The notes below the pieces were generated by a model. That model did not search any database. It was not told where the DNA came from and saw only the letters and a list, made by a program, of their open reading frames with translations. 64,000 bases of DNA, taken from contig NZ_LXYE02000001.1 of assembly GCF_001659685.2 (NCBI RefSeq), positions 1 to 64,000 on the forward strand, read 5' to 3'. This document shows, piece after piece, positions 1 through 64,000 of the stretch (position 1 is its first letter; each line of letters opens with the position of its first letter). This stretch comes from Labilibacter marinus (GTDB lineage: Bacteria; Bacteroidota; Bacteroidia; Bacteroidales; Marinilabiliaceae). The translations under genes and the position numbers were made by a program.

Positions 1-256
1 TTTTTTAAATTTAAAATAGCGTTTCAAACATTATGCCTATGTTGTAACTATCTGATAAAGTATGGTTGTTGTTTCTATATACATACAAAAACGTAAGCTT
101 ATACGTTAAGAAAGTACAAAAATGTAAGGGATTTATTTTAACTAATGCAAGTTGCATTTGCTTGGGGGTATGTGAGTGTAATATTCATTTTAACTGCTAG
201 AAAGGTAAATAGCTAATTGTCTATTTGTCCAATAACTATTTACCTATAATTTATTT
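1..256. other. AT-rich stretch with no recognisable gene
   Basis: No open frame with coding character was seen on either strand. The stretch lies next to the decayed gene fragments at 257-1040 and is probably also degraded intergenic DNA. Confidence 0.4.
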
Positions 257-560
257 TTATTTGTTAAAGAGTCCTGATCTTACTATTCTGTTAGAATTTT
301 CAGAGGATTTAAGAATAGAAGATTTAGTATTAGAAAGTGGTTCTAAGATAAAAGCCTCATCATCTTCAATTATTGTTAGTTTTGTGTAAGTTAATTCAGG
401 AAATTGCACAGCACCTTTAACATCTCAACTCGATTATAGATTCCATGAATAAATCAATTGTGTTCATGACTTCGAAAAACAAAACGGTTAATTCTTGTTA
501 CGTTCCTGCTACTGGTTCATCATCGATTGTAATCCATTTCCAAGATTTACATAACAGATT
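257..560 (-). pseudogene. Decayed coding remnants, unidentified
   Basis: Read on the minus strand, two short stretches look like C-terminal protein ends. One ends at the stop at 257-259 (tail residues SGLFNK, preceded by about 45 residues without a stop, including FPELTYTKLTIIEDD). The other ends at 498-500 (KSWKWITIDDEPVAGT). Neither has an intact start, and frame changes separate them from each other and from the GH29 remnant upstream. I do not recognise the parent families. Taken with the broken GH29 next to them, they suggest a degraded carbohydrate-utilisation operon. This could be chance open frame, so confidence is low. Confidence 0.3.
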
Positions 561-1040
561 AGTAATTCATTTCCTTTTGCTTAGAACCATTAACAATAAC
601 CTTATTGACAGGGTTACTGTTTAGTGAAAGTGAAAAACCATCATGGTGTTCGGCTATAGAACCAATAAACTTAGCACCCGAACCTTCAAACATATCTACC
701 CACTCTTTGGTATTAAATTTGGGCGCCTTCCACATGGGGATAAAATCGTGGTAGTCAAAATCATCACCGTAGGTTTCTCTGTGCGTTTTGTATATTTTAC
801 CTCCCCATTGATTAGGATCTCTATCCGGAACATACATCCAGCGTGGGTACCATTCGCCATCGGTAGCAGGAACCGAGTACACTCCCCAATGGAAGTAAAT
901 ACCTAGTTTGCATCGGCAAACCATTCAGAAACGGCTTTATATTGTTTTAAATTTTCCCAATCGGTAGTGTACTTATTTTGTGCATAAGAGATCTTTATTA
1001 AGCACAATAATAATAAGGTTGAAAATCTAATTTTTAGCAT
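559..1040 (-). pseudogene. Broken GH29 alpha-L-fucosidase-like gene (frameshift plus internal deletion)
   Basis: An ATG at 1040 opens a signal peptide (MLKIRFSTLLLLCLIKISYAQ) and the start of a GH29 domain (DWENLKQYKAVSEWFADA). It then hits a TAG after ADAN. In the next frame the domain continues as KLGIYFHWGVYSVPA through the AEHHDGF motif at about 610-650. A lost base in the AAAC run near 906-910 would join the two as ADAKLGIYFHWG. After AEHHDGF the sequence jumps to a short tail (NSNPVNKVIVNGSKQK) that resembles a protein C-terminus, so the catalytic core with the nucleophile Asp is missing. The closest relative here is the intact GH29 gene at 3878-5425. The product cannot be active. Confidence 0.8.
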
Positions 1041-1245
1041 GATTTAAATGGTATGATTTTAAAAATGCAACTTACCGTTTACTTGGGAATGCGCATGGCG
1101 TTAATTGGGTTAACTAAAGGGGGATAATTTGCTAATAATTGTAGTTTTTCGAACATGATCTGGTGTTTTACATGGTCTTTCTTATTCTCTATCAGTCGTC
1201 TCTTAGCTGCTTTGATGGTATAATTCGCTATGTTACAGATCTTAA

Positions 1246-2022
1246 TCAATTTCCGATTTTCTTTACAAAGTAAACTCCTTTACCTAGTTCATTTGTTTCT
1301 TTTGATTGCAATTCAATACTTATTTTATCAAAACCGTCGACTAATTCGGAAGGATTAGAAACTTGTTGATTGTCCTTGGGTTTTAAAATTTGAACTACAT
1401 ATGCAAACATATGCTTTTCGCTTCTGGTATATTCTCTAATTTTATCAATGGTTACTATCTTTGCTGTTAATCCATTAACCTTAATATCTAGCTCTTCTGC
1501 TGAGATATTTGCTGGTGCAATATTTAATGTGTCGGCAGTGATCTCTTTGGGTAAGCTTAATGTTTTTGTTAAACTCATTGGCCTAAAGTAAATCATGTAT
1601 GAGTTAAACGGACCGCTTTGGGGTTCGAACGCATTAATTCCATAAATTTCAATTCGGTCATACTTAGGGTTTATTTCTAAATCTTTATAGATAGGTAAGT
1701 TCCATGCCCAGTATTCAAGTTTTGTTTTACCATAATCAACTTCTTTAATAGCATACAAGCAATAATAGGTGCCAGGTTTTACATCTATTGAAAACATCCC
1801 GTTTTTATCCGTAAATGTTTCGTAACTATTTTTAAATATTCCTTCTTTATCTTTAATAGACAACGAATCTATATTTTGTTTTAACCATACAGAAGCACTA
1901 TCAACGGGTTGATTATTTGCATCTGTGACCTGACCATAGAGCCGTACTTCATTCTGTCCAAATAACATTGATGAAGAGATAATTATCAAGATTATTGCTG
2001 AAAAAAACTTATTTATTTTCAT
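1246..2022 (-). CDS. Secreted protein with carboxypeptidase-regulatory-like N-terminal domain
   Basis: 258 aa. Residues 1-22 form a Sec signal peptide (MKINKFFSAIILIIISSSMLFGQ). Residues about 26-95 read as a carboxypeptidase regulatory-like (CarboxypepD_reg) beta-sandwich: RLYGQVTDANNQPVDSASV, then FTDKNGMFSIDVKPGTYY. This is the usual Bacteroidota prealbumin-like fold at the N-terminus of surface proteins. The remaining ~160 residues match nothing I recognise. There is no transmembrane segment or T9SS tail, so the protein is probably periplasmic or outer-membrane associated. It stands alone, followed by decayed DNA. No function is proposed beyond binding or scaffolding. Confidence 0.7.
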   Translation of the reverse strand: MKINKFFSAIILIIISSSMLFGQNEVRLYGQVTDANNQPVDSASVWLKQNIDSLSIKDKEGIFKNSYETFTDKNGMFSIDVKPGTYYCLYAIKEVDYGKTKLEYWAWNLPIYKDLEINPKYDRIEIYGINAFEPQSGPFNSYMIYFRPMSLTKTLSLPKEITADTLNIAPANISAEELDIKVNGLTAKIVTIDKIREYTRSEKHMFAYVVQILKPKDNQQVSNPSELVDGFDKISIELQSKETNELGKGVYFVKKIGN

Positions 2023-2240
2023 GTTTTATTAAAGATGTATGATAATACCATTTAAATAAAGTGAATAACAAATATAATAAGTATTTATGTTAATTATTGT
2101 AGTGCTTTGTGTTTCTAGGGGATTAGATATTGTAAAGAACAATCGTATTAAGTGCGAATTTGCTTGATTAGGCGAGCTCGCTACTATAATTATTTTACAA
2201 GAATGAGGTAAAAACGAGCTTGCCGTGTTATAAAAAAATA

Positions 2241-2273
2241 ACACCTCACAGCTTATAAAGAACTGTGAGGTGT
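2241..2273 (-). terminator. Hairpin terminator of the sulfatase at 2301-3878
   Basis: An 11-bp perfect stem (acacctcacag / ctgtgaggtgt) with an 11-nt loop lies just after the sulfatase stop. On the minus strand it is followed by TTATTTTTTTATAA, a good intrinsic terminator. Confidence 0.8.
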
Positions 2274-2300
2274 ATTAGTTTTACTATTTTTAATGGGAGA

Positions 2301-3878
2301 TTACCAGTTCTCATCTACAATTTTTTGAATATGTGGATAGTCGGCATCTGTTTCGTTGTATTCTTCGCGTTGTCTTTTTAGCTCAGCTTTAAGCTCTTTG
2401 ATGATATCGGCGTAAGCAGGATTGTTGTATAGGTTATTTACTTCGTGCGGATCTTTGTTTAAATCGTAAAGCTCCCAGGAAGGTGGAGTTGGTCGTACTT
2501 CAAAAGACTTGTCTTTCTTTAGCCAGTTTCGCGATAGCTTGCCTGTTTCATTTAAATCCCAGTGTCTCCCGTAAAAAAAGATAAGTTTGTAATCTTTAGT
2601 TCGGATACCAAAATGCCCAGGAATATCATGATGCGTTAGGTGCAACCAATAACGGTTGTAAGTAGCCGTTCTCCAATCGGCAGGTTCTTCGCCTTTTAAT
2701 AAAGGAGTGATGCTTTTACCTTGCATCTTTTCCGGAACTGTTCCGCCTGCTAAATCAATGATGGTAGGCGCAAAATCGGTGTTGTTAATTAATAGCTTGT
2801 TACGTTTACCCGCTTCAATTATTTTAGGGTAACGAATGATAAATGGCATCTGCATCGATTCTTCATACATCCAACGTTTGTCTACCATATCGTGCTCTCC
2901 CAGCATCATACCTTGGTCGGCAGAATACACAATGACGGTGTTGTCATATAAATCATTATCCTTTAAATACTCAAAGAATTTACCCAAATTATCATCCACG
3001 CCTTTCACACAACGTAAATACGATTTAATGTACTTTTGGTAAGCCATAGAGGTCGCTTCATCATCAGGAATATTCTCGTCAATGTTATAATATTTGGCAT
3101 AACCATTGAATTTATGTCTGCGCGAAACAGAGGTGCCAATTTCATGAATCAGGCTATCGTTTTTGCCTCTGGTTCCTTCTGAGCCCCAGTTGGGCTGACT
3201 ATACATATTTTCAGGCTCAGGTACTTGTGTATCTGCTAAATAACTTTCGTAGCGCGGTGCGTACTCAAACCAATCGTGGGGTGCCTTAAAATGATACATC
3301 AAAAAGAAAGGTTTCTTCTTTTCTTTTCGGCCTGTTAACCAATCCATTACTTTGCCCGTAATTACATCAGAAGAATGCCCTTTGGTTTTTACAATATTAT
3401 CAGGATAGGTACCATTCCCTTTTTCATAAAAAACCGGATCGAAATATTTACCCTGACCTTTTAATACACTGTAATGATCAAAGGCTGAGGGTTCGCACAT
3501 CAAGTGCCATTTACCGATAACTGCTGTTTCATAGCCTTGCTTTTTCATCTCCTCAGGTAAATACTGCTGTGATGTTTTTAACGGTCGACTAAAATCTAAT
3601 ATCTGATTACTTTGGCTATACTGACCTGTGATGATAGTAGCACGGCTAGGTGTACAGATAGAATTGGTAACAAAACAATTTTCAAAAACCATTCCTTCGT
3701 TAGCCAATTGATCGAGGTTAGGAGTCGGGTTTAAGGTTGCCAATCTGCCGCCATAAGTACCTATAGCATGAGCAGCATGGTCGTCGCTCATAATGTATAT
3801 GATATTGGGTTGCTGTGGTTCCTGAGAGCAACTGAAAGTAACAAGAGCGATCAGTAAAAAATAAATGCAATGCTTCAT
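2301..3878 (-). CDS. S1-family sulfatase, lipoprotein
   Basis: 525 aa, alkaline-phosphatase-superfamily sulfatase that hydrolyses sulfate esters, probably on a glycan. The signal peptide ends in a lipobox (VTFSC, Cys17), so it is likely a lipoprotein. The metal-site aspartates lie in MSDDH (Asp32-33). The maturation motif is canonical, CTPSR, with Cys75 to become formylglycine. KWHL and the YSADQGMMLGEHDMVDKRWMYEES region supply the other active-site residues. The start ATG overlaps the stop of the GH29 gene by 1 bp (TAATG), so the two are translationally coupled and likely act on the same substrate. Its closest relative in the window is the sulfatase at 50919-52412 (shared GTYGGR/GAYGGR and NPTPN-DQLA). 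Confidence 0.93.
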   Translation of the reverse strand: MKHCIYFLLIALVTFSCSQEPQQPNIIYIMSDDHAAHAIGTYGGRLATLNPTPNLDQLANEGMVFENCFVTNSICTPSRATIITGQYSQSNQILDFSRPLKTSQQYLPEEMKKQGYETAVIGKWHLMCEPSAFDHYSVLKGQGKYFDPVFYEKGNGTYPDNIVKTKGHSSDVITGKVMDWLTGRKEKKKPFFLMYHFKAPHDWFEYAPRYESYLADTQVPEPENMYSQPNWGSEGTRGKNDSLIHEIGTSVSRRHKFNGYAKYYNIDENIPDDEATSMAYQKYIKSYLRCVKGVDDNLGKFFEYLKDNDLYDNTVIVYSADQGMMLGEHDMVDKRWMYEESMQMPFIIRYPKIIEAGKRNKLLINNTDFAPTIIDLAGGTVPEKMQGKSITPLLKGEEPADWRTATYNRYWLHLTHHDIPGHFGIRTKDYKLIFFYGRHWDLNETGKLSRNWLKKDKSFEVRPTPPSWELYDLNKDPHEVNNLYNNPAYADIIKELKAELKRQREEYNETDADYPHIQKIVDENW

Positions 3879-5425
3879 TATTGTTTGATATTAAGTTTGT
3901 AAACCAGTGCTTTATCGTTAGGGAATGTGTTGGGTGCGGTAATGCTCAATCCTTTATCGGATTGCGACCATTTTATTTTCTCATCGCTACCTAATAGTTC
4001 CACTTGATTGATAGTGTAGCCACTTGCCACGCTATCTGTCGCAAAAGAGTGTAATATAAAGTCTTCTCCGCCTTTAGGCATGGCCAATTGCGTAATGTAT
4101 AAATTTTCTCCGTTGGTTGTAAATCGAAAATCTTTTGCTTGATAGTTAATGCCAAACCCCTGAACACCACCAAAGTGATTTTTCTTAAGCTTGGTTACGC
4201 CTTCGCCATAGGTAACAAACGGACGCGTGTTAAATACGGCCTCACCATTGGTTTTTAACCATTCTCCAACTTCTAGCAATCCTGTTCGCATTTCTTTAGG
4301 AATTTTACCATCGTGTGTTGGTGTTATGTTTAAAAGCAAGCAACCGTTTTTACTCACAATATCCACCAACTCTGTAATGATAACATCAGGTGTTTTTAGA
4401 TCTAAGTCAGCTCTCCAGCTCCAACCATGCCAGGCATACGAATCATCTGTTAACCAAGGGAACTCGGTTTTTTCATCCATCCTCCCTTTTTCTAAATCAA
4501 TCACACCCACACCTTTGGGTAAATCGTTGTTTTTGTAGGTTAATACCAACTCCTTATTCCATTCCTGCTCTTTGTTATAATAATGAGCTACCATTTCTTG
4601 TCTATCCTTTTCGGGGATAACAAATACGCGACTATCAAACCAAAGTAAATCTGGCTGATATCTATCCACCACCTCATAAACCTTTTCTTTCCAAGTGTCT
4701 ACAAACTTACGCGATGGGGCGTATTTTGGGTCTATATTATGGCTGCCTTGTCCACTGGCTGCAAATCCAGCACTCATTTTACCAAAGGTTTCAGGAGCAG
4801 TCCACTCACCATAAAATTCATCAAACTCCACATCGGTAGTATCAATATAACCGCTCCATCGGTTGTACCAAGCCCATTCCCAACTATGATGAAAGGTGGT
4901 TACAAACTTTAAATCTTGCCCTTTAATGGCTTTTTCTAGTTCGCCCACTAAATCGCGCTTTGGACCATAATTAACGGTATTGTATTTATTGACTTTACTA
5001 TCCCAGTTGGAAAAATTATCGCAGTGTTCGGCTACAGGACCTGCAAATTGAGCACCCGATTTTTTAAATAGCTGTGCCCAATCATCCGCATCAAAATGTT
5101 CGGCGGTAAATTCAGGAATAAAATCGTGATAGTGCACAGAATCACCATAGGTATTTAAATGATGTTCGCGCAACCAATGATTCCAACCTTTGTCCTTGTC
5201 TTCGTACATTTGTCGTGAGTACCATTCTCCTTTACCCATGTAGGAATACACACCCCAATGAAAGTAAATTCCAAATTTAGCGTCTTTAAACCATTCAGGC
5301 GTTTGGTGCTTTTGTAGTGATTCCCAGTTGGCCTCATATTGGGATTTAACTTCGTTTTTAGTAGCCGTTTTTGTTTGGCATGCACTCAGAGTAATGAGTA
5401 GTAGAATGATAAGATAGTTTTTCAC
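3878..5425 (-). CDS. GH29 alpha-L-fucosidase-like glycosidase, lipoprotein
   Basis: About 515 aa from a GTG at 5425. An ATG at 5473 would add 16 residues ahead of the signal peptide, which is why I prefer the GTG (VKNYLIILLLITLSAC, lipobox Cys). The GH29 hallmarks are FGIYFHWGVYS near the N-terminus, the substrate-pocket EH motif, and the nucleophile Asp in LLWFDSRV (residue 280 counted from 5473). Family members remove terminal alpha-L-fucose; some Bacteroidota GH29 enzymes remove alpha-L-galactose from porphyran. The pocket motif usually written HHDGF reads EHCDNF here, so the second His is Cys and specificity may differ. The C-terminal ~120 residues form a beta-sandwich. It is coupled to the downstream sulfatase. 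Confidence 0.9.
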   Translation of the reverse strand: MKNYLIILLLITLSACQTKTATKNEVKSQYEANWESLQKHQTPEWFKDAKFGIYFHWGVYSYMGKGEWYSRQMYEDKDKGWNHWLREHHLNTYGDSVHYHDFIPEFTAEHFDADDWAQLFKKSGAQFAGPVAEHCDNFSNWDSKVNKYNTVNYGPKRDLVGELEKAIKGQDLKFVTTFHHSWEWAWYNRWSGYIDTTDVEFDEFYGEWTAPETFGKMSAGFAASGQGSHNIDPKYAPSRKFVDTWKEKVYEVVDRYQPDLLWFDSRVFVIPEKDRQEMVAHYYNKEQEWNKELVLTYKNNDLPKGVGVIDLEKGRMDEKTEFPWLTDDSYAWHGWSWRADLDLKTPDVIITELVDIVSKNGCLLLNITPTHDGKIPKEMRTGLLEVGEWLKTNGEAVFNTRPFVTYGEGVTKLKKNHFGGVQGFGINYQAKDFRFTTNGENLYITQLAMPKGGEDFILHSFATDSVASGYTINQVELLGSDEKIKWSQSDKGLSITAPNTFPNDKALVYKLNIKQ

Positions 5426-5473
5426 TGTAGTAGACTTTGATGATTCAGTACAAATGTAGCTAGCATAAGTCAC

Positions 5474-6105
5474 GAAGCTTTGTACTATTCCGACATATCT
5501 TAGGACTTATTCGTTTTGTATTTTCTAATGGCTTAGATATCAGTCTTTTTAATATAACGAGAGAAGTTGGGTTTTGTTTTTGTGTCTTTTGTGTTGATAT
5601 AGTATGGGTTACGGAGGTGTGTATAGATATTGTCCAGTTGCTTGGAGTATTAGAATCTTGAAGATAATTATTGAATGCTCAAATATATTAGATAATTAAA
5701 CGAATTAATAATATTCGAAAAGATTTATGCTGATCGTTTACCCTTATCCACTAAAGAGAGAACTTGAAACTTCTATGTGTGATGGTGATTCTCCGCCTAG
5801 AAAGTCAGAGGGTGTAGTTAGGGAACTGATTACTCATTACTCCTTTTATCCGATACTCACAAACTTGAACGTTGTCATGATTTTTCGTCAATGTACATCA
5901 AGTTAGAATATTACACTCTAGTTAAATCGGATTTAACCATAGTTTTAACCTGCAAAAAACATAAAGCACCCTTGTAATTACTTCAATTTTACCCTGCTCA
6001 ATCCTTATTAATTGGGTAATTTCACGATAAGTAAATTCAAATAAAGAATTCCTTTAAATCAAATCTGGTAGAAATGCTGGATATAAATCAATAAACATTA
6101 CAAAC
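5474..6105. other. Intergenic region between divergent GH29 and GH2 genes
   Basis: 630 bp with no coding frame of merit. It must contain the promoters for the GH29-sulfatase pair (leftward) and the GH2 gene (rightward). I could not place a convincing Bacteroidota -33/-7 promoter. Confidence 0.5.
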
Positions 6106-8559
6106 ATGAAGAAGTTAATTGGATTAACGCTGGTGTTTTTAGGACTGTTTGTTAGTCTTAATGCGCAGGACCAAAGTTTTAACGACTCATGGCTTTTCTT
6201 TAATGACAAAGCCGATGGAGCGGAAAAAGCTTCCTTTGACGACTCCGCTTGGAGAAACGTAACATTACCACACGATTGGGCTATTGAAGGACCTTTCGAT
6301 AATAAGTATAACGCCCGTTGCGGGGGATTGCCTTTTCACGGAACAGGTTGGTATCGCAAACACTTTAATGTACCTGCTTCTGCCAAAGGAAAAGTGGTGA
6401 GAGTAGAGTTCGAAGGAGCCATGTATAATGGCCATGTATGGGTCAATGGTGAGTTTGTAGGAAAACGACCTTACGGATATATTGGTTTCGAATTTGACAT
6501 TAGTAAATATCTAAAATATGATGGTTCGAAGAATGTAATTGCGGTGCGATTAACACCAGAGGATTTATCTTCGCGTTGGTATCCAGGTGCGGGACTTTAC
6601 CGTAATACTTGGTTACACATTGATGAGCCTGTTCATGTGGGACAGTGGGGTACGTTTATTACCACGCCTACTGTAACTGATGTTAAAGCGTCGGTACAAA
6701 ACGAAACTACCATTGAGAATAAAAGCAATAAAGCCGTTGAAGTAGTTGTGGCGCACGAGTATTTTTCTCCAGAAGGAAAATCGGTGGCAAAGGTCGAGGA
6801 TAAAATGACTGTTGAAGCTAACTCTTCTAAAATATCGGGTACCTGGTGTTACGTTAAAAACCCAATGCGATGGGATTTAGATACACCTAATTTGTATAAA
6901 GCGGTAACTACCGTTAAGCAAGATGGAAAAGTGGTAGATACTTATAACTCGCGTTTTGGTATTCGTCATATTGGATATGATAAAGATGGTTTTTACTTGA
7001 ATGGTCGTAAGGTTCGTTTTAACGGAGTCTGTTTACATCATGATAACGGTTCGTTGGGAGCTGCAGTTTATCGCAGAGCGGATGAACGTAAACTTCAAAT
7101 CATGAAAAGCATGGGTGTGAATGCTATTCGTACAAGTCATAACCCACCTTCAAGAGAGTTGTTAGAGCTTTGTGATGAGTTAGGTTTAATGGTTCAGGAC
7201 GAATCGTTTGATGTTTGGAAAATGGAGAAAGTACCAAACGGATATAACGTTTTCTTTGATGAATGGGCAGAGCGCGACATTAAAGATATGGTGCGTAGAG
7301 ATAGAAACCACCCATCCATTGTAATGTGGAGTATCGGTAACGAAATTATTGAGCAAAAGGATAAGAAAAATGGCTGGAGAGTAGCTAAAATGTTGAACGA
7401 CTTTATCAAGGAGATTGATACTACACGTCCAACTACAGCTGGTTTTAATCATTACTCAGGACCTTATGATAATAATATGGCGCAGCAAGTGGATATTGCT
7501 GGTATCAATTATAAACCTACGAAGTATGGCGAGGTAAGAGAAAACTATCCAGACCTTCCTATCTATGGTTCGGAGACTTCGAGCTGTACAAGTAGTCGTG
7601 GTGTATATCATTTACCTATTGAGAAGTATAAAACACACGAATCGCTTCAGGTAAGTAGTTACGATTTAATAGGGCCACCTTGGGCTTACCCTCCAGATAT
7701 TGAGTTCCACTTTCAAAAGCAATTCCCACATAGTATGGGTGAGTTTATTTGGACTGGTTTTGATTACCTTGGAGAGCCTACTCCATACGGAGGTAAGGAT
7801 AACTCTACCAATGGATATTGGAATGGTGATTGGCCTGTGCATAGTTCTTATTTTGGAGCTGTGGATATGTGTGGTTTTCCTAAGGATAGATATTTCCTTT
7901 ATCAGAGTCAGTGGACAACAGAACCGATGGTTCACCTGTTACCGCATTGGAACTGGAAAGGCATGGAAGGAAAAACAATTCCTGTATTCTGCTATACGAA
8001 CTGCGATGAGGCCGAGCTTTTCTTAAACGGAAAGTCCTTAGGTAAAAAAGTAAAAGGTAAAGATTTAGCTGAGATAATAGTTGGTTTCTTACGTTATGAG
8101 CCAAAGACCTTTGATTCGCCATACCGTTTGTCATGGGATGTACCCTATCAAGCAGGTGAGCTAAAAGTTGTTGGTTATAAAGACGGAAAAGCTATTGAGG
8201 AAGAAGTTATTAATACAGCAGGTAAGCCGGCTAAGGTAACGCTTTCTGTAGATCGTAAAGAGATTGATGCCGATGGTGTTGATTTATCTTATGTAACGGT
8301 TCGCGTTGAAGATAAAAAAGGGAACCTTTGTCCAATGGCTGATAACCAAGTATACTTTAAAGTAAAAGGGGCTGGTTCATTGTTAGCGGTAGATAATGGT
8401 AATGCAGCTTCTTTGGAGTCGTTTCAGGCGAATCATCGTAAGGCATTTAGTGGAATGGCATTGGCCATCCTTAAGTCGTCAGACCAAGCAGGAACTATTC
8501 AACTTACAGCCACTTCAAAAGGTTTAAAGTCAGCCAATGTAGTGGTGACAACTAAGTAA
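6106..8559 (+). CDS. GH2 beta-galactosidase-like exoglycosidase, secreted
   Basis: 817 aa. Signal peptide at residues 1-20 (ends LNAQ). A GH2 sugar-binding domain follows (FNDSWLFFNDKADG ... GTGWYRKHF ... YNGHVWVNGEFVGKRPYGY), then the immunoglobulin-like domain and a TIM barrel (FNGVCLHHDNGSLGAA ... IRTSHNPP). The acid/base is Glu413 in MWSIGNEI and the nucleophile Glu490 in IYGSETSS. C-terminal beta-sandwich domains (a DUF4982-like and an invasin/Ig-like domain, ADGVDLSYVTVRVEDKKGN) complete the protein. Family members cleave beta-galactosides or beta-glucuronides; galactosidase is more likely from overall form. There is no T9SS tail, so it is probably periplasmic. It is transcribed alone, away from the GH29 pair, and ends at its own terminator. 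Confidence 0.93.
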   Translation: MKKLIGLTLVFLGLFVSLNAQDQSFNDSWLFFNDKADGAEKASFDDSAWRNVTLPHDWAIEGPFDNKYNARCGGLPFHGTGWYRKHFNVPASAKGKVVRVEFEGAMYNGHVWVNGEFVGKRPYGYIGFEFDISKYLKYDGSKNVIAVRLTPEDLSSRWYPGAGLYRNTWLHIDEPVHVGQWGTFITTPTVTDVKASVQNETTIENKSNKAVEVVVAHEYFSPEGKSVAKVEDKMTVEANSSKISGTWCYVKNPMRWDLDTPNLYKAVTTVKQDGKVVDTYNSRFGIRHIGYDKDGFYLNGRKVRFNGVCLHHDNGSLGAAVYRRADERKLQIMKSMGVNAIRTSHNPPSRELLELCDELGLMVQDESFDVWKMEKVPNGYNVFFDEWAERDIKDMVRRDRNHPSIVMWSIGNEIIEQKDKKNGWRVAKMLNDFIKEIDTTRPTTAGFNHYSGPYDNNMAQQVDIAGINYKPTKYGEVRENYPDLPIYGSETSSCTSSRGVYHLPIEKYKTHESLQVSSYDLIGPPWAYPPDIEFHFQKQFPHSMGEFIWTGFDYLGEPTPYGGKDNSTNGYWNGDWPVHSSYFGAVDMCGFPKDRYFLYQSQWTTEPMVHLLPHWNWKGMEGKTIPVFCYTNCDEAELFLNGKSLGKKVKGKDLAEIIVGFLRYEPKTFDSPYRLSWDVPYQAGELKVVGYKDGKAIEEEVINTAGKPAKVTLSVDRKEIDADGVDLSYVTVRVEDKKGNLCPMADNQVYFKVKGAGSLLAVDNGNAASLESFQANHRKAFSGMALAILKSSDQAGTIQLTATSKGLKSANVVVTTK

Positions 8560-8582
8560 AAGTTTGTGGATTCTATATTTCT

Positions 8583-8623
8583 ATCGGGGGCTTTGTAGTG
8601 ATACGGAGCCCTCGATTTCTTTT
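8583..8623 (+). terminator. Hairpin terminator of the GH2 gene
   Basis: 10-bp stem atcgggggct / agccctcgat with one G-U pair and a 14-nt loop, followed by TTCTTTTT. It begins 24 bp after the GH2 stop. Confidence 0.75.
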
Positions 8624-8819
8624 TGATTCTGTCTGCTAGTATTGAGGCTAGAATTCCCATAAAGATATTTTTGGTTGTGTTTGTTGAACAGCTGATAGAG
8701 CTAGATGTAAGAATGGACTAGGCATTTCAGAAAACAAGAAATCATAAGGCTTTGTACCTAGTTTTATAATGATTAGTTTTATCAATTATTTAAACATCCA
8801 TTAAATGCATTTCTTAACC

Positions 8820-9245
8820 ATGCGACTCTTCAAAATACAAACAATAGCGCTACTAGTCGTAAGTTGCACAACACTTCTACTATCTTCTTGTCGTAACGTA
8901 TATAAAACAACAGAATGTGTAGTTGTTAATCAATCGGATGAGGATTTTACCATATACTTTTCGGATAGAGGGCAAGGTGATTTTATTAAGTCGGGTGCAG
9001 AAAAGGTGGTGCATACAGGAGAGGCTAGGGATAATAATTTGTCCTTTCCCTTTGATTCGGATACGGTTAGAGTGAAGTTGGATGATAGTAAAATTGTACT
9101 ATTTTTCGCGGAAAAGAATTTGGAGGAAGAGGATAATATTTTTGATGTCTATAATTGGACCTATCGTAATTATACCAACGAATATACGGTTGCAACATAT
9201 ACTTTTACCAATAGAGTTTTGGATAAAATGGAGGAGAAACAATAG
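8820..9245 (+). CDS. Small lipoprotein of unknown function
   Basis: 141 aa from the ATG at 8820; an earlier ATG at 8805 adds five residues. I chose 8820 because it gives a compact signal peptide (MRLFKIQTIALL...) with a lipobox LLLSSC. The mature part is acidic and beta-rich (VVVNQSDEDFTIYFSDRG) with no family I recognise. It is preceded by 245 bp of non-coding DNA after the GH2 terminator, so it has its own promoter. It faces the large unknown protein at 9469 tail to tail. Confidence 0.7.
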   Translation: MRLFKIQTIALLVVSCTTLLLSSCRNVYKTTECVVVNQSDEDFTIYFSDRGQGDFIKSGAEKVVHTGEARDNNLSFPFDSDTVRVKLDDSKIVLFFAEKNLEEEDNIFDVYNWTYRNYTNEYTVATYTFTNRVLDKMEEKQ

Positions 9246-9409
9246 TTTTAAACTTCACTTACTTCTTTCTGACAAAGGAATTTGCTAGTGCTTTTATTAC
9301 TTCCCGTACAATCTCAATCGATTTTGATATAATTAAAACTCTAATCAGATGAAGTGTGATACCAAATCATTCTTTGCATGAAACAAAGCTGAGGTTTGTA
9401 TTCATAAAG

Positions 9410-9455
9410 AAAACTCTGTGTTAAACTTCTAATATTAAGCTTTGCACAGAGTTTT
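9410..9455 (-). terminator. Hairpin terminator of the gene at 9469-11340
   Basis: 11-bp perfect stem aaaactctgtg / cacagagtttt with a 24-nt loop, followed on the minus strand by CTTT. It lies 14 bp downstream of the stop. Confidence 0.7.
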
Positions 9456-9468
9456 AAATATCTACATT

Positions 9469-11340
9469 TTATTTCAGTACGATTTTTTTGGCTAACTTCT
9501 CAGCCTCCTCAAAACTCATGTTTTTATATAAAACAAATTTGTCTATTTGCAGAAACTCAGACCTTCCAGAAACTTGGAGGGTATAGAAACCTGGTTTATC
9601 AAACTTAACAGTCAACCATGGTTGTTTTCCATGTAGGTCCAACTGACCATTAAAGCCAAAGTCTCCTTTACTTCTTCCAACAAACTTATTGAAGCCAGTA
9701 ATTGTTTCATGTCCTATTTGAGTAGCATCAGGAAAGTTTATCCATGCGTCATTCGATTTATCACCTTCTGCATTTTCTGGCTGGCGCATCATCCATTTAA
9801 CTGTATAAGTACCTGCCTCTTTTACTTCGAACTGAGTCTCGCAAGTATGCTTTTTGATTACTTCAGGATAGTTATTCGCTCCCGTATACTGGATGTATCT
9901 TCCTCCACTCGCTGTTTTATCGCTAATGAATTCCCATTTGCCGTGTAAATCAAAATGCTCGCCTTCAATTACAATAAAGTCTTTAGGTGTGGCTTCAATT
10001 GAATTTTTCTTGATACACTCAAATTCTATCATTGTCCATCTGCCACGCGCAAAAGCAAAAGCATCACCTTCAGGTATTTTTCCGTTACTATGCGAATTAA
10101 ATTCAACTTGAATATCGTTTCTTTCATTCAAAGAGATATTCTTGAAAGTATGTTTTAGTGCTTCGTAATCCTTATCTGAAGCGGTATTTTGAGTTTTTCC
10201 AATAAGCTCTCCATTTACGTGTAAGCGATATTCCGATTCCCCGTCTATTTCGGTTAAAGTAGTTAGTGTAATGTTATATATTCCTTCGGGAGCTGTTAAA
10301 TGCACTTTTGAAGCGGCAAAATCACCTTTGTAGTGAACCGCATCAATAGCCATTGCTTTTCTGTATTTATCGATATATGGAGGAACAAAGCCAGGGATTG
10401 TAATGATAGGGAAGTCTTCCATGGCACTTAGTGTAAAACGATTGTTACTGTCCAACTCCTTAGTTACAGCGATTCCTTCTGCTGCATTAGGGATTCCATC
10501 ACCGAGGAAATTTTTAAATTTCTCAGGACTTCCATTCTCATCACCAGTCAATAACCAATACACCATACCTACATCCGATATGTCTGCCTTACCAGTATCG
10601 TGAGCTTGGGCTCTGGTATACATCCAGCGAATACTTTCATCCTGATGATCTCTCATCCAATACCAAGGCGAAAAATCTTTACCCGAACACCATAGCACAT
10701 CTTTAATGCCGCATGCATTCTGGTCTTTAATTTTATGATATTGAATACGGTTACCGCATAACTTCTGAATGTCAGCCCAAGTGCGATGCCAATCTCTTCG
10801 GGTTTCATTTTCGTTAAACCCACTGTGTGAAACGAGTTTTACATGACGAAGGTTTTCCATTCCTCCCATCTCAATGGCTTTCTCAACCGCTTGGTAAACA
10901 AATTCAGAAAGTCCTGCATGTATAAAATACAAAGGGTTATCTTCGGTTGAGATACTCATTTCTTTAGCCAGACTAGTTTTGGCAGCTTCCAATTGGGTGG
11001 TGACATCATAAAATTTAGAAGCATTAAAATGCCAATATATTATGCCTCCATCACAACTTATTTTGTTTTGGTTTTCACTATCAGGACCTGCAGGAGCATC
11101 AATAAAGTTATTGTAAGAGTAGTGTACAAGTTGATCTTGCAGTTCTAGTTTAGCCAATGTCGCTAAAATGGCTGCGTTTGCACCCCAATCATCCGGATCG
11201 CCAATTGGCCATTTATATTCATGATCAGGTGCGCTGTTTCCATCAGCACTAACTGCAATTCTGTTTTTATTATATCCCCACGATTGAGCATTGGCGATAC
11301 TAAAAGATACCATTAAAAGGAATATTCCAAGTAATCTCAT
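9469..11340 (-). CDS. Secreted multidomain protein, unknown N-domain with two carbohydrate-binding-like domains
   Basis: 623 aa. Signal peptide 1-19 (ends IANAQ). Residues about 25-310 form a globular domain beginning IAVSADGNSAPDHEYKWP and DPDDWGANAAILA. Its Asp-rich start (SADGN, DPDDWGA) recalls the nucleoside-hydrolase-like fold of DUF1593-type proteins, but I cannot assign activity. Residues about 320-450 look like a malectin or beta-sandwich binding domain (YRLHVNGELIGKT). Residues about 455-620 resemble the C-terminal domain of GH115-type proteins (IEGEHFDLHG ... YTVKWMMRQPE ... GFYTLQVSGRSEFLQIDKF). It lies beside the GH2 and GH29 genes and probably works on the same glycan. Monocistronic, with a terminator just downstream. 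Confidence 0.7.
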   Translation of the reverse strand: MRLLGIFLLMVSFSIANAQSWGYNKNRIAVSADGNSAPDHEYKWPIGDPDDWGANAAILATLAKLELQDQLVHYSYNNFIDAPAGPDSENQNKISCDGGIIYWHFNASKFYDVTTQLEAAKTSLAKEMSISTEDNPLYFIHAGLSEFVYQAVEKAIEMGGMENLRHVKLVSHSGFNENETRRDWHRTWADIQKLCGNRIQYHKIKDQNACGIKDVLWCSGKDFSPWYWMRDHQDESIRWMYTRAQAHDTGKADISDVGMVYWLLTGDENGSPEKFKNFLGDGIPNAAEGIAVTKELDSNNRFTLSAMEDFPIITIPGFVPPYIDKYRKAMAIDAVHYKGDFAASKVHLTAPEGIYNITLTTLTEIDGESEYRLHVNGELIGKTQNTASDKDYEALKHTFKNISLNERNDIQVEFNSHSNGKIPEGDAFAFARGRWTMIEFECIKKNSIEATPKDFIVIEGEHFDLHGKWEFISDKTASGGRYIQYTGANNYPEVIKKHTCETQFEVKEAGTYTVKWMMRQPENAEGDKSNDAWINFPDATQIGHETITGFNKFVGRSKGDFGFNGQLDLHGKQPWLTVKFDKPGFYTLQVSGRSEFLQIDKFVLYKNMSFEEAEKLAKKIVLK

Positions 11341-11528
11341 ATTTTTAGTTTTAATCTAATTTAAATGTTTTAATTGATGAGTGCAAGTTGTTCATTTGAG
11401 CGCTTTTTTTCTCTTTTTGTGACTTATCTAAAACTTAACAAAGATAAATTTTTAGCATTTAGCAACTTAACAGGAGATAAAAAATGCCTAATTTTAGAGG
11501 GTGATATTTATTTATATAGTTGCTGTGT

Positions 11529-13145
11529 ATGTTGTTGTTTGCTAGAGGTAAAAGATTAGATGTTTGCTTTGTTGTTTTTTTGTTTTTGTTGATGACTGTT
11601 TATGCAAAAGGTTATGCGCAAGATAAAGATGATATTAATAAACTTTACAAGAAGGCTAAAAGCCTTTCGGATGAAAAGCCCGACTCTGTATATAGTATCT
11701 TAGAAAATTACACCGAATATTTTGCTCGAAATAAAGATACGTCTAGGTGGATAGATGGCATTTTGGTGATGGCAGATATTAAAAAAAATAAAGGTGACTT
11801 TGGAAAAGCTTATGATCATTCCTGGGAAGCTTTATTGCTATCTGAAGAATTTAGGGATACTTTAAAAATAGCAGATTGCCATCAGTTGATTGGTATGATG
11901 TATGGTATTTTCAATAATCATGATCTAACCATACAGCATATGAAGAAATCGCTGGAACTAAGAAAAGCTTGGGCACATAATAATAGCTATAGACGGGCTA
12001 ATATATCGAAACCATATTTTAGTATGGCTGTGCAGTATGTAAAATCGAAGCGGTACGATTTAGCGAATACCTATTTAGATTCTTGCTTGTATATAACTCA
12101 GAAGTTCCATAATAATACTGGTTTTATTCAAGTTGAACGGGCCTATATTGCAATTAAACAAGATGATTTAGATAGGGCTGAAACTATTTTAAAAGAGATT
12201 ACGCCTTATTTTATAGAGAATAATTTAAGCTTTATGGTTATGATTTACTCTTATTGGGGTGAGCTATACCAAAAACAGAACAAGTCGATTGAGGCGTTAT
12301 TGAGTTATAAAGCTTGCTTGGAAACTATGGCTGCCACTAATAAACACACGGACATTAGACCTAAAGTGTTAGAAGAAATGTCCGCTATTTATATACAAAA
12401 AGGAGAAAATGAAAAGGCAATATATTTTCTTTTGGAATCAAAGGCCTTGAATGACAGTTTGTTTAGTGCTCGAAATAATAACAAACTACTAGAAGTAAAA
12501 AATACCTATAGACAGGCTATTCAGTTGAAAAATAAGGAACTGGCCGAGCAGGACGTGTTACTTGATAAACGAAGAGACGCCAACTTTCGGTTAAAAGTAA
12601 TTATTGGCATGATATTACTGGTTTTAGTTATTGCTTTACTGGTTATTAAGCAACGTTTCGAGCGTAAAAAGTATTTGCAAAGTAAAAAAGAGTTGGAGCT
12701 AAAAGCAAAGCTGGAGATGGAAAAGATGGATGAGGTGATGGAAGCCAAAAACAAAGAAATTACGTCGTACACACTGCAGTTGATAGATAAAGAACGTTCG
12801 GTGGATAATTTACTGGAGCAATTAAAAAAGAATATGGATGATAAGACCTTTAGAGGTATTCGTAATTCGGTAAAGGACACCAATAAAAACTTGTGGGATG
12901 AGTTTAATGCACGATTCTCGCAAGTGAATACCAGCTTTTACGAAAAACTGCTTATACAATTCCCTGTTCTTACCCCAACCGATTTAAAGCATTGTGCCTT
13001 AATTAAGCTCAATTTTAATGGTAACGAAATGGCCCAACTACTTAATATTTCCTTACCGAGTGTACATATTGCTCGACATCGTCTGCGTAAAAAACTAGGC
13101 TTAAAACGAGAAGATAATTTGGCTGTTTTTATTAGTCATTTGTAG
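11529..13145 (+). CDS. TPR-containing membrane-anchored LuxR-like transcriptional regulator
   Basis: 538 aa from the ATG at 11529; a TTG at 11520 is possible. An N-terminal hydrophobic signal or anchor (VCFVVFLFLLMTVY) leads to periplasmic TPR repeats (about residues 35-330). One transmembrane helix (VIIGMILLVLVIALLVI, ~355-375) is followed by a cytoplasmic coiled coil. The C-terminal helix-turn-helix is LuxR-like (LTPTDLKHCALIKLNFNGNEMAQLLNIS ... RHRLRKKLGL). This is a common Bacteroidota one-component architecture that senses outside the cell and binds DNA inside. It is divergent from the secreted protein at 9469, with 179 bp between, so it may control that gene or the neighbouring glycan genes (inference). 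Confidence 0.88.
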   Translation: MLLFARGKRLDVCFVVFLFLLMTVYAKGYAQDKDDINKLYKKAKSLSDEKPDSVYSILENYTEYFARNKDTSRWIDGILVMADIKKNKGDFGKAYDHSWEALLLSEEFRDTLKIADCHQLIGMMYGIFNNHDLTIQHMKKSLELRKAWAHNNSYRRANISKPYFSMAVQYVKSKRYDLANTYLDSCLYITQKFHNNTGFIQVERAYIAIKQDDLDRAETILKEITPYFIENNLSFMVMIYSYWGELYQKQNKSIEALLSYKACLETMAATNKHTDIRPKVLEEMSAIYIQKGENEKAIYFLLESKALNDSLFSARNNNKLLEVKNTYRQAIQLKNKELAEQDVLLDKRRDANFRLKVIIGMILLVLVIALLVIKQRFERKKYLQSKKELELKAKLEMEKMDEVMEAKNKEITSYTLQLIDKERSVDNLLEQLKKNMDDKTFRGIRNSVKDTNKNLWDEFNARFSQVNTSFYEKLLIQFPVLTPTDLKHCALIKLNFNGNEMAQLLNISLPSVHIARHRLRKKLGLKREDNLAVFISHL

Positions 13146-13314
13146 AATTTGTTTGAAGATGTAATTATTTAACTCAATATTCAGGAAATCAGGGGTTAAG
13201 TTGTGCGTTATATTTTCAAATTATAAAATATTGACTTAGTTTTGCAAAATATTTCTATCTATAGTAATTAGATATGAAATTTTGTAATATTTTGAATATA
13301 GGATTCTTTAAACT

Positions 13315-13977
13315 ATGGGTATGAACAATAAGAGTTTGTTTTTTTTAGTGTCTCTCCTGTTATTTGTAGGTTGTATTCACCGAAATGGTATATCTACAGA
13401 ATATTATAAATCAGGCCAACTTAAATCCGCGGGTAAAGTTAAGAATGGTAAACAGAATGGAATAGTTAGAACCTATTATGAATCGGGAAGGCTGATGACC
13501 AAATCTAGTTTTAAAAATGGAAAGAGAGTAGGCGAGAAATTATCTTTCTTTGAAAATGGAGTGGTGAAGGAGCGAGAGATTTACAACAGAAAAGGAGTTT
13601 TAGACGGTAAGTATGAGAAGTATTTTGAAAGTGGTACCCTGCAGTATGAAGCTTTTTATAAATCCGGATTACTTGAAAGACTAGCGATTGAATTCTATGA
13701 TAATGGTGATATTTACAAAATGTCGCAGTTTAAAAATGGCAAGTTAGAAGGGGAGCAACTAGCATATCATACAAATAAAGTTCTTGCTTTAAAAGCGTTT
13801 TCAAGAAAAGGGAAACAACATGGCGAATGGGTGTATTTTGACCTAGAAGGAGATACGCTGAAAAAAGAGGAATTTAAAAATGGATATTTAATGAATTCCG
13901 TGATGTATCAGGAAATAGAATCAGAATCTCTTTATAAGCTTGGTTTTGTTCAGCTACCAAGTAATCTTACTCCTTAA
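13315..13977 (+). CDS. YwqK/MORN-repeat-like lipoprotein
   Basis: 220 aa. Signal peptide with lipobox LLFVGC (Cys20). The mature protein is built of ~22-residue repeats of the YwqK or MORN-variant type: TEYYKSGQLKSAGKVKNGKQNG, TYYESGRLMTKSSFKNGKRVG, KYFESGTLQYEAFYKSG, EFYDNGDIYKMSQFKNGKLEG. Such repeats fold into an elongated beta solenoid. Databases often call them antitoxin YwqK, but no toxin is seen nearby. It stands alone between the TPR regulator and the PH-domain pair. A related repeat set occurs in the TonB-C protein at 56801-57616. Confidence 0.8.
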   Translation: MGMNNKSLFFLVSLLLFVGCIHRNGISTEYYKSGQLKSAGKVKNGKQNGIVRTYYESGRLMTKSSFKNGKRVGEKLSFFENGVVKEREIYNRKGVLDGKYEKYFESGTLQYEAFYKSGLLERLAIEFYDNGDIYKMSQFKNGKLEGEQLAYHTNKVLALKAFSRKGKQHGEWVYFDLEGDTLKKEEFKNGYLMNSVMYQEIESESLYKLGFVQLPSNLTP

Positions 13978-14101
13978 ATATAGCGGCAAACATATAAATA
14001 ACATGAGCTGTTTATTGGATGGCAAATGTTTTATGAAATAATTCTTTCAAATTGTCTATTTTTAGAAAGCCTAAAGTTTAGGATAACTTAATTTTAAAAA
14101 T

Positions 14102-14632
14102 ATGTCATTAAATAAAGAATTTTCTAATCTGGTTGTTTTGCCAGAGCAGCTTGCTCCGCTGGAACAGCAAGATTTTGTTGGGCTCGAAAATAAACTTAAA
14201 ACTTTAAAACTGATATCTACAGCTATAATGCTAGTTGTAGTTACAATTGTATTCTTTGTAATTGGCTTGGTTTTATCTGACAATACTCCTCTTTCTGTTT
14301 TAATATCTGTTCCTTCTGCTTTTGTGGTATTAAGTACTTGGCGTGGTATAATTGTTATGCTTGGTTTTCCTAAAAAAGGGTATTTATTAAGAGAGCAGGA
14401 TATATCCTACCGTAGCGGCTTGTTTTTTTATAAACTTACTACTATTCCGTTTAATCGTATTCAACATGTTGAAGTTAGTCAAGGTATGATAGAGAAGGCA
14501 GTTGGCTTGGCGAGCGTAAAGCTATTTACTGCAGGAGGCAGTGTGAGCGATCTTTCTATTCCAGGACTTTTGCCCGATAAAGCACATCAAATAGAATCGT
14601 TCTTGTTATCTAAAATAAGTAAGCATGAATAA
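14102..14632 (+). CDS. bPH2-domain membrane protein, YdbS-like
   Basis: 176 aa. Two adjacent transmembrane helices (about residues 40-85) precede a bacterial PH domain of the YdbS/bPH2 type (LLREQDISYRSGLFFYKLTTIPFNRIQHVEVSQGMIEKAVGLASVKLFTAGG). The gene overlaps the next one by 8 bp, the standard YdbS-YdbT arrangement. Small YdbS and large YdbT homologues form a membrane pair that in Bacillus has been linked to resistance against bacteriocin-type compounds; the molecular role is otherwise unclear. The location is the inner membrane with the PH domain in the cytoplasm. Confidence 0.88.
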   Translation: MSLNKEFSNLVVLPEQLAPLEQQDFVGLENKLKTLKLISTAIMLVVVTIVFFVIGLVLSDNTPLSVLISVPSAFVVLSTWRGIIVMLGFPKKGYLLREQDISYRSGLFFYKLTTIPFNRIQHVEVSQGMIEKAVGLASVKLFTAGGSVSDLSIPGLLPDKAHQIESFLLSKISKHE

Positions 14633-16106
14633 GCTGGATTTGTCTATACCAACCCGACAAGAGTTGCGAGGTTTTCTGGTGATTTTTGCATTTCAGGCAC
14701 TTAAAATGATGCGTGCCTTATGGCCCATGTTGATTATTCTTTTTACCAAAAGAAACAATCTGCCTAATGGACTGACAGTCCCTATGATACTAGGAATTGT
14801 ACTTGTGTTGTTACTGGTTCATTCCATCCTTTATTATCTTAACTTTTACTTTTATGTAGAAGGTAATCAGTTCATCCTTAAAAAGGGTTATTTAAAAAAG
14901 GTGGTACTTTCTATCCCGTTAGAACGGATACAAAGTGTAAATACCAAACAAAATATTCTTCAGCAAATACTAAATGTTTATTCCTTGGAGATTGATACGG
15001 CAGGTTCGGCGGGGAAGGAGTTGAAGATTTACTCTTTAAGCGGATTGTATGCCAACGAGTTAACTCAGTTTTTGCAGTCGCATAAGGAAAGAGAGGTTGA
15101 GGAACAAGATGAGTCTGCTACTGAAGTTACAGAGGAGGAAGAGGTGATGAGATTAAGTCCTGCCGCTTTGCTACGCATTGGAATTAGCCAGAACCACATT
15201 AAAACAGCTATCATTATTATTGTGTTTGGTTCGCAGATAATAGGGCAAATAGAGGAGTTGTTTAAGCAGCAGACAGAAGCTTATTCTGATTCGGTTCATA
15301 GTGTTGTAACCAATTCTGGCGTAGTTTTTATAGTTGGGCTTGTTGTTTTATTTTTAATAATTTCTATCCTCTCAACGCTAGTATACACCGTTATTAAATA
15401 CTTCGATTTTAAATTGGTGAAGCAGCAAAAGAGTTATAGAATTACAGCGGGACTGATCAATAAACGTAAGGTCTTGTTGCCTTTTAGTAAGGTGCAACAG
15501 CTCAACTGGGAAACGGGCCCTATAAAGAAGTTGTTTGGTATTTATAAAATTAGCTTTAAACAAGCAGTTAGTAAAGAGGTAAAGCAAAAGCAAGTGGCCG
15601 ATGCTCCTGGGTGTCTACATCATCATATTCAAAGAATAAGAGAGGAAGTATTTAAGGGAGATTTGCCCGATGATGGCGAAAAGATTTATGCGCATCCTCG
15701 GTACTTTAATTTGCTATGGTTTTGGTCGGGAATGATACCAGCTTTGCTTCCTATACCCTTGTATATTTATGAACCCCTGTGGATAATTGCTGGAGGTGCA
15801 TGGCTGTTGCTTTCTGCACTTTATTGCAGACTGATGTTACGAAAGCGCTATTTTCAGTTTAATAAAAGTCAAATTATTATTGGAAAAGGCGCTATATCTA
15901 CAATTTGGCAACAGGTGGAATCTTTTAAAACTCAATCGGTGGATTTTCGTCAGTCGTTTTTTCAGAAACGAAGAGGACTCGCTTCACTTAATGTAAATAA
16001 TGCCTCTGGAAAAATTGAGATACTGTACATACCTGAAGAAATGGCTCATCAACTGATGAATTATCTTCTTTATCATGTAGAAACATCTCGCGAAGAATGG
16101 ATGTAA
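14625..16106 (+). CDS. bPH2-domain membrane protein, YdbT-like
   Basis: 493 aa, starting 8 bp before the end of the YdbS-like gene and so translationally coupled. It has several transmembrane pairs (about residues 25-75, 190-250 and 365-405), each followed by a bPH2 domain: FYVEGNQFILKKGYLKKVVLSIPLERIQSVNTKQN; KLVKQQKSYRITAGLINKRKVLLPFSKVQQLNWE; RYFQFNKSQIIIGKGAISTIW. Three PH domains is the normal YdbT architecture. The acidic run EVTEEEEV sits in a linker after domain 1. It ends 69 bp from the convergent sulfatase gene. Confidence 0.88.
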   Translation: MNKLDLSIPTRQELRGFLVIFAFQALKMMRALWPMLIILFTKRNNLPNGLTVPMILGIVLVLLLVHSILYYLNFYFYVEGNQFILKKGYLKKVVLSIPLERIQSVNTKQNILQQILNVYSLEIDTAGSAGKELKIYSLSGLYANELTQFLQSHKEREVEEQDESATEVTEEEEVMRLSPAALLRIGISQNHIKTAIIIIVFGSQIIGQIEELFKQQTEAYSDSVHSVVTNSGVVFIVGLVVLFLIISILSTLVYTVIKYFDFKLVKQQKSYRITAGLINKRKVLLPFSKVQQLNWETGPIKKLFGIYKISFKQAVSKEVKQKQVADAPGCLHHHIQRIREEVFKGDLPDDGEKIYAHPRYFNLLWFWSGMIPALLPIPLYIYEPLWIIAGGAWLLLSALYCRLMLRKRYFQFNKSQIIIGKGAISTIWQQVESFKTQSVDFRQSFFQKRRGLASLNVNNASGKIEILYIPEEMAHQLMNYLLYHVETSREEWM

Positions 16107-16175
16107 CCATAGGGGGTAAAAGTGCTCAGTAGAAAGAAACTGGGGTAAACATAAATATGCAATTAATTAGAATAA

Positions 16176-17648
16176 TTACTGGCTGATTACATCGTCTACT
16201 TTTGTGCCTGAAGGTACTTTATCTAAATTTAGAATTTGGTGAGCATCAATTACCTTATCACCTGTTTGTTTTTGCCAGGAGAATAAGGTTTTTTGAAATG
16301 AGTTTACTTTTTTCTGGTACTCTGGAAGGCTAACTAGATTATTGATCTGATGCGGATCTGATTCAAGTTGGTATAGTTCAATGGCTTCTTTTTCTTTATT
16401 AAAGTAGATACTTTGCAATGGATTGAGTTCATCTTTTTTGTATAGCGCAAGCATGCTTTTAAAAGTGAGTGCTCTTTTGGCGTATGAATTCGCTCTGTAA
16501 GGAATCTCAGGAAAGAAATGATGGATGTATTCATATTCTTTAGTGATGATAGCACGAGAGCAATCAAAGTAACCATCAAGACCATCTCGAGTCGCAAAAA
16601 TATGCTTTCTTTTACTCTGCTTTTTACTGAGCAAATCTACGCCTTCCATGTTTGTAGGTACTTTTTGCTGACAAGCATTGAGAATGGTTGGTGCTATATC
16701 AATAATACTGGCGAGTTCATTATTTTGTATACCTGATTTAACATAACTAGGCCAACGAATAATCAATGGTATATGAATACCTGTTGTCCATAGGTTTTGT
16801 TTGTGCCGGGGTAGTGTAGCTCCATGGTCAGATAAAAGAATAACAATGGTGTTATCGCTCAGACCATCTTTGTCTAATGCATCCAAAAATTTACCAACTT
16901 CAAAATCTACATGAGAAACAGCATCTAGCGCGCTAGCTAATATATATCGCACTTCAGGTGTGTCAGCGTAATGCGGTGGTATTTCAAGGTCCAAGGAGTC
17001 AATGGCAATACCTCGATCTTTAGCCCAAACTCGCCCAGGTTCAAAACCATGCTTTTTACCTGTTTCAATATTCGCGTAAGCAAAAAATGGCTGATTATTA
17101 GCTTTATTATTCCAAACGCCTCCTTTAAAATAGGTTGAAATATCTGTTGGGTCAATAATTTGTAAATGTTCAAATACTTCTTTGCCACTTTCTAAATTAT
17201 TCTCAGGTTTTCCTCTATCAAAATTTAAATCAGTTTTAGCGGTTGCGCCATAAATTTTGTTGTACATGCGATCTCCGTTACTCTTAAAGTTTACGTTAAA
17301 GTAGCCTGCTGAACTCATTATTTCTGTAAGTATCGTATATCCTTTAGGTAATTGTTTAATGTAATTGCTTCGGTGATGAGGACAGCCTATAGTGGTGGTG
17401 TAGCAGCCTGTAAAAAGTGATGTGTGGCTTGGGCTACATACGGTGCCCGCGGCATAAGCATGCGTATATAAGATGCCTTGATCAGCCAATTTATCTATGT
17501 TAGGTGTAGTAACCAAAGTATTTCCATAACATCCAAAATCTGGGTCTAGATCATCCAAAAATAAAACCAAAACATTGGGTAGAGATTGAGAATATGAACC
17601 AATTGAGAATATAAAAAATAATAAGAAGCTTAGTGTATACTTGCTCAT
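16176..17648 (-). CDS. S1-family sulfatase with atypical CSPSH maturation motif
   Basis: 490 aa. Signal peptide 1-21 (ends GSYSQ). Fold and metal ligands look intact: LDDLDPD (residues 31-37), LLSDHGATLPRHKQNLW. The region after the active-site Cys71 (SLFTGCYTTTIGCPHHRS) resembles sulfatases of the sulfamidase-like branch. The maturation motif reads C71-S-P-S-H75, with His in place of the Arg of CxPxR, confirmed directly from the codon CAC. Known formylglycine-generating enzymes depend on that Arg, so this protein may be unmodified and inactive, or modified unusually. It is monocistronic, downstream of the giant propeller gene on the same strand. Confidence 0.85.
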   Translation of the reverse strand: MSKYTLSFLLFFIFSIGSYSQSLPNVLVLFLDDLDPDFGCYGNTLVTTPNIDKLADQGILYTHAYAAGTVCSPSHTSLFTGCYTTTIGCPHHRSNYIKQLPKGYTILTEIMSSAGYFNVNFKSNGDRMYNKIYGATAKTDLNFDRGKPENNLESGKEVFEHLQIIDPTDISTYFKGGVWNNKANNQPFFAYANIETGKKHGFEPGRVWAKDRGIAIDSLDLEIPPHYADTPEVRYILASALDAVSHVDFEVGKFLDALDKDGLSDNTIVILLSDHGATLPRHKQNLWTTGIHIPLIIRWPSYVKSGIQNNELASIIDIAPTILNACQQKVPTNMEGVDLLSKKQSKRKHIFATRDGLDGYFDCSRAIITKEYEYIHHFFPEIPYRANSYAKRALTFKSMLALYKKDELNPLQSIYFNKEKEAIELYQLESDPHQINNLVSLPEYQKKVNSFQKTLFSWQKQTGDKVIDAHQILNLDKVPSGTKVDDVISQ

Positions 17649-17691
17649 GGTTTACTGTGTTTGGCTATTCAGGCTTTGGGATAATTAGAAT

Positions 17692-17738
17692 AAAGGCACT
17701 AAAGTAAAAATAGACTATATATTTTACCCAGTGCCTTT
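17692..17738 (-). terminator. Hairpin terminator of the propeller gene at 17752-21576
   Basis: The stem aaaggcact / agtgccttt is extended inward by gtaaaa / ttttac, and lies 14 bp past the stop. On the minus strand it is followed by a T-containing tract. Confidence 0.6.
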
Positions 17739-17751
17739 TTATTAATAGGTA

Positions 17752-20700
17752 TTATTTTTTTATAAACTTTTTAAAATAATGGTCACCACTAACTTTAACA
17801 TTTAGGATGTAAACACCCGTTGATAGTTGGTTGGTGTTTACTACTATTTTATTAGCGCCTATTAGAGCAGCTTCATTTTTACTAATCACTTTTCTTCCAT
17901 TGATATCAAGGATGTTGAGTTGCACATCATCAGGTTCCGTTAGTTCAAACTCAACAATACATTGGTTTCTTACAGGATTAGGATAAAGTGTTATTGTTTC
18001 CTTACCAGTTTCCTCTATAATGGAGTTGTCATCACCATCTTCTGGGGTATACTCGTTTACAATTACACCTTTTTCTATGGCTCTGGCCCAACCACTACCT
18101 TTTAGAGCACACCAATAAACACCTTCCTGATCAGGATCTGGTCTTAAATCAACAATTGTATTGGGCTGCCCAAGGTTTTTATTTACTTTTCGCCATGTAG
18201 CACCTCCATCAAGTGAAACATATGCACCCGGGTTAAATAGTGATCCTCCTTGCGATTCGTGAGGCATAGCTGCATTTACTAAAATGATATCTGGGTTTAT
18301 GGGCGATGTTTCTGCTTGCCATATCCAAGGTAGGTAGAATATCTTTTTCCAACTTGCTCCGTTATCAGTGCTCTTCCACACACCACCTTCTTCAAACGAT
18401 CCGATGTATCGGCCGCAAGAGATATATAAATCTTTGGTTGTTTTATCTATATGAATATTATTGACCGCTTTAATAACAGAAGGAATCGTCATCTTATGCC
18501 AATTGGCTCCTTTGTCTGTTGATTTATATAATCCACCAGCAACACCCGTTTTACTTTCGTTTAATGCTGCATAAAGCGTAGAAGAGTTTTCTGGATGCAT
18601 TTTTAATCTACTCACACTTGCATCAGCAGGTAAGCCAGTATCTTCAATAGTCCAACTTACACCACCATTACTACTCTTATAAATTCCAAAATCGTTAAAG
18701 CCATCTGGTACGTTGTTTGAACTTACTTCCGTAATGGCATTTTCAGGCATTACAAAGTATATATTCTCAGGATTGGTATAATCAACAGTTAGGTTATATT
18801 GAAACATCATATCACCTGATTCATTGGCGGTCCAGTTGACAGGTTTTGAAACGTTAAACCATGTTTTACCTCCATCTGTTGATTTTCTGAATTGACCTCT
18901 ATGGCTCTGACGGAACATCAGGATGTAAATTTCGTCTGGATTAGTTGGGTGTACTGCCACCGATGCTATGGAATGAGCACCTCCAGCGTTTACCTGACCT
19001 TCTATTTGCTTTACAGCTACAGCAGTTTTATCAGCGAAAGTGCCTATTGGAGAAGATTCCCACAAACCATGCTCACCACTGCAGAAGAATTTCCGACCAG
19101 GTTTACCTGTTTCTAATAACATAAACCTACCAGGTAAGTTACTGGCACCTCGGCCAACCCAGGCATGGCTTCCTGTTTCGGTTTCAAAATCATCTACTTG
19201 TTCCCAAGAACTACCATTGTTATTTGAGCGTAAAATCTGTTGATCTAAGCATATAAAAACTTCACCATCCTTATTTATTTCCAAGAATCGATTACCCCAA
19301 GTTTCTTCACGAATATCCATTTCGTGCTGAAGGTGAGCATAGGTCGTATTGGTTCCTGTAGGGCAATTTCTTGATGACCAATAGCTGTTGTCTTGGCCAT
19401 CTATCCAATACTTACCACTACGTGCTGTTGCAAACCAAGTGTTACCGCCATCTGTTGTTTTCCATACATCGCCCGCTCCAAAGGTTCTATCGTGTTTTAC
19501 ATTATTGGCAATGTATATTTCATTTTTATTGTTCGGATTTACCCTTAAGCGATTATAAACAGGTAATATGCTTGACGGATAAGTAGGGTAGGTGTTTTTA
19601 GCTGTAGCTTTATCTACTCCGAACCAATAACCAATGGCATTGTGATATTTATCGCGTGTAGTATAACTAGTTACTCTGGTAAGATCCAGTGCTGCATTTC
19701 CTGTAATACTAGTCCAATTAACACCTCCGTCCGTACTTTTGTATATTCCACCTTCCGAAGTTACCGTTGAGCCTTGCGGGCTGTATGTGGTTTGAAGTAC
19801 CGTATACAGGATAAATTCATCATCCGTTTCATTGTAATAATAATCCATGTCGCGGGCAAAATGATGAGGAAGGCCTGATGTGCTTGCTGTCCAATTAAGC
19901 CCTTGGTTGGAGCTTCTGAAAATACCATAATTGGTGATGGCAATAACATGGTTTGAATTACGAGGATCAACTATAATTTTACCAAACTCAGTATCAACAG
20001 CAAAGTTATCTGTTATTTTAGTCCACGTTTCTCCTTTGTTGGTACTTTTATAAAGATGGCCATATTGCGCATATTTATAGATATATCCTTGTGAAGGATC
20101 GTTGAAACTAGCGAGGCTTCGATGATTGGCTTTTACATTCCAAAAATCACCAGCACCCATATACCAAATATCATCATTGGATGGGTCTACCGCAAGTTCA
20201 CAGTGTCTCCCACCAAAGTTTTTAGTAGCTTGATATTCCCAGTTGTGGCCCATATCTGTGGTTTGGTATAAATAACCTCTAACATCTATGGCCATTCCAA
20301 AATTAGGATCTTGATGAGAGAAGGTGATGGATTGAACTCTTCTCATATAAACGCCTGTTCCATCACAGTTTTTGATGGTGTGCCATGATTGTCCGTTATC
20401 CCAGGTTCCATAGCTATTATACATATCTGGTGATTGAAACATGACATTTTCATCTGTTGGGTGACACCAGAACTCTTCGCAATAACCAGCCATACCTGGT
20501 CCAAATTGTTTCCATACCACTGAATCAACGGATGCAACAGTTTTATTCTTTAAATCATTAAAAAAGGTAGGCATTCCTTTTTCTACATAAAAGTCCCACT
20601 CTTCGCCTTGTATTATTTTATCATCAGCATCGATGGCATCAATTTTCCATTTGTAGGTGCTTAGGTCTGCTAAATTATCAACATCCCATTGCTTTGCAGA

Positions 20701-21576
20701 TATAGCACTAGCTACCTTGGTTAAGGATTCGCCATCTTTAGCAAACCAAACGTCATATGTATAGGTTTCTTCACCTTCCACATCCCATTTTAAAATAGTA
20801 TTTAATTGAGTTACAGTTGAATTGTTTACTGGCTCAATTAATACAGGCGTTCCAGCTGGTGTTTGCCCTAGCCATTCTATAGCACTAATTCTTAGGTTAA
20901 GATCATTCACCACTCCTTCGTGAATAATAACACCTCCACCAGTTATATAATCTAAATCGGGAGTTCCTGTTACGGCACCTTGCGTAATATCTCCAATACC
21001 ATTTGAAATATCAGTATGGTTATCAAGGTTAGAAGACAATGTGGCACTAACCTTCATCCATACAAAATCCTTTATATTAAAAGTCTTTTCAGAGCCAATA
21101 GCTAATATGCTATTCGCTATAGAAGAGTAAAACCAATTGCCATTAGCATCTTTAATCATAATGCCCAATTTATCTTCAGGAGCATCATCCATCATGCTTA
21201 TTTTTACGCTACTTAAGCCGATTAAAGAATCGTTATTTAAAGGGTCAGCACTCGAATCGAATTGGCAATAAGCATATGCTCCCGCAGATTCCGATTCGTT
21301 TAAAAAGCATAAGCAGTTTCTGGAACTAGTCGCATTGTCACTAAATAAGTAACCTATCGGTGCCCAGTTATCACTGGTTTTAATAGCATATCCTCCCCAT
21401 TCAAAATCGGTGTTGTTGGATCGAACAAAGTCGGTAGTTCCATCTGTGTTGAAAAGGAAAAACTTTTCGGAATAGAACTGAGGATTAAAGAAATTCTCTG
21501 TGATAACGGTATGTTGTTTGGCAAAAACATTTGATATCAACAGACAAAGTATAAAAAGCGTAGAGACTTTTTTCAT
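17752..21576 (-). CDS. Giant T9SS-secreted Asp-box beta-propeller protein (paralogue 1)
   Basis: 1274 aa. Signal peptide 1-19 (ends NVFAK). Residues about 20-245 form an N-terminal beta-sandwich, possibly carbohydrate binding; about 250-335 a fibronectin-III-like domain. From about 345 the paralogue core begins (DSVVWKQFGPGMAGYCEEFWCHPTDENVMF). It runs to ~1180 with many Asp-boxes of S-x-D-x-G-x-x-W type (STNKGETW, STDGGVNW, TTDGGNTW, SNNNGSSW, STDGGKTW, SLDGGATW), the signature of sortilin/VPS10, GH74 or sialidase-like propellers. Residues ~1195-1274 are a type IX sorting domain (TLYPNPVRNQ ... YILNVKVSGDHYFKKFIKK), so it is exported to the cell surface. Catalytic function is unknown. Three paralogues lie in the window. 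Confidence 0.85.
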   Translation of the reverse strand: MKKVSTLFILCLLISNVFAKQHTVITENFFNPQFYSEKFFLFNTDGTTDFVRSNNTDFEWGGYAIKTSDNWAPIGYLFSDNATSSRNCLCFLNESESAGAYAYCQFDSSADPLNNDSLIGLSSVKISMMDDAPEDKLGIMIKDANGNWFYSSIANSILAIGSEKTFNIKDFVWMKVSATLSSNLDNHTDISNGIGDITQGAVTGTPDLDYITGGGVIIHEGVVNDLNLRISAIEWLGQTPAGTPVLIEPVNNSTVTQLNTILKWDVEGEETYTYDVWFAKDGESLTKVASAISAKQWDVDNLADLSTYKWKIDAIDADDKIIQGEEWDFYVEKGMPTFFNDLKNKTVASVDSVVWKQFGPGMAGYCEEFWCHPTDENVMFQSPDMYNSYGTWDNGQSWHTIKNCDGTGVYMRRVQSITFSHQDPNFGMAIDVRGYLYQTTDMGHNWEYQATKNFGGRHCELAVDPSNDDIWYMGAGDFWNVKANHRSLASFNDPSQGYIYKYAQYGHLYKSTNKGETWTKITDNFAVDTEFGKIIVDPRNSNHVIAITNYGIFRSSNQGLNWTASTSGLPHHFARDMDYYYNETDDEFILYTVLQTTYSPQGSTVTSEGGIYKSTDGGVNWTSITGNAALDLTRVTSYTTRDKYHNAIGYWFGVDKATAKNTYPTYPSSILPVYNRLRVNPNNKNEIYIANNVKHDRTFGAGDVWKTTDGGNTWFATARSGKYWIDGQDNSYWSSRNCPTGTNTTYAHLQHEMDIREETWGNRFLEINKDGEVFICLDQQILRSNNNGSSWEQVDDFETETGSHAWVGRGASNLPGRFMLLETGKPGRKFFCSGEHGLWESSPIGTFADKTAVAVKQIEGQVNAGGAHSIASVAVHPTNPDEIYILMFRQSHRGQFRKSTDGGKTWFNVSKPVNWTANESGDMMFQYNLTVDYTNPENIYFVMPENAITEVSSNNVPDGFNDFGIYKSSNGGVSWTIEDTGLPADASVSRLKMHPENSSTLYAALNESKTGVAGGLYKSTDKGANWHKMTIPSVIKAVNNIHIDKTTKDLYISCGRYIGSFEEGGVWKSTDNGASWKKIFYLPWIWQAETSPINPDIILVNAAMPHESQGGSLFNPGAYVSLDGGATWRKVNKNLGQPNTIVDLRPDPDQEGVYWCALKGSGWARAIEKGVIVNEYTPEDGDDNSIIEETGKETITLYPNPVRNQCIVEFELTEPDDVQLNILDINGRKVISKNEAALIGANKIVVNTNQLSTGVYILNVKVSGDHYFKKFIKK

Positions 21577-21935
21577 GCGTAATAATTTTAATTTGTATAA
21601 TCAATTAGCTCATATTAGCATCTGCTTATGCAAGAGTCAATTGCGGATACTGGTTTCATACTTGTAGTTTCAATTTGATTTGGTTTTTTTAAGATGAAAC
21701 AAAAATGAAAATTATCCATGAAAGTGAGCTGATTATATTAACCTGTAAAACAGGGGTGTATGCAAACGCTGTTTAGATAAATATTAGTTGAATTTGAAAT
21801 TTGGGGTAAAAATAAGGGTAAATATGGAGGATGTAGCTATAGGGTAATAATGGAAGCTTGTTTTGTTTAAGTTGCAGAAATTCAGGTTGTAGTATGGGGT
21901 GGTAATGGAAATGCGGGGTAGGAAATAAGACAAAA
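21577..21935. other. Intergenic region upstream of propeller paralogue 1
   Basis: About 360 bp between the start of one giant gene and the terminator of the next. No gene seen. It must carry the leftward promoter of the gene at 17752-21576. Confidence 0.5.
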
Positions 21936-21964
21936 AACGGAGGCCTTAAGAAAGAGCCTCCGTT
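21936..21964 (-). terminator. Hairpin terminator of the propeller gene at 21977-25909
   Basis: 9-bp perfect GC-rich stem aacggaggc / gcctccgtt with an 11-nt loop, followed on the minus strand by a TTTTG run. It lies 12 bp past the stop. Confidence 0.75.
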
Positions 21965-21976
21965 AGTTTGGGAAAT

Positions 21977-24900
21977 TTACATTTTCACAAATTTGTGAAA
22001 TGTTGTTTTATCATCGGTCTCTATTTTTAAAAGGTAGTGACCAGTACTTAATTCTGAAACATCAATCTTTTTGTTGGGAGTAGATAAAAACTGCACTCCT
22101 GAAGTTGAAACAACCGAATAAACAGCCGTTTCATTTACGCCGCTCACTTGTAAATTATTTTGTGCTGGATTTGGATAAATCTCCAAGTTATCACGAGTTG
22201 GGTATTTTACAGCAGTATCAATCTTTTTTACTTCTACTTTTACATCAATGGCATCGCTACCTTCGCTATTACTAACACTTAAGCCAAAAGTTAATACTTC
22301 ATCATTTTCAACATCTGGAGCTGTAAAAGTAATTTTATGATTGGTGATGGTATATTCGGTCACTTCGTCAGGAACGGTCCAAGTGTATTCCAATTGAGAA
22401 CCTATAGAACCATGTGCATACAAGGTGTGCTCATCGCGCATATCTACCACGGCATCATCACAAATAGCTTTTATCTCATCTGTTTTAATCATTCCTTTAT
22501 ACCATCCAGAACCCCAAGCAGCACTGTAAAGTATGTTTTCATTATAAGGATCAAGTTCTATATCTACCATTTTATCTGGCTGACCGATACCCTTATTAAT
22601 TTTTACCCAATTAGCACCATCATCTTGCGAAAGATAAAAACCAGGATTTTTAAAAGCTCCACCAACCTGACCAGCAGCATTCACTAAAATAATGTCTGGG
22701 TTTACGGGCGATGTTTCAACATGCCACACATAAGGTGCTTTAAAAAACATCTCCCAAGAAGCACCATTGTCTTTACTTCTGTATACACCACCCGCATTAT
22801 AATCGCCAGTACGAGCACCACAACAGATATACATATACTTGGTGTTTCGGTCGATGTAAATGTTATTTACTGATCTAATTTCAGTAGGTATGTCCATTTG
22901 AGTCCAGGTAACTGCTTTGTCTGTAGATTTATAAAGACCATAAGGATCGTTATTGCTCCATTGGTTTAATGCAGCATATAAGGTTTCTGGATTCTCTGGG
23001 TCTAGGATAATTCGGTTTACACTACCATTAGCAGGAACCCAGTCGTTACTTGCTGTCCACGAATTACCACCATTTGTAGATCGATAAACACCATATTCTC
23101 CCATGGTTAAATCTTGACCAGGACCAGAGTTTGTACCACAGGAAATCGGTTTGTAAATAGCCGTAAAATACATGTTCTCTGGATTTATAGGGTCAATTTT
23201 TAAGCTGTATTGACTTGCTGTAGCTTCCCATGAACCATTATCTGTATCGAATATTTGAACCACATTATTCCATGTTTTTCCGCCGTCGGTTGTTTTACGT
23301 AACCAACCTCTATGTTCTTGACGCCAAGCTAATATAAAGATGATGTTAGGATCATTAGGATGAACAGCAACAGTTGAAACCGAATGGGCATCATGATTAC
23401 CATTGATGTCGTTCACCTGACCTTGAATCTGTTGGGCAGCGACAGCATCTTTATCTGAATAATCGCCTATGTCAGCTGTTTGCCATAAACCGTGCTCACC
23501 GCTACACATTAACATACGATCAGGTATGCCTGTTTCGGATAGAATAAAGCGTCCAGGTAGGTCGCTTGTCCCACGAGTAATCCAAGCTCCACTGCCCGGG
23601 GCTGTTTCTACATCATCAATTTGCTCCCATGTTTCGCCATGGTTAGTAGAGCGTTGTGTTTGCTGGTTAATTCCAATAAATACTTCTCCGTCTGCATTAA
23701 TCGCTAAATGACGACAAGCTGAGGAGGATTCAAGAGATTGGTCTAAGGAAGCCTGTAGGTGTGCAAATTCAACATTCGGAGTAGTAGTCATTCCTTTTGA
23801 TTGCCAATAGCCAGCATCCGAATTTTCGTGCCAATAGGTTCCGTGTTTGGTCACAATTTTCCATGTCTGTCCACCGTCTGCACTTCTCCAAATATCGCCA
23901 GGACCAAATGATTTATCATGTCTTTGGTTAGCATATAAGTATAGCTCGTTTTTATCCTTTGGATTAACGACTAAACGTCTGAAGACCTGTAGCGTGTTTG
24001 TTGGGAAATCTTTAGCCGCAATGACGCTTTTATCTTTTCCTAACCAATATGCAACTAGTTTGTTATAACCATCCCTAAATGAGCTATTTGTAATCTGATT
24101 AAAATCAAGACCTAAATCTCCAGTAATGCTTGTCCAGTTATCTCCGCCATCAGTACTTTTATATACTCCGCCAGAGGTGGCAATAGTATTTCCTGATTCG
24201 CTATAAACTGATTGTTCAACTGTGTATAAAATATACTCTTTGGTAACAGGGTCGTAGTATTCGGCTAAATCTTTTGGCAGGTCGTTTGGTAAGCCCGTAT
24301 TACTTGCATTCCATGTAGCACCTGCATCAGTACTTACAAACATTCCTTGCCCTGTTGCTATTACAATTCTATCGGAATTGTTTGGGTTTACCCTAATTCT
24401 ACCAATATCCAACATATCATCAATGTCAGTAGCTATTTTGTCCCAAGTTGCACCGCCATCAGTCGTTTTTAGAATATATCCATAGGCAGAAATTGGTCGG
24501 TGTGTACCTTGTGGGCTTGCAGCTGATCGCCAGTTGCCCTTCACGTCCCAGAAACCACCAGCACCTATATACCAGGTGTCATCATCGTTTGGATCTATTA
24601 CCACTCTGGAATGAGCGTTGTACCATGGGCTTGTTGCAGCGTGATCCATTAAAAACTTTAGTTCCCACGAGCGTCCCATGTCGTTGGTAACAAATACCTT
24701 TCCTCTTCGCTCAATAGCTACTCCAAAGTCTGGGTTGGATGAGGAGAAGGTCAGATCATTTACGCGTTCTAAATCAAGTCCATCTCCGTCGCTATCTTTT
24801 AGTGTTTGCCACGATTCTCCATTATCCCAGGTACCGTATGCTACATGCATATCAGGGCCCATAAACATCACTTCGACTTGTGTTGGATGACACCAAAATT

Positions 24901-25909
24901 CTTCGTTGTAACCTGACATACCTGGGCCAAATTGCTTCCATTCAACAAGGTCGCTCGATTCCATCCTTTTGGTTTTGATATGCTCAAAGAAGTCTAGTTC
25001 AGGTTCTACGTATACTGATTTAAGTACCGCATACCCATCAATAGCGTTCATCTCCCAGATATCCTCAAAATCTAAATCTGGGTAGTTTGTCGCATCTGCT
25101 AATTCTGTGTCATCTAATCCAGTTGCATTGGCATCTGCCTCAGCAGTAGATGATTTATAATATGACTTGGTTGGAGCAATACCGGCTTTATTGGCTGTAC
25201 CATCGTTTTGTACTGTAACAATTGCTGGTCCTCCAGAAACGATACCGTAAAATGCTACTTGTGTAATCTCGTGCTCGCCACGATTGGCACCTACTATTCC
25301 TCCTGAACCCCAGCCTGCAGTTACTGTGGTAGTGCTATAGCAGTTGTTAATACTCTTTGTTCCTCCTGAAAAAAGTCCACCAACAATACTACCAGTCCAA
25401 CCTCCACTACCTGCAGAAACTGTACCTCCCAAACTATAACACTGTGATATTGAACCACCAATTAGTTCTCCCACAAAAGCACCAATTCTACTGCTATTAT
25501 TTCCAGCAGATGCATCAATCGAAATGTTTATAATACCAACACTGGTGATGGTTCCATTGATAGCTCCAAACAGACCTGTACCTTGCTGGTATAAACCATC
25601 AACATTGGCAACAGGTGTTACTGTTAAGTTAGATATTGTATGGAATTTTCCGTTTAGGTGTCCGTTAAATACGCTAACAGTATTACCAATTGGCGTAAAA
25701 GAAACACCACTCATATCTATATCAGCACCTAATTCAAAATATTTTTCTCCAGTCCAATCTCCAGTTGTTGTAGATAAGGTACTCAAATGAGTAGGTTGAT
25801 TTATAATGTATGGATCGCCAGATGTTCCATTTCCTCCTCCGTACTGAGCCATTAGCGCAGTCTTCATAAGTGCTAGTGTAAACAGAAGCACAATAGATTT
25901 TAACTTCAT
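21977..25909 (-). CDS. Giant T9SS-secreted Asp-box beta-propeller protein with GLUG-like N-domain (paralogue 2)
   Basis: 1310 aa. Signal peptide 1-21 (ends ALMAQ). Residues ~25-300 carry glycine-rich GLUG-type repeats (IGAFVGELIGGSISQCYSLGG; SIVGGLFSGGTKSINNCYST; GGIVGANRGEHEITQ), common in adhesins and surface enzymes. The shared propeller core starts at ~315 (ESSDLVEWKQFGPGMSGYNEEFWCHPT) and runs to ~1120 with Asp-boxes (TTDGGATW, STDAGATW, STDGGDNW, SADGGQTW, STNHGETW, STNGGNSW, SKDNGASW, SQDDGANW). Then come a PKD/Ig-like domain (~1130-1225) and a type IX sorting tail (LEIYPNPAQNN ... FHKFVKM). One core Cys of the other copies (GYCEEF) is Asn here (GYNEEF). Probably surface-exposed; substrate unknown. 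Confidence 0.85.
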   Translation of the reverse strand: MKLKSIVLLFTLALMKTALMAQYGGGNGTSGDPYIINQPTHLSTLSTTTGDWTGEKYFELGADIDMSGVSFTPIGNTVSVFNGHLNGKFHTISNLTVTPVANVDGLYQQGTGLFGAINGTITSVGIINISIDASAGNNSSRIGAFVGELIGGSISQCYSLGGTVSAGSGGWTGSIVGGLFSGGTKSINNCYSTTTVTAGWGSGGIVGANRGEHEITQVAFYGIVSGGPAIVTVQNDGTANKAGIAPTKSYYKSSTAEADANATGLDDTELADATNYPDLDFEDIWEMNAIDGYAVLKSVYVEPELDFFEHIKTKRMESSDLVEWKQFGPGMSGYNEEFWCHPTQVEVMFMGPDMHVAYGTWDNGESWQTLKDSDGDGLDLERVNDLTFSSSNPDFGVAIERRGKVFVTNDMGRSWELKFLMDHAATSPWYNAHSRVVIDPNDDDTWYIGAGGFWDVKGNWRSAASPQGTHRPISAYGYILKTTDGGATWDKIATDIDDMLDIGRIRVNPNNSDRIVIATGQGMFVSTDAGATWNASNTGLPNDLPKDLAEYYDPVTKEYILYTVEQSVYSESGNTIATSGGVYKSTDGGDNWTSITGDLGLDFNQITNSSFRDGYNKLVAYWLGKDKSVIAAKDFPTNTLQVFRRLVVNPKDKNELYLYANQRHDKSFGPGDIWRSADGGQTWKIVTKHGTYWHENSDAGYWQSKGMTTTPNVEFAHLQASLDQSLESSSACRHLAINADGEVFIGINQQTQRSTNHGETWEQIDDVETAPGSGAWITRGTSDLPGRFILSETGIPDRMLMCSGEHGLWQTADIGDYSDKDAVAAQQIQGQVNDINGNHDAHSVSTVAVHPNDPNIIFILAWRQEHRGWLRKTTDGGKTWNNVVQIFDTDNGSWEATASQYSLKIDPINPENMYFTAIYKPISCGTNSGPGQDLTMGEYGVYRSTNGGNSWTASNDWVPANGSVNRIILDPENPETLYAALNQWSNNDPYGLYKSTDKAVTWTQMDIPTEIRSVNNIYIDRNTKYMYICCGARTGDYNAGGVYRSKDNGASWEMFFKAPYVWHVETSPVNPDIILVNAAGQVGGAFKNPGFYLSQDDGANWVKINKGIGQPDKMVDIELDPYNENILYSAAWGSGWYKGMIKTDEIKAICDDAVVDMRDEHTLYAHGSIGSQLEYTWTVPDEVTEYTITNHKITFTAPDVENDEVLTFGLSVSNSEGSDAIDVKVEVKKIDTAVKYPTRDNLEIYPNPAQNNLQVSGVNETAVYSVVSTSGVQFLSTPNKKIDVSELSTGHYLLKIETDDKTTFHKFVKM

Positions 25910-26191
25910 ACGATTGCTGATTTTTTATTATTGTAGATTTTACTTTGTTTTAAGTATTGAGTTACATAAAAGTTCTTGACTTATTTGTAGTTAAATATGT
26001 CATCTCTTTTGTAGACTGCCTTAGACATGTACTGGTTAAAAACTGTACATGAAAAATAATTCTATTTACACCCTAAAACGAGATACAAAATTACCTTATG
26101 AGTTTTGGTAGTGTAGGTGTTGTATAGGTTAGTGAGGTGTTTTTAACCTGATGTAAAAGTTTTAATAAGGGGGTATGAATACTAAGTTTTA

Positions 26192-27541
26192 CTATTGTAA
26201 AGGCAATGAAAAGTAAAAAGTAGAACCTTTATTTACCTCCGATTTTACATCCAAGCTACCTCCTAAAGTTTCAATAATACCTTTAGAGATTGGAAGACCT
26301 AAACCTGTTCCATCCTTTACTTTATTTTTGCCTTCAATTTTTACAAAGCGTTTAAAAATTAGTTCTTGGTCAGTACTTTCAATTCCTGCTCCAGTATCTT
26401 GTACGTAACATTGTAAGGTGTTGTTATTTATTTGATAACCAATTTCCACATATCCTTTATCGGTAAATTTAATAGCGTTGTTAATCAGGTTAAAAAGCAC
26501 CTGCTTTATTCGGTGAGAATCGGAATGTAAGGTTAATGGACTATTCTGCTCGGCTTGTTTAAACACGATATCTACGCCATGTTTAGAATTAACATCTAAT
26601 TCATACACTTGTTTTATTTCCTTTAATGTTTGTGTAAAATCAAATGGCTCAATTGAGTGCTTTAGTTGGCTCGACTCTATCATGGAAAAGTCAAGGATGT
26701 TTTCTATAATGTTAAGCAAATAGTTTCCGCTTTTATTGATGGTGTTAATATAGTGCAGCATCTCAGCTCTGGATCCATACATCTCGTTCTGCATTAGCTC
26801 AGAAAAACCTAATATCGAGTTTAGCGGTGTCCGCACTTCGTGACTCATATTAGCTAAGAATTTTGTCTTTAGCTTATCCGCCTCTTCAGCGTTATTCCTA
26901 GCTTCTTCCAGTAGAACTATTTTTTCTTTTAATTCATACTGTAAACTTTTTTGTCCTGCAATAGTACTCTCTAAACCTTTTACAAGCACAGCCAAAGGTA
27001 TAGATGACATGGCGCTAACAGCAAACACATTAATGGAAACCGTTAACCAATGCATTATTTCATACTTTGAAACTAGTAAAGACCCAAATATATTGAAATG
27101 CAGTCCTACAGCAATAAAAGCAATTAAGCCTATAGTAATAATTAAACTGTTGATTGCCCCTCTTAATCCTAGCAGAAGTGAAGCTAGTAAGGAAAATCCA
27201 ATGATGTAATTAAAACCTGCACCTGTTTCTCCTAAAATTAAGGTGAGAGTTACTCCGATAAAAAATATAAGACCAACGATAAAATATATTTTCTGAACGA
27301 GCTTAATTCTATGGGTAAAAATGATGAAGATGATTGACGCGTAGACAAAGGTGTCTACGATAGCAACAGAATATACTTTAAACGTAAATGACATGTACAT
27401 GCCAAATATATACGGAACAAAACCGATGCCTACAATGATGATGAGTATACTTTTAAAAACGCGTTCTCGCCAATAATTCAAGCCATCGCTAGCAACGTAT
27501 TCTCCTTTACTTAAATATTCCTTAACCCATCTTATCATCAT
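26192..27541 (-). CDS. Membrane sensor histidine kinase
   Basis: 449 aa. Five or six transmembrane helices fill residues ~30-185. A short coiled coil (SLQYELKEKIVLLEEARNNAEEA) leads to a HisKA domain with the phospho-acceptor His234 in FLANMSHEVRTPLN. The ATPase domain has its N box (NLINNAIKFTDKG), G1 (DTGAGI) and G2 (GTGLGLPISKGI). No receiver domain or PAS domain is present, and no response regulator is adjacent, so it is an orphan within this window. It sits between the giant propeller gene and the GH43-like gene on the same strand, but with gaps over 250 bp on each side it is probably a separate unit. Confidence 0.93.
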   Translation of the reverse strand: MMIRWVKEYLSKGEYVASDGLNYWRERVFKSILIIIVGIGFVPYIFGMYMSFTFKVYSVAIVDTFVYASIIFIIFTHRIKLVQKIYFIVGLIFFIGVTLTLILGETGAGFNYIIGFSLLASLLLGLRGAINSLIITIGLIAFIAVGLHFNIFGSLLVSKYEIMHWLTVSINVFAVSAMSSIPLAVLVKGLESTIAGQKSLQYELKEKIVLLEEARNNAEEADKLKTKFLANMSHEVRTPLNSILGFSELMQNEMYGSRAEMLHYINTINKSGNYLLNIIENILDFSMIESSQLKHSIEPFDFTQTLKEIKQVYELDVNSKHGVDIVFKQAEQNSPLTLHSDSHRIKQVLFNLINNAIKFTDKGYVEIGYQINNNTLQCYVQDTGAGIESTDQELIFKRFVKIEGKNKVKDGTGLGLPISKGIIETLGGSLDVKSEVNKGSTFYFSLPLQ

Positions 27542-27740
27542 CCAACATCTATAATTTAAGATTATTTTATAGTTTAATTAAATCATATCATTCATTCAAT
27601 AAGTTAAAACACCATATGGGGTTTTTTGTTTTGAGCTAATGTATTGAGCTAATGATCTATAAAATAACTAACGTAGTACGATGCTAGTAGAAAAAGGATA
27701 CAGTTTGTTGATAATTAATTATAGAGGAAGTCCTTTAACT

Positions 27741-27780
27741 TTTCCATAAAGTCGCTTTGGGTTTAACGACTTTATGGAAA
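27741..27780 (-). terminator. Hairpin terminator of the GH43-like gene
   Basis: 14-bp perfect stem tttccataaagtcg / cgactttatggaaa with a 12-nt loop, 12 bp after the stop of the gene at 27793. A short T-rich tract follows on the minus strand. Confidence 0.75.
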
Positions 27781-27792
27781 TAGTTAGAAAAT

Positions 27793-30252
27793 TTACTCTG
27801 CAGATAAACTGCAATAAGCAATGATTAAATCGCCCGATTTTGTTTTTCCAAGCAGTTTACAAACGAAGTTGTCTTTCGTAATACCATTGCTGGCACCATT
27901 AAATTCAATGATTAAGTCCTTGCCTTTTTTCTTTGTTTTAAGTACTTTGCATCCTCTGCCGTAGTCAACTTTTTCGCATGCTCCCAATCGTAAACTTTCT
28001 AGTTCGATATCTTTTTGCGCGTTAAAACCGTTTTCAGATTTAATTAGAACTTTGATTTTCTTTGTATCCGAAGTAACCTTTTCCGAGTTAAGCATCTTTA
28101 GCCTTTTATGCACAGTAAGTGGTAAGATAATATTCTTGGAACTATGTTTGTCTTTTGCAAGATCGTTAGCTTTTAGTACGTCAATAACGGCTAAAGAAAG
28201 ATGGGTTGCTCTTCCATATTTGTCTGTTAAAACATGCGGACGCTCAAGTTTATACCAATGTGTACGAGTACCATCCTCGTAACTCGTATTATTAGGTGTA
28301 TATGCAGTTCCAGGGTTAAATTTCCAGTTGATGCCATCAGGAGAACGTAAATATATAGCGCGATAATCCCAGAATGCATTAATCATCATATGATACTGTA
28401 CTTCATCTTTCCAAAGCACAGGGTCTTCATAATTTGAGTTACGATATTTTTCGGGGATGATTGGGTTACCTTGAATAGGACCAGTTTTTATGTGATAGGG
28501 GCCAAGTGGGTCTACTCCCTCGCTCATCATCATAGCGCCTCCTTTGGTAACGAATAAAAATCGCCCGTCGTGCATTTGTACACCAGATAGATTCCTTTCA
28601 AAGCGATAGTATTTATTAGGTTCTTCCAGTTCGGTTTCTTTATTCACTTTCATCACGCCCAAGCGTTTCCAAGGTCCGTTCATAGAAGGAGCAGTGAATA
28701 ATGTTGCTTCCCAGTTAATCAAGGAATACATTATATAGCTACCATCGTTTAGTATTATAATATCTGGATTATGGCCTAAGCCGTCTGCATATAAATAAGC
28801 CTTGTCCTTCTTAACTTTATAAGGGCCAATAGGGTTATCTGATATTGTATGAGCAACGGTTGAACGCGGCCATTCCCAATGTCCTTTAGTTGCATTTGCA
28901 GGCCAACGTGTTATATTCATGTGGTATCTACCATCTTTATCTTTAACAGGACGACCTCCCCAATAACTCCACTCGGGATCTTCAATGCCGTTAAGTATAT
29001 CACGAGGTACAACACCATCAGCACCCCATGTTTCACTAGTCAATTCTTGCAAAATAGGCATGGGCAAAATGAGGTCGCTAAAGGAAGCTCCTGTAACCAT
29101 TTTTGGTTTAGTTTTTAATAGCTCCGAACCCATACTTACATTACCGCTATAATCGTGTGCATAAACTACGTAAGTATTATAAATATCTTTGGTTGGCGTA
29201 AAATCCAAATAAAAATCTTTATTGATATTATGTGCTATCTCTTGCAAATTATTACCATTTTCATCACCTCTATATAATGAGTAATGCTGTACATCATTAT
29301 CCACACTTTTATCCCATGAAATCTTTATTTCAGAATCAAAAAAATCTGCATTAAGTGCTGTAGCGGGGGAGGGTGGGGTAGTATCTATTTTTGCTATAAT
29401 TACTTTATTCGAGGCTCCAGACTCCTCCTTCTCAAACCGTGTAACCACATAGGTGTAATTTATACCATTGATGATGGTTTTATCTATAAAATGGTTTTCA
29501 GTGGTTTCCCCGATTTTTTTATACCCTTCCTTTGGATTAAATTGACGATAGATATAGAACTTGCTTTGGTTCTTGGCCAATTCGTCACTCCAGGTTAATT
29601 GAATCCCAGTTGCTTTAGCTTCAGCATCAAGCGTTGGACCAGCTTTGCTTTTGTCATAGATGCTTATGTTTACATAATGCAGAAACACTTTAATCTCGTC
29701 TTCGGAATAAAAAGTTACTTTAACCATAGGGTGTCCAGCCAAGGCATCTTCTTTATTGAGTATGTAACTTCCATTAAAATGTTCTACTATTTTATCGGAA
29801 CCTATTAGTTTTACTCTATCAGCCAGCGTCTGTTCATGTTCTCCAAAAATTAGGCTTAAGGAAATACTTCCATTACTAGTATATTCTAAATCGGCACCAA
29901 AGCTCCAAAGAAGCAAATCACCTTCTTGCGGATTTTGATAGTTGGGATTAGTGTTTAATACAACGGATTCTGCAATGCCCACATCATTAATACTAAACAT
30001 TGTTCCATGATGAATACCCATTTTGTATTCGCCAAGTCCTTCAACGTTATAGGTTTTCCAAAAAGGAGACTGCTTGGATTGTCGCCAATAACCGTTTACG
30101 GCTTCAAAATTACCATCATTTACATTGGCATGAGGAGCATTGTCGCCTAAAAGAACAATTTGACTGTTTATGCTAAACGCATAGGTCAAGAATAGTAATA
30201 GTGTTAGAAGAGTTTTAATTGGAGCTATGTTTAAATGTAGATTATTAATCAT
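27793..30252 (-). CDS. Secreted GH43-like five-bladed propeller glycosidase with FnIII domains
   Basis: 819 aa. Signal peptide ends near residue 31 (FSINSQ). Residues ~35-200 form a jelly-roll-like domain (NVNDGNFEAVNGYW). Residues ~205-385 form two fibronectin-III domains (PTLDAEAKATGIQLTWSDE; PPSPATALNADFFDSEIKISWDK). Residues ~400-720 read as a GH43/GH117-like propeller: WSYWGGRPVKDKDGRYHM, HTISDNPIGPYK, GHNPDIIILNDGSYIMYS, NYEDPVLWKDEVQYHMM. The rest is a C-terminal beta-sandwich. This fold includes exo-acting arabinosidases, xylosidases and anhydrogalactosidases; I cannot assign the sugar. It is divergent from the membrane-anchored regulator at 30432, which probably controls it (inference). 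Confidence 0.8.
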   Translation of the reverse strand: MINNLHLNIAPIKTLLTLLLFLTYAFSINSQIVLLGDNAPHANVNDGNFEAVNGYWRQSKQSPFWKTYNVEGLGEYKMGIHHGTMFSINDVGIAESVVLNTNPNYQNPQEGDLLLWSFGADLEYTSNGSISLSLIFGEHEQTLADRVKLIGSDKIVEHFNGSYILNKEDALAGHPMVKVTFYSEDEIKVFLHYVNISIYDKSKAGPTLDAEAKATGIQLTWSDELAKNQSKFYIYRQFNPKEGYKKIGETTENHFIDKTIINGINYTYVVTRFEKEESGASNKVIIAKIDTTPPSPATALNADFFDSEIKISWDKSVDNDVQHYSLYRGDENGNNLQEIAHNINKDFYLDFTPTKDIYNTYVVYAHDYSGNVSMGSELLKTKPKMVTGASFSDLILPMPILQELTSETWGADGVVPRDILNGIEDPEWSYWGGRPVKDKDGRYHMNITRWPANATKGHWEWPRSTVAHTISDNPIGPYKVKKDKAYLYADGLGHNPDIIILNDGSYIMYSLINWEATLFTAPSMNGPWKRLGVMKVNKETELEEPNKYYRFERNLSGVQMHDGRFLFVTKGGAMMMSEGVDPLGPYHIKTGPIQGNPIIPEKYRNSNYEDPVLWKDEVQYHMMINAFWDYRAIYLRSPDGINWKFNPGTAYTPNNTSYEDGTRTHWYKLERPHVLTDKYGRATHLSLAVIDVLKANDLAKDKHSSKNIILPLTVHKRLKMLNSEKVTSDTKKIKVLIKSENGFNAQKDIELESLRLGACEKVDYGRGCKVLKTKKKGKDLIIEFNGASNGITKDNFVCKLLGKTKSGDLIIAYCSLSAE

Positions 30253-30431
30253 GGTTGTTTTATCTGGATATTTAAAATGGGAAATTACTTAAATTATTTT
30301 TTGAGGATTGCACATAAGCTCTAAAACAACGTTGATTAGCTGTTAAAATTTGGGTTAAATTAAATTAACACCCCTTATAAACCGTGGAATACCTCCTTTT
30401 GAGAGATGTCTTTTTTTCGTATTTTGTCGCT

Positions 30432-31619
30432 ATGTCAGCAAAAGAAAAAAACGATATTATTCTTCCATATTTAAGTCGTGTCTGCGAAAATAGGGCTTTT
30501 GAAAAGTCACCACGTAATGTCAGGCTCCTGAAATTTTTAGTGGATCAGAGTCTACAAGGTAAAGATGTGAACGAATATGTGATAGGACTCGAGCTTTTTG
30601 CAGATAATTATGATCCGGATAAAAATGATAGTAAAGTGAGGGTTTATATGTATAACCTCAGAAAAAAGCTTTACGAATATTATCATTCCGACGGAAAAAA
30701 TGACGCTATTAAATTTTCGATTGATAAGGGCCAATACAACTTAAGGTATGAGGAAAAGGAAAAAGAGTTGTTGGATGATAAAGGCCAAGGGATGGCGATT
30801 TTTTTTAATAAGCATAAAAATATATTGCTAAGTCTTGTCCTGTTATTGGTGCTGATAAGCGCCCTGTTTATTTGGGTATTTAAGTATAGTTCGGAACAAA
30901 AGTATTGCTGGTCTGAGTTTTTTGTTGAAGAAGCCAATAACATTTGTGTGATAGCTGATCAGGTAATTTGCTGGCAACCATTAGGAGATAGAGTAGATCC
31001 TCGAATCAATGAGCATATCAATAGTGAAGCCGATTTTATTACATATAAACAAAAACATCCTGAAGATTCTATCCGATTAGCTAATTATAGTTTGTATTCT
31101 AAAATGGCACCATTTGCAATTAAGGATTTAAATAGTTGGTTTATTGAGCATGGCAGTGATTTTGCTTTACGGCAAGAGAGTCGCTTTGATTTGGAAGAGT
31201 TGCGCAATCATAATGTGGTATATATTGGTCAGTTTAAAACGATGACTACCTCAAAGTCCGTTTTTTTAAAGGATAGTAAAAAGTTTAAAGTCCGATATAA
31301 ACCACACGGTTTTATTTATCAGGAAGGAGACTTGAAAAAGACGTATATACCTAATAATTATCCTAATATTCAGACTGAGTATGCTATGGTATCATATATG
31401 AAACTGAGTAGTGGAAAAAAAGGTTTATACTTTGTTTCGAATAATGATATTGGAGTAATGGCTACGGTAAACAAGTTTACAAATAAAGACTGGATGGTAG
31501 ATTTTTATACCAATTTATCTTCTGAAGATAGTTACTTTAATGCTTTATTTGAAGTTAACGGCCTGCAACGAACAGAGATTAGTTGTGAGTTGATTCATTT
31601 TGAAGAGATTAATTATTAA
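30432..31619 (+). CDS. Membrane-anchored one-component winged-helix-like regulator
   Basis: 395 aa from the ATG at 30432; a GTG at 30384 would add 16 residues. Residues ~10-105 match the cytoplasmic DNA-binding-like domain found at the N-terminus of some adenylate-cyclase and ToxR-type proteins: LLKFLVDQSLQGKDVNEYVIGLELFADNYDPDKNDSKVRV followed by LRKKLYEYY. One transmembrane helix (ILLSLVLLLVLISALFIWVF, ~125-147 of the shorter form) separates it from a ~245-residue periplasmic domain that I do not recognise. This is a ToxR/CadC-like arrangement of outside sensing and inside DNA binding. It is divergent from the GH43-like gene (about 180 bp between the start codons). Confidence 0.75.
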   Translation: MSAKEKNDIILPYLSRVCENRAFEKSPRNVRLLKFLVDQSLQGKDVNEYVIGLELFADNYDPDKNDSKVRVYMYNLRKKLYEYYHSDGKNDAIKFSIDKGQYNLRYEEKEKELLDDKGQGMAIFFNKHKNILLSLVLLLVLISALFIWVFKYSSEQKYCWSEFFVEEANNICVIADQVICWQPLGDRVDPRINEHINSEADFITYKQKHPEDSIRLANYSLYSKMAPFAIKDLNSWFIEHGSDFALRQESRFDLEELRNHNVVYIGQFKTMTTSKSVFLKDSKKFKVRYKPHGFIYQEGDLKKTYIPNNYPNIQTEYAMVSYMKLSSGKKGLYFVSNNDIGVMATVNKFTNKDWMVDFYTNLSSEDSYFNALFEVNGLQRTEISCELIHFEEINY

Positions 31620-31627
31620 TCTCTTTC

Positions 31628-33256
31628 TTAACTCGAAGAGTCTTGATTTAGTTGTAAACGCGCAATTCGTCTCCCTAGAGAATGCAATCTAACAGTTAGC
31701 TCTACAATCTCCGATTCAAATCGGATGATCGCTATTCTATTAGCATCTTGTTTTGATAAGCGATCGATTAAATGATTCTTTAATTCAAAGGCATGCTTTT
31801 TTAAAGGCTTTTTGCTTTCCATCACTAGTTTGGCCAACTGTGTATTGTTATTGTAATATGCCTCAAAACTAACGGCTAATGCGTTAATGCTTTGCTGATA
31901 AATTCTATTAAACATAGCTTTGGTTTCATCACTAATAGGAAGATCGTAATTGCTTCGATGTTCTGCTGCCTCTACCATATCCGTGGTTACTACATCTGCT
32001 GCAGCTTCCAAAATATTAGTAATTTCCATTTGATGTTTAATACGCTTCGATTCTTTTTTTTTCAACTGTTCTTGTTGTAACTGCTGTAGGTACGATAATA
32101 TTTGTGTTTGGCGAAAGTCAATTTTTTTATCCGATTTTCTTAATGCTTCAAGGTCACTCATAGAGCCCGTAAAAATGGTATCCAAACCAGTTTTAAATAT
32201 CATTTCAGTATTCTTAGATAGCTTTTTTAATTCTTTATCTACCAACTCAATAGCCATGGATGGGTTTTGAAGGTAGTAATTGTTTAATAATAAAATTTCC
32301 TTTTCTTGCTCCGACTTTTTTACAGGAACTAACTTGGTTATCAATTTAGCTATAGGTTTAGTAAAGCCAATGAGCAGAAAGGCATTACTCACATTAAAAA
32401 TGGTATGTGCATTTGCTATTTGTCGGGCTATATCTTTAGGTGTTATCTCCGTGGTAATTTCTGCTAATTGTGGAATAAACCAAACCCATAATATTGCGCC
32501 TATAACCTTAAAGAAAATATGAGCCATGGCTACTTGCATAGCTGCACGAGGTTTACCAATGGCCGAAAGAAATGCGGTAACACAGGTTCCAATATTGGCT
32601 CCAATAATGATAGAAATTCCCCCTTGCGTGGATATTAACCCTTGCGATGCCAATACAATAACAATACCGGTGGTGGCTGACGAACTCTGCACCAAAGCAG
32701 TAAACGCTGCGCCTATTAATATACCGTAAATAGGGTGACTCAGGTTTTGCATGGTTTCTAAAAAGGGAGGGTAGGATTTTAGGGGATGCATACCTTCGCT
32801 CATTATATTCATGCCCAGAAAAATTAAGCCCAGACCTACAAATATTTTACCTATTTCACGATGCGATTTTTTATTGGAGATAAGATGAATCAAATATCCT
32901 ACAATAACCAGAAAAAGAGCAATTTTAGTAACCTTAAAAGCTATAATTTGTGCAGTAATAGTTGTGCCAATATTGGCACCCAGTATTACTCCAAGCGTAC
33001 TTTCAAAGGTCATAATACCAGCAGAAACAAAACCAACGGCCAATACTGTTGTAACAGATGAAGATTGAATAACAGCCGTAATACCCGTTCCTGCAACCAT
33101 AGCCTTCCAGCGATTAGAGGTCATTCGGTGTAAAAAAGCTTTAAGCTGATTACCCGCCGATGACTTTAACGATTTCGTCATTACATCCATCCCAAATAAG
33201 AATAGCGCCAAGCCTCCCAATAGCTGGTATATCAATATCCACCAATCAATCATCAT
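31628..33256 (-). CDS. Na/Pi cotransporter family protein with PhoU-like tail
   Basis: 542 aa. The N-terminal ~320 residues are an inner-membrane NptA/YjbB-type transporter with two inverted repeats, each bearing a QSSS motif (ITAVIQSSSVTTVL and FTALVQSSSATTGI) and GANIGT signatures (GVILGANIGTTITA; SIIIGANIGTCVTA). The C-terminal ~200 residues form a PhoU-like helical domain (ELVDKELKKLSKNTEMIFK). The family exports or cotransports phosphate with sodium. It converges on the winged-helix regulator with a 8-bp gap and is unrelated in function to the glycan genes. Length and architecture are normal. Confidence 0.93.
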   Translation of the reverse strand: MMIDWWILIYQLLGGLALFLFGMDVMTKSLKSSAGNQLKAFLHRMTSNRWKAMVAGTGITAVIQSSSVTTVLAVGFVSAGIMTFESTLGVILGANIGTTITAQIIAFKVTKIALFLVIVGYLIHLISNKKSHREIGKIFVGLGLIFLGMNIMSEGMHPLKSYPPFLETMQNLSHPIYGILIGAAFTALVQSSSATTGIVIVLASQGLISTQGGISIIIGANIGTCVTAFLSAIGKPRAAMQVAMAHIFFKVIGAILWVWFIPQLAEITTEITPKDIARQIANAHTIFNVSNAFLLIGFTKPIAKLITKLVPVKKSEQEKEILLLNNYYLQNPSMAIELVDKELKKLSKNTEMIFKTGLDTIFTGSMSDLEALRKSDKKIDFRQTQILSYLQQLQQEQLKKKESKRIKHQMEITNILEAAADVVTTDMVEAAEHRSNYDLPISDETKAMFNRIYQQSINALAVSFEAYYNNNTQLAKLVMESKKPLKKHAFELKNHLIDRLSKQDANRIAIIRFESEIVELTVRLHSLGRRIARLQLNQDSSS

Positions 33257-33595
33257 AAAGTATTGTCCAAATGCGTTATGTTTACAAAATACAAATTAAA
33301 AATTATTTCCTATAGGATATATGATATTTGTTGGTGCAACAGCAATAAGAGCCAATAATCATTGGGCAATGATAGGTATTCCTACTTTACCTTCTTTTTT
33401 TAAGTACAAATGCAAGGCGTTATGCCAAAGATGGGGAATTCCAAAAATAAAGGATTGTAAATAGCTATATCCAAATATTGGCTTTAATGTGCAATGTTTA
33501 ATTTGAGTATGGTGAGAATATGATTGGGAGCTGTATTGCAAAGATTCGGTATTTATCACCTAATAATTGGTTGAAATAAATTATCAAGGCATAAA
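33257..33595. other. Intergenic region with no supported gene
   Basis: About 340 bp between the transporter start and the ferredoxin terminator. A 66-codon minus-strand frame at 33359-33559 has no family resemblance or ribosome site and is not called. Confidence 0.45.
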
Positions 33596-33622
33596 AAAAG
33601 CGAAGCTATGAACTCCGCTTTT
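33594..33622 (-). terminator. Hairpin terminator of the BFD-like gene
   Basis: The stem aaaagcgaag / ctccgctttt has one mismatch and a short loop, and is followed on the minus strand by TTTATGCC. It lies about 23 bp past the stop. Confidence 0.65.
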
Positions 33623-33644
33623 AATTATCATTTTTTCTCTTGTT

Positions 33645-33875
33645 TTATCCTCCACAGCAAGTGCAGTAGTCTTCAATGCAACCATGTTCGGCTACAATCA
33701 TTGCTTTAATCTCATCTTCGCAGCAAACACCTTTCGGGTTGGTTGTAGCACATCGGTTATCTTTACACGCAGCTGTAATCCAGCGAATATCTTCAATAGA
33801 TTTAGCACCATCTTTTATTACTTTCGCCAAGGTTTCTCTATCCACATTTCCGCAGTAACAAACAATATCTGACAT
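33645..33875 (-). CDS. BFD-like [2Fe-2S] ferredoxin domain protein
   Basis: 76 aa, cytoplasmic. It begins MSDIVCYCGNVDRETLAKVIKDG and has the CxC ... C-x-x-x-x-C pattern of bacterioferritin-associated-ferredoxin-like (2Fe-2S) domains (CYC, AACKDNRC). Further Cys pairs follow: GVCCED, CIEDYCTCC. The C-terminal CTCCGG adds extra cysteines beyond the basic four. Such stand-alone domains bind an iron-sulfur cluster and act in iron storage or electron transfer. It is monocistronic with its own terminator, upstream of no partner gene. Confidence 0.82.
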   Translation of the reverse strand: MSDIVCYCGNVDRETLAKVIKDGAKSIEDIRWITAACKDNRCATTNPKGVCCEDEIKAMIVAEHGCIEDYCTCCGG

Positions 33876-33962
33876 TATAATCCTTTTTTATTTTGAGCTG
33901 ATAAAAGTAAAACTTATTTTCTTAGGGCAAGACATAAAAAATATAGTTTTGGAATATTTCTT

Positions 33963-34817
33963 CTATTCTAGCTTCCAAGTTCTAATCCATTCATATTTAG
34001 TAGTGCGTTGCTCCCATGTTCCACTTTCCACTATGCCACCATCTTCAGGAATCGGGTTCCAGCTATACGTTTCTATTGCCATGTGTAAGTAGGCTGGATT
34101 ATCCCATTCTACCTTAGGATTGATAGAGTATTGATATTCGCCATCTAAAAAGAATTGAATTTCTTTGGGAGATTTCCACCAAGCGGCATATATGTAATAA
34201 CGTGCATAGTTAGGTTCCTTTAGTTTGCTTGCATTTTGCAATTGTAATTTCTCAGCACATGCAGTATGGCGATGTATAGCGTTAGAATGGAAGATACTGT
34301 CCCAACCTTTTGACCAAGGTTCAGATAATTCGGTGGTTCTGCCGACACATTCTTGAATATCTGTTTCTAGCTTCTTTTTGCAATTATATTTAGTCATTAA
34401 CCAAAAGGTAGATGACATTACTGTAGCATTGGCTTTCATCTTACATTCAAAATACCATCCAACATTACCTGGTTTTAAAGATCGAATAATAGCACCTTGA
34501 TGGGTAAAGTTTTTTCCATTAATGGTTTGTGGTTGATCCAGTTTACTTACCGTAACATTCATGTTTCCATCATTCACTACAATGTTCTCTTTACGAAATA
34601 AACCAGGAGGGCGACCAATCCAAGCCCAATCGTTTCCAACAGGATCGACTTGCCATTTCGATAAATCCATTTTATCACCTTCAAACTCGTCAGATAAGTT
34701 TTCAACGGGAACCCATTTCTTGTCTGAAGGTTTAGGGTCGTTACCCGATTTAAAAGTAGGTTGAGCACTAATAATGGTAAATAATATGGAGAATGTTATT
34801 GTGAATATTGTTTTCAT
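33963..34817 (-). CDS. GH16 family endo-glycosidase (agarase/porphyranase-like branch)
   Basis: 284 aa. Signal peptide 1-19 (ends IISAQ). A single GH16 jelly roll fills the rest: LSDEFEGDKMDLSKW, the GRPPGLFRKENIVV segment typical of agarase/porphyranase relatives, then the catalytic ExDxxE motif as Glu151-T-Asp153-I-Q-Glu156. The usual EIDxxE form is ETDIQE here. SSTFWLM precedes it and HMAIETYSW follows. GH16 enzymes of this branch cut beta-linked red-algal galactans, but specificity cannot be fixed by eye. It is the last gene of a sulfatase-propeller-GH16 operon (57 bp after the propeller), so all three probably meet the same polymer. No T9SS tail. Confidence 0.88.
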   Translation of the reverse strand: MKTIFTITFSILFTIISAQPTFKSGNDPKPSDKKWVPVENLSDEFEGDKMDLSKWQVDPVGNDWAWIGRPPGLFRKENIVVNDGNMNVTVSKLDQPQTINGKNFTHQGAIIRSLKPGNVGWYFECKMKANATVMSSTFWLMTKYNCKKKLETDIQECVGRTTELSEPWSKGWDSIFHSNAIHRHTACAEKLQLQNASKLKEPNYARYYIYAAWWKSPKEIQFFLDGEYQYSINPKVEWDNPAYLHMAIETYSWNPIPEDGGIVESGTWEQRTTKYEWIRTWKLE

Positions 34818-34874
34818 AGGATATAGTTATTTGTATTAGTGATTACACTGAATAATAAATTTACCATTTTTCTT

Positions 34875-37436
34875 TTACTTCTCCGACCAGCCATTCTTGG
34901 TTCCTTTTAAATAACCAATAGCCCAGCCACTTCCTTTTTGAGAGCTCCAAAAAATATCTTCGCGATAAGGGTCTGGTTTAAAATCTACTATTCTATCCTG
35001 CTGTCCTAAATTATTATTGATTTTATTCCAAGTTTTTCCACCGTCCATAGACACATATGCACCAGGGTTTAACCTCTTGTTCGCATCTTTAGTTTTAGGA
35101 GGAAGTGCTGCACAAACGGTTATAATATCAGGGTTAATAGGGGAGGGTTCGCATTGCCAGATAAATGGCAAGTCAAATATCTTTTCCCACTTTTTACCAC
35201 CATCTTTACTGCGCCAAGCACCACCACCAGCATCTGTGGCTTGTTCATTACCGCACGAAATATAAATATGCTGGTTGTTTCTATCCACATAAACGTTATT
35301 GACAGATTGTATTGTAGAAGGAATGTTTACTTTTTTCCAATTTAAACCTTTGTCAATTGATTTATATAAAGCACCGTTTTTATCGTTAGCTGCAGCATAT
35401 AAAATTGCAGGGTTTTTAGGATCCATCATCACACGTCGTATACTGACATTGGCATGAAAGCCATTGTTGCTGAGTTCCCAATTTTTGCCTCCATCGGTAG
35501 AACGGTAAAAACCATAATCTCCTTTAGTCAGTTTTTTAGCATATGGTCCAGCCACCTCAGAAATAGGATTTCTTGTTGCACAGAAATACATATTATCTGG
35601 GGTGATAGGGTCGATGATTAATGAGTTTTGAAATACCAAACGCTGGTGCATTGGGACATCTGCATCAAAAATGGTAGAAATGTTTTTCCATGTTTTTCCT
35701 CCATCGATTGACTTACGTAGTTTTCCTCTGTTCTCTTGGCGATAAGATAAAAAATAGATGATGTCTGGATTTTGCGGATGAATCGCTACTGAACTTGCAG
35801 AGTGCGAACCTCCATGATGAATTTGTCCATCTAATTGCTCTACAGCAACAGCCATTTTATCTGGGTAGTTACCTAAGGGTGCCGTTTGCCATAAACCGTG
35901 CTCTCCGCTGCACATCAAATATCTATCCTTCTTTCCTGTCTCTAGTAACATCAAACGGCCTGGTAGGTTACTATCGCCACGACCTACCCAATGATTGCAG
36001 CCAGGCTCAGTTTCGTTATCATCAATTTGCTCCCAGGATTTGCCTCCATTTTTAGATTGGAGAACTTGTTGGTCCAAGCAAATATACGCTGTTCCATCTA
36101 TGCTAAGCTCTAAAAAACGATTACCCCAAGTTTCTTCTCTTCGGTCCATTTCTGGTTGAAGATGTGCGAAAGTGGTATTGGTGCCAATCGGGTTATTTCT
36201 CGATTTCCAATACGCATTATCCTTGCCCTCAATCCAGTATTTTCCTTCTCTGGCTGCTGCTATCCATGTTTTACCTCCATCGTTACTTTTCCATGCTCCG
36301 CCAGGTAAAAAAGATTTATCGTGTTTATTATTGTGCGATAGGTAGATTTCGTTTTTATTCAGCGGGTTAACCTGAATTCGATGCCAAACATCAAATGCTT
36401 TAGTGGGTAATTCAGGATGTTTCTGTTGAATGCTTTTAGTATTCGATTGAAACCAAAATGCTAAAGAATTCCAATATTTATTGCGCAGGATGTTACTGCT
36501 TATTTCGTTCATATCTACCGCTAAATTGCCAGATATATTTTGCCAACTTGCTCCATGGTCAGTACTCTTAAAAACACCACCTTGCACACTTACCGTTTTT
36601 CTATCTGCCTCAAAAGCGGTTTGCTCTAACAAGTAAAGGATAAATTCTTTTGAGTCTGTATCATAAAAGTAATCTAAATCGCGCGGACGATTAACGGGCA
36701 GTCCTTGCGCACTGGATTTCCATGTTTTTCCTTGGTTGGTACTTCGAAACAAACCTTTGCTGGTAGCTGCAATAATTACTTTCGAATCAGTTGGGGCTAT
36801 AGCAATACGACCTACATCCAGATTTTCAAAATCTCCAATTATAACTTTGTTCCAGGTTTTACCTTTGTTGGTACTTTTGTAAATGCCGTTATTTTTAAAG
36901 TTACGAGTCTGCCCATCTTTAAAGCGATGATTGGCTTTTACATTCCAAAAGTCTCCAGGACCTACATACCAGTTATTGTCATTGGAAGGGTCTACCACAA
37001 TATCGGCAGACCGTCCTTTAAACTTATACGTTTCTTTCCAACTTTTACCAGTATCCTTGGTTATAAATAGGGTGCCACTTCCTGTGATGGCATATCCAAA
37101 CGCTGGGTTCTGGTGTGAGAATTCAAATTTGCGCACACGAGCCAAATCTTTACCTATTCCGTCGCAATCCTTCATGGTATGCCATGATTTACCAGCATCC
37201 CATGAGCCATAAGTGTTATACATATCCGGCGACATCATAATTACATTGGGGTCTGTTGGGTGACACCAAAACTCTTCGCAATACCCAGACATTCCGGGCC
37301 CTACTTGTCTCCATTCAACTAGGTCACTCGATTCAACTTGTTTTGTATGTAACGTGTTAAAATACGCTTTATCTATTTGAGCATGTAAAGTCAGACACAA
37401 TAGAATAATGATGGCACTTAATGTTAATCGTATCAT
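34875..37436 (-). CDS. Secreted Asp-box beta-propeller protein (paralogue 3)
   Basis: 853 aa. Signal peptide 1-19 (ends LHAQ). The whole mature protein is the paralogue core: ESSDLVEWRQVGPGMSGYCEEFWCHPTDPNVIMMSPDMYNTYG, then about ten Asp-boxes (STNKGKTW, STNQGKTW, STDHGASW, SNDGGKTW, SKNGGKSW, SIDGGKTW, STDGGKNW, SKDGGKKW, SMDGGKTW), ending GSGWAIGYLKGTKNGW. It has no N-terminal extra domain and no T9SS tail, unlike paralogues 1 and 2. Databases usually label such proteins VPS10/sortilin or glycosyl hydrolase BNR repeat; no catalytic residues are established. It sits 22 bp after a sulfatase and 57 bp before the GH16 gene in one operon. Confidence 0.85.
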   Translation of the reverse strand: MIRLTLSAIIILLCLTLHAQIDKAYFNTLHTKQVESSDLVEWRQVGPGMSGYCEEFWCHPTDPNVIMMSPDMYNTYGSWDAGKSWHTMKDCDGIGKDLARVRKFEFSHQNPAFGYAITGSGTLFITKDTGKSWKETYKFKGRSADIVVDPSNDNNWYVGPGDFWNVKANHRFKDGQTRNFKNNGIYKSTNKGKTWNKVIIGDFENLDVGRIAIAPTDSKVIIAATSKGLFRSTNQGKTWKSSAQGLPVNRPRDLDYFYDTDSKEFILYLLEQTAFEADRKTVSVQGGVFKSTDHGASWQNISGNLAVDMNEISSNILRNKYWNSLAFWFQSNTKSIQQKHPELPTKAFDVWHRIQVNPLNKNEIYLSHNNKHDKSFLPGGAWKSNDGGKTWIAAAREGKYWIEGKDNAYWKSRNNPIGTNTTFAHLQPEMDRREETWGNRFLELSIDGTAYICLDQQVLQSKNGGKSWEQIDDNETEPGCNHWVGRGDSNLPGRLMLLETGKKDRYLMCSGEHGLWQTAPLGNYPDKMAVAVEQLDGQIHHGGSHSASSVAIHPQNPDIIYFLSYRQENRGKLRKSIDGGKTWKNISTIFDADVPMHQRLVFQNSLIIDPITPDNMYFCATRNPISEVAGPYAKKLTKGDYGFYRSTDGGKNWELSNNGFHANVSIRRVMMDPKNPAILYAAANDKNGALYKSIDKGLNWKKVNIPSTIQSVNNVYVDRNNQHIYISCGNEQATDAGGGAWRSKDGGKKWEKIFDLPFIWQCEPSPINPDIITVCAALPPKTKDANKRLNPGAYVSMDGGKTWNKINNNLGQQDRIVDFKPDPYREDIFWSSQKGSGWAIGYLKGTKNGWSEK

Positions 37437-37458
37437 TTTATGTAGATTATCTTTTTAT

Positions 37459-39009
37459 TTATTCAGGTTTAGGAAATTTCCGTATTTTACTATACCTAAT
37501 ATAACTATCAAATATTTCTTTATCAGGACCAACTACTCGGGGATCCTTTGTTTTGGTGAGCTCTTTAATCAGTTCGTTCTTTAATTTTTTAGCGATTTTC
37601 TGATACTTGTTGTCTCCCATTTTATTTAATAAACAGGCTTCATCTTTTTTTAAGTCGTATAATTCAAACTCTTGTCGCTTTTCAGTAGCCCATCGGAAGA
37701 AAACATGAGTTTCGGAAAAGCCTTCTCCACCAATAATGTTGCTTTTAGATGGAGAACCATCAATATCAGTAAAAGCACCCTTATACATAGGTAATAATTC
37801 AGTGGTATCTTTAGGATTATAGAGTTGTGGATCGCCAGCAGGCCAGCGCTCAGGTTTCATATTCCAAATTAATAAATAGTCGCCTTTACGTATGGCGCGT
37901 TGTGGGTAACCCCAATTTTGGTAACGAGATGAGGAATGACGCTCGCGCCCTGAGAATACAGCTTTGTTTTTAGGTTCACTTTTGCCTTTTAAAGTATTGA
38001 GCATACTTGTTCCTGTTAAAGGCTGCATTTGCTTTGGAGTTGTATTTGTAACATCCAAAATGGTAGGAGCTAAATCAACAAAGGAGGTGGGTGTATGAAT
38101 AACACGTTGACTGGAAAATTCTTTAGGGTAACGAATGGCTAATGGAACATGAGCTCCAAAATTGTAGGTGTTAGCCTTGGCTCTGGGAAAAGGCATTCCA
38201 TTGTCGGAAGTAACAATAACAATGGTGTTATCTAACTCACCTACCTTTTCTAGGTACTTTAACATTTTCATTAAATGATGGTCGAACCATTCAATTTCCA
38301 CAGCATAATCTAACAAATCACCGCGAATAATCGGGTTGTCAGGTAAAAACTCAGGAACCTGAACATCTTCTAATTTTTTACCACTTTTCTTCCACGAATC
38401 CTTCTCGTATCCTCGATGAGGTTCTTTGGCTCCAAACCAAAAGAAAAAGGGTTTATCTTGTTTTACTTCGTCTATAAAATATTTAAAGTTGGCAAAGTAA
38501 TTAACGTCATAAATTCCTTTTGCAGGACGAACATCATTCTCTTCGGTATATTTAATTTCATTATGGCAGATACCTGCAGCATTTGTTTCTCTCCATAACG
38601 ATTCTTGCTCGTTTTTGGCATATCTAAATGGGTCAACCCCTTTGCCTGTTCTACCAACTGCATAACCATTGCTTTGCAATTCATCTACAAAAGGCACATA
38701 TTTCTTCATCCATGATGAGCCATGCTGACCCGATTGTTCATTTTGCCAAGGATACCTTCCAGTTACAATAGAACTACGCGATGGAGCGCAACCTGGAGAG
38801 CCTGCATAACAGTTGGAGAAATAAATACCTTCGCTTGCAATGCGATCGAAAGCTGGAGTATTTACAAATGAGGACCCGGCAAAACTAGTATGCGCATAGG
38901 ATTGGTCATCACTAATGGCAAATAAAATGTTTGGCCGTTTTTTTTGTTGAGAAAAACTCGTGGTGTTCGCAAAAGCAATGATTGCAAGTAATAAAATGAA
39001 GCGGGACAT
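37459..39009 (-). CDS. S1-family sulfatase
   Basis: 516 aa. Signal peptide 1-21 (ends TTSFSQ). Metal-site aspartates lie in ISDDQSY (34-35); the canonical maturation motif is CAPSR at Cys74. VTSDNGMPFPRAKANTYNFGAHVPLAIRYP supplies the late metal site. The GRYPWQNEQSGQHG segment after the motif resembles the sulfamidase-like branch, as does the sulfatase at 16176. It is the first gene of the operon sulfatase-propeller-GH16 (gap 22 bp) and is separated from the upstream GH3 gene by a strong terminator. Substrate position unknown; a sulfated galactan or fucan is inferred from neighbours. Confidence 0.92.
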   Translation of the reverse strand: MSRFILLLAIIAFANTTSFSQQKKRPNILFAISDDQSYAHTSFAGSSFVNTPAFDRIASEGIYFSNCYAGSPGCAPSRSSIVTGRYPWQNEQSGQHGSSWMKKYVPFVDELQSNGYAVGRTGKGVDPFRYAKNEQESLWRETNAAGICHNEIKYTEENDVRPAKGIYDVNYFANFKYFIDEVKQDKPFFFWFGAKEPHRGYEKDSWKKSGKKLEDVQVPEFLPDNPIIRGDLLDYAVEIEWFDHHLMKMLKYLEKVGELDNTIVIVTSDNGMPFPRAKANTYNFGAHVPLAIRYPKEFSSQRVIHTPTSFVDLAPTILDVTNTTPKQMQPLTGTSMLNTLKGKSEPKNKAVFSGRERHSSSRYQNWGYPQRAIRKGDYLLIWNMKPERWPAGDPQLYNPKDTTELLPMYKGAFTDIDGSPSKSNIIGGEGFSETHVFFRWATEKRQEFELYDLKKDEACLLNKMGDNKYQKIAKKLKNELIKELTKTKDPRVVGPDKEIFDSYIRYSKIRKFPKPE

Positions 39010-39222
39010 ATATTAAAATTTAGTTAATGTATTCATGAGTGTATGAAAGACTAAATTATAAAAACTGCCTTTAAATTAGTGGGGAGAATTGAGCTGTAAA
39101 AAGGGGATGAATAGTTGATTTGTTGGTGGTGGTTTATAGCTAGGGGTAAAAAGTGGGTTAAATAGAGCATGTCTATAAAGTCAACTATTTCGTTATGTTT
39201 GTCATAAAAACTTCATTTATAA

Positions 39223-39269
39223 AAAAGCTCCTTATTAATTAGTAAATAACTTTATAATAGGGAGCTTTT
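39223..39269 (-). terminator. Hairpin terminator of the GH3 gene
   Basis: 9-bp stem aaaagctcc / ggagctttt, 20 bp after the GH3 stop, followed by a T/A tract on the minus strand. It separates GH3 from the sulfatase operon. Confidence 0.7.
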
Positions 39270-39288
39270 CTAATGCATATGTATATTC

Positions 39289-41517
39289 TTAGAACTTACC
39301 GTAAAACATTTTCTTTTTATTAGCAATTTGAATTTCAAATTCGCCAGATTCAGCTACTTCTGCTAGGTCAGGATTAATAAAAGTAAGATCGCTTTTATCC
39401 AATTCAAATTCAAGTATTTTGCTTTCACCTGCCTTTAGAAATACTTTATTGTATTTGCGAAGTTTTCGTATTGGAGGTATTACCGTAGCTACTATATCTT
39501 TTACGAAAAGCTGTGTTTGAATAGCTCCATCAACTTTCCCTGTATTTCTTACTTCAATTTTAACGGCCAATTTTAATGATACGTTTAAAGTATCAGTATT
39601 TAATTGAATATTTCCGTATTCAAAAGTGGTATAACTCAAACCATAACCAAATGGCCATTGCGGATTGTAATATTTTTCGCTGCGAGCTGGGGCATCATAT
39701 GTGGTAATATTTCCAGAAAACTGAGGGTAGGAGAAAGGTAGTTTACCACTTGGGTTATAATCGCCAAAAAGCACATCAGCAATAGCATTAGCACCTTTGC
39801 TTGCCGGGCGATATGCCATAATGATACCATGTATATCTTGCTCAATTTTACTAATAATTCTAGGGCGACCTTCTGTTAATACTAACACAATTGGTTTTCC
39901 TGTTTCTGCAGCAACTTTAGCCAGTTTAATTTGATCTTGCGATAATTCCAGGTCTTCAATGTTACCAGGTGTTTCAGCATAACTTCCTTCTCCCAGGCAT
40001 AGCACAATGCAGTCTGCTTTGCGGGCTTGTCTTTTTAACTCTTTTAGCTCTTTATCGCTTACCTGATGAAATCCTTCAGGAGAAATACAATTCACATTTT
40101 TAGCTCCAACTTTAGCCTCAATAGCTTCTTTAATAGTCAATGTTGATTCTGGAAATACTTTTTCATTCGTTCCCTGCCAGGTGTATGACCAACTTCCGTG
40201 CAGTGAGGAAAGAGATTGAGCGGCTGGTCCCGCTAATAATACTTTGGTATTCTTAATTAAAGGAAGAATTGCTTTACCCTTTAAAGTATCATTTTTCAAT
40301 AAAGTCATGCTCTCCAGTGCGGCTTGAAGCGCCACTTTAGGGTATTCATCCAATGCAAAATGTGCAACAGCTTCTTTTTCAGGATAAGGATTTTCAAATA
40401 AACCTAATTCATGTTTTACTTTCAGGATTCTACGTACGGCATCATCAATACGCTCCATGCTTACTTCACCTTCTTTAATCAATTCAACTAAATCGTGGTA
40501 AAAGCTTAAGTCATTTGGCACCATGCTCATATCAATACCGGCATTAATGGCCATTTTAACCGCTTCTTTGTTGTTGTGAGCCACCATGTGTTCTTTATGC
40601 AGATATAAAATGTCTTCCCAATCGGTTACAATTAAGCCATCAAAACCCCATTCATTTTTCAATAAATCAGTTAATAGGTATTTATTGGCATGCACAGGAA
40701 CTCCATTGATACTTCCTGAGTTTATCATGATGGTTTTTGAACCTGCTTCAACCGCTTTTTTGAAAGGAGGAATAAAGGTATTGTACAATTCGATATCGGA
40801 GATGTATGCAGGTGTTCTATCTTTTCCGGTACGCGGAACGGTATATCCAATGAAGTGTTTCATACATGAAGCTACGTTGGGAATGTTTTTTACATCATCT
40901 CCTTCGTAACCTTTGATGGTAGCTAGTCCAAACTCCTCTACCATTAATGGATCTTCGCCAAAAGTCTCCTCAAAACGCGACCATAATGGCTGACGTCCCA
41001 CCCCCAAAACAGGATCAAAGTTCCAACGAATACCGCTAGCACGAACCTCTTTGGCTGTTATTTGCGCTCCTTGGTAAGCTATTTTAGGGTTTCCGGTTGC
41101 TGCTAAACCTATGTTATGAGGGAATAAAGTGGAGTTTTTGGTGTAGGTAGTTCCATGGATAGCATCTATACCATATATTACAGGAATCTTCATTCTGGTT
41201 TCCTGCGCCAAATCCTGAATCAAGGTAATTACCTCATGCCATTTTTCTATGCTTGGAACACCTGGTTTTGGTATATTTAATACTGAGCCAATATTGTACT
41301 TTACAATGTATTCTTTCAGTTTTTCCGTTTGTAGTACATTCTTTTTGTAGAAAGCACCCAGCGTTATTTGCGTCATCTGACCCACTTTTTCTTCAGGAGT
41401 CATTTCTGCAATTAGCTGTTCAATTTCAGCAGGTACTTTTATTTTTTTTGTTTGTGGTGTTTTATGGCATGATACCAAGGATAGCATAGCCGCAATAAAA
41501 AGAATCCAATTTTTCAT
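39289..41517 (-). CDS. GH3 beta-glycosidase, lipoprotein
   Basis: 742 aa. Lipobox LSLVSC (Cys17). An N-terminal TIM barrel (IPVIYGIDAIHGTTYTKNSTLFPHNIGLAAT; RWNFDPVLGVGRQPLWSRFEETFGEDP) contains the nucleophile Asp in GLIVTDWEDI. It is followed by the alpha/beta sandwich (CIVLCLGEGSYAETPGNIEDLELS) and the C-terminal fibronectin-III-like domain (PFGYGLSYTTFEY). Family members of this form are exo-beta-glucosidases or related. It is probably periplasmic or anchored to the outer membrane. It stands as a single gene ahead of the sulfatase operon, with its own terminator. Length and motifs are normal. Confidence 0.93.
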   Translation of the reverse strand: MKNWILFIAAMLSLVSCHKTPQTKKIKVPAEIEQLIAEMTPEEKVGQMTQITLGAFYKKNVLQTEKLKEYIVKYNIGSVLNIPKPGVPSIEKWHEVITLIQDLAQETRMKIPVIYGIDAIHGTTYTKNSTLFPHNIGLAATGNPKIAYQGAQITAKEVRASGIRWNFDPVLGVGRQPLWSRFEETFGEDPLMVEEFGLATIKGYEGDDVKNIPNVASCMKHFIGYTVPRTGKDRTPAYISDIELYNTFIPPFKKAVEAGSKTIMINSGSINGVPVHANKYLLTDLLKNEWGFDGLIVTDWEDILYLHKEHMVAHNNKEAVKMAINAGIDMSMVPNDLSFYHDLVELIKEGEVSMERIDDAVRRILKVKHELGLFENPYPEKEAVAHFALDEYPKVALQAALESMTLLKNDTLKGKAILPLIKNTKVLLAGPAAQSLSSLHGSWSYTWQGTNEKVFPESTLTIKEAIEAKVGAKNVNCISPEGFHQVSDKELKELKRQARKADCIVLCLGEGSYAETPGNIEDLELSQDQIKLAKVAAETGKPIVLVLTEGRPRIISKIEQDIHGIIMAYRPASKGANAIADVLFGDYNPSGKLPFSYPQFSGNITTYDAPARSEKYYNPQWPFGYGLSYTTFEYGNIQLNTDTLNVSLKLAVKIEVRNTGKVDGAIQTQLFVKDIVATVIPPIRKLRKYNKVFLKAGESKILEFELDKSDLTFINPDLAEVAESGEFEIQIANKKKMFYGKF

Positions 41518-41862
41518 TCGTATGTATTTTCTGTTTTACACAAAATTTGAATTGCGAAAATACTTAGATATTTTAGTATATAGCACTAAGATTCGTTCTA
41601 TTAATGGTGTCATTTGATAACAATGAGTCTGCATTTTGTAATATGTATTCTTTTTGTTCTTTATACGCTAATTTGATTTTGCACTGCTACCTCTTGATAT
41701 ACCATTGTTTACATTTCTGAAGATAATAATACAGCATATTCACTTTTGTATCTCAATTCTTTTAATCGTACTCAGTTTAATACAATGAATTCTTTTTTCA
41801 TTAGTACATAATGCTTAACTTTAGTGAGATACATTATTAATTAACCAATTGTTTTAAAAATT
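41518..41862. other. Divergent intergenic region between GH3 and DUF2007 genes
   Basis: About 345 bp, AT-rich, no gene seen. It contains the promoters for both flanking genes, but I could not place them with confidence. Confidence 0.45.
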
Positions 41863-42096
41863 ATGACAGAGACCGAATTGATTTCCGTTTTTAACGGTAG
41901 CCCGATTGATGCAGATATTATTAAAGAGATATTAGAGGATCATGGAATAATGGTTCAAGTAAAAAATGAGCTGATGGGAAGTATTGCACCTTGGCATGTT
42001 TCGCCTGGAGGTATTGACCCTACTGAGATTGTAGTTTTAGAGAGCGATAAGGAAAATGCGCTTCTGCTGATTGATGAATTTAATAAGAGTAAATAA
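41863..42096 (+). CDS. DUF2007-family small protein
   Basis: 77 aa, soluble. The form TELISVFNGSPIDADIIKEILEDHGIMVQVKNE ... ALLLIDEF matches the DUF2007 (putative signal-transducing) family, a ferredoxin-like alpha/beta domain common in Bacteroidota. Its role is not established. It is monocistronic, ending at the strong bidirectional terminator it shares with the convergent propeller gene. Confidence 0.82.
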   Translation: MTETELISVFNGSPIDADIIKEILEDHGIMVQVKNELMGSIAPWHVSPGGIDPTEIVVLESDKENALLLIDEFNKSK

Positions 42097-42138
42097 CTAA
42101 TTCAGGGTTTAATCCGAATTTATTTAAGGTATATGTTA

Positions 42139-42174
42139 TTCACTAGGTTCAGTGTAAATACTGAACCTAGTGAA
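42139..42174. terminator. Bidirectional terminator between DUF2007 and propeller paralogue 4
   Basis: 15-bp perfect stem ttcactaggttcagt / actgaacctagtgaa with a 6-nt loop, between two converging genes. The right side is followed by TAATTAGT; both strands have short T tracts. Confidence 0.75.
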
Positions 42175-42233
42175 TAATTAGTCTATTTAAGTAGCTTGAA
42201 ATTAAATTAATAGTTAATAGCGAAGTAACTTAT

Positions 42234-44831
42234 TTACTTCTGCGACCATCCTTTTTTACTTCCTTTTATATAGCCAATAGCCCAACCACTTCCTTTTAAA
42301 GCACACCAAAACACATCTTCGCGATAAGGATCAGGTTTTAGATCAACAACTTGGTTCGGTTGCCCTAGGTTATTATTGATTTTATTCCATGTTTTGCCTC
42401 CATCTAAGGATAAGTAAGCACCACAATTGAAAGTAGTCGCACCTTTTCTTTCGTGCTGTAGCGGAACAGACACGGTTATAATATCTGGATTAATAGGAGA
42501 GACTTCCGTTTGCCACACATACGGCATATCAAACACTTTTTCCCACGATTTACCTTCGTTTTTACTGCGCCAAACGCCGCCTTCCTCAAACGTTCCTTCT
42601 GAAGTTCCGCACGAGATAAATATATCATGTGTTGTTTTATCTATAAATACATCGTTAACGGCTTTTATTTGAGCGGGTATTTTTACTTTTTCCCAGCTTG
42701 CAGCCTTATTTTTACTCATATATAATCCACCTGTATTTCCGTTTAAACTTTGGTTGGAGGCAGCGTATAAAATCGAAGAATTTGTTGGGTGCATTTTTAT
42801 TCTGCGAATGCAAACATTTGCTGGCATTCCTGTATTTTCGGGAGACCATGTATAACCACCATCATTACTTTTCATCACGCCAAACTTCGAGAATCCTTTA
42901 GGTAAACGATGTCCGCTAACTTCGGCAATAGGGTTTTTTATCACCACAAAGTAGATGTTATTCGGGTTTTGCGGATCAATAGTTAATGAATGCTGAAAAA
43001 TATGCTGCATAGAATAATTGCTATCGTGTTCCAAAGGAACCGACAAGTTCTCCCAAGTTTTACCACCGTCTGTTGAACGACGAAAAGCGCCACGATGGTC
43101 TTGACGGAACATAATCATGTAAATAGTATTTGGGTCGTTTGGATGAACGGCAACCGAAGCGATAGATGTGGCTCCTTTATGGTTTACCTGACCTTCAATC
43201 TGCTTTAAAGCTACGGCTTTTTTATCTTTATAATCACCCAGAGGCGCAGATTGCCACAAACCATGTTCGCCACTACAGAACAAGTATTTGTTCTTGTCTC
43301 CAGTCTCAGTTAAGATAAACCTCCCAGGCAAATTGCTGCCTCCGCGTCCAACCCAATGGTGGGTTCCTGCAGAAGTTTCGTAGTCATCAATTTGTTCCCA
43401 GCTTTCGCCGTGATTTTCAGAACGCATAATCTGTTGTTCAAGGCAAATAAAAACTTCACCTTGGCTATTGATTTCCATAAAACGATTACCAAATGTTTCT
43501 TCTCTATTGTCTTGCTCGTGTTGTAAATGGGCATATTTAGTATTAGGTACTGTCGGATTATTTCTCGATTCCCAGTAGGCGTTATCCTTGCCTTTACTCC
43601 AATATCTACCTGTACGAGCTGTGGCAATCCATGTTTTTCCACCATCTGAAGTTTTCCAAACATCACCAGGTAAAAAGGCCTTATCGTGTTTGGTGTTGTG
43701 TGAAATGTATATTTCATCCTTATTTAATGGATTTACTACAATTCTGTTATATACAGAATATACTTTCTCTGGTAATTCCGGATATTTAGTTTTAGCCTCT
43801 TTGTCGTTTTTTAAACCTAACCAATGTGCTACCGAACGAAAGTACTTCATCCTTGCTCCATAGCTTGTCATCTTGTTCATATTTACCGCCAAATTACCCG
43901 AAATATTGACCCAACTTTTACCATGGTCAGTACTTTTGTAAATACCACCTTCAGATGTAATTGTTTTTCCTTCGGGAGTAAAACTGGTTTGATCTACAGC
44001 ATATAAAACGAATTCATTATTCTCCTTATCATAGTAAGAAGTTAATGCGCGAGGTGAATTATTGGGTAAACCTTGACCTCCCAACTTCCAACTGTTACCT
44101 GCATCATTACTTAAATAAATACCAGAATTAGCGGCCATTATAACGCGTTTTGAATCGCTTGGGTCAACAATGATTTTAGCCACATCTAATGTTTCGGGTA
44201 GACCTTTAGTTACTTTCTTCCAGCTTTTACCTTTATTGGTGCTTTTGTAAATATGCCCGTAACTTGCATACTTATAAAAGTAACCTTGCGCAGGATCATT
44301 TAAGCTAGCTTGAGTGCGATGATTTGCTTTTACATTCCAAAAATCGCCAGCTCCCATATACCAATTATTATCATTGTTCGGATCAACGGCCAATTCGCAA
44401 TACTTTCCGCTTCCTTTAAATAATGTGGGTTTCCATCTTTTACCCTGGTCGGTAGTTTTATATAAAGTTCCTCTTACATCTATAGCTAAACCAAAATTGG
44501 CATCTTGATGCGAAAATGTAATGGACTGAACCCTGCGCATATTCATTCCTGTGCCATCCACATCTTTTATGGTTTGCCATGATTCTCCATTATCCCAAGT
44601 ACCGTAGCTGTTATACATGTCGGGCGACATAAACATTACATTGGCATCTGTAGGGTGACACCAAAACTCTTCACAATATCCAGCCATACCTGGCCCTACC
44701 TGTGTCCACTCAACCAAATCACTTGATTCTACTCGCTGAGATTGAAGCGTTTTAAAATACTTTTTATCGGTTTGGGCTTGCATATTCATTGCCATTACTA
44801 AGACCAATGCGGAAAATATAAGCTTCATCAT
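42234..44831 (-). CDS. Secreted Asp-box beta-propeller protein (paralogue 4)
   Basis: 865 aa. Signal peptide 1-19 (ends MNMQAQ). The mature protein is the same core as paralogue 3, beginning RVESSDLVEWTQVGPGMAGYCEEFWCHPTDANVMFMSPDMYNSYG and ending GSGWAIGYIKGSKKGW. Asp-boxes include TTDQGKRW, STNKGKSW, SNDAGNSW, STDHGKSW, TSDGGKTW, SENHGESW, STDGGKTW, SNDGGYTW, SKNEGKSW and SLDGGKTW. There is no T9SS tail or accessory domain. Strongly conserved segments among the four copies (YMGAGDFWNVKANHR, GNRFMEINSQGEVFICL, CSGEHGLWQ) point to a conserved active or binding surface. It is monocistronic here. Function unknown; a glycan lyase, hydrolase or binding protein is inferred. Confidence 0.85.
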   Translation of the reverse strand: MMKLIFSALVLVMAMNMQAQTDKKYFKTLQSQRVESSDLVEWTQVGPGMAGYCEEFWCHPTDANVMFMSPDMYNSYGTWDNGESWQTIKDVDGTGMNMRRVQSITFSHQDANFGLAIDVRGTLYKTTDQGKRWKPTLFKGSGKYCELAVDPNNDNNWYMGAGDFWNVKANHRTQASLNDPAQGYFYKYASYGHIYKSTNKGKSWKKVTKGLPETLDVAKIIVDPSDSKRVIMAANSGIYLSNDAGNSWKLGGQGLPNNSPRALTSYYDKENNEFVLYAVDQTSFTPEGKTITSEGGIYKSTDHGKSWVNISGNLAVNMNKMTSYGARMKYFRSVAHWLGLKNDKEAKTKYPELPEKVYSVYNRIVVNPLNKDEIYISHNTKHDKAFLPGDVWKTSDGGKTWIATARTGRYWSKGKDNAYWESRNNPTVPNTKYAHLQHEQDNREETFGNRFMEINSQGEVFICLEQQIMRSENHGESWEQIDDYETSAGTHHWVGRGGSNLPGRFILTETGDKNKYLFCSGEHGLWQSAPLGDYKDKKAVALKQIEGQVNHKGATSIASVAVHPNDPNTIYMIMFRQDHRGAFRRSTDGGKTWENLSVPLEHDSNYSMQHIFQHSLTIDPQNPNNIYFVVIKNPIAEVSGHRLPKGFSKFGVMKSNDGGYTWSPENTGMPANVCIRRIKMHPTNSSILYAASNQSLNGNTGGLYMSKNKAASWEKVKIPAQIKAVNDVFIDKTTHDIFISCGTSEGTFEEGGVWRSKNEGKSWEKVFDMPYVWQTEVSPINPDIITVSVPLQHERKGATTFNCGAYLSLDGGKTWNKINNNLGQPNQVVDLKPDPYREDVFWCALKGSGWAIGYIKGSKKGWSQK

Positions 44832-45104
44832 ATAAATTGTTTATTAAAATTTCTCCTTTAATCATTCTCTTTTTGTTAGGGGTAAAAGTAGCTTTTACGA
44901 AGAGTGGATTGAGGGTGGCTTTACTATCTAAAAACGAGTAGTTTTGTATTCTCAATACTGATAAGGACAAATGATACTTGTTTGCTTGTATTCAGGTTTT
45001 GTTATTGGAGCTACGCTAACCGAGATATGTTAAGAATTTCGTGCTTGTTTATTTGGGCTTATTAAATTATTTTGGCTGAAAATCTATAAATACTAAACCT
45101 AATT

Positions 45105-45506
45105 ATGATGAAAAAATTAAGCTTAATATTACTTGTTTTAATTCTATCAATTTCAACGTTTGGACAAAGCGAAAAACAAGGCCTTATAAAAAACTCGCTT
45201 ACTATAAAAACAACAGGAATACGGGTTAAAGATTTTAAAATTAAGAAAGCTCTTACTGCGTATGATATTGCCCTCAATTGTACTTATATGCATTTTGTAT
45301 CAGAAGATATAAATAGCGACTATCTCGTTCTGCCTGTGCTTGCCATTAACAAATTACCCATTTCAGCAAAAGAATTAAAAAAGATTAAAGCGGAAGATGT
45401 TATAGAGTATCAGTTTAGCACAGGTATTGAAACACGAGCTTTGTATGGCACAAGTGCATATTATGGTCGTTTAGTGTTTAAGTTGAAAGAAGAGAAGAAA
45501 AGGTAA
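45105..45506 (+). CDS. Small secreted protein with TonB-plug-like C-terminal motif
   Basis: 133 aa. Signal peptide 1-20 (LLVLILSISTFGQ). The mature part ends with AEDVIEYQFSTGIETRALYGTSAYYGRLVFKLK. This resembles the TonB receptor plug signature (VLKDASATALYGSRGANGVI-type), but the protein has no beta barrel and is only ~110 residues mature. Start ATG is at 45105, with a second ATG immediately after. I do not recognise the family otherwise. It lies divergent from propeller paralogue 4 and converges on the sulfatase remnant. Confidence 0.65.
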   Translation: MMKKLSLILLVLILSISTFGQSEKQGLIKNSLTIKTTGIRVKDFKIKKALTAYDIALNCTYMHFVSEDINSDYLVLPVLAINKLPISAKELKKIKAEDVIEYQFSTGIETRALYGTSAYYGRLVFKLKEEKKR

Positions 45507-45595
45507 AAACGGTTAAGTATCAATGTGCTATAGTTGTGTTTTATAGTTCATTCTTTTTTAATTTATAAGGATGTAAAAAAAAATAGCATAAAAAA

Positions 45596-45630
45596 TCAAT
45601 CCATACAAAACATTATTCTGTATGGATTGA
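45596..45630 (-). terminator. Hairpin terminator (copy of the one at 47488-47523)
   Basis: 12-bp perfect stem tcaatccataca / tgtatggattga followed by TTTTTT on the minus strand. The stem is identical to the terminator after the sulfatase at 47580 and lies next to a fragment of that sulfatase, so it arose by duplication. It now probably ends the FISUMP lipoprotein transcript. Confidence 0.8.
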
Positions 45631-45650
45631 AGATTGATATTATAATGATT

Positions 45651-45700
45651 TCAATGGTTTCCCATTCTTCTCGTCCAGTAGTTTTTAAAATTAACTGCCA
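45651..45700 (-). pseudogene. Sulfatase C-terminal remnant
   Basis: About 50 bp that translate on the minus strand as WQLILKTTGREEWETIE, matching WKLILKTTGREKWETIE of the intact sulfatase at 47580-49082 (DNA counterpart 47728-47777). The duplicated terminator follows after only ~20 bp, so the last ~50 codons and everything upstream have been lost. Confidence 0.8.
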
Positions 45701-45742
45701 GTAATTATTTCCCCAAATATTTAATCAATTTGCTACTATCTC

Positions 45743-47203
45743 CTAGTCCTTTATATAGCGTACGGATAAACCAGAGGCATTATTACTTGATTGTTTGATT
45801 ACGTCAGAACCAATTATACTTCGTGAATAATATGTGTAAGCGGCTTCTTTGGTAGAAGTCCAATAGAAAGCTTCGTATCCTATTTCTCCAAATCCACCAT
45901 GGCTGCTATATCCGCCATGGCGAGAACCTCCTGGTAATGCAGAAAAGCCGCTACTATTATTGGCATAAAAATTATATCCAATATGTTCTTTTGCATTTGT
46001 TTCCATCCAGCCTATTTGTGCAGCTAATTTTTTGGCTATTTTTCCACGATCTTGGCCATGTTTGTTGGCATCACTCGCACTCATACCTAGTTGCATTTCT
46101 AGTGTTTTCCATTCCGCATCACTTGGTAGGTGCCATCCGCTAGGGCATGCATTTAGTGCCGCATGTTTATTGTACAAGACTCCATATGTCTCATAACAAT
46201 TAACGGTCATTTTATTCGATCCATTCTGATATTCTATACCATCGCCGTTCCAATCCACACCTCTTACTTCCTCGGTATGCTTTTTTGCTGCAGCAATTTC
46301 GCTACCTTCGTATCCATAAACATAATAGCGGCTTTCATCATTAGATCCAACACCTTCTGTAGACGGATAAACACTTGGTAGATAACGTAAATTTTCAGCC
46401 ATCCATGTTTGATTACCTATTTGTATTGTCTTGTACACTTCTCCATCACGCGCATCTGTAAAAGACCCATAGTTTAAATCAGGGTTTAAAACTTCGTTCA
46501 TTTCTCTTGGCGTAGCAGTTATCATTACACCTTTCGATTCTTCCAAATCAAAACCTATTATTGTTTGAGTTTTTACCGCAAAAACATATTCCTTATCATT
46601 AGTAAGTTCTGGAACTACCACAAGGCTGTCGCCAAAGATTACGGGAAGTGAGAGTTCGGTAGTAGGCTCCGTCGCTGTTTTGCCTTCATTGTAATAAAAT
46701 GTAAGCATATAATTGCTTTTATCCTCCAAAGGAGTCCAAATTAATATTACACGTCCGTTTCGGGGTATAACCTTCAAATTGCTTATATTCATCTTGTTGG
46801 CAAAATCTGTAGTGGTAGCTATTATCGTAATTCCTGTTGTTTTATTTCCTTCTGTATCTACGGTTCTAAGCAAGAAAACATACTGCGTATCAGCCACCAG
46901 ATGTTCAATATATGTACCTCCGTCATCACCAGTGCTAGTATAGAAGGTAGTTGCATCCGCAGCGCTAGAGCCTTTACCATAATAAATTTCAACATGGTCA
47001 AAATTATCCGTCTGAGGGTTGTCCCACGACAGCCACAGCGAAGCAGACTTGACTTGAGCAACTTGTAGATCAGATATACCTCCGAACTCCGAACTCGATT
47101 GCAATTTAGGCTCCTCATCTTTACCGCATGATGTAAACATGCTCAGCAAGCTTATTACAACGGTTATTAGCATTAGTTTTGATAATCCATTTTTTGTCTT
47201 CAT
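45743..47203 (-). CDS. FISUMP-domain lipoprotein with fibronectin-III repeats
   Basis: 486 aa. Lipobox LSMFTSC (Cys26). Two fibronectin-III domains follow (DLQVAQVKSASLWLSWDNP ... TQYVFLLRTVDTEGN; NLKVIPRNGRVILIWTP ... KEYVFAVKTQT). Residues ~245-486 are a Fibrobacter succinogenes major paralogous (FISUMP) domain: DGEVYKTIQIGNQTWMAENL, ACPSGWHLPSDAEWKTLE, GFSALPGGSRHGGYS, YWTSTKE, SVRYIKD. Such proteins are cell-surface lipoproteins of unknown function. It appears to have been placed inside, or next to, a duplicated sulfatase 3' end, since its 3' flank carries a sulfatase remnant and terminator. Confidence 0.88.
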   Translation of the reverse strand: MKTKNGLSKLMLITVVISLLSMFTSCGKDEEPKLQSSSEFGGISDLQVAQVKSASLWLSWDNPQTDNFDHVEIYYGKGSSAADATTFYTSTGDDGGTYIEHLVADTQYVFLLRTVDTEGNKTTGITIIATTTDFANKMNISNLKVIPRNGRVILIWTPLEDKSNYMLTFYYNEGKTATEPTTELSLPVIFGDSLVVVPELTNDKEYVFAVKTQTIIGFDLEESKGVMITATPREMNEVLNPDLNYGSFTDARDGEVYKTIQIGNQTWMAENLRYLPSVYPSTEGVGSNDESRYYVYGYEGSEIAAAKKHTEEVRGVDWNGDGIEYQNGSNKMTVNCYETYGVLYNKHAALNACPSGWHLPSDAEWKTLEMQLGMSASDANKHGQDRGKIAKKLAAQIGWMETNAKEHIGYNFYANNSSGFSALPGGSRHGGYSSHGGFGEIGYEAFYWTSTKEAAYTYYSRSIIGSDVIKQSSNNASGLSVRYIKD

Positions 47204-47487
47204 TTTCTTATGTTTTTATATGAACACTGTTTTAAGTTTCGTATGTTCAAGTCCATTGATTCATTTGCTTTTATACCAATATCATGTTGTTACTGGTATT
47301 ACTATGTCACAAATAAATACAATACCTAAGAGCTAAATTTGCAACATTTGAATATGAAGTAAGAAAGTTTGAATACGAGGTGTTATATAAAGAAATTGTA
47401 TATCAAGAAAAGTAGGAACTTAATTATATATTATTCCTTTAATTATTGAGATAAAACATGCAGGTGGTATTTAGGGCTATAAAAAAA
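47204..47487. other. Intergenic region upstream of the FISUMP lipoprotein
   Basis: About 280 bp, AT-rich, no gene seen. It must carry the leftward promoter of the gene at 45743-47203. Confidence 0.45.
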
Positions 47488-47523
47488 TCAATCCATACAA
47501 AAACAATGTTCTGTATGGATTGA
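47488..47523 (-). terminator. Hairpin terminator of the sulfatase operon at 47580-50631
   Basis: 12-bp perfect stem tcaatccataca / tgtatggattga with a 12-nt loop, followed by TTTTTTTA on the minus strand. Same stem as at 45596-45630. Confidence 0.8.
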
Positions 47524-47579
47524 AACTTATTATAATAATTGTGTGAGTGGGCAAATGTATTTGCTTCAATGCCTATTTA

Positions 47580-49082
47580 CTAATAGACCGTTGAAGCATA
47601 TGTTTTACGAAGTTCAAGGTAATTGGCCTTCATTTGTTCAACTCTTTTTGCATATTCTGGATGACTTAGCAAATTTTTAGATTTGTCTTCCTGCACATTG
47701 TCTTTAAGGTTATATAGAGCAATTGGTTCAATGGTTTCCCATTTTTCTCTTCCAGTGGTTTTTAAAATCAACTTCCAGTCTCCTTCGCGTAAAGCGTAAA
47801 ATGGTCCGTTGGCAGCTTGCGAGGCATGCATCAAATATTTATGCAATGGCTTAGTCGATTGCTTGGTGAATACAGACAATAAGTTGGCCGAATCGTGTAC
47901 TTTGCTTTTATCCAGCTTTACCTGAGAAAGGGCGGCTAAAGTGGCTACCATATCGTGGGCAACTATAGGAACATCTGATTGTGTGTTGGCTTTAATTTTA
48001 CCTGGCCAAACTGCTATAAACGGAATGCGATGACCCCCTTCAGCAATGGCTCCTTTTTTACCCGATAGATGATTACTGGAGTTATGACCTGCTTTTCGGA
48101 GCGCTACATTATAATTAAGTCCACCGTTATCAGAAGTAAAAACGAATAGTGTGTTTTTAAACAAACCGTTTTTCTTTAGTGCTTTTATCATCATTCCTAC
48201 TTGTGTGTCCAGCTCTTTAATCATATCACCATGGCTGCCTAGGGTTGTTCCGGCTAGTTTAATGCCATCTAATTCTTTGGCTGGCGTATGCGGTACATGC
48301 ACTGCCTGACTGCAATAATACAAGTAGAATGGTTTAGCATCTTTGGCTTGTCCTTGTTGGTTGATATAATCAACGGCCTTGTTGGTCAATATAGGACCTG
48401 CTAACATAGGATCCCAGTTAGAATCTCCAATGCCATCTCTGTTTTTGTTTTTTTCTTTGCTTTCGTATTTAGTCTGTTCAAAAGGTATATGAACCAGTTT
48501 AGAGTTGTCTTTAATTTTCATCCATTTTCCGTTCTCGTAAAAAACGTATGGTTTATTCTGAACCCCTTGCGGTAATTCAAGGGAATAATCAAAGCCATAA
48601 TACTGAGCACCTTTTTCCATGGTTTGGTAGTCTTCATGCTCTTTTGGCCAACCATCCCATTCGCCACCAAGTCCCCATTTACCTAAGAAAGCGGTTGTGT
48701 ATCCTCCTTCTTTTGCTATTCGGGCAATGGTGGTAAATTTAGGTTCTATACCCGCATCAATAGCGGGTTGCCAAACGCCCCATGGAGTAGGTGTATTACG
48801 ATGAATATAATTCCCCGTCATCATAGAAAAACGAGTAGGAGCGCACAATGAAGAAGGGGAGTGGGCATCTGAAAAACGCATCCCTTGCTCTATTAATTTA
48901 TCTAGATTAGGTGTAGGGACTACTGGTTGTTTGCCCGTACGTTGCTGATGATAATATCCAATGTCACCCAAGCCAATATCATCGGCCATAACAACCACAA
49001 TATTGGGTTTGCTTTGACTACTTATGTTGAAGGAGAAACCCAAACAGATGATAACTGCTAATAAATATTTTACCTTTTGCAT
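47580..49082 (-). CDS. S1-family sulfatase (arylsulfatase A-like)
   Basis: 500 aa. Signal peptide 1-22 (ends NISSQ). Asp34-35 in MADDIGLGDIGYY; canonical CxPxR maturation motif CAPTR at Cys80; KWGLGG; FTSDNGGLNYN for the late metal site. The PTPNLDKLIEQGMRFSDAH and TPWGVW segments are shared with the sulfatase at 52597, so these two are close paralogues. It is the second gene of a two-sulfatase operon, 1 bp after the stop of the gene at 49084. A fragment of a duplicated copy survives at 45651-45700. Confidence 0.93.
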   Translation of the reverse strand: MQKVKYLLAVIICLGFSFNISSQSKPNIVVVMADDIGLGDIGYYHQQRTGKQPVVPTPNLDKLIEQGMRFSDAHSPSSLCAPTRFSMMTGNYIHRNTPTPWGVWQPAIDAGIEPKFTTIARIAKEGGYTTAFLGKWGLGGEWDGWPKEHEDYQTMEKGAQYYGFDYSLELPQGVQNKPYVFYENGKWMKIKDNSKLVHIPFEQTKYESKEKNKNRDGIGDSNWDPMLAGPILTNKAVDYINQQGQAKDAKPFYLYYCSQAVHVPHTPAKELDGIKLAGTTLGSHGDMIKELDTQVGMMIKALKKNGLFKNTLFVFTSDNGGLNYNVALRKAGHNSSNHLSGKKGAIAEGGHRIPFIAVWPGKIKANTQSDVPIVAHDMVATLAALSQVKLDKSKVHDSANLLSVFTKQSTKPLHKYLMHASQAANGPFYALREGDWKLILKTTGREKWETIEPIALYNLKDNVQEDKSKNLLSHPEYAKRVEQMKANYLELRKTYASTVY

Positions 49083-49083
49083 A

Positions 49084-50631
49084 TTATTTCTTTTTTTTTG
49101 CTTGTTTTTTCTTTTGCTGTATTAGCATTTCCTCATAGGTTCCCGTTAAATAATCCTTTTTATCTTCTGCTTTAGCCTTTCGGCTGAATAAAGTAGCGTA
49201 CTTTTGATAATCGTGATGGTCAAGGGCATTTTTTGAGATATGCTTGACCTGCTTATCGTATTGCTTACGCATTTTAAGTAATTGCTTTTTAAAGGTAGGA
49301 TTATTTACCTGATTGGTCATTTCAAGTCTGTCTTTACTTACATAAAATAGTTCTTCAGCAGGTTCCATTTTATCATCGGCATATTGCCAATAGATATATT
49401 TCCAATCTTTAGAGACTACCGTCATGGCCTGAATTTCGTCGTTACCCCACATATTAAACAATGGAATGCTTCCACGCTTAAACTTTTTAGGTTTATTAAT
49501 CAATGGATTTAAATCCTTACCGTCCATATTACCAGGAATATCAACTCCTGCATAGCTCAAAATGGTAGGAGCCATATCCATATTTCCGGTTACCGTTTCC
49601 CTTTTGATGCCACGTTTGTTTTTAGGCGTACGCGGATCAAAAATAATGAGTGGCGATTTAGAAGCCTCTTCGTAAGGAAGTACCTTTCCAGCTAAGCTGT
49701 GTGCCCCACAGCTATAACCATTATCACTGGTAAAAATGATGATGGTATTATCAGCAACACCCTGCTCTTCCAATGTTTTTCTGATCATACCCAAAGCATA
49801 ATCAACACCATGAATTAACTGGTTATATTTGGTGATGGCCTCTTGATAGGATTCCTCTGAATCGCGCCAGAAATTGTAACTGTTGTATTGGCGACCCGAT
49901 TTTGCTTGCGCAGATAGGTGCTCCGCATTCTCTGCACCATAGTTATCTGGTTTCTGATATTTTTTGCCTTTATAAACGTAATCGAAATATTTATCGGGCG
50001 TAAATGGTAGGTGAGGTGCTTTAAAGCTGATGGACATGCAAAAGGGCTTTCCCGTTTCTTTGGCTTCGACAATAAAATCCTTGGCCCAAGCCCCATAAGC
50101 ACGACTACTGTGCGGATATTTATCGGCATACTTAGCCAAGTATTTGTTATTGGCCGTTTTGTAACTGGTTTGACCTAAACCACCAGCCCAGTTGTCAAAA
50201 GCATCCACTGGAAGAACATCCCAGCTTTTATCGTCCCAACTAGCACCATCGGAAACAGCTAAGCCAAACTTACCGGCAAAACCGGTATAATAACCATGCT
50301 TTTGCATGATAACAGGATATGAGTGTGCAAATTTATCTTTACGCAAAGGGCCATGCATAAAATTACAACCCGTTTTGTACTCGTACATCCCCGTTAAAAT
50401 AATTGCTCTACTGGCCATACAGATAGAGGTGGTGTTATAATGGTTCGAAAACATCACACCATCTTTAGCCAATTGATCCATATTGGGCGTTACTACCTGA
50501 TCGTTACCGTAACAGCCCGTAGCAATGCTGGTTTGATCATCTGAAAGTAAAAAGACAATGTTGGGTTGTTTTTGAGCTGATAATTTACAGCTCAACAAGA
50601 GTATGATTGCAATGTGTATTATTCTATTCAT
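49084..50631 (-). CDS. S1-family sulfatase with CMASR maturation motif
   Basis: 515 aa from the ATG at 50631. An in-frame ATG at 50703 would add 24 residues before the signal peptide and is rejected for that reason. Signal peptide 1-20 (ends CKLSAQ). Asp31-32 in LSDDQTS; maturation motif CMASR at Cys71 (Ala for Pro of CxPxR); TGMYEYKTGCNF follows; FTSDNGYSCGAHSLAGKVLPYEE. The C-terminus is lysine-rich (QQKKKQAKKKK). First gene of the operon with the sulfatase at 47580. The two together suggest that two sulfate positions are removed in sequence (inference). Confidence 0.9.
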   Translation of the reverse strand: MNRIIHIAIILLLSCKLSAQKQPNIVFLLSDDQTSIATGCYGNDQVVTPNMDQLAKDGVMFSNHYNTTSICMASRAIILTGMYEYKTGCNFMHGPLRKDKFAHSYPVIMQKHGYYTGFAGKFGLAVSDGASWDDKSWDVLPVDAFDNWAGGLGQTSYKTANNKYLAKYADKYPHSSRAYGAWAKDFIVEAKETGKPFCMSISFKAPHLPFTPDKYFDYVYKGKKYQKPDNYGAENAEHLSAQAKSGRQYNSYNFWRDSEESYQEAITKYNQLIHGVDYALGMIRKTLEEQGVADNTIIIFTSDNGYSCGAHSLAGKVLPYEEASKSPLIIFDPRTPKNKRGIKRETVTGNMDMAPTILSYAGVDIPGNMDGKDLNPLINKPKKFKRGSIPLFNMWGNDEIQAMTVVSKDWKYIYWQYADDKMEPAEELFYVSKDRLEMTNQVNNPTFKKQLLKMRKQYDKQVKHISKNALDHHDYQKYATLFSRKAKAEDKKDYLTGTYEEMLIQQKKKQAKKKK

Positions 50632-50806
50632 GGTATTTACTTTAAACTCAAAATATATATTGGAATTCAATATGGCTATGAAACCAATGGGTGCTTCGCC
50701 CAAACCAGACCTTATTCAGAAACGTTTATGAATACTCAATTCTTAATTGTTCCGATGTTTTTGATAACAAAAACTATTTTGTTTTGATGATGTGTTGTTT
50801 TAAAAG

Positions 50807-50860
50807 AGACAGGATTTACATGTAAAAAGATAATCCTGTTTTATCATGTAAATCATGTCT
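50807..50860. promoter_or_regulatory. Alternative hairpins between two sulfatase genes
   Basis: agacaggatttacatg (50807-50822) pairs with catgtaaatcatgtct (50845-50860) with one mismatch. A second, mutually exclusive stem acaggatt / aatcctgt (50809-50816 with 50832-50839) uses the same left arm. It lies 60 bp past the stop of the sulfatase at 50919 and 180 bp ahead of the next sulfatase start, so it may be a terminator or an attenuator-like leader. Confidence 0.5.
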
Positions 50861-50918
50861 TGAGTATTGTTATGCATAAATATATGCGTGCATAATAACT
50901 CACTTTCTACTTTACAAA

Positions 50919-52412
50919 CTATTGCACCTTATACTGTTCTTTCAAGCGTTTAAGTTCTGCCTTCATCTCTTTAATAACACCTTGTATCTTGGAGTTTGAA
51001 TAGATGTTATTCATCTCTGAAGGGTCTTTTTTAAGGTTGTATAGTTCCCATTCTTCGCCGCCTTTTACATCTTCGCCATAAAAACGAATAAGTTTATATT
51101 GTTTGTTTGCTACCCCTTCGTGTCGGCGAACCGCATGTGCTCCTGGATATTCGTAATAATGGTAATACAAGGATTTACGCCAGTCCTTTGGCGTTTTACC
51201 TTTAATAATAGGAACAATACTTTTTCCTTGCATATCATCCGGAATAGGCGCTCCTGCTATATCCAAAAAGGTTTCTGCAAAATCAATATTTTGGATTAAA
51301 TCCTTATTTACACTGCCTGCTTTTGCTTGGCCGGGCCAGCGCACAATTAAAGGTGTGCGAAAGGATTCTTCGTACATAAAACGTTTGTCGAACCAACCAT
51401 GCTCACCCATGTAAAACCCTTGGTCGGAAGAGTACATAACGATAGTGTTGTCATCTAAACCAGACTCTTTTAAGTAAGCCATCACGCGTCCTATGTTTTC
51501 ATCTACACTCCAAATGCAACGTAAATAATCCTTCATGTAAATTTGATATTTTAAGCGAGCAAGCTCTTCGTCAGAGAGATTTAAATTGGCGTACTGCTTT
51601 CTGCGCTCATCAAATCTATCATCAATACCTCCTTTTTTAAACCATTCCTTTTCCAGTTCTTTCATCTTAAGATCACGATCCAGATTCATGTCTTTTAGTA
51701 TACTCATTTCCTGTCCGTGTGCAGCTGTAGTTCGCGTTGCGTAATCATCAAATAAATTGGCAGGTTCAGGAATGCTTATATCCTCATACATGGTCATATG
51801 TTCGCGTTTAGGAACCCAAGGACGATGAGGTGCTTTATGGTGCAACATCATCATAAAAGGCTTGTCCTTATTGCGTTTGTTTTCTAACCAATCGATGGAT
51901 TTATCCGTGATGATATCTGTGGTATACCCTTCGTATTGCTTTTTACCATTTTCGGATAATAGGGTAGGGTTTACATACGATCCCTGACCAATTAATACCT
52001 CCCAATAGTTAAATCCTTGCATATCTCCATCCAAGTGAATTTTTCCAATCATAGCGGTTTCGTAACCATTCTTGCGCAGGATTTTTTGAAACTGCTGCTG
52101 ATCGTGATTAAAAGGATGCTTTTTAGTATTGGTAAATTTACCGTTCATATGGCTCATTTTACCTGTTAATAAGGCGGCTCTACTGGGTGCACAAATGGAG
52201 TTTTCCACATAACACTTATCAAAGCGAATACCTTCAGCCGCTAATTGATCAATGTTTGGCGTTGGGTTAAGACTTTGCAACCTACCACCATAAGCACCAA
52301 TGGTTTGGTACGAATGATCGTCGGTAAATATCCAAATGATATTGGGACGTTTGTTTTTTGCACCTGCGCTTATTAGGCATAATAGCAGAATGAGTGTAGA
52401 TAAGATTTTCAT
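50919..52412 (-). CDS. S1-family sulfatase
   Basis: 497 aa. Signal peptide 1-18. Asp31-32 in FTDDHSYQTIGAYGG; canonical CAPSR at Cys74; KIHLDGD; YSSDQGFYMGEHGWFDKRFMYEES. The arrangement matches the GH29-linked sulfatase at 2301 (both carry NPTPN-DQLA-EG and the FDKR/VDKRWMYEES segment), so they probably belong to one S1 subfamily and may remove sulfate from similar positions. It is monocistronic: 215 bp of non-coding DNA follows it and a repeat-rich stretch precedes it. Confidence 0.93.
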   Translation of the reverse strand: MKILSTLILLLCLISAGAKNKRPNIIWIFTDDHSYQTIGAYGGRLQSLNPTPNIDQLAAEGIRFDKCYVENSICAPSRAALLTGKMSHMNGKFTNTKKHPFNHDQQQFQKILRKNGYETAMIGKIHLDGDMQGFNYWEVLIGQGSYVNPTLLSENGKKQYEGYTTDIITDKSIDWLENKRNKDKPFMMMLHHKAPHRPWVPKREHMTMYEDISIPEPANLFDDYATRTTAAHGQEMSILKDMNLDRDLKMKELEKEWFKKGGIDDRFDERRKQYANLNLSDEELARLKYQIYMKDYLRCIWSVDENIGRVMAYLKESGLDDNTIVMYSSDQGFYMGEHGWFDKRFMYEESFRTPLIVRWPGQAKAGSVNKDLIQNIDFAETFLDIAGAPIPDDMQGKSIVPIIKGKTPKDWRKSLYYHYYEYPGAHAVRRHEGVANKQYKLIRFYGEDVKGGEEWELYNLKKDPSEMNNIYSNSKIQGVIKEMKAELKRLKEQYKVQ

Positions 52413-52459
52413 ATTTTTTTTTTAGTATAAAGTATAAAGATATAAGTATAAAGATTTGA

Positions 52460-52598
52460 TAATGGTCAATAGTCAATAGTCAATGGACAATAGTCAATAC
52501 TTTTGCCAACTGCCAACTGCCCACTGTAGACTGTTTACTGTCCACTGCCTCCTGTCCACTGCCTACTGCCTACTGAATACTGTCCACTCCCCACTTCT
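52460..52598. repeat. Degenerate 7-bp tandem repeat tract
   Basis: About 140 bp of imperfect 7-mers: first agtcaat/ggtcaat/gacaata, then actgcca, actgccc, actgtcc, actgcct and similar, in near-perfect 7-bp phase. It lies wholly between two sulfatase genes, just after the terminus of one and upstream of the other. No coding role is apparent; slippage-prone. Confidence 0.8.
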
Positions 52599-54132
52599 AG
52601 CGCTTCCCTGTTGGAATTCTGCTATCTCTGGTATCGTTATATTTGGCCAATAGGTAGTTTACTTTTCGTTGATATTTAGGATGATCGATCAAGTTAAATT
52701 CTTCGTGCTCCCATATATTTTTATTTAAATCGAATAGCGCTACTGGCGTTCTGGTTTTATCGCTGCGGTCTTTTTTATCAAACTGAATAATCAGTTTCCA
52801 ACCATCTTCAATAATCATACAGGCTTTTTGCGAACCTCCCTGAAGCATTACATAAGGGTGTGTTTTAGCATTTTTTTCTTGCTTTAAAACGGGTAGTAGA
52901 TTATACGAATCAATGGCTGCTCCTTCTTTAATTTCTTGCTTTGCTATGGAGGCAATGGTGGCCATAATATCTAAGCCAATAACAGGCTGCTTGCTTTGTG
53001 TATTGGCTTTTATTACACCAGGCCACGATACAATAAAGGGCACACGACTGCCACCCTCGTAATAATCGTTTTTGCATCCGCGATAAATATCGCTGGGTTC
53101 ATGACGGGCATTCCAAGTATCACCATCTACATGCAAACCACCATTGTCTGAAGTGAAAATAAACACCGTATTTTCATAGATGCCTTGTTTCTTTAATTCA
53201 TCTATCATCATACCCATCTGCACATCTAGCTCTTTAATCATATCCATATGGTTGGATGGTGTTGTTCCTGCAATTTTTACTCCGTTTAACTCCTTGGGAG
53301 CGGAGTGAGGTGTGTGCACAGCCTGCGAGCAGTAATACATAAAAAAAGGTTTGTCGCCTTTAGCCTTACTTGCAATATAATCAACGGCCTTGTGGGCAAT
53401 AAGAGGACCAATGTTGGTTGGGTTCCAATGACTATCGCCTAAGCCTTCTTTTTTTTCCATAGCTAAACCAAGGCGCTCCATATGCCCGGTATCTATTAAG
53501 CTAATTAATGATTCTTGGTGTAACGGAAACCATTGATCGTTTTCGTAAGCTAGATAAGGTTCGTTCTGAATGCCTGAAGGAAGCGTAAAATTATAGTCGA
53601 AACCATTTTGGCTGGGTCCACCATCGGCAATTTCACTAAGATCGACATGCAGATTTTTTTTGCCTTTGCCTTTTAGCAGTTGGTATATTTTATCAGGATT
53701 CTTTTTATCGCGAAAGCTAGTGCCCAAGTGCCATTTACCAATAAAGGCGGTGTGGTAGTCGGCTTGTTTCATTAAGCGACCAAGGGTTAATGTTTCTGGC
53801 GTAAATACCGAAGGGGCATAACCACTCCAAACACCCCATGGCAGCGGACTGCGATAATTGTGATTACCCGTCATGATAGCATAACGCGAAGTAGCACATA
53901 GGGCTGCTGGTGCATGCGCATTGGTAAAAATCATACCACCAGAAGCCAACTTATCCATATTTGGCGTTTCTAATTTTATATCGGGGTTGTGCAATCGGCG
54001 GTAATGAGAAACATCGCCAACGCCCAGGTCATCTGCCAAAACAACAATAATGTTGGGTTTATCTTTGCTCTGAGCTAAAGAAACAGCGTAAAGGCAAACA
54101 AGGAAGTTTGCCAAAAATAATAACTTCTTCAT
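52597..54132 (-). CDS. S1-family sulfatase with CATSR maturation motif
   Basis: 511 aa. Signal peptide 1-21 (ends VSLAQ). Asp34-35 in LADDLGVGDVSHY; the motif at Cys79 is C-A-T-S-R, with Thr in place of Pro of CxPxR, read directly from codons TGT GCT ACT TCG CGT. KWHLGTS and FTSDNGGLHVDGDTWNARHEPSD are intact. Close paralogue of the sulfatase at 47580 (shared SLC/ALC region, NYRSPLPWGVW/NTPTPWGVW, KAVDYI). Monocistronic, with a 7-bp repeat tract just past its stop. Confidence 0.9.
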   Translation of the reverse strand: MKKLLFLANFLVCLYAVSLAQSKDKPNIIVVLADDLGVGDVSHYRRLHNPDIKLETPNMDKLASGGMIFTNAHAPAALCATSRYAIMTGNHNYRSPLPWGVWSGYAPSVFTPETLTLGRLMKQADYHTAFIGKWHLGTSFRDKKNPDKIYQLLKGKGKKNLHVDLSEIADGGPSQNGFDYNFTLPSGIQNEPYLAYENDQWFPLHQESLISLIDTGHMERLGLAMEKKEGLGDSHWNPTNIGPLIAHKAVDYIASKAKGDKPFFMYYCSQAVHTPHSAPKELNGVKIAGTTPSNHMDMIKELDVQMGMMIDELKKQGIYENTVFIFTSDNGGLHVDGDTWNARHEPSDIYRGCKNDYYEGGSRVPFIVSWPGVIKANTQSKQPVIGLDIMATIASIAKQEIKEGAAIDSYNLLPVLKQEKNAKTHPYVMLQGGSQKACMIIEDGWKLIIQFDKKDRSDKTRTPVALFDLNKNIWEHEEFNLIDHPKYQRKVNYLLAKYNDTRDSRIPTGKR

Positions 54133-54475
54133 TTTATGTAGATTTTTAAATATTGTCTGATTTTTATAGTATTCAAAGTTGAAAAATTATAAGCGAAGAA
54201 GCGTCCATTATTGAGTATAATACAAGGGGGTAAACAGACAGGCAAGGTTTTAATTGTTTCTGTCAATATGCTTTTGTCTGTACAAGTGTAATTTATTGAG
54301 GATAGTTGTTTTTTTATATGGTGAAGGTTTGATGATGGCGCATTGGCTTTTTGTTTATTGGCGCCGCCAAAAGGTTTAATACCTCGAGGCTTGCCTCGTT
54401 ACTAAATTTAGTATTCTAATTCATACCTCTGGGCTTGCCCCGAGGTGGTTGATTGTAGTACTTATATAAATATTA
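54133..54475. other. Intergenic region with REP-like palindromes
   Basis: No gene seen. Between 54380 and 54450 two related GC-rich palindromic stretches occur: acctcgaggcttgcctcg and acctctgggcttgccccgag. They resemble extragenic palindromic repeats often found between Bacteroidota genes. Confidence 0.5.
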
Positions 54476-54508
54476 AAACCACCTAGGTTTTTGAAACCTG
54501 GGTGGTTT
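54476..54508 (-). terminator. Hairpin terminator downstream of the DUF6261-like gene
   Basis: 15-nt arms aaaccacctaggttt / aaacctgggtggttt with one G-U-type mismatch and a 3-nt loop, 67 bp after the stop at 54576. It could terminate either strand. Confidence 0.6.
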
Positions 54509-54575
54509 AATTTCAGTTGTTACAATAGCAAATAATAAGTTGGTTAATCTTTTTTTTGAGGGTAAAACGCTGGTT

Positions 54576-55284
54576 TTAGTTTTTATTATAACGGTTTCTA
54601 ATCTTTTGATTAATTTTTTCCATTATTTCAGCCACCACAGCAGCCACATCTTTATATTTTTCGGGCTGTGCCACAAGCATGGCGTTTAGGTATCCAATGG
54701 TTTGTTTTTGCAACTGATGTACTTCTTTTTTTATAGACGAAGCAGCCACTAGTTTTTCTTTGCTGGCTTCTGCAGATATGGATTCACGATATTTGCTTTT
54801 AAAAGTCTCTTCCGAACCTGTGTATTGGGTAATTAGATCGGTTAAATTTAAATCGCTAATAATACTTACCATTTCAGGCTTGGCCAGTTCATTTAATAAT
54901 GATGTAGTTAAGTTACTTTGCACCGAGTAGCTTTCTCTGTCCATGGCTAAGCCATGTTGTTTAAGCAATTGATATACTTCGGCAGCCTTACCTGTTTTAT
55001 CGTCTGTAGGTAAAGCCATAAAGCCGCGAATAAATAATTTTAGTGCATTATGGTAAGCATCCCGGTTTTCATCCAGTGCTATTAGTTCCTCGGTATTTTC
55101 TCCACCTCTGTCCGAAGCTATAGAAATGTTCATCTCTTTGCCCCTTGCTGCCTAGCTCTTGGGCTTGTTTGGTTAAAAAGGCATCATCAACTCCTTTTTC
55201 TAAAATAGCTACAGATAAATCAATGGCTGTTTCGCTGCTTTCACTTACAGTTGTACGTGCACTGGGATTTTCAATTTTTTTCAT
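54576..55284 (-). pseudogene. DUF6261-like gene with a one-base frameshift
   Basis: The reading frame starts at 55284 (MKKIENPSARTTVSESSETA...) and continues in the frame of 55133-54576 (MNISIASDRGG ... IRNRYNKN). Removing one C from the CCCC run at 55141-55144 joins them as ...ELGSKGKEMNISIASDRGGENTE..., about 235 aa. The overall form (helical, with ALDENRDAYHNALKLFIRGF and ELAKPEM) fits a DUF6261-type Bacteroidota protein, soluble and of unknown function. A true disruption, a slippage-controlled gene and a sequencing error are all possible. Confidence in the join is good, in the family name moderate. Confidence 0.7.
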
Positions 55285-55506
55285 AGAATAATGTTTTTTT
55301 GCTTATGGTTTGCTATTGTGTAGATTGAAATTAAGTAAAATAAAATATATTTCAAAATATAGAATGTAATTTTATTTAGTCTGTTTAGTAGTGTGTTATG
55401 GTGAGTGTGGTTTGTGGGTGTTTAATTTCTATAAAACAGTATTGAGGTGCTTAATTGAATAGCATGTAAGGGAAAATATAGAAGTGTTAGCGCCATTTTA
55501 TTGTAT
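55285..55506. other. Intergenic region upstream of the DUF6261-like gene
   Basis: About 220 bp, AT-rich, no gene seen; presumably the leftward promoter of the frameshifted gene. Confidence 0.4.
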
Positions 55507-55745
55507 TAATGCCGTTGCAAGTTTACGAGAGCTCTAATACAAGTTAATTAATGCCCTCGCAGATTTACGAGAGCATTAATACAAGTTAATTAATGCCCTC
55601 GCAGACTTACGAGAGCATTAATACAAGTTAATTAATGTCCTCGCAGACTTACGAGAGCATTAATACAAATTAATTAATGTCCTCGCAGATTTACGAGGGC
55701 ATTACTACAAGTTAATTAATGTCCTCGTAAGTATGCTTGTGCATT
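55507..55745. repeat. 42-bp tandem repeat array of hairpin units
   Basis: Five full units and a partial sixth with exact 42-bp spacing (unit starts 55507, 55549, 55591, 55633, 55675, 55717). Each unit holds an inverted repeat, ttaatgccctcg / cgagagcattaa, around an 8-nt loop, then acaagttaa as linker. Central units are nearly identical and the outer ones diverge (gccgttgc at the left end, gtaagtatgcttgtgc at the right). No spacer sequences exist, so it is not a CRISPR array. Confidence 0.92.
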
Positions 55746-56053
55746 ATTTCAAGAGAAAACACTTTAAAGTAGATATAATCATGTCATGTTTTATGATACT
55801 TTTATGTATGAAATATATGATTACTAGGATAAAATACTAAATTAGCGTGGCTTTAATTCCTCACAATGGGGATGCTTTATTTTAGGGAATATATGGTTAA
55901 AAATTACCTAAAATTAAGTTGTTGAACATATTGAGGTGTAGTTGCCATACCTATACGGCATGGAAAGTACACCTTTAGGAAATATAAAAGCGAAATAAAG
56001 CTACCTGGTGATTTTGTTAGGTAGTTGGCAATCATAGAAAAAACAGAAAACAA
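55746..56053. other. Intergenic region between the repeat array and the SUKH-like gene
   Basis: About 310 bp, AT-rich, no gene seen. It includes short palindromic bits (gaggtgtagttgccatacctatacggcatggaaagtacacctt) that may form a weak hairpin. Confidence 0.35.
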
Positions 56054-56614
56054 ATGAACTGGAGTGAAAAGTTTGAATCAATAATAATTTACGATACGAG
56101 AAGGATTGAAAATTATGAATTTGATAAACCTACAGCAATGTTTTTAACGACTGTTGGACTACCAAAGGATTCTGCTCCTTTTTTATCATTTGCGGAAAAT
56201 AATGACATTCAGTATGAAGGAATTCTTAGACTAACTGACTATTTTGATTTTTTAGAAACAGAATTTGAAAAATATATTGTTATTGGTTCAAATGGAAATG
56301 GAGACCAAATAGTAATTGACGTAGAAGATAATTGTAAAATTAAACTTCTTGACCACGATAATAATTTCTCAGAAGAATTCATTAATAATTCCATTGAAAA
56401 ATTGCATTTCAGTTTAATTATTTATCAGGAATTTATAGATAATATTCAAAAAGAACTTGGAGAAGATGCTCTCTTTGATTATAAATATACAGACGAACAC
56501 TTGAATTTATTAAAAGTTAAATTGGAGAAAAACGACCCAGAATCATTAATTGAAAATACTTTCTGGACAGAAGAAATAGAGATATTAATTGCGAATAGAG
56601 ATGATAATCAATAA
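56054..56614 (+). CDS. SUKH/SMI1-KNR4-like immunity protein
   Basis: 186 aa, soluble and acidic. The form FLTTVGLPKDSAPFLSF ... YIVIGSNGNGDQIVIDVEDNCKIKLLDHDNNFSEEFINNSIEKLHFSLIIYQEFI fits the SUKH-4 branch of the SMI1/KNR4 superfamily, whose members neutralise contact-dependent or polymorphic toxins. No toxin gene lies next to it, so it is an orphan immunity gene, typical of accessory regions. It is followed by an attC-like palindrome. Confidence 0.75.
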   Translation: MNWSEKFESIIIYDTRRIENYEFDKPTAMFLTTVGLPKDSAPFLSFAENNDIQYEGILRLTDYFDFLETEFEKYIVIGSNGNGDQIVIDVEDNCKIKLLDHDNNFSEEFINNSIEKLHFSLIIYQEFIDNIQKELGEDALFDYKYTDEHLNLLKVKLEKNDPESLIENTFWTEEIEILIANRDDNQ

Positions 56615-56622
56615 ACTACGCT

Positions 56623-56753
56623 TGCCAACAATAAATATACGTAATGCGGGGCGATTTAGTAAATTTAATCATTAGAGCATTTAATAAACAAACTAGCAGT
56701 TTGATAGTGAAGTGCCTTGAAATCCCGCACTACACATATTCGAGCCGTTAGCT
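56623..56753. repeat. attC-like imperfect palindrome
   Basis: tgccaac at 56623 and gttagct at 56747 bracket arms that pair imperfectly: aataaatatacgtaatgcggg with the complement of cccgcactacacatatt. Size (131 bp), position just after an ORF stop, and folded form agree with integron attC sites, but the core heptamers fit RYYYAAC/GTTRRRY only partly. No integrase is present. Confidence 0.4.
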
Positions 56754-56800
56754 ACCATTATCCATGCCGCTTAAAGGAATACATTTTAATTTTATACATA

Positions 56801-57616
56801 ATGAAAACAATCTTTTTGGGAATCATTCTAAGTTTAATCTCTTCAATATCTTATTGTCAGTTAAATGACACCATATATTTTGACACTCAGGGAAAGGTGT
56901 GCTCGAATGATAATTTTAATAGTTATCGAATTGCAAGTCAAGATAAAATAAATGGACTATTTATACTAACCGATTATTATAGTAATGGTTCTGTTGAAAG
57001 TGTACATAGTTATAAAACCGATAAAGGAGAAAAGAAATTCGGTGAATCACTTACTTATTATGATAATGGTCAAATAAAATCAAAATGCAATTTTACCAAT
57101 AACAAAGAAAACGGAACTTTCACTAAATGGTTTAGAAATGGTTCTGTTGACCAAATTGGTTTGTACTCAAAAGGAAAAAAAGAAGGATTATGGTCATACT
57201 ACTTTAAGAGTGGAAAGGTAAGTGCTGAAATTAATTACAAAAAGAATAAAATTATTTCAGAGAGGTATTTGAATGAAGATGGAACTCACTTGGACGATGT
57301 TACAAAAGCCTATAAAACCGCAGAATATCCTGGTGGTTTGGAAAAGTTAAGATTAACAATAGCAGATAATCTAAAATATCCAGTAAAAGCACAAAAAAAA
57401 GGAGTAGACGGAAAAGTTTACGTGACATTTATTATTGACCCATTAGGAAATATGACTTCTATTGAAATAGCCAAGTCATTAAATCCCGAATTAGACGACG
57501 AAGCATTAAGGGTTGTGAACTTATTAGAAAAGAAGTGGGTTCCAGGTAAGAAATTCAATAGACCGTATGATATAAGTTTTACATTGCCTGTTAATTTCGA
57601 ATTAACAAGAAATTGA
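56801..57616 (+). CDS. YwqK-repeat protein with C-terminal TonB domain
   Basis: 271 aa from the ATG at 56801; an upstream in-frame ATG at 56717 lies inside the attC-like palindrome and would spoil the signal peptide (MKTIFLGIILSLISSISYCQ). Residues ~55-160 carry YwqK/MORN-like repeats (DYYSNGSVESVHSYK, TYYDNGQIKSKCNFTNNKENG, KWFRNGSVDQIGLYSKGKKEG, YYFKSGKVSAEINYKKNK). Residues ~180-270 form a TonB C-terminal domain (EYPGGLEKLRLTIADNLKYPVKAQKKGVDGKVYVTFIIDPLGNM). The fusion is common in Bacteroidota. Likely periplasmic; partner unknown. A 253-bp repeat follows its stop. Confidence 0.82.
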   Translation: MKTIFLGIILSLISSISYCQLNDTIYFDTQGKVCSNDNFNSYRIASQDKINGLFILTDYYSNGSVESVHSYKTDKGEKKFGESLTYYDNGQIKSKCNFTNNKENGTFTKWFRNGSVDQIGLYSKGKKEGLWSYYFKSGKVSAEINYKKNKIISERYLNEDGTHLDDVTKAYKTAEYPGGLEKLRLTIADNLKYPVKAQKKGVDGKVYVTFIIDPLGNMTSIEIAKSLNPELDDEALRVVNLLEKKWVPGKKFNRPYDISFTLPVNFELTRN

Positions 57617-57654
57617 AAGAAGCTTTGAAATGAAAGTGAAAAATAACGGTAGCT

Positions 57655-57907
57655 AATAAATAGAACTATGAGTGGTCGGCACGACCCAGCGATGAGTTCC
57701 GGTTGAACTCTATCCCGGATTATCTATGCACTTATCGAAGGTTATATGTGTTTTAGCATTAGATTGTAGATGTTTATGTTAATTATTTCATAGTGTATAG
57801 TGAATAAAACTTCACGTACGGTTCGATGAAGGGGGTGCTGATAGTTTACTTATTATTGTTACTTTTAGTCACAGTAATTTGAGTAAGCTATCAGGCTCTA
57901 CTCTACG
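57655..57907. repeat. 253-bp dispersed repeat, copy 1
   Basis: About 90 percent identical to copy 2 at 58479-58731 with no length difference (constant offset 824 bp). It begins aataaatagaactatgag, 38 bp after the stop of the TonB-C gene. Its right part holds a hairpin with ttcacgtacggttc, which resembles the 3' strand of group II intron domain V, then a second stem ctgatagtttact / agtaagctatcag, and ends ctctactctacg. No ORF lies inside it. Confidence 0.85.
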
Positions 57908-57945
57908 TGGTCAGCTTGAATCCAAGAACAGAGACATTAAAATAA

Positions 57946-58461
57946 GTGAAAGAAATTGAATATATAGAAACGGAAAGAACTATAATGCGTAAACTGACAA
58001 CGGAAGACGCAAAGGATTTCTATACATTAAATCTTGACGCAGAAGTATTAAAATTTACTGGGGATAAACCATTTGAAGATTTACAATCCGCAATAGATTT
58101 CTTGACTAACTATGATCAATATGAAAAATTTGGAGTTGGACGACTTGCAGTTATCGACAAAAAAACTTCAGAATTCTTAGGTTGGTGTGGGCTTAAATTT
58201 AATAAAGACAAAAATGAATATGACCTTGGGTTTCGATTTCATAAAAGGTTCTGGAATAAAGGACTTGCAACTGAAACTTCAAAAAAATGTCTTGATTTTG
58301 GTTTTAATGAACTTAAAATTGAGAGAATAGTTGGACGAGCAATGAAAAAAAATATTGGCTCAATCAAAGTTCTTGAGAAAATAGGTATGGTATTTAAAGA
58401 AAAATTTGACTTTGAAGGACAAGAAGGAGTTATTTACGAACTGAAAAAAAGAATTGAATAA
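57946..58461 (+). CDS. GNAT-family N-acetyltransferase (RimJ/RimL type)
   Basis: 171 aa from a GTG at 57946; the next ATG (residue 14) would cut into the conserved ETER start. Features: ETERTIMRKLTTEDAKDFYTLN, GVGRLAVIDKKTSEFLGWCGLKF, DLGFRFHKRFWNKGLATETSKKCLDFGF (the acetyl-CoA pyrophosphate-binding V/I-x-R-x-x-W-N-K-G-x-A form), NIGSIKVLEKIGMVFKE. Members acetylate ribosomal protein N-termini or small amines and antibiotics. It is flanked exactly by copies 1 and 2 of the 253-bp repeat, as in a mobile cassette. Confidence 0.88.
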   Translation: MKEIEYIETERTIMRKLTTEDAKDFYTLNLDAEVLKFTGDKPFEDLQSAIDFLTNYDQYEKFGVGRLAVIDKKTSEFLGWCGLKFNKDKNEYDLGFRFHKRFWNKGLATETSKKCLDFGFNELKIERIVGRAMKKNIGSIKVLEKIGMVFKEKFDFEGQEGVIYELKKRIE

Positions 58462-58478
58462 TAAAAAGCCGAACCGCC

Positions 58479-58731
58479 AATAAATAGAACTATGAGTTGT
58501 CGGCACGCCCCAACGATGAGTTATGGTTGAACTATATCTCGGATTATCTATGCACTTATCGAAGGTTATATGTGTTTTAGCATTAGATTGTAGATGTTTA
58601 TGTTAATTATTTCATAGTGTATAGTGAATAAAACTTCACTTACGGTTCGATGAAGGGGGCGCTGATAGTTTACTGATTATTGTTACTTTTAGGGGTATTA
58701 ATTTGAGTAAGCTATCAGACTCTACTCTACG
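58479..58731. repeat. 253-bp dispersed repeat, copy 2
   Basis: Same length and layout as copy 1, starting 17 bp after the acetyltransferase stop. Differences are substitutions only (for example gtggtc/gttgtc, cacgtacgg/cacttacgg, gggtgctg/gggcgctg). Confidence 0.85.
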
Positions 58732-58817
58732 GTGCAAGCCAAAAGCCCAGAACGACATTAGTTTCGAAAACGATTGATGAATTGGTATAATGCAGTTCTG
58801 GTTTTGGAAGATTGCAA

Positions 58818-59438
58818 TTAATTAGGAGTTTCAACCGTTTCCAAAAAAATCTTATTTATTTCATCTAAGAAAATATTGTAATTGGCCAATTCTTGAGGAA
58901 CATCAGCATTTTTCTCCATATCATGGAAATGATGAGTTGCCAATAAATCCATACCAGTAAAAGTATTCATTTTATGAAATCCAAACATTACACCTTCATC
59001 AACGCTTTTCTGTTCAAAAAATTCATTTTCTAAAGTAAATGCCGTTTTGGGAGCATTCCAACTAGTCGTTAGAATATATTTTTTCCCTTTCATTAAACCA
59101 CCCGTACCATAATTTATTTTTGGATTTTTTCGACTTCTTCCATCACTTTCATAAATCCCATTTTGGTGTCCTTCAGTAAAAACACTGTCCAAGTATTTTT
59201 TAAACCCAAAAGGAATTTGAAACCACCAGATGGGTGTATGGTAAATAATTAAGTCAGCCCATTTAAATTTTTCAACCTCTTCTTTAGGGTCGTATTCATC
59301 TCCAACTTGTATTGCTTTTACATTATATCCGTCTAACGCATTAAAAAAAGAGACTGAATTTTGAAAAAGTGTCTCATTAAATTTGCCTTCGGAATGTGCA
59401 AATGGATGACTCCCATTTATTATAAATACATTTTTCAT
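58818..59438 (-). CDS. NAD(P)H-dependent oxidoreductase, MdaB-like quinone reductase
   Basis: 206 aa from the ATG at 59438 (MKNVFIINGSHPFAHSEGKFNETLF); an in-frame ATG at 59465 adds nine residues and sits in a repeated leader. Flavodoxin-like fold with the FMN loop (NGSHPFAHSEGKFN) and IYHTPIWWFQIPFGFKKYLDSVFTEGHQNGIYE. Members reduce quinones by two electrons and protect against quinone and oxidative stress. It is divergent from a LysR gene with 193 bp between, the usual regulator/target pair. Its upstream leader is repeated before the gene at 60753. Confidence 0.9.
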   Translation of the reverse strand: MKNVFIINGSHPFAHSEGKFNETLFQNSVSFFNALDGYNVKAIQVGDEYDPKEEVEKFKWADLIIYHTPIWWFQIPFGFKKYLDSVFTEGHQNGIYESDGRSRKNPKINYGTGGLMKGKKYILTTSWNAPKTAFTLENEFFEQKSVDEGVMFGFHKMNTFTGMDLLATHHFHDMEKNADVPQELANYNIFLDEINKIFLETVETPN

Positions 59439-59460
59439 CTGTTTATAATTTGTTTGATTT

Positions 59461-59540
59461 GCCAAATGGAACTCTCAAGAAATTTCAATCATTCTCCTGT
59501 GTGAAAATGAATATTTGAAATTTACATGGTCGTTTCATTT
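59461..59540. repeat. 80-bp leader repeat, copy A
   Basis: Imperfect copy of a unit with conserved blocks atggaactc, ctcctgtgtg and catggtcgtttcat. It lies about 23 bp upstream of the quinone reductase start. Related to copies at 62724-62804 and 62824-62894. Confidence 0.85.
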
Positions 59541-59604
59541 GCTTATTTTTAAATTCTTGACAAATTTATAACAACCACATCTATTATAAAAACAATGTAA
59601 TTAA

Positions 59605-59612
59605 TACCTTTG
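59605..59612 (+). promoter_or_regulatory. Possible -7 promoter element of the LysR gene
   Basis: taccTTTG matches the Bacteroidota -7 consensus TAnnTTTG and ends 19 bp before the ATG at 59632. No clear -33 element was found. An AT-rich inverted repeat tattataa (59582) / ttataata (59615) brackets it and could be a LysR operator. Confidence 0.35.
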
Positions 59613-59631
59613 TATTATAATATTAATAGGT

Positions 59632-60534
59632 ATGGTGAATTTAGAATGGTATAGAACTTTTAAGGAGATATATGAAAATGGGACTTTAACAAAAGCCTCG
59701 ATTGAATTATACACTTCGCAACCAGGTGTAAGTGTGCACTTAAATGCTCTGGAAACATATGTTGGCAAGAAATTATTTGAACGAACTTCCCGTAGAATGA
59801 TTCCAACAGAAGAAGGAAAAGTTTTATATGAGTATATAATTGAAGCTATTAAAAAATTAGAAAATGCAGAACAGCATTTTAAAAAAACTACACAAGATAA
59901 ATATCCATCTATAAATATTGGAATGTGTTCTGAAATGTTTCAACTCATTGTTGAACCCGAACTTTCAAAATTAAACTTTGATTTAATGGCAAGGTTTGGA
60001 ACTCATACGAATTTGATAAAAGATTTGGATAACGGAATTTTAGACTTAGTAATAACACCAAGAAAACATATTGAAAAAAAAACATTGCTTGAGTATATTC
60101 CATTTGCAAAAGAAAGGATAGTGTTAATTGCTGGAGGTAAAACAGACACCTCTATAATAGAAACACTAATAAAAACTAACAATTGGAAAGATTTAGAAGA
60201 CGAACTCCTTCAAAATACTTGGTACAGCTCTTCAAATGAAATGGAGCATTTTAGGCGATTTTGGTTTGAAAATTTCAATAAAAAGCCAACATTTAAACCT
60301 AACTATATATTACCAAATATATCTTCAAGTATTAGATGTTTGAGTGATGGAGATGGCCTTGCCATAGTTCCTGATTTCTTATGCAAAGATGAGATTTCAA
60401 ATAGCAAAATAAAATTGATTTGGGAGGGTAAAGTAAGGACTGAAAATATTTTATACTTTGCATCAAGAACTGATTTGAAATATAAAAATGAATTAGATGT
60501 TATTCGAAATATATTTAAAAGAAAAATGAAATAA
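59632..60534 (+). CDS. LysR-family transcriptional regulator
   Basis: 300 aa. N-terminal winged HTH of LysR type (EWYRTFKEIYENGTLTKASIELYTSQPGVSVHLNALETYVGKKLFERTSRRMIPTEEG), then the substrate-binding-like effector domain (~90-295). Divergent from the quinone reductase at 58818, which it most likely controls (the family norm; inference here). Start at 59632 gives a standard N-terminus. Downstream, 10 bp after the stop, lies a truncated copy of the 253-bp repeat. Confidence 0.92.
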   Translation: MVNLEWYRTFKEIYENGTLTKASIELYTSQPGVSVHLNALETYVGKKLFERTSRRMIPTEEGKVLYEYIIEAIKKLENAEQHFKKTTQDKYPSINIGMCSEMFQLIVEPELSKLNFDLMARFGTHTNLIKDLDNGILDLVITPRKHIEKKTLLEYIPFAKERIVLIAGGKTDTSIIETLIKTNNWKDLEDELLQNTWYSSSNEMEHFRRFWFENFNKKPTFKPNYILPNISSSIRCLSDGDGLAIVPDFLCKDEISNSKIKLIWEGKVRTENILYFASRTDLKYKNELDVIRNIFKRKMK

Positions 60535-60543
60535 AAGCAGTAC

Positions 60544-60610
60544 AATAAATAGAACTATGAGTGGTCGGCACGATCCAGGGATGAGTTTCAGTTGAACTAT
60601 ATCCTAGATT
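60544..60610. repeat. 253-bp dispersed repeat, truncated copy 3
   Basis: Only the first ~67 bp are present (aataaatagaactatgag ... ggttgaact-like, ctagatt). Homology to copies 1 and 2 stops near 60610. Again it starts just after an ORF stop. Confidence 0.75.
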
Positions 60611-60752
60611 TTATTTAAGCTATCCATTCAAAAATGCACACAGTTATTTATTATTTTGTTGTTTGATGACTAAAAGCAAAACATGTTACGATTCAGAATC
60701 GGGAAGTAAGGTGAAAATGGGCCCTACTTGAAAATGCAGAGCCCATTTTATT

Positions 60753-62699
60753 TTAATTAAACCCTATTAAATTGTAATACTGTAACCAAGGAATAAAAAG
60801 CAAAGTAGCAACAAGTACTAAGGATTGATAGATTATACCCATCGTTTTTAACTCTTTAAATCGGATGACTTTTACTAATAAATATATGCCAACTAATACC
60901 AATGGAATAATGATTAAGGGTATTACTAAAGCAAATTTTAGAAGCAATGGTATGCCATATAAAAACTCCATCGGATCGACCGTCATTAATGTGTAGGCTA
61001 AAAGCACAATAAAAAGTAGGCTTAATGAGGCCAATAAAAAGTTAACCCTTTTAAGTAGGTGACTTTTTCTTTGGCGAACAAATATTCTGCGTACTGCAGA
61101 CGCCATCATGTAAATCAATAAAATAAGTACAATGCTACCTAACCAAAACATCTGAAATTTAATAGGTTCGTACCATTTTAGTTTATGCCACACATAATAC
61201 TCAAAACACGATTCTACAAAGAAATAAGATATTTCTTCATTCACGCCCTTGCCAAAAGCTATATGTCTATTAAGAACCGAATGGAAGGTTAAATCAGAGA
61301 CAGGCGTAAGTTTATCGTTCCATTGAGGTATTTCAAGCGTATTATCTTTTTCCACAATTTCCATTTCCATAAATTTCCCCATTAAGATGCCTAATTTATC
61401 CAACGATGAAGTTCCATGAAAGGCATATCGGTACTTCCCGGTGAAGGCCTCCAATGGTTCATCAACAGAACCTATGGCCTCCAATGGTTCATTAACAGCA
61501 CAAGAGTTGTCAACAGAGCAGGTGGCAGCTTTATCATTTACCGTTTCATTAGCATCCATGCTTTCCATCATAAGCTTTGTCAGAAGCTCATTAGAAATAT
61601 TGTTAAGAAAAAACTTACTTTTGGGGGTTAGTGGATTCCCGGAATTAACGGAAATAAACAGGCCTGTGTTTTTTTCCGGAATCAAGGTTAATTGACTATT
61701 AAACCCCTGTGCTGTGCCAGTGTGATAATAAACTCCTATTCCGTTCCAATTCGATTCGAAAAATGCCAACGATCGTCCACAATTCGCTTTGGGGAAATGT
61801 TTGAAAGATTCGTGATACATTTTTGCAACGGAGGCAGAATCTATAATTTGCCGTCCTTTATAAGTACCATTATTTAAGAGCATAGCTATATAATGCCCCA
61901 TATCTGAAGCCGTGGCATTTAATGATCCTGACGGATAATCTAGTTTAAAATCAGGTTTGTACGGAATGAGTTGTTGATCTTTTTGCAAGTAACTGCTAAC
62001 GTAGTTGTCTTTGAGTTCCACAGTTCTTTTAAAACCACTGCTGTTCATCTCCAGTGGTTTCAGTACATTATCTCTGATATACGCAAAACATGGCACGCCA
62101 GACACCTCTTCAACAATAAGCCCCAATAAAGCATAGCCTTGATTGCTATAGTTAATAATTTGTCCTGAAGGCCTTATTTGCAATGGTTTTTGTTCTTTTA
62201 AATACTGAGCTAAAGGAGCGACATCTTTTTCAGCCCGTACTGCCGTGCCTGTAATCAAATTGTCCAAACCCGATGTATGCAATAAAAGCTGCCTTACGGT
62301 TATTGAGTCGTTGAATTTGTACTTTAATTGGAAGCTTTTGAGGTAACGATTAACATCCTTATCCAGCTCCAGCTTTCCTTCCTCAATCAATTGCATGGTT
62401 GCTGTTGCTACAAATGTTTTTGAAATGGAGCCCACACCAAATATAGAATGGTGAGCATCTACCGCAGTTTTCGATTCAATTTCGCTTACACCATAACCAT
62501 TAAGGTGACGAATGGAGTCGTCTTTTATTAATACAATGGTTGCCCCTACAATATTTAAAGAGTCAATACCTTTTGTCAGCTTTGAATCGATCCATGCACT
62601 TAAAGCTTCTGTTTGGAGATTTTCAGTTTGAGAATACACTAGGTTTCTATTTAAAAAGAAAGAGCCTAGCATTAAAAATGTAATGATTAAATGTTTCAT
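60753..62699 (-). CDS. Beta-lactamase-fold serine hydrolase with C-terminal membrane domain
   Basis: 648 aa from the ATG at 62699; an in-frame ATG at 62720 adds seven residues. Signal peptide ends near LVYSQ. Class C-like domain with nucleophile motif SISK (GVGSISKTFVATA), YSN (INYSNQGYALLG) and HTGTAQG for the third box. Residues ~395-420 contain a short duplication (EPLEAIGS / DEPLEAFTG). The last ~150 residues hold four hydrophobic helices (FWLGSIVLILLIYMMAS; LLASLSLLFIVLLAY; LVIPLIIIPLVLVGIYLLV; SLVLVATLLFIPWL). Such fusions are common in Bacteroidota and may act on peptides or esters rather than beta-lactams. Same leader repeat as the quinone reductase. Confidence 0.88.
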   Translation of the reverse strand: MKHLIITFLMLGSFFLNRNLVYSQTENLQTEALSAWIDSKLTKGIDSLNIVGATIVLIKDDSIRHLNGYGVSEIESKTAVDAHHSIFGVGSISKTFVATATMQLIEEGKLELDKDVNRYLKSFQLKYKFNDSITVRQLLLHTSGLDNLITGTAVRAEKDVAPLAQYLKEQKPLQIRPSGQIINYSNQGYALLGLIVEEVSGVPCFAYIRDNVLKPLEMNSSGFKRTVELKDNYVSSYLQKDQQLIPYKPDFKLDYPSGSLNATASDMGHYIAMLLNNGTYKGRQIIDSASVAKMYHESFKHFPKANCGRSLAFFESNWNGIGVYYHTGTAQGFNSQLTLIPEKNTGLFISVNSGNPLTPKSKFFLNNISNELLTKLMMESMDANETVNDKAATCSVDNSCAVNEPLEAIGSVDEPLEAFTGKYRYAFHGTSSLDKLGILMGKFMEMEIVEKDNTLEIPQWNDKLTPVSDLTFHSVLNRHIAFGKGVNEEISYFFVESCFEYYVWHKLKWYEPIKFQMFWLGSIVLILLIYMMASAVRRIFVRQRKSHLLKRVNFLLASLSLLFIVLLAYTLMTVDPMEFLYGIPLLLKFALVIPLIIIPLVLVGIYLLVKVIRFKELKTMGIIYQSLVLVATLLFIPWLQYYNLIGFN

Positions 62700-62723
62700 C
62701 TGTTTAAATTTATTTTTCAATGG

Positions 62724-62804
62724 TCAGATGGAACTCCCAAATAAATTTAATCATCCTCCTGTGTGTAAATTGGATAATCAAATTTGCATGGTCGTTTCAT
62801 GTGT
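62724..62804. repeat. 80-bp leader repeat, copy B
   Basis: Blocks atggaactc, cctcctgtgtg, gcatggtcgtttcatgtg. It lies 25 bp upstream of the start of the hydrolase at 60753-62699. The ctgttta next to the start codon is also shared with copy A. Confidence 0.85.
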
Positions 62805-62823
62805 TTAAAATTTGATTTTTAAT

Positions 62824-62894
62824 TGCCACATGGAACTCGCCAATTAAAACCTCTTCCTGTGAGAGAATATTGGCTCCTGACTCGTTTCATGTGT
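62824..62894. repeat. 80-bp leader repeat, copy C (shortened)
   Basis: Blocks atggaactc, ctcttcctgtg and ctcgtttcatgtg. Not next to any start codon; adjoining copy B in direct orientation. Confidence 0.75.
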
Positions 62895-63079
62895 CTATTT
62901 TTCTCTGGTTAATTACTTCTGCCAAAGTATATGAGGCAGAGAGAAATAGCAATGTCGAATCCAGTTCTAAACAGGTTGTTTGTCGACTCTCACAGGGTTT
63001 TGATGCGTTTTTAAGCGTAACGCAGAAAATGAAGTTTTCTTGCAGAGACTAATTAACAGATTTTAAAGGCCTATCAATG
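62895..63079. other. Intergenic region downstream of the MotA/ExbB-like gene
   Basis: About 185 bp. A 60-codon plus-strand frame that begins in repeat copy C has no family resemblance and is not called. Confidence 0.4.
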
Positions 63080-63490
63080 TCAGGAAGAGAGTTGTTTTTT
63101 ATTAATCGCCTTAATGGCAATAAAGCAAAATAGCAACGAAAACGAATAAATAAGTAGTCCATAAATGGTAACAATCATAGAAACGCTTATGCCATCAAAT
63201 ACCAATTCAGGTTCAGGCTTTATTCCACTTTCGGTAATAATTTCACTTTGAAGGAACATTGAATAAAGTCCAAGCATCGAACCGCATATTCCGAATACGA
63301 GCGTAAACAAGCCCATAATTTTCCCATATCCAAGTCTGCGAATTACTTTTTCGCTGCTTACTTTTTTAGAATAATGTGCAAGTACAAAATGATATATTAA
63401 CCAAGCAGTCGTAATTATTAATAAAATGGTTAGCATGACCATAAATTCAATACCTCCCAAGTAAAATAATTCTTTTATCTGTTTAAGCAT
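63080..63490 (-). CDS. Small MotA/TolQ/ExbB-like membrane protein
   Basis: 136 aa from the ATG at 63490; an in-frame ATG at 63538 would add a polar 16-residue leader. Three or four transmembrane helices: GGIEFMVMLTILLIITTAWLIYHFV; YGKIMGLFTLVFGICGSMLGLYSMF; GISVSMIVTIYGLLIYSFSLLFCFIAI. The GICGSMLGLYSMF and DGISVSMIVTIYGLLIY segments recall the MotA/TolQ/ExbB proton-channel domain but the protein is short. No ExbD partner is adjacent. Divergent from the LytS-like gene. Confidence 0.6.
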   Translation of the reverse strand: MLKQIKELFYLGGIEFMVMLTILLIITTAWLIYHFVLAHYSKKVSSEKVIRRLGYGKIMGLFTLVFGICGSMLGLYSMFLQSEIITESGIKPEPELVFDGISVSMIVTIYGLLIYSFSLLFCFIAIKAINKKQLSS

Positions 63491-63633
63491 ATCTATATTA
63501 TTGTAATTCTTTAATGAAAAATGCCAAGGTTGAATCAACTTCTTTACGTTTTGCTCATCGATTCTAAACAGTTTTCTTTATAATTGCCCCGAAATTAGAG
63601 CAAAATATTAAACAATGAAACGATAAGGTAAAC

Positions 63634-64000
63634 ATGTTTAAACAGATCAATAAAAAATTTAAAAAAATACATTATCATATCGCTTACTGCATTTTTGTTC
63701 TATTTGTTTTATTATTTGTATTTCGGTCTGCATGGGTTAACCTTAAATTGCTATTTTTCTATATCGGTTTATTCTTGCCCATTGTTTTAGCTACTTCCTA
63801 TTTCTTTAATTATGTAATTGTACCCAACTATTATCTTACCAGAAGGTATGCAAGGTTTATATTTTATACTTTTTGTACAGCCGTTATTTCATGGTATCTC
63901 GAAATATTAGTATTGGTATTTGCCTATGTAACGCTGGCAAAATTTAGTTACATAACTCCAAATTCAGTTCAGGTAGCTCGGGTACCTATAGTCCTGTACA
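63634..64000 (+). CDS. LytS-like sensor histidine kinase, N-terminal part (runs off the window)
   Basis: At least 122 codons, open to the window end, starting MFKQINKKFKKIHYHIAYC at the ATG at 63634. Three or four transmembrane helices are visible (IFVLFVLLFVFRS, LLFFYIGLFLPIVLATSYFF, FIFYTFCTAVISWYLEILVLVFAY), with NYVIVPNYYLTRRY between, typical of the membrane domain of YehU/LytS-type kinases in Bacteroidota. The kinase domain would lie beyond 64000, so the call is partial. Confidence 0.65.
   Translation, partial: MFKQINKKFKKIHYHIAYCIFVLFVLLFVFRSAWVNLKLLFFYIGLFLPIVLATSYFFNYVIVPNYYLTRRYARFIFYTFCTAVISWYLEILVLVFAYVTLAKFSYITPNSVQVARVPIVLY

Follow-up and report, generated by a model that had tools for sequence, protein, structure and literature searches.

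Four propeller genes and their neighbours

The window, a 64,000-nucleotide stretch of Labilibacter marinus contig NZ_LXYE02000001.1, carries four related genes whose products have a core of some 820 residues in common; P0001, P0002 and P0004 are 46-57% identical to P0003. An earlier note had placed the genes correctly but omitted that all four lie on the minus strand:

17752..21576, minus strand: P0001, 1274 residues; GH74-like double propeller, extended at the N-terminus and carrying a T9SS sorting domain
21977..25909, minus strand: P0002, 1310 residues; GH74-like double propeller, extended at the N-terminus and carrying a T9SS sorting domain
34875..37436, minus strand: P0003, 853 residues; GH74-like double propeller
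42234..44831, minus strand: P0004, 865 residues; GH74-like double propeller, the copy used for modelling

A Pfam scan did not find the T9SS domain in P0003 or P0004. The near-invariant opening that the note had described recurs in all four proteins as VxWxQxGPGMxGYxEEFWCHPT, and its claim of further conserved segments holds for CSGEHGLW, present in all four, but less strictly for AGDFWNVKANHR and GNRFLEI, which are changed in the 21977 copy (P0002) and slightly so in others. The Asp-box repeats are likewise real, although their estimated number of about ten was slightly low: a simple pattern matches 12, 13, 12 and 12 times in P0001 to P0004, whereas 200 shuffled versions of P0004 average 0.275 matches and never exceed 3.

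Pfam labels the four proteins Sortilin-Vps10 and BNR, with Sortilin/Vps10 (PF15902) being the best label in each case and passing the gathering score. The best NCBIfam label, F510_1955 family glycosylhydrolase (NF045728), belongs to a 246-residue model that matches the proteins in pieces, and all four score below its cut-off of 175 bits (118.8 to 145.6 bits). In the open-licence papers searched, none was recognised as describing the family.

The sulfatase, GH16, GH3 and GH43-like neighbours reported earlier are confirmed by Pfam, PDB matches and BLAST relatives, and the principal genes of the surrounding locus are the following:

2301..3878, minus strand: sulfatase, close to the exo-L-galactose-6-sulfatase 7lha (E 6.9e-202)
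3878..5473, minus strand: GH29, adjoining the sulfatase at 2301..3878; matches a chain named alpha-L-fucosidase (E 2e-99) marginally better than the exo-alpha-L-galactosidase 7ljj (E 1.8e-98)
6106..8559, plus strand: GH2 beta-galactosidase GalB, above the GalB cut-off
16176..17648, minus strand: sulfatase (Pfam), 103 bp from P0001
27793..30252, minus strand: GH43-like protein of 819 residues; no Pfam match at E 1e-3, and a BLAST relative in locus L062 has a GH43 match
33963..34817, minus strand: GH16 resembling porphyranase B, 57 bp from P0003; PDB match to 3juu (E 9.2e-67), no Pfam match at E 1e-3
37459..39009, minus strand: sulfatase, 22 bp from P0003 on the other side from the GH16; no solved structure is closely related, the best match being at E 1.7e-29
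39289..41517, minus strand: GH3 (Pfam)

The proposed link to a sulfated glycan gains support from these genes, which belong to the breakdown of a sulfated red-algal galactan (porphyran). The relatives of porphyranase B (GH16, 3juu) and of Bacteroides plebeius-type porphyran enzymes that are encoded in the window have other folds and are partners of the propellers rather than their kin; porphyranase B-type enzymes and propellers probably act on the same substrate. We presume that the parts of the B. plebeius porphyran locus correspond to the PDB entries matched here. As described in excerpts of PMC12316285, that locus includes a sulfatase, GH29, GH16 and GH2.

Several further features were observed in the window. 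Of the 72 relative loci tabulated below, 7 contain BLAST relatives of the GH43-like protein next to the propeller family. The protein encoded at 30384-31619, which has no Pfam match, has relatives near the propeller family in five other loci, and inspection by eye suggests a membrane-bound regulator. Finally, four consecutive minus-strand ORFs at 47580-54132 resemble sulfatases, three by Pfam and the one at 49084-50703 by a search match.

Fold and candidate active-site residues

Structure prediction, which the earlier note had suggested, was carried out with AlphaFold on P0004 from 50 sequences and yielded a model with a mean pLDDT of 91.6 and a pTM of 0.87, in which counting from DSSP strands and Asp-box positions gives seven blades before and seven after approximately residue 490. 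When the model was compared with the PDB by Foldseek (the best 50 of 1696 matches at E up to 10 were inspected), ranks 1-25 were all GH74 xyloglucanase-type structures at E 1.1e-31 to 3.4e-22 and 13-18% identity, where we take a few of these rows to be GH74 members; the best match is 6p2m (E 1.1e-31, TM 0.60/0.73). The first non-GH74 row, an unrelated WD protein, follows at rank 26 (E 1.4e-15), and the best sortilin row reaches E 1.6e-14 with TM 0.19/0.24. GH74 was also ranked first in a sequence-profile search (2cn2, E 2.7e-24), and a tandem arrangement of 7+7 Asp-box propellers is the GH74 layout given in excerpts of PMC2716378. We regard the fold of the propeller family and its kinship with GH74 as well supported.

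The Pfam search proposed earlier for VPS10 and BNR labels all four proteins but does not identify their nearest fold. Sortilin/Vps10 shares the Asp-box repeats, yet it is a single ten-bladed receptor propeller according to the same excerpts (PMC2716378), whereas our model best matches 7+7 structures, and the fold match to sortilin is far weaker than that to GH74. With GH74 (6p2m, 2cn2/2cn3, 7kn8, 1sqj) the proteins share two tandem Asp-box propellers over a full-length fold match. They differ in the sulfated-galactan gene context, in the proposed second acid, which would be Glu here and is Asp in GH74, and in the Asp-boxes of the N-terminal propeller, present in all seven blades by our own count as compared with four in GH74 (excerpts of PMC2716378). 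GH150 lambda-carrageenase, which also acts on a sulfated red-algal galactan and was compared by description only, is described as folding into three domains, the cleft lying between two lobes, and the word 'propeller' does not occur in the excerpts of PMC12549532.

As the closest relative in both fold and sequence is GH74, the four proteins could be ordinary GH74 xyloglucanases, a reading that we consider very improbable. The signature motifs ARTDxGGAYRW and GDxxGFRHD, seen in GH74 chains, are absent from P0001-P0004, the identity of 13-18% is low, and the context is rich in sulfatases. The 24 of the window's 34 ORFs that were scanned with Pfam include neither GH31 nor any other family of xyloglucan type. 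The strong match to an already characterised CAZyme family that the earlier note had contemplated is therefore found for the fold but not at the level of identity or signature motifs, and because the latter are absent, we do not claim GH74 membership for the family.

The same note had envisaged a new lyase or glycosidase. Propeller-type polysaccharide lyases do exist (PL24, PL25), and the four proteins might resemble some ulvan lyases in this respect. It would be surprising, however, if they did: no protein named as a lyase occurs among the best 50 of 1696 Foldseek matches or among 50 sequence-profile matches, the double-propeller layout is that of GH74 and, to our knowledge, porphyran lacks the uronic acid that an enzyme of this type would attack. 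The glycosidase half of the proposal fares better, being in line with the GH74 fold, the porphyran-type neighbours and the retention of a GH74 acid, D71 in P0004 numbering. The codons of the candidate active-site residues are located as follows:

44619..44621, minus strand: D71 codon of P0004, aligned to an Asp that is mutated in 2cn3, a GH74 structure
37224-37226 (P0003), 20425-20427 (P0001) and 24851-24853 (P0002), minus strand: D71-equivalent codons
43266..43268, minus strand: E522 codon of P0004, proposed second acid
35901-35903 (P0003), 19072-19074 (P0001) and 23495-23497 (P0002), minus strand: E522-equivalent codons

In a whole-length HH alignment to a GH74 sequence (E 2.1e-37), D71 is paired with the Asp of ARTD, a site that is occupied by Asp in 2cn2 (ARADIGG) and by Ala in 2cn3 (ARAAIGG), and the conserved Trp found 29 residues before this Asp in GH74 has its counterpart here. 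Conservation was assessed in a 77-row alignment of 68 of the 72 relative cores and nine of the ten own-genome cores, from which L034 and the own-genome member L004 (internal stops), L037 and L074 (broken frames) and L073 (contig end) were left out. Position 71 is Asp in 76 of the 77 members, the exception being an Asn in one divergent own-genome copy, and E522, in the second propeller, is Glu in all 77. W42 and R576 are each invariant too (77/77), and numerous polar residues outside the Asp-boxes do not vary either.

Neither the whole-length HH alignment nor any of 14 segment runs paired E522 with the second catalytic Asp of GH74, which we take to lie in the GDxxGF motif. E522 is proposed as the second acid on the grounds of internal symmetry and spacing in the sequence. 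When the family's own two propeller starts are aligned (E 8.9e-6), D71 lands one residue off E522, and a Trp precedes each acid by 29 residues (W42-D71 in 77/77 members, W493-E522 in 75/77). A script returns the same spacing in GH74 for three of three sequences at the N-site and two of three at the C-site, the third being also 29 by eye. The spacing is modest evidence on its own, since 0.31 invariant Trp-acid pairs at this distance are expected by chance against two seen and since the N-site spacing of 2cn2 is, by eye, 30 rather than 29. PDB titles mention D60A and D465N mutants of GH74 enzymes, in keeping with two acids. A catalytic Asp/Glu pair is plausible, and D482, invariant in 77/77 members like E522, is an alternative second acid.

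Conservation of these residues also bears on whether the propellers cut glycans at all or bind them non-catalytically, holding substrate for other enzymes. Asp-box propellers can be non-enzymatic receptors, such as the Vps10 domain (excerpts of PMC2716378), and the T9SS sorting domains on two copies would suit surface display. We nevertheless judge a purely binding role to be rather unlikely, as the two acids are kept in 76 and 77 of the 77 members, one of them aligning with an Asp that is mutated in a GH74 structure; the GH74 architecture is retained in full, and many invariant polar residues are not part of the Asp-boxes. We consider enzyme action of the family likely.

Context and spread of the family

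Named relatives were found at 75 loci, and removal of the short partial matches L086, L087 and L090 left a table of 72. Sulfatases occur in 52 of these loci, GH2 in 26, GH29 in 18, GH16, GH117 and DUF5060 in 16 each, and GH86 in 8, counts that are lower bounds, with contigs differing in length and several being short, and that refer to loci of this family. Some sulfatase or named-cluster carbohydrate enzyme is present in 62 of the 72 loci; within the sequence available, GH16, GH86 or GH117 is present in 29, and none of the three in the other 43. In L034, from a MAG, a GH16 domain 40% identical to the window GH16 is fused ahead of the propeller, with a stop near the gene end. At L032:19037-21941, a GH117-type gene adjoins a DUF5060 gene, and the product of the latter may be a further enzyme for red-algal galactans. 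C-terminal extensions of about 230 to 246 residues occur in L019, L020, L021, L038, L039, L040, L071 and L077, and that of L019 ends in a T9SS sorting domain.

The organism's own genome (G000, 6.03 Mb) encodes ten long family members, one of which (L004, G000:C34:15677-18250) contains an internal TAG and may be a pseudogene or reflect a sequencing error. Eight of the ten lie less than 5 kb from a sulfatase, compared with about 14% of random places, and the corresponding binomial P of 5.8e-6 overstates the significance, as several copies share one locus. The genome holds about 93 sulfatase gene places, which mark the organism as a sulfated-glycan specialist. Two divergent members, G003:C3:2320173-2325149 and G000:C28:149473-154775, have a PorB-type GH16 about 2 kb away on the same strand.

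Within the genus, some match at E 1e-3 is found in 8 of 9 genomes, the organism's own included, and full-length members in three, which carry ten, thirteen and four of them; these three of the nine genomes are also the ones with PorB-like GH16. An exo-L-galactose-6-sulfatase query is less specific, with matches in 5/9 genomes of the genus. Across 71 genomes of the taxonomic family, the propellers are carried by five (E 1e-60) and PorB-like GH16 by six, with four having both (Fisher P 7.5e-5); outside the genus, one of two propeller genomes has the GH16 (P 0.095). A sample of the phylum contained the propeller family in 3 of 392 genomes (E 1e-30, with at most two candidates scored per genome), and relatives beyond Bacteroidota come from Verrucomicrobiota, Planctomycetota, Kiritimatiellota, Pseudomonadota and one MAG labelled Clostridia. 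A phage origin was considered and rejected, the phage collection containing no match to the family. Spread by plasmids was likewise set aside: among 25 matching plasmid records, 2 align with 80% or more of the query at a single site, and the strongest match is to a 1.58-Mb Persicobacter plasmid at 48.9% identity.

The closest relative of P0004, from Saccharicrinis aurantiacus, is 74% identical to it. In a quick tree of 77 rows, P0001-P0004 each sit in a different small group together with relatives from other genomes, and the 42234 and 17752 copies share a larger group of 23 rows; the tree flags long branches among divergent own-genome copies, none of which is P0001-P0004. A recent duplication of the four window copies is unsupported, since each groups with relatives from other genomes. 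The separation of the copies into four clades indicates that their specificities probably differ. The neighbours also vary between tree groups, with sulfatases and SASA and PhoD-like genes near several relatives of the 34875 copy (SusC, SusD, SASA and PhoD-like labels in the locus table were assigned by eye) and GH86 near the propeller at several loci from Flammeovirga. The family is therefore likely to act on several substrates, and we argue for porphyran at the window locus only.

This diversity could be taken further, such that each clade of the same kind of hydrolase would have a sulfated glycan to itself, with the window's porphyran genes serving only some of the copies or none. Besides the four separate small clades and the 43 of 72 loci without GH16, GH86 or GH117, the carriers Tamlana fucoidanivorans and Cellulophaga fucicola, named from brown-algal sugars, speak for this arrangement. 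The window itself argues otherwise, as it contains both endo- and exo-acting porphyran genes, with the PorB-like GH16 only 57 bp from P0003; a porphyranase-like domain is fused to the relative in L034, and hallmark genes may lie outside those of the 72 loci that are short contigs. We consider clade-specific glycans a real but distinctly less probable explanation than a common action on sulfated agarans at this locus.

Proposed activity and substrate

Our preferred reading, to which we assign a probability of roughly 0.55, is that the propellers constitute a GH74-like hydrolase family acting, at this locus, on sulfated agarans such as porphyran. P0001-P0004 would be secreted glycoside hydrolases of GH74 architecture, in which two seven-bladed Asp-box propellers face each other over an open cleft, where a long polysaccharide could be held and then cut. 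Cleavage would probably be inverting and would rely on two acids, each contributed by the first blade of its propeller, with D71 (P0004 numbering), which aligns with an Asp that is mutated in a GH74 structure, as the putative first acid and E522, presumed to replace an Asp of GH74, as the candidate second. The sulfated agaran would probably be attacked jointly with the porphyranase-B-like GH16, the exo-L-galactose-6-sulfatase, the exo-alpha-L-galactosidase, the beta-galactosidase and other sulfatases. We infer catalysis, the role of E522, inversion, linkage, endo action and substrate from these comparisons, and porphyran or a similar sulfated agaran is our best guess at the substrate at this locus. 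Not all members need share this substrate, as only 29 of the 72 loci contain GH16, GH86 or GH117 in the sequence available.

The propellers probably represent an uncharacterised family of enzymes that cut seaweed sugars. We more tentatively propose, at somewhat short of even odds, that they form a new GH family sharing a clan with GH74, namely inverting endo-hydrolases for sulfated agarans that use an Asp/Glu pair across two propellers, with clades for different sulfation or methylation patterns assembled in one locus, as a red-seaweed counterpart of the xyloglucanases that act on land-plant walls. If true, this would replace the uninformative Sortilin/Vps10 or BNR Pfam labels and would name the residues whose mutation tests the two-acid idea. 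It would also add a backbone-cutting enzyme class for the highly sulfated polysaccharides of red seaweeds and offer an explanation for the ten to thirteen copies of the family that some marine degraders retain in their genomes.
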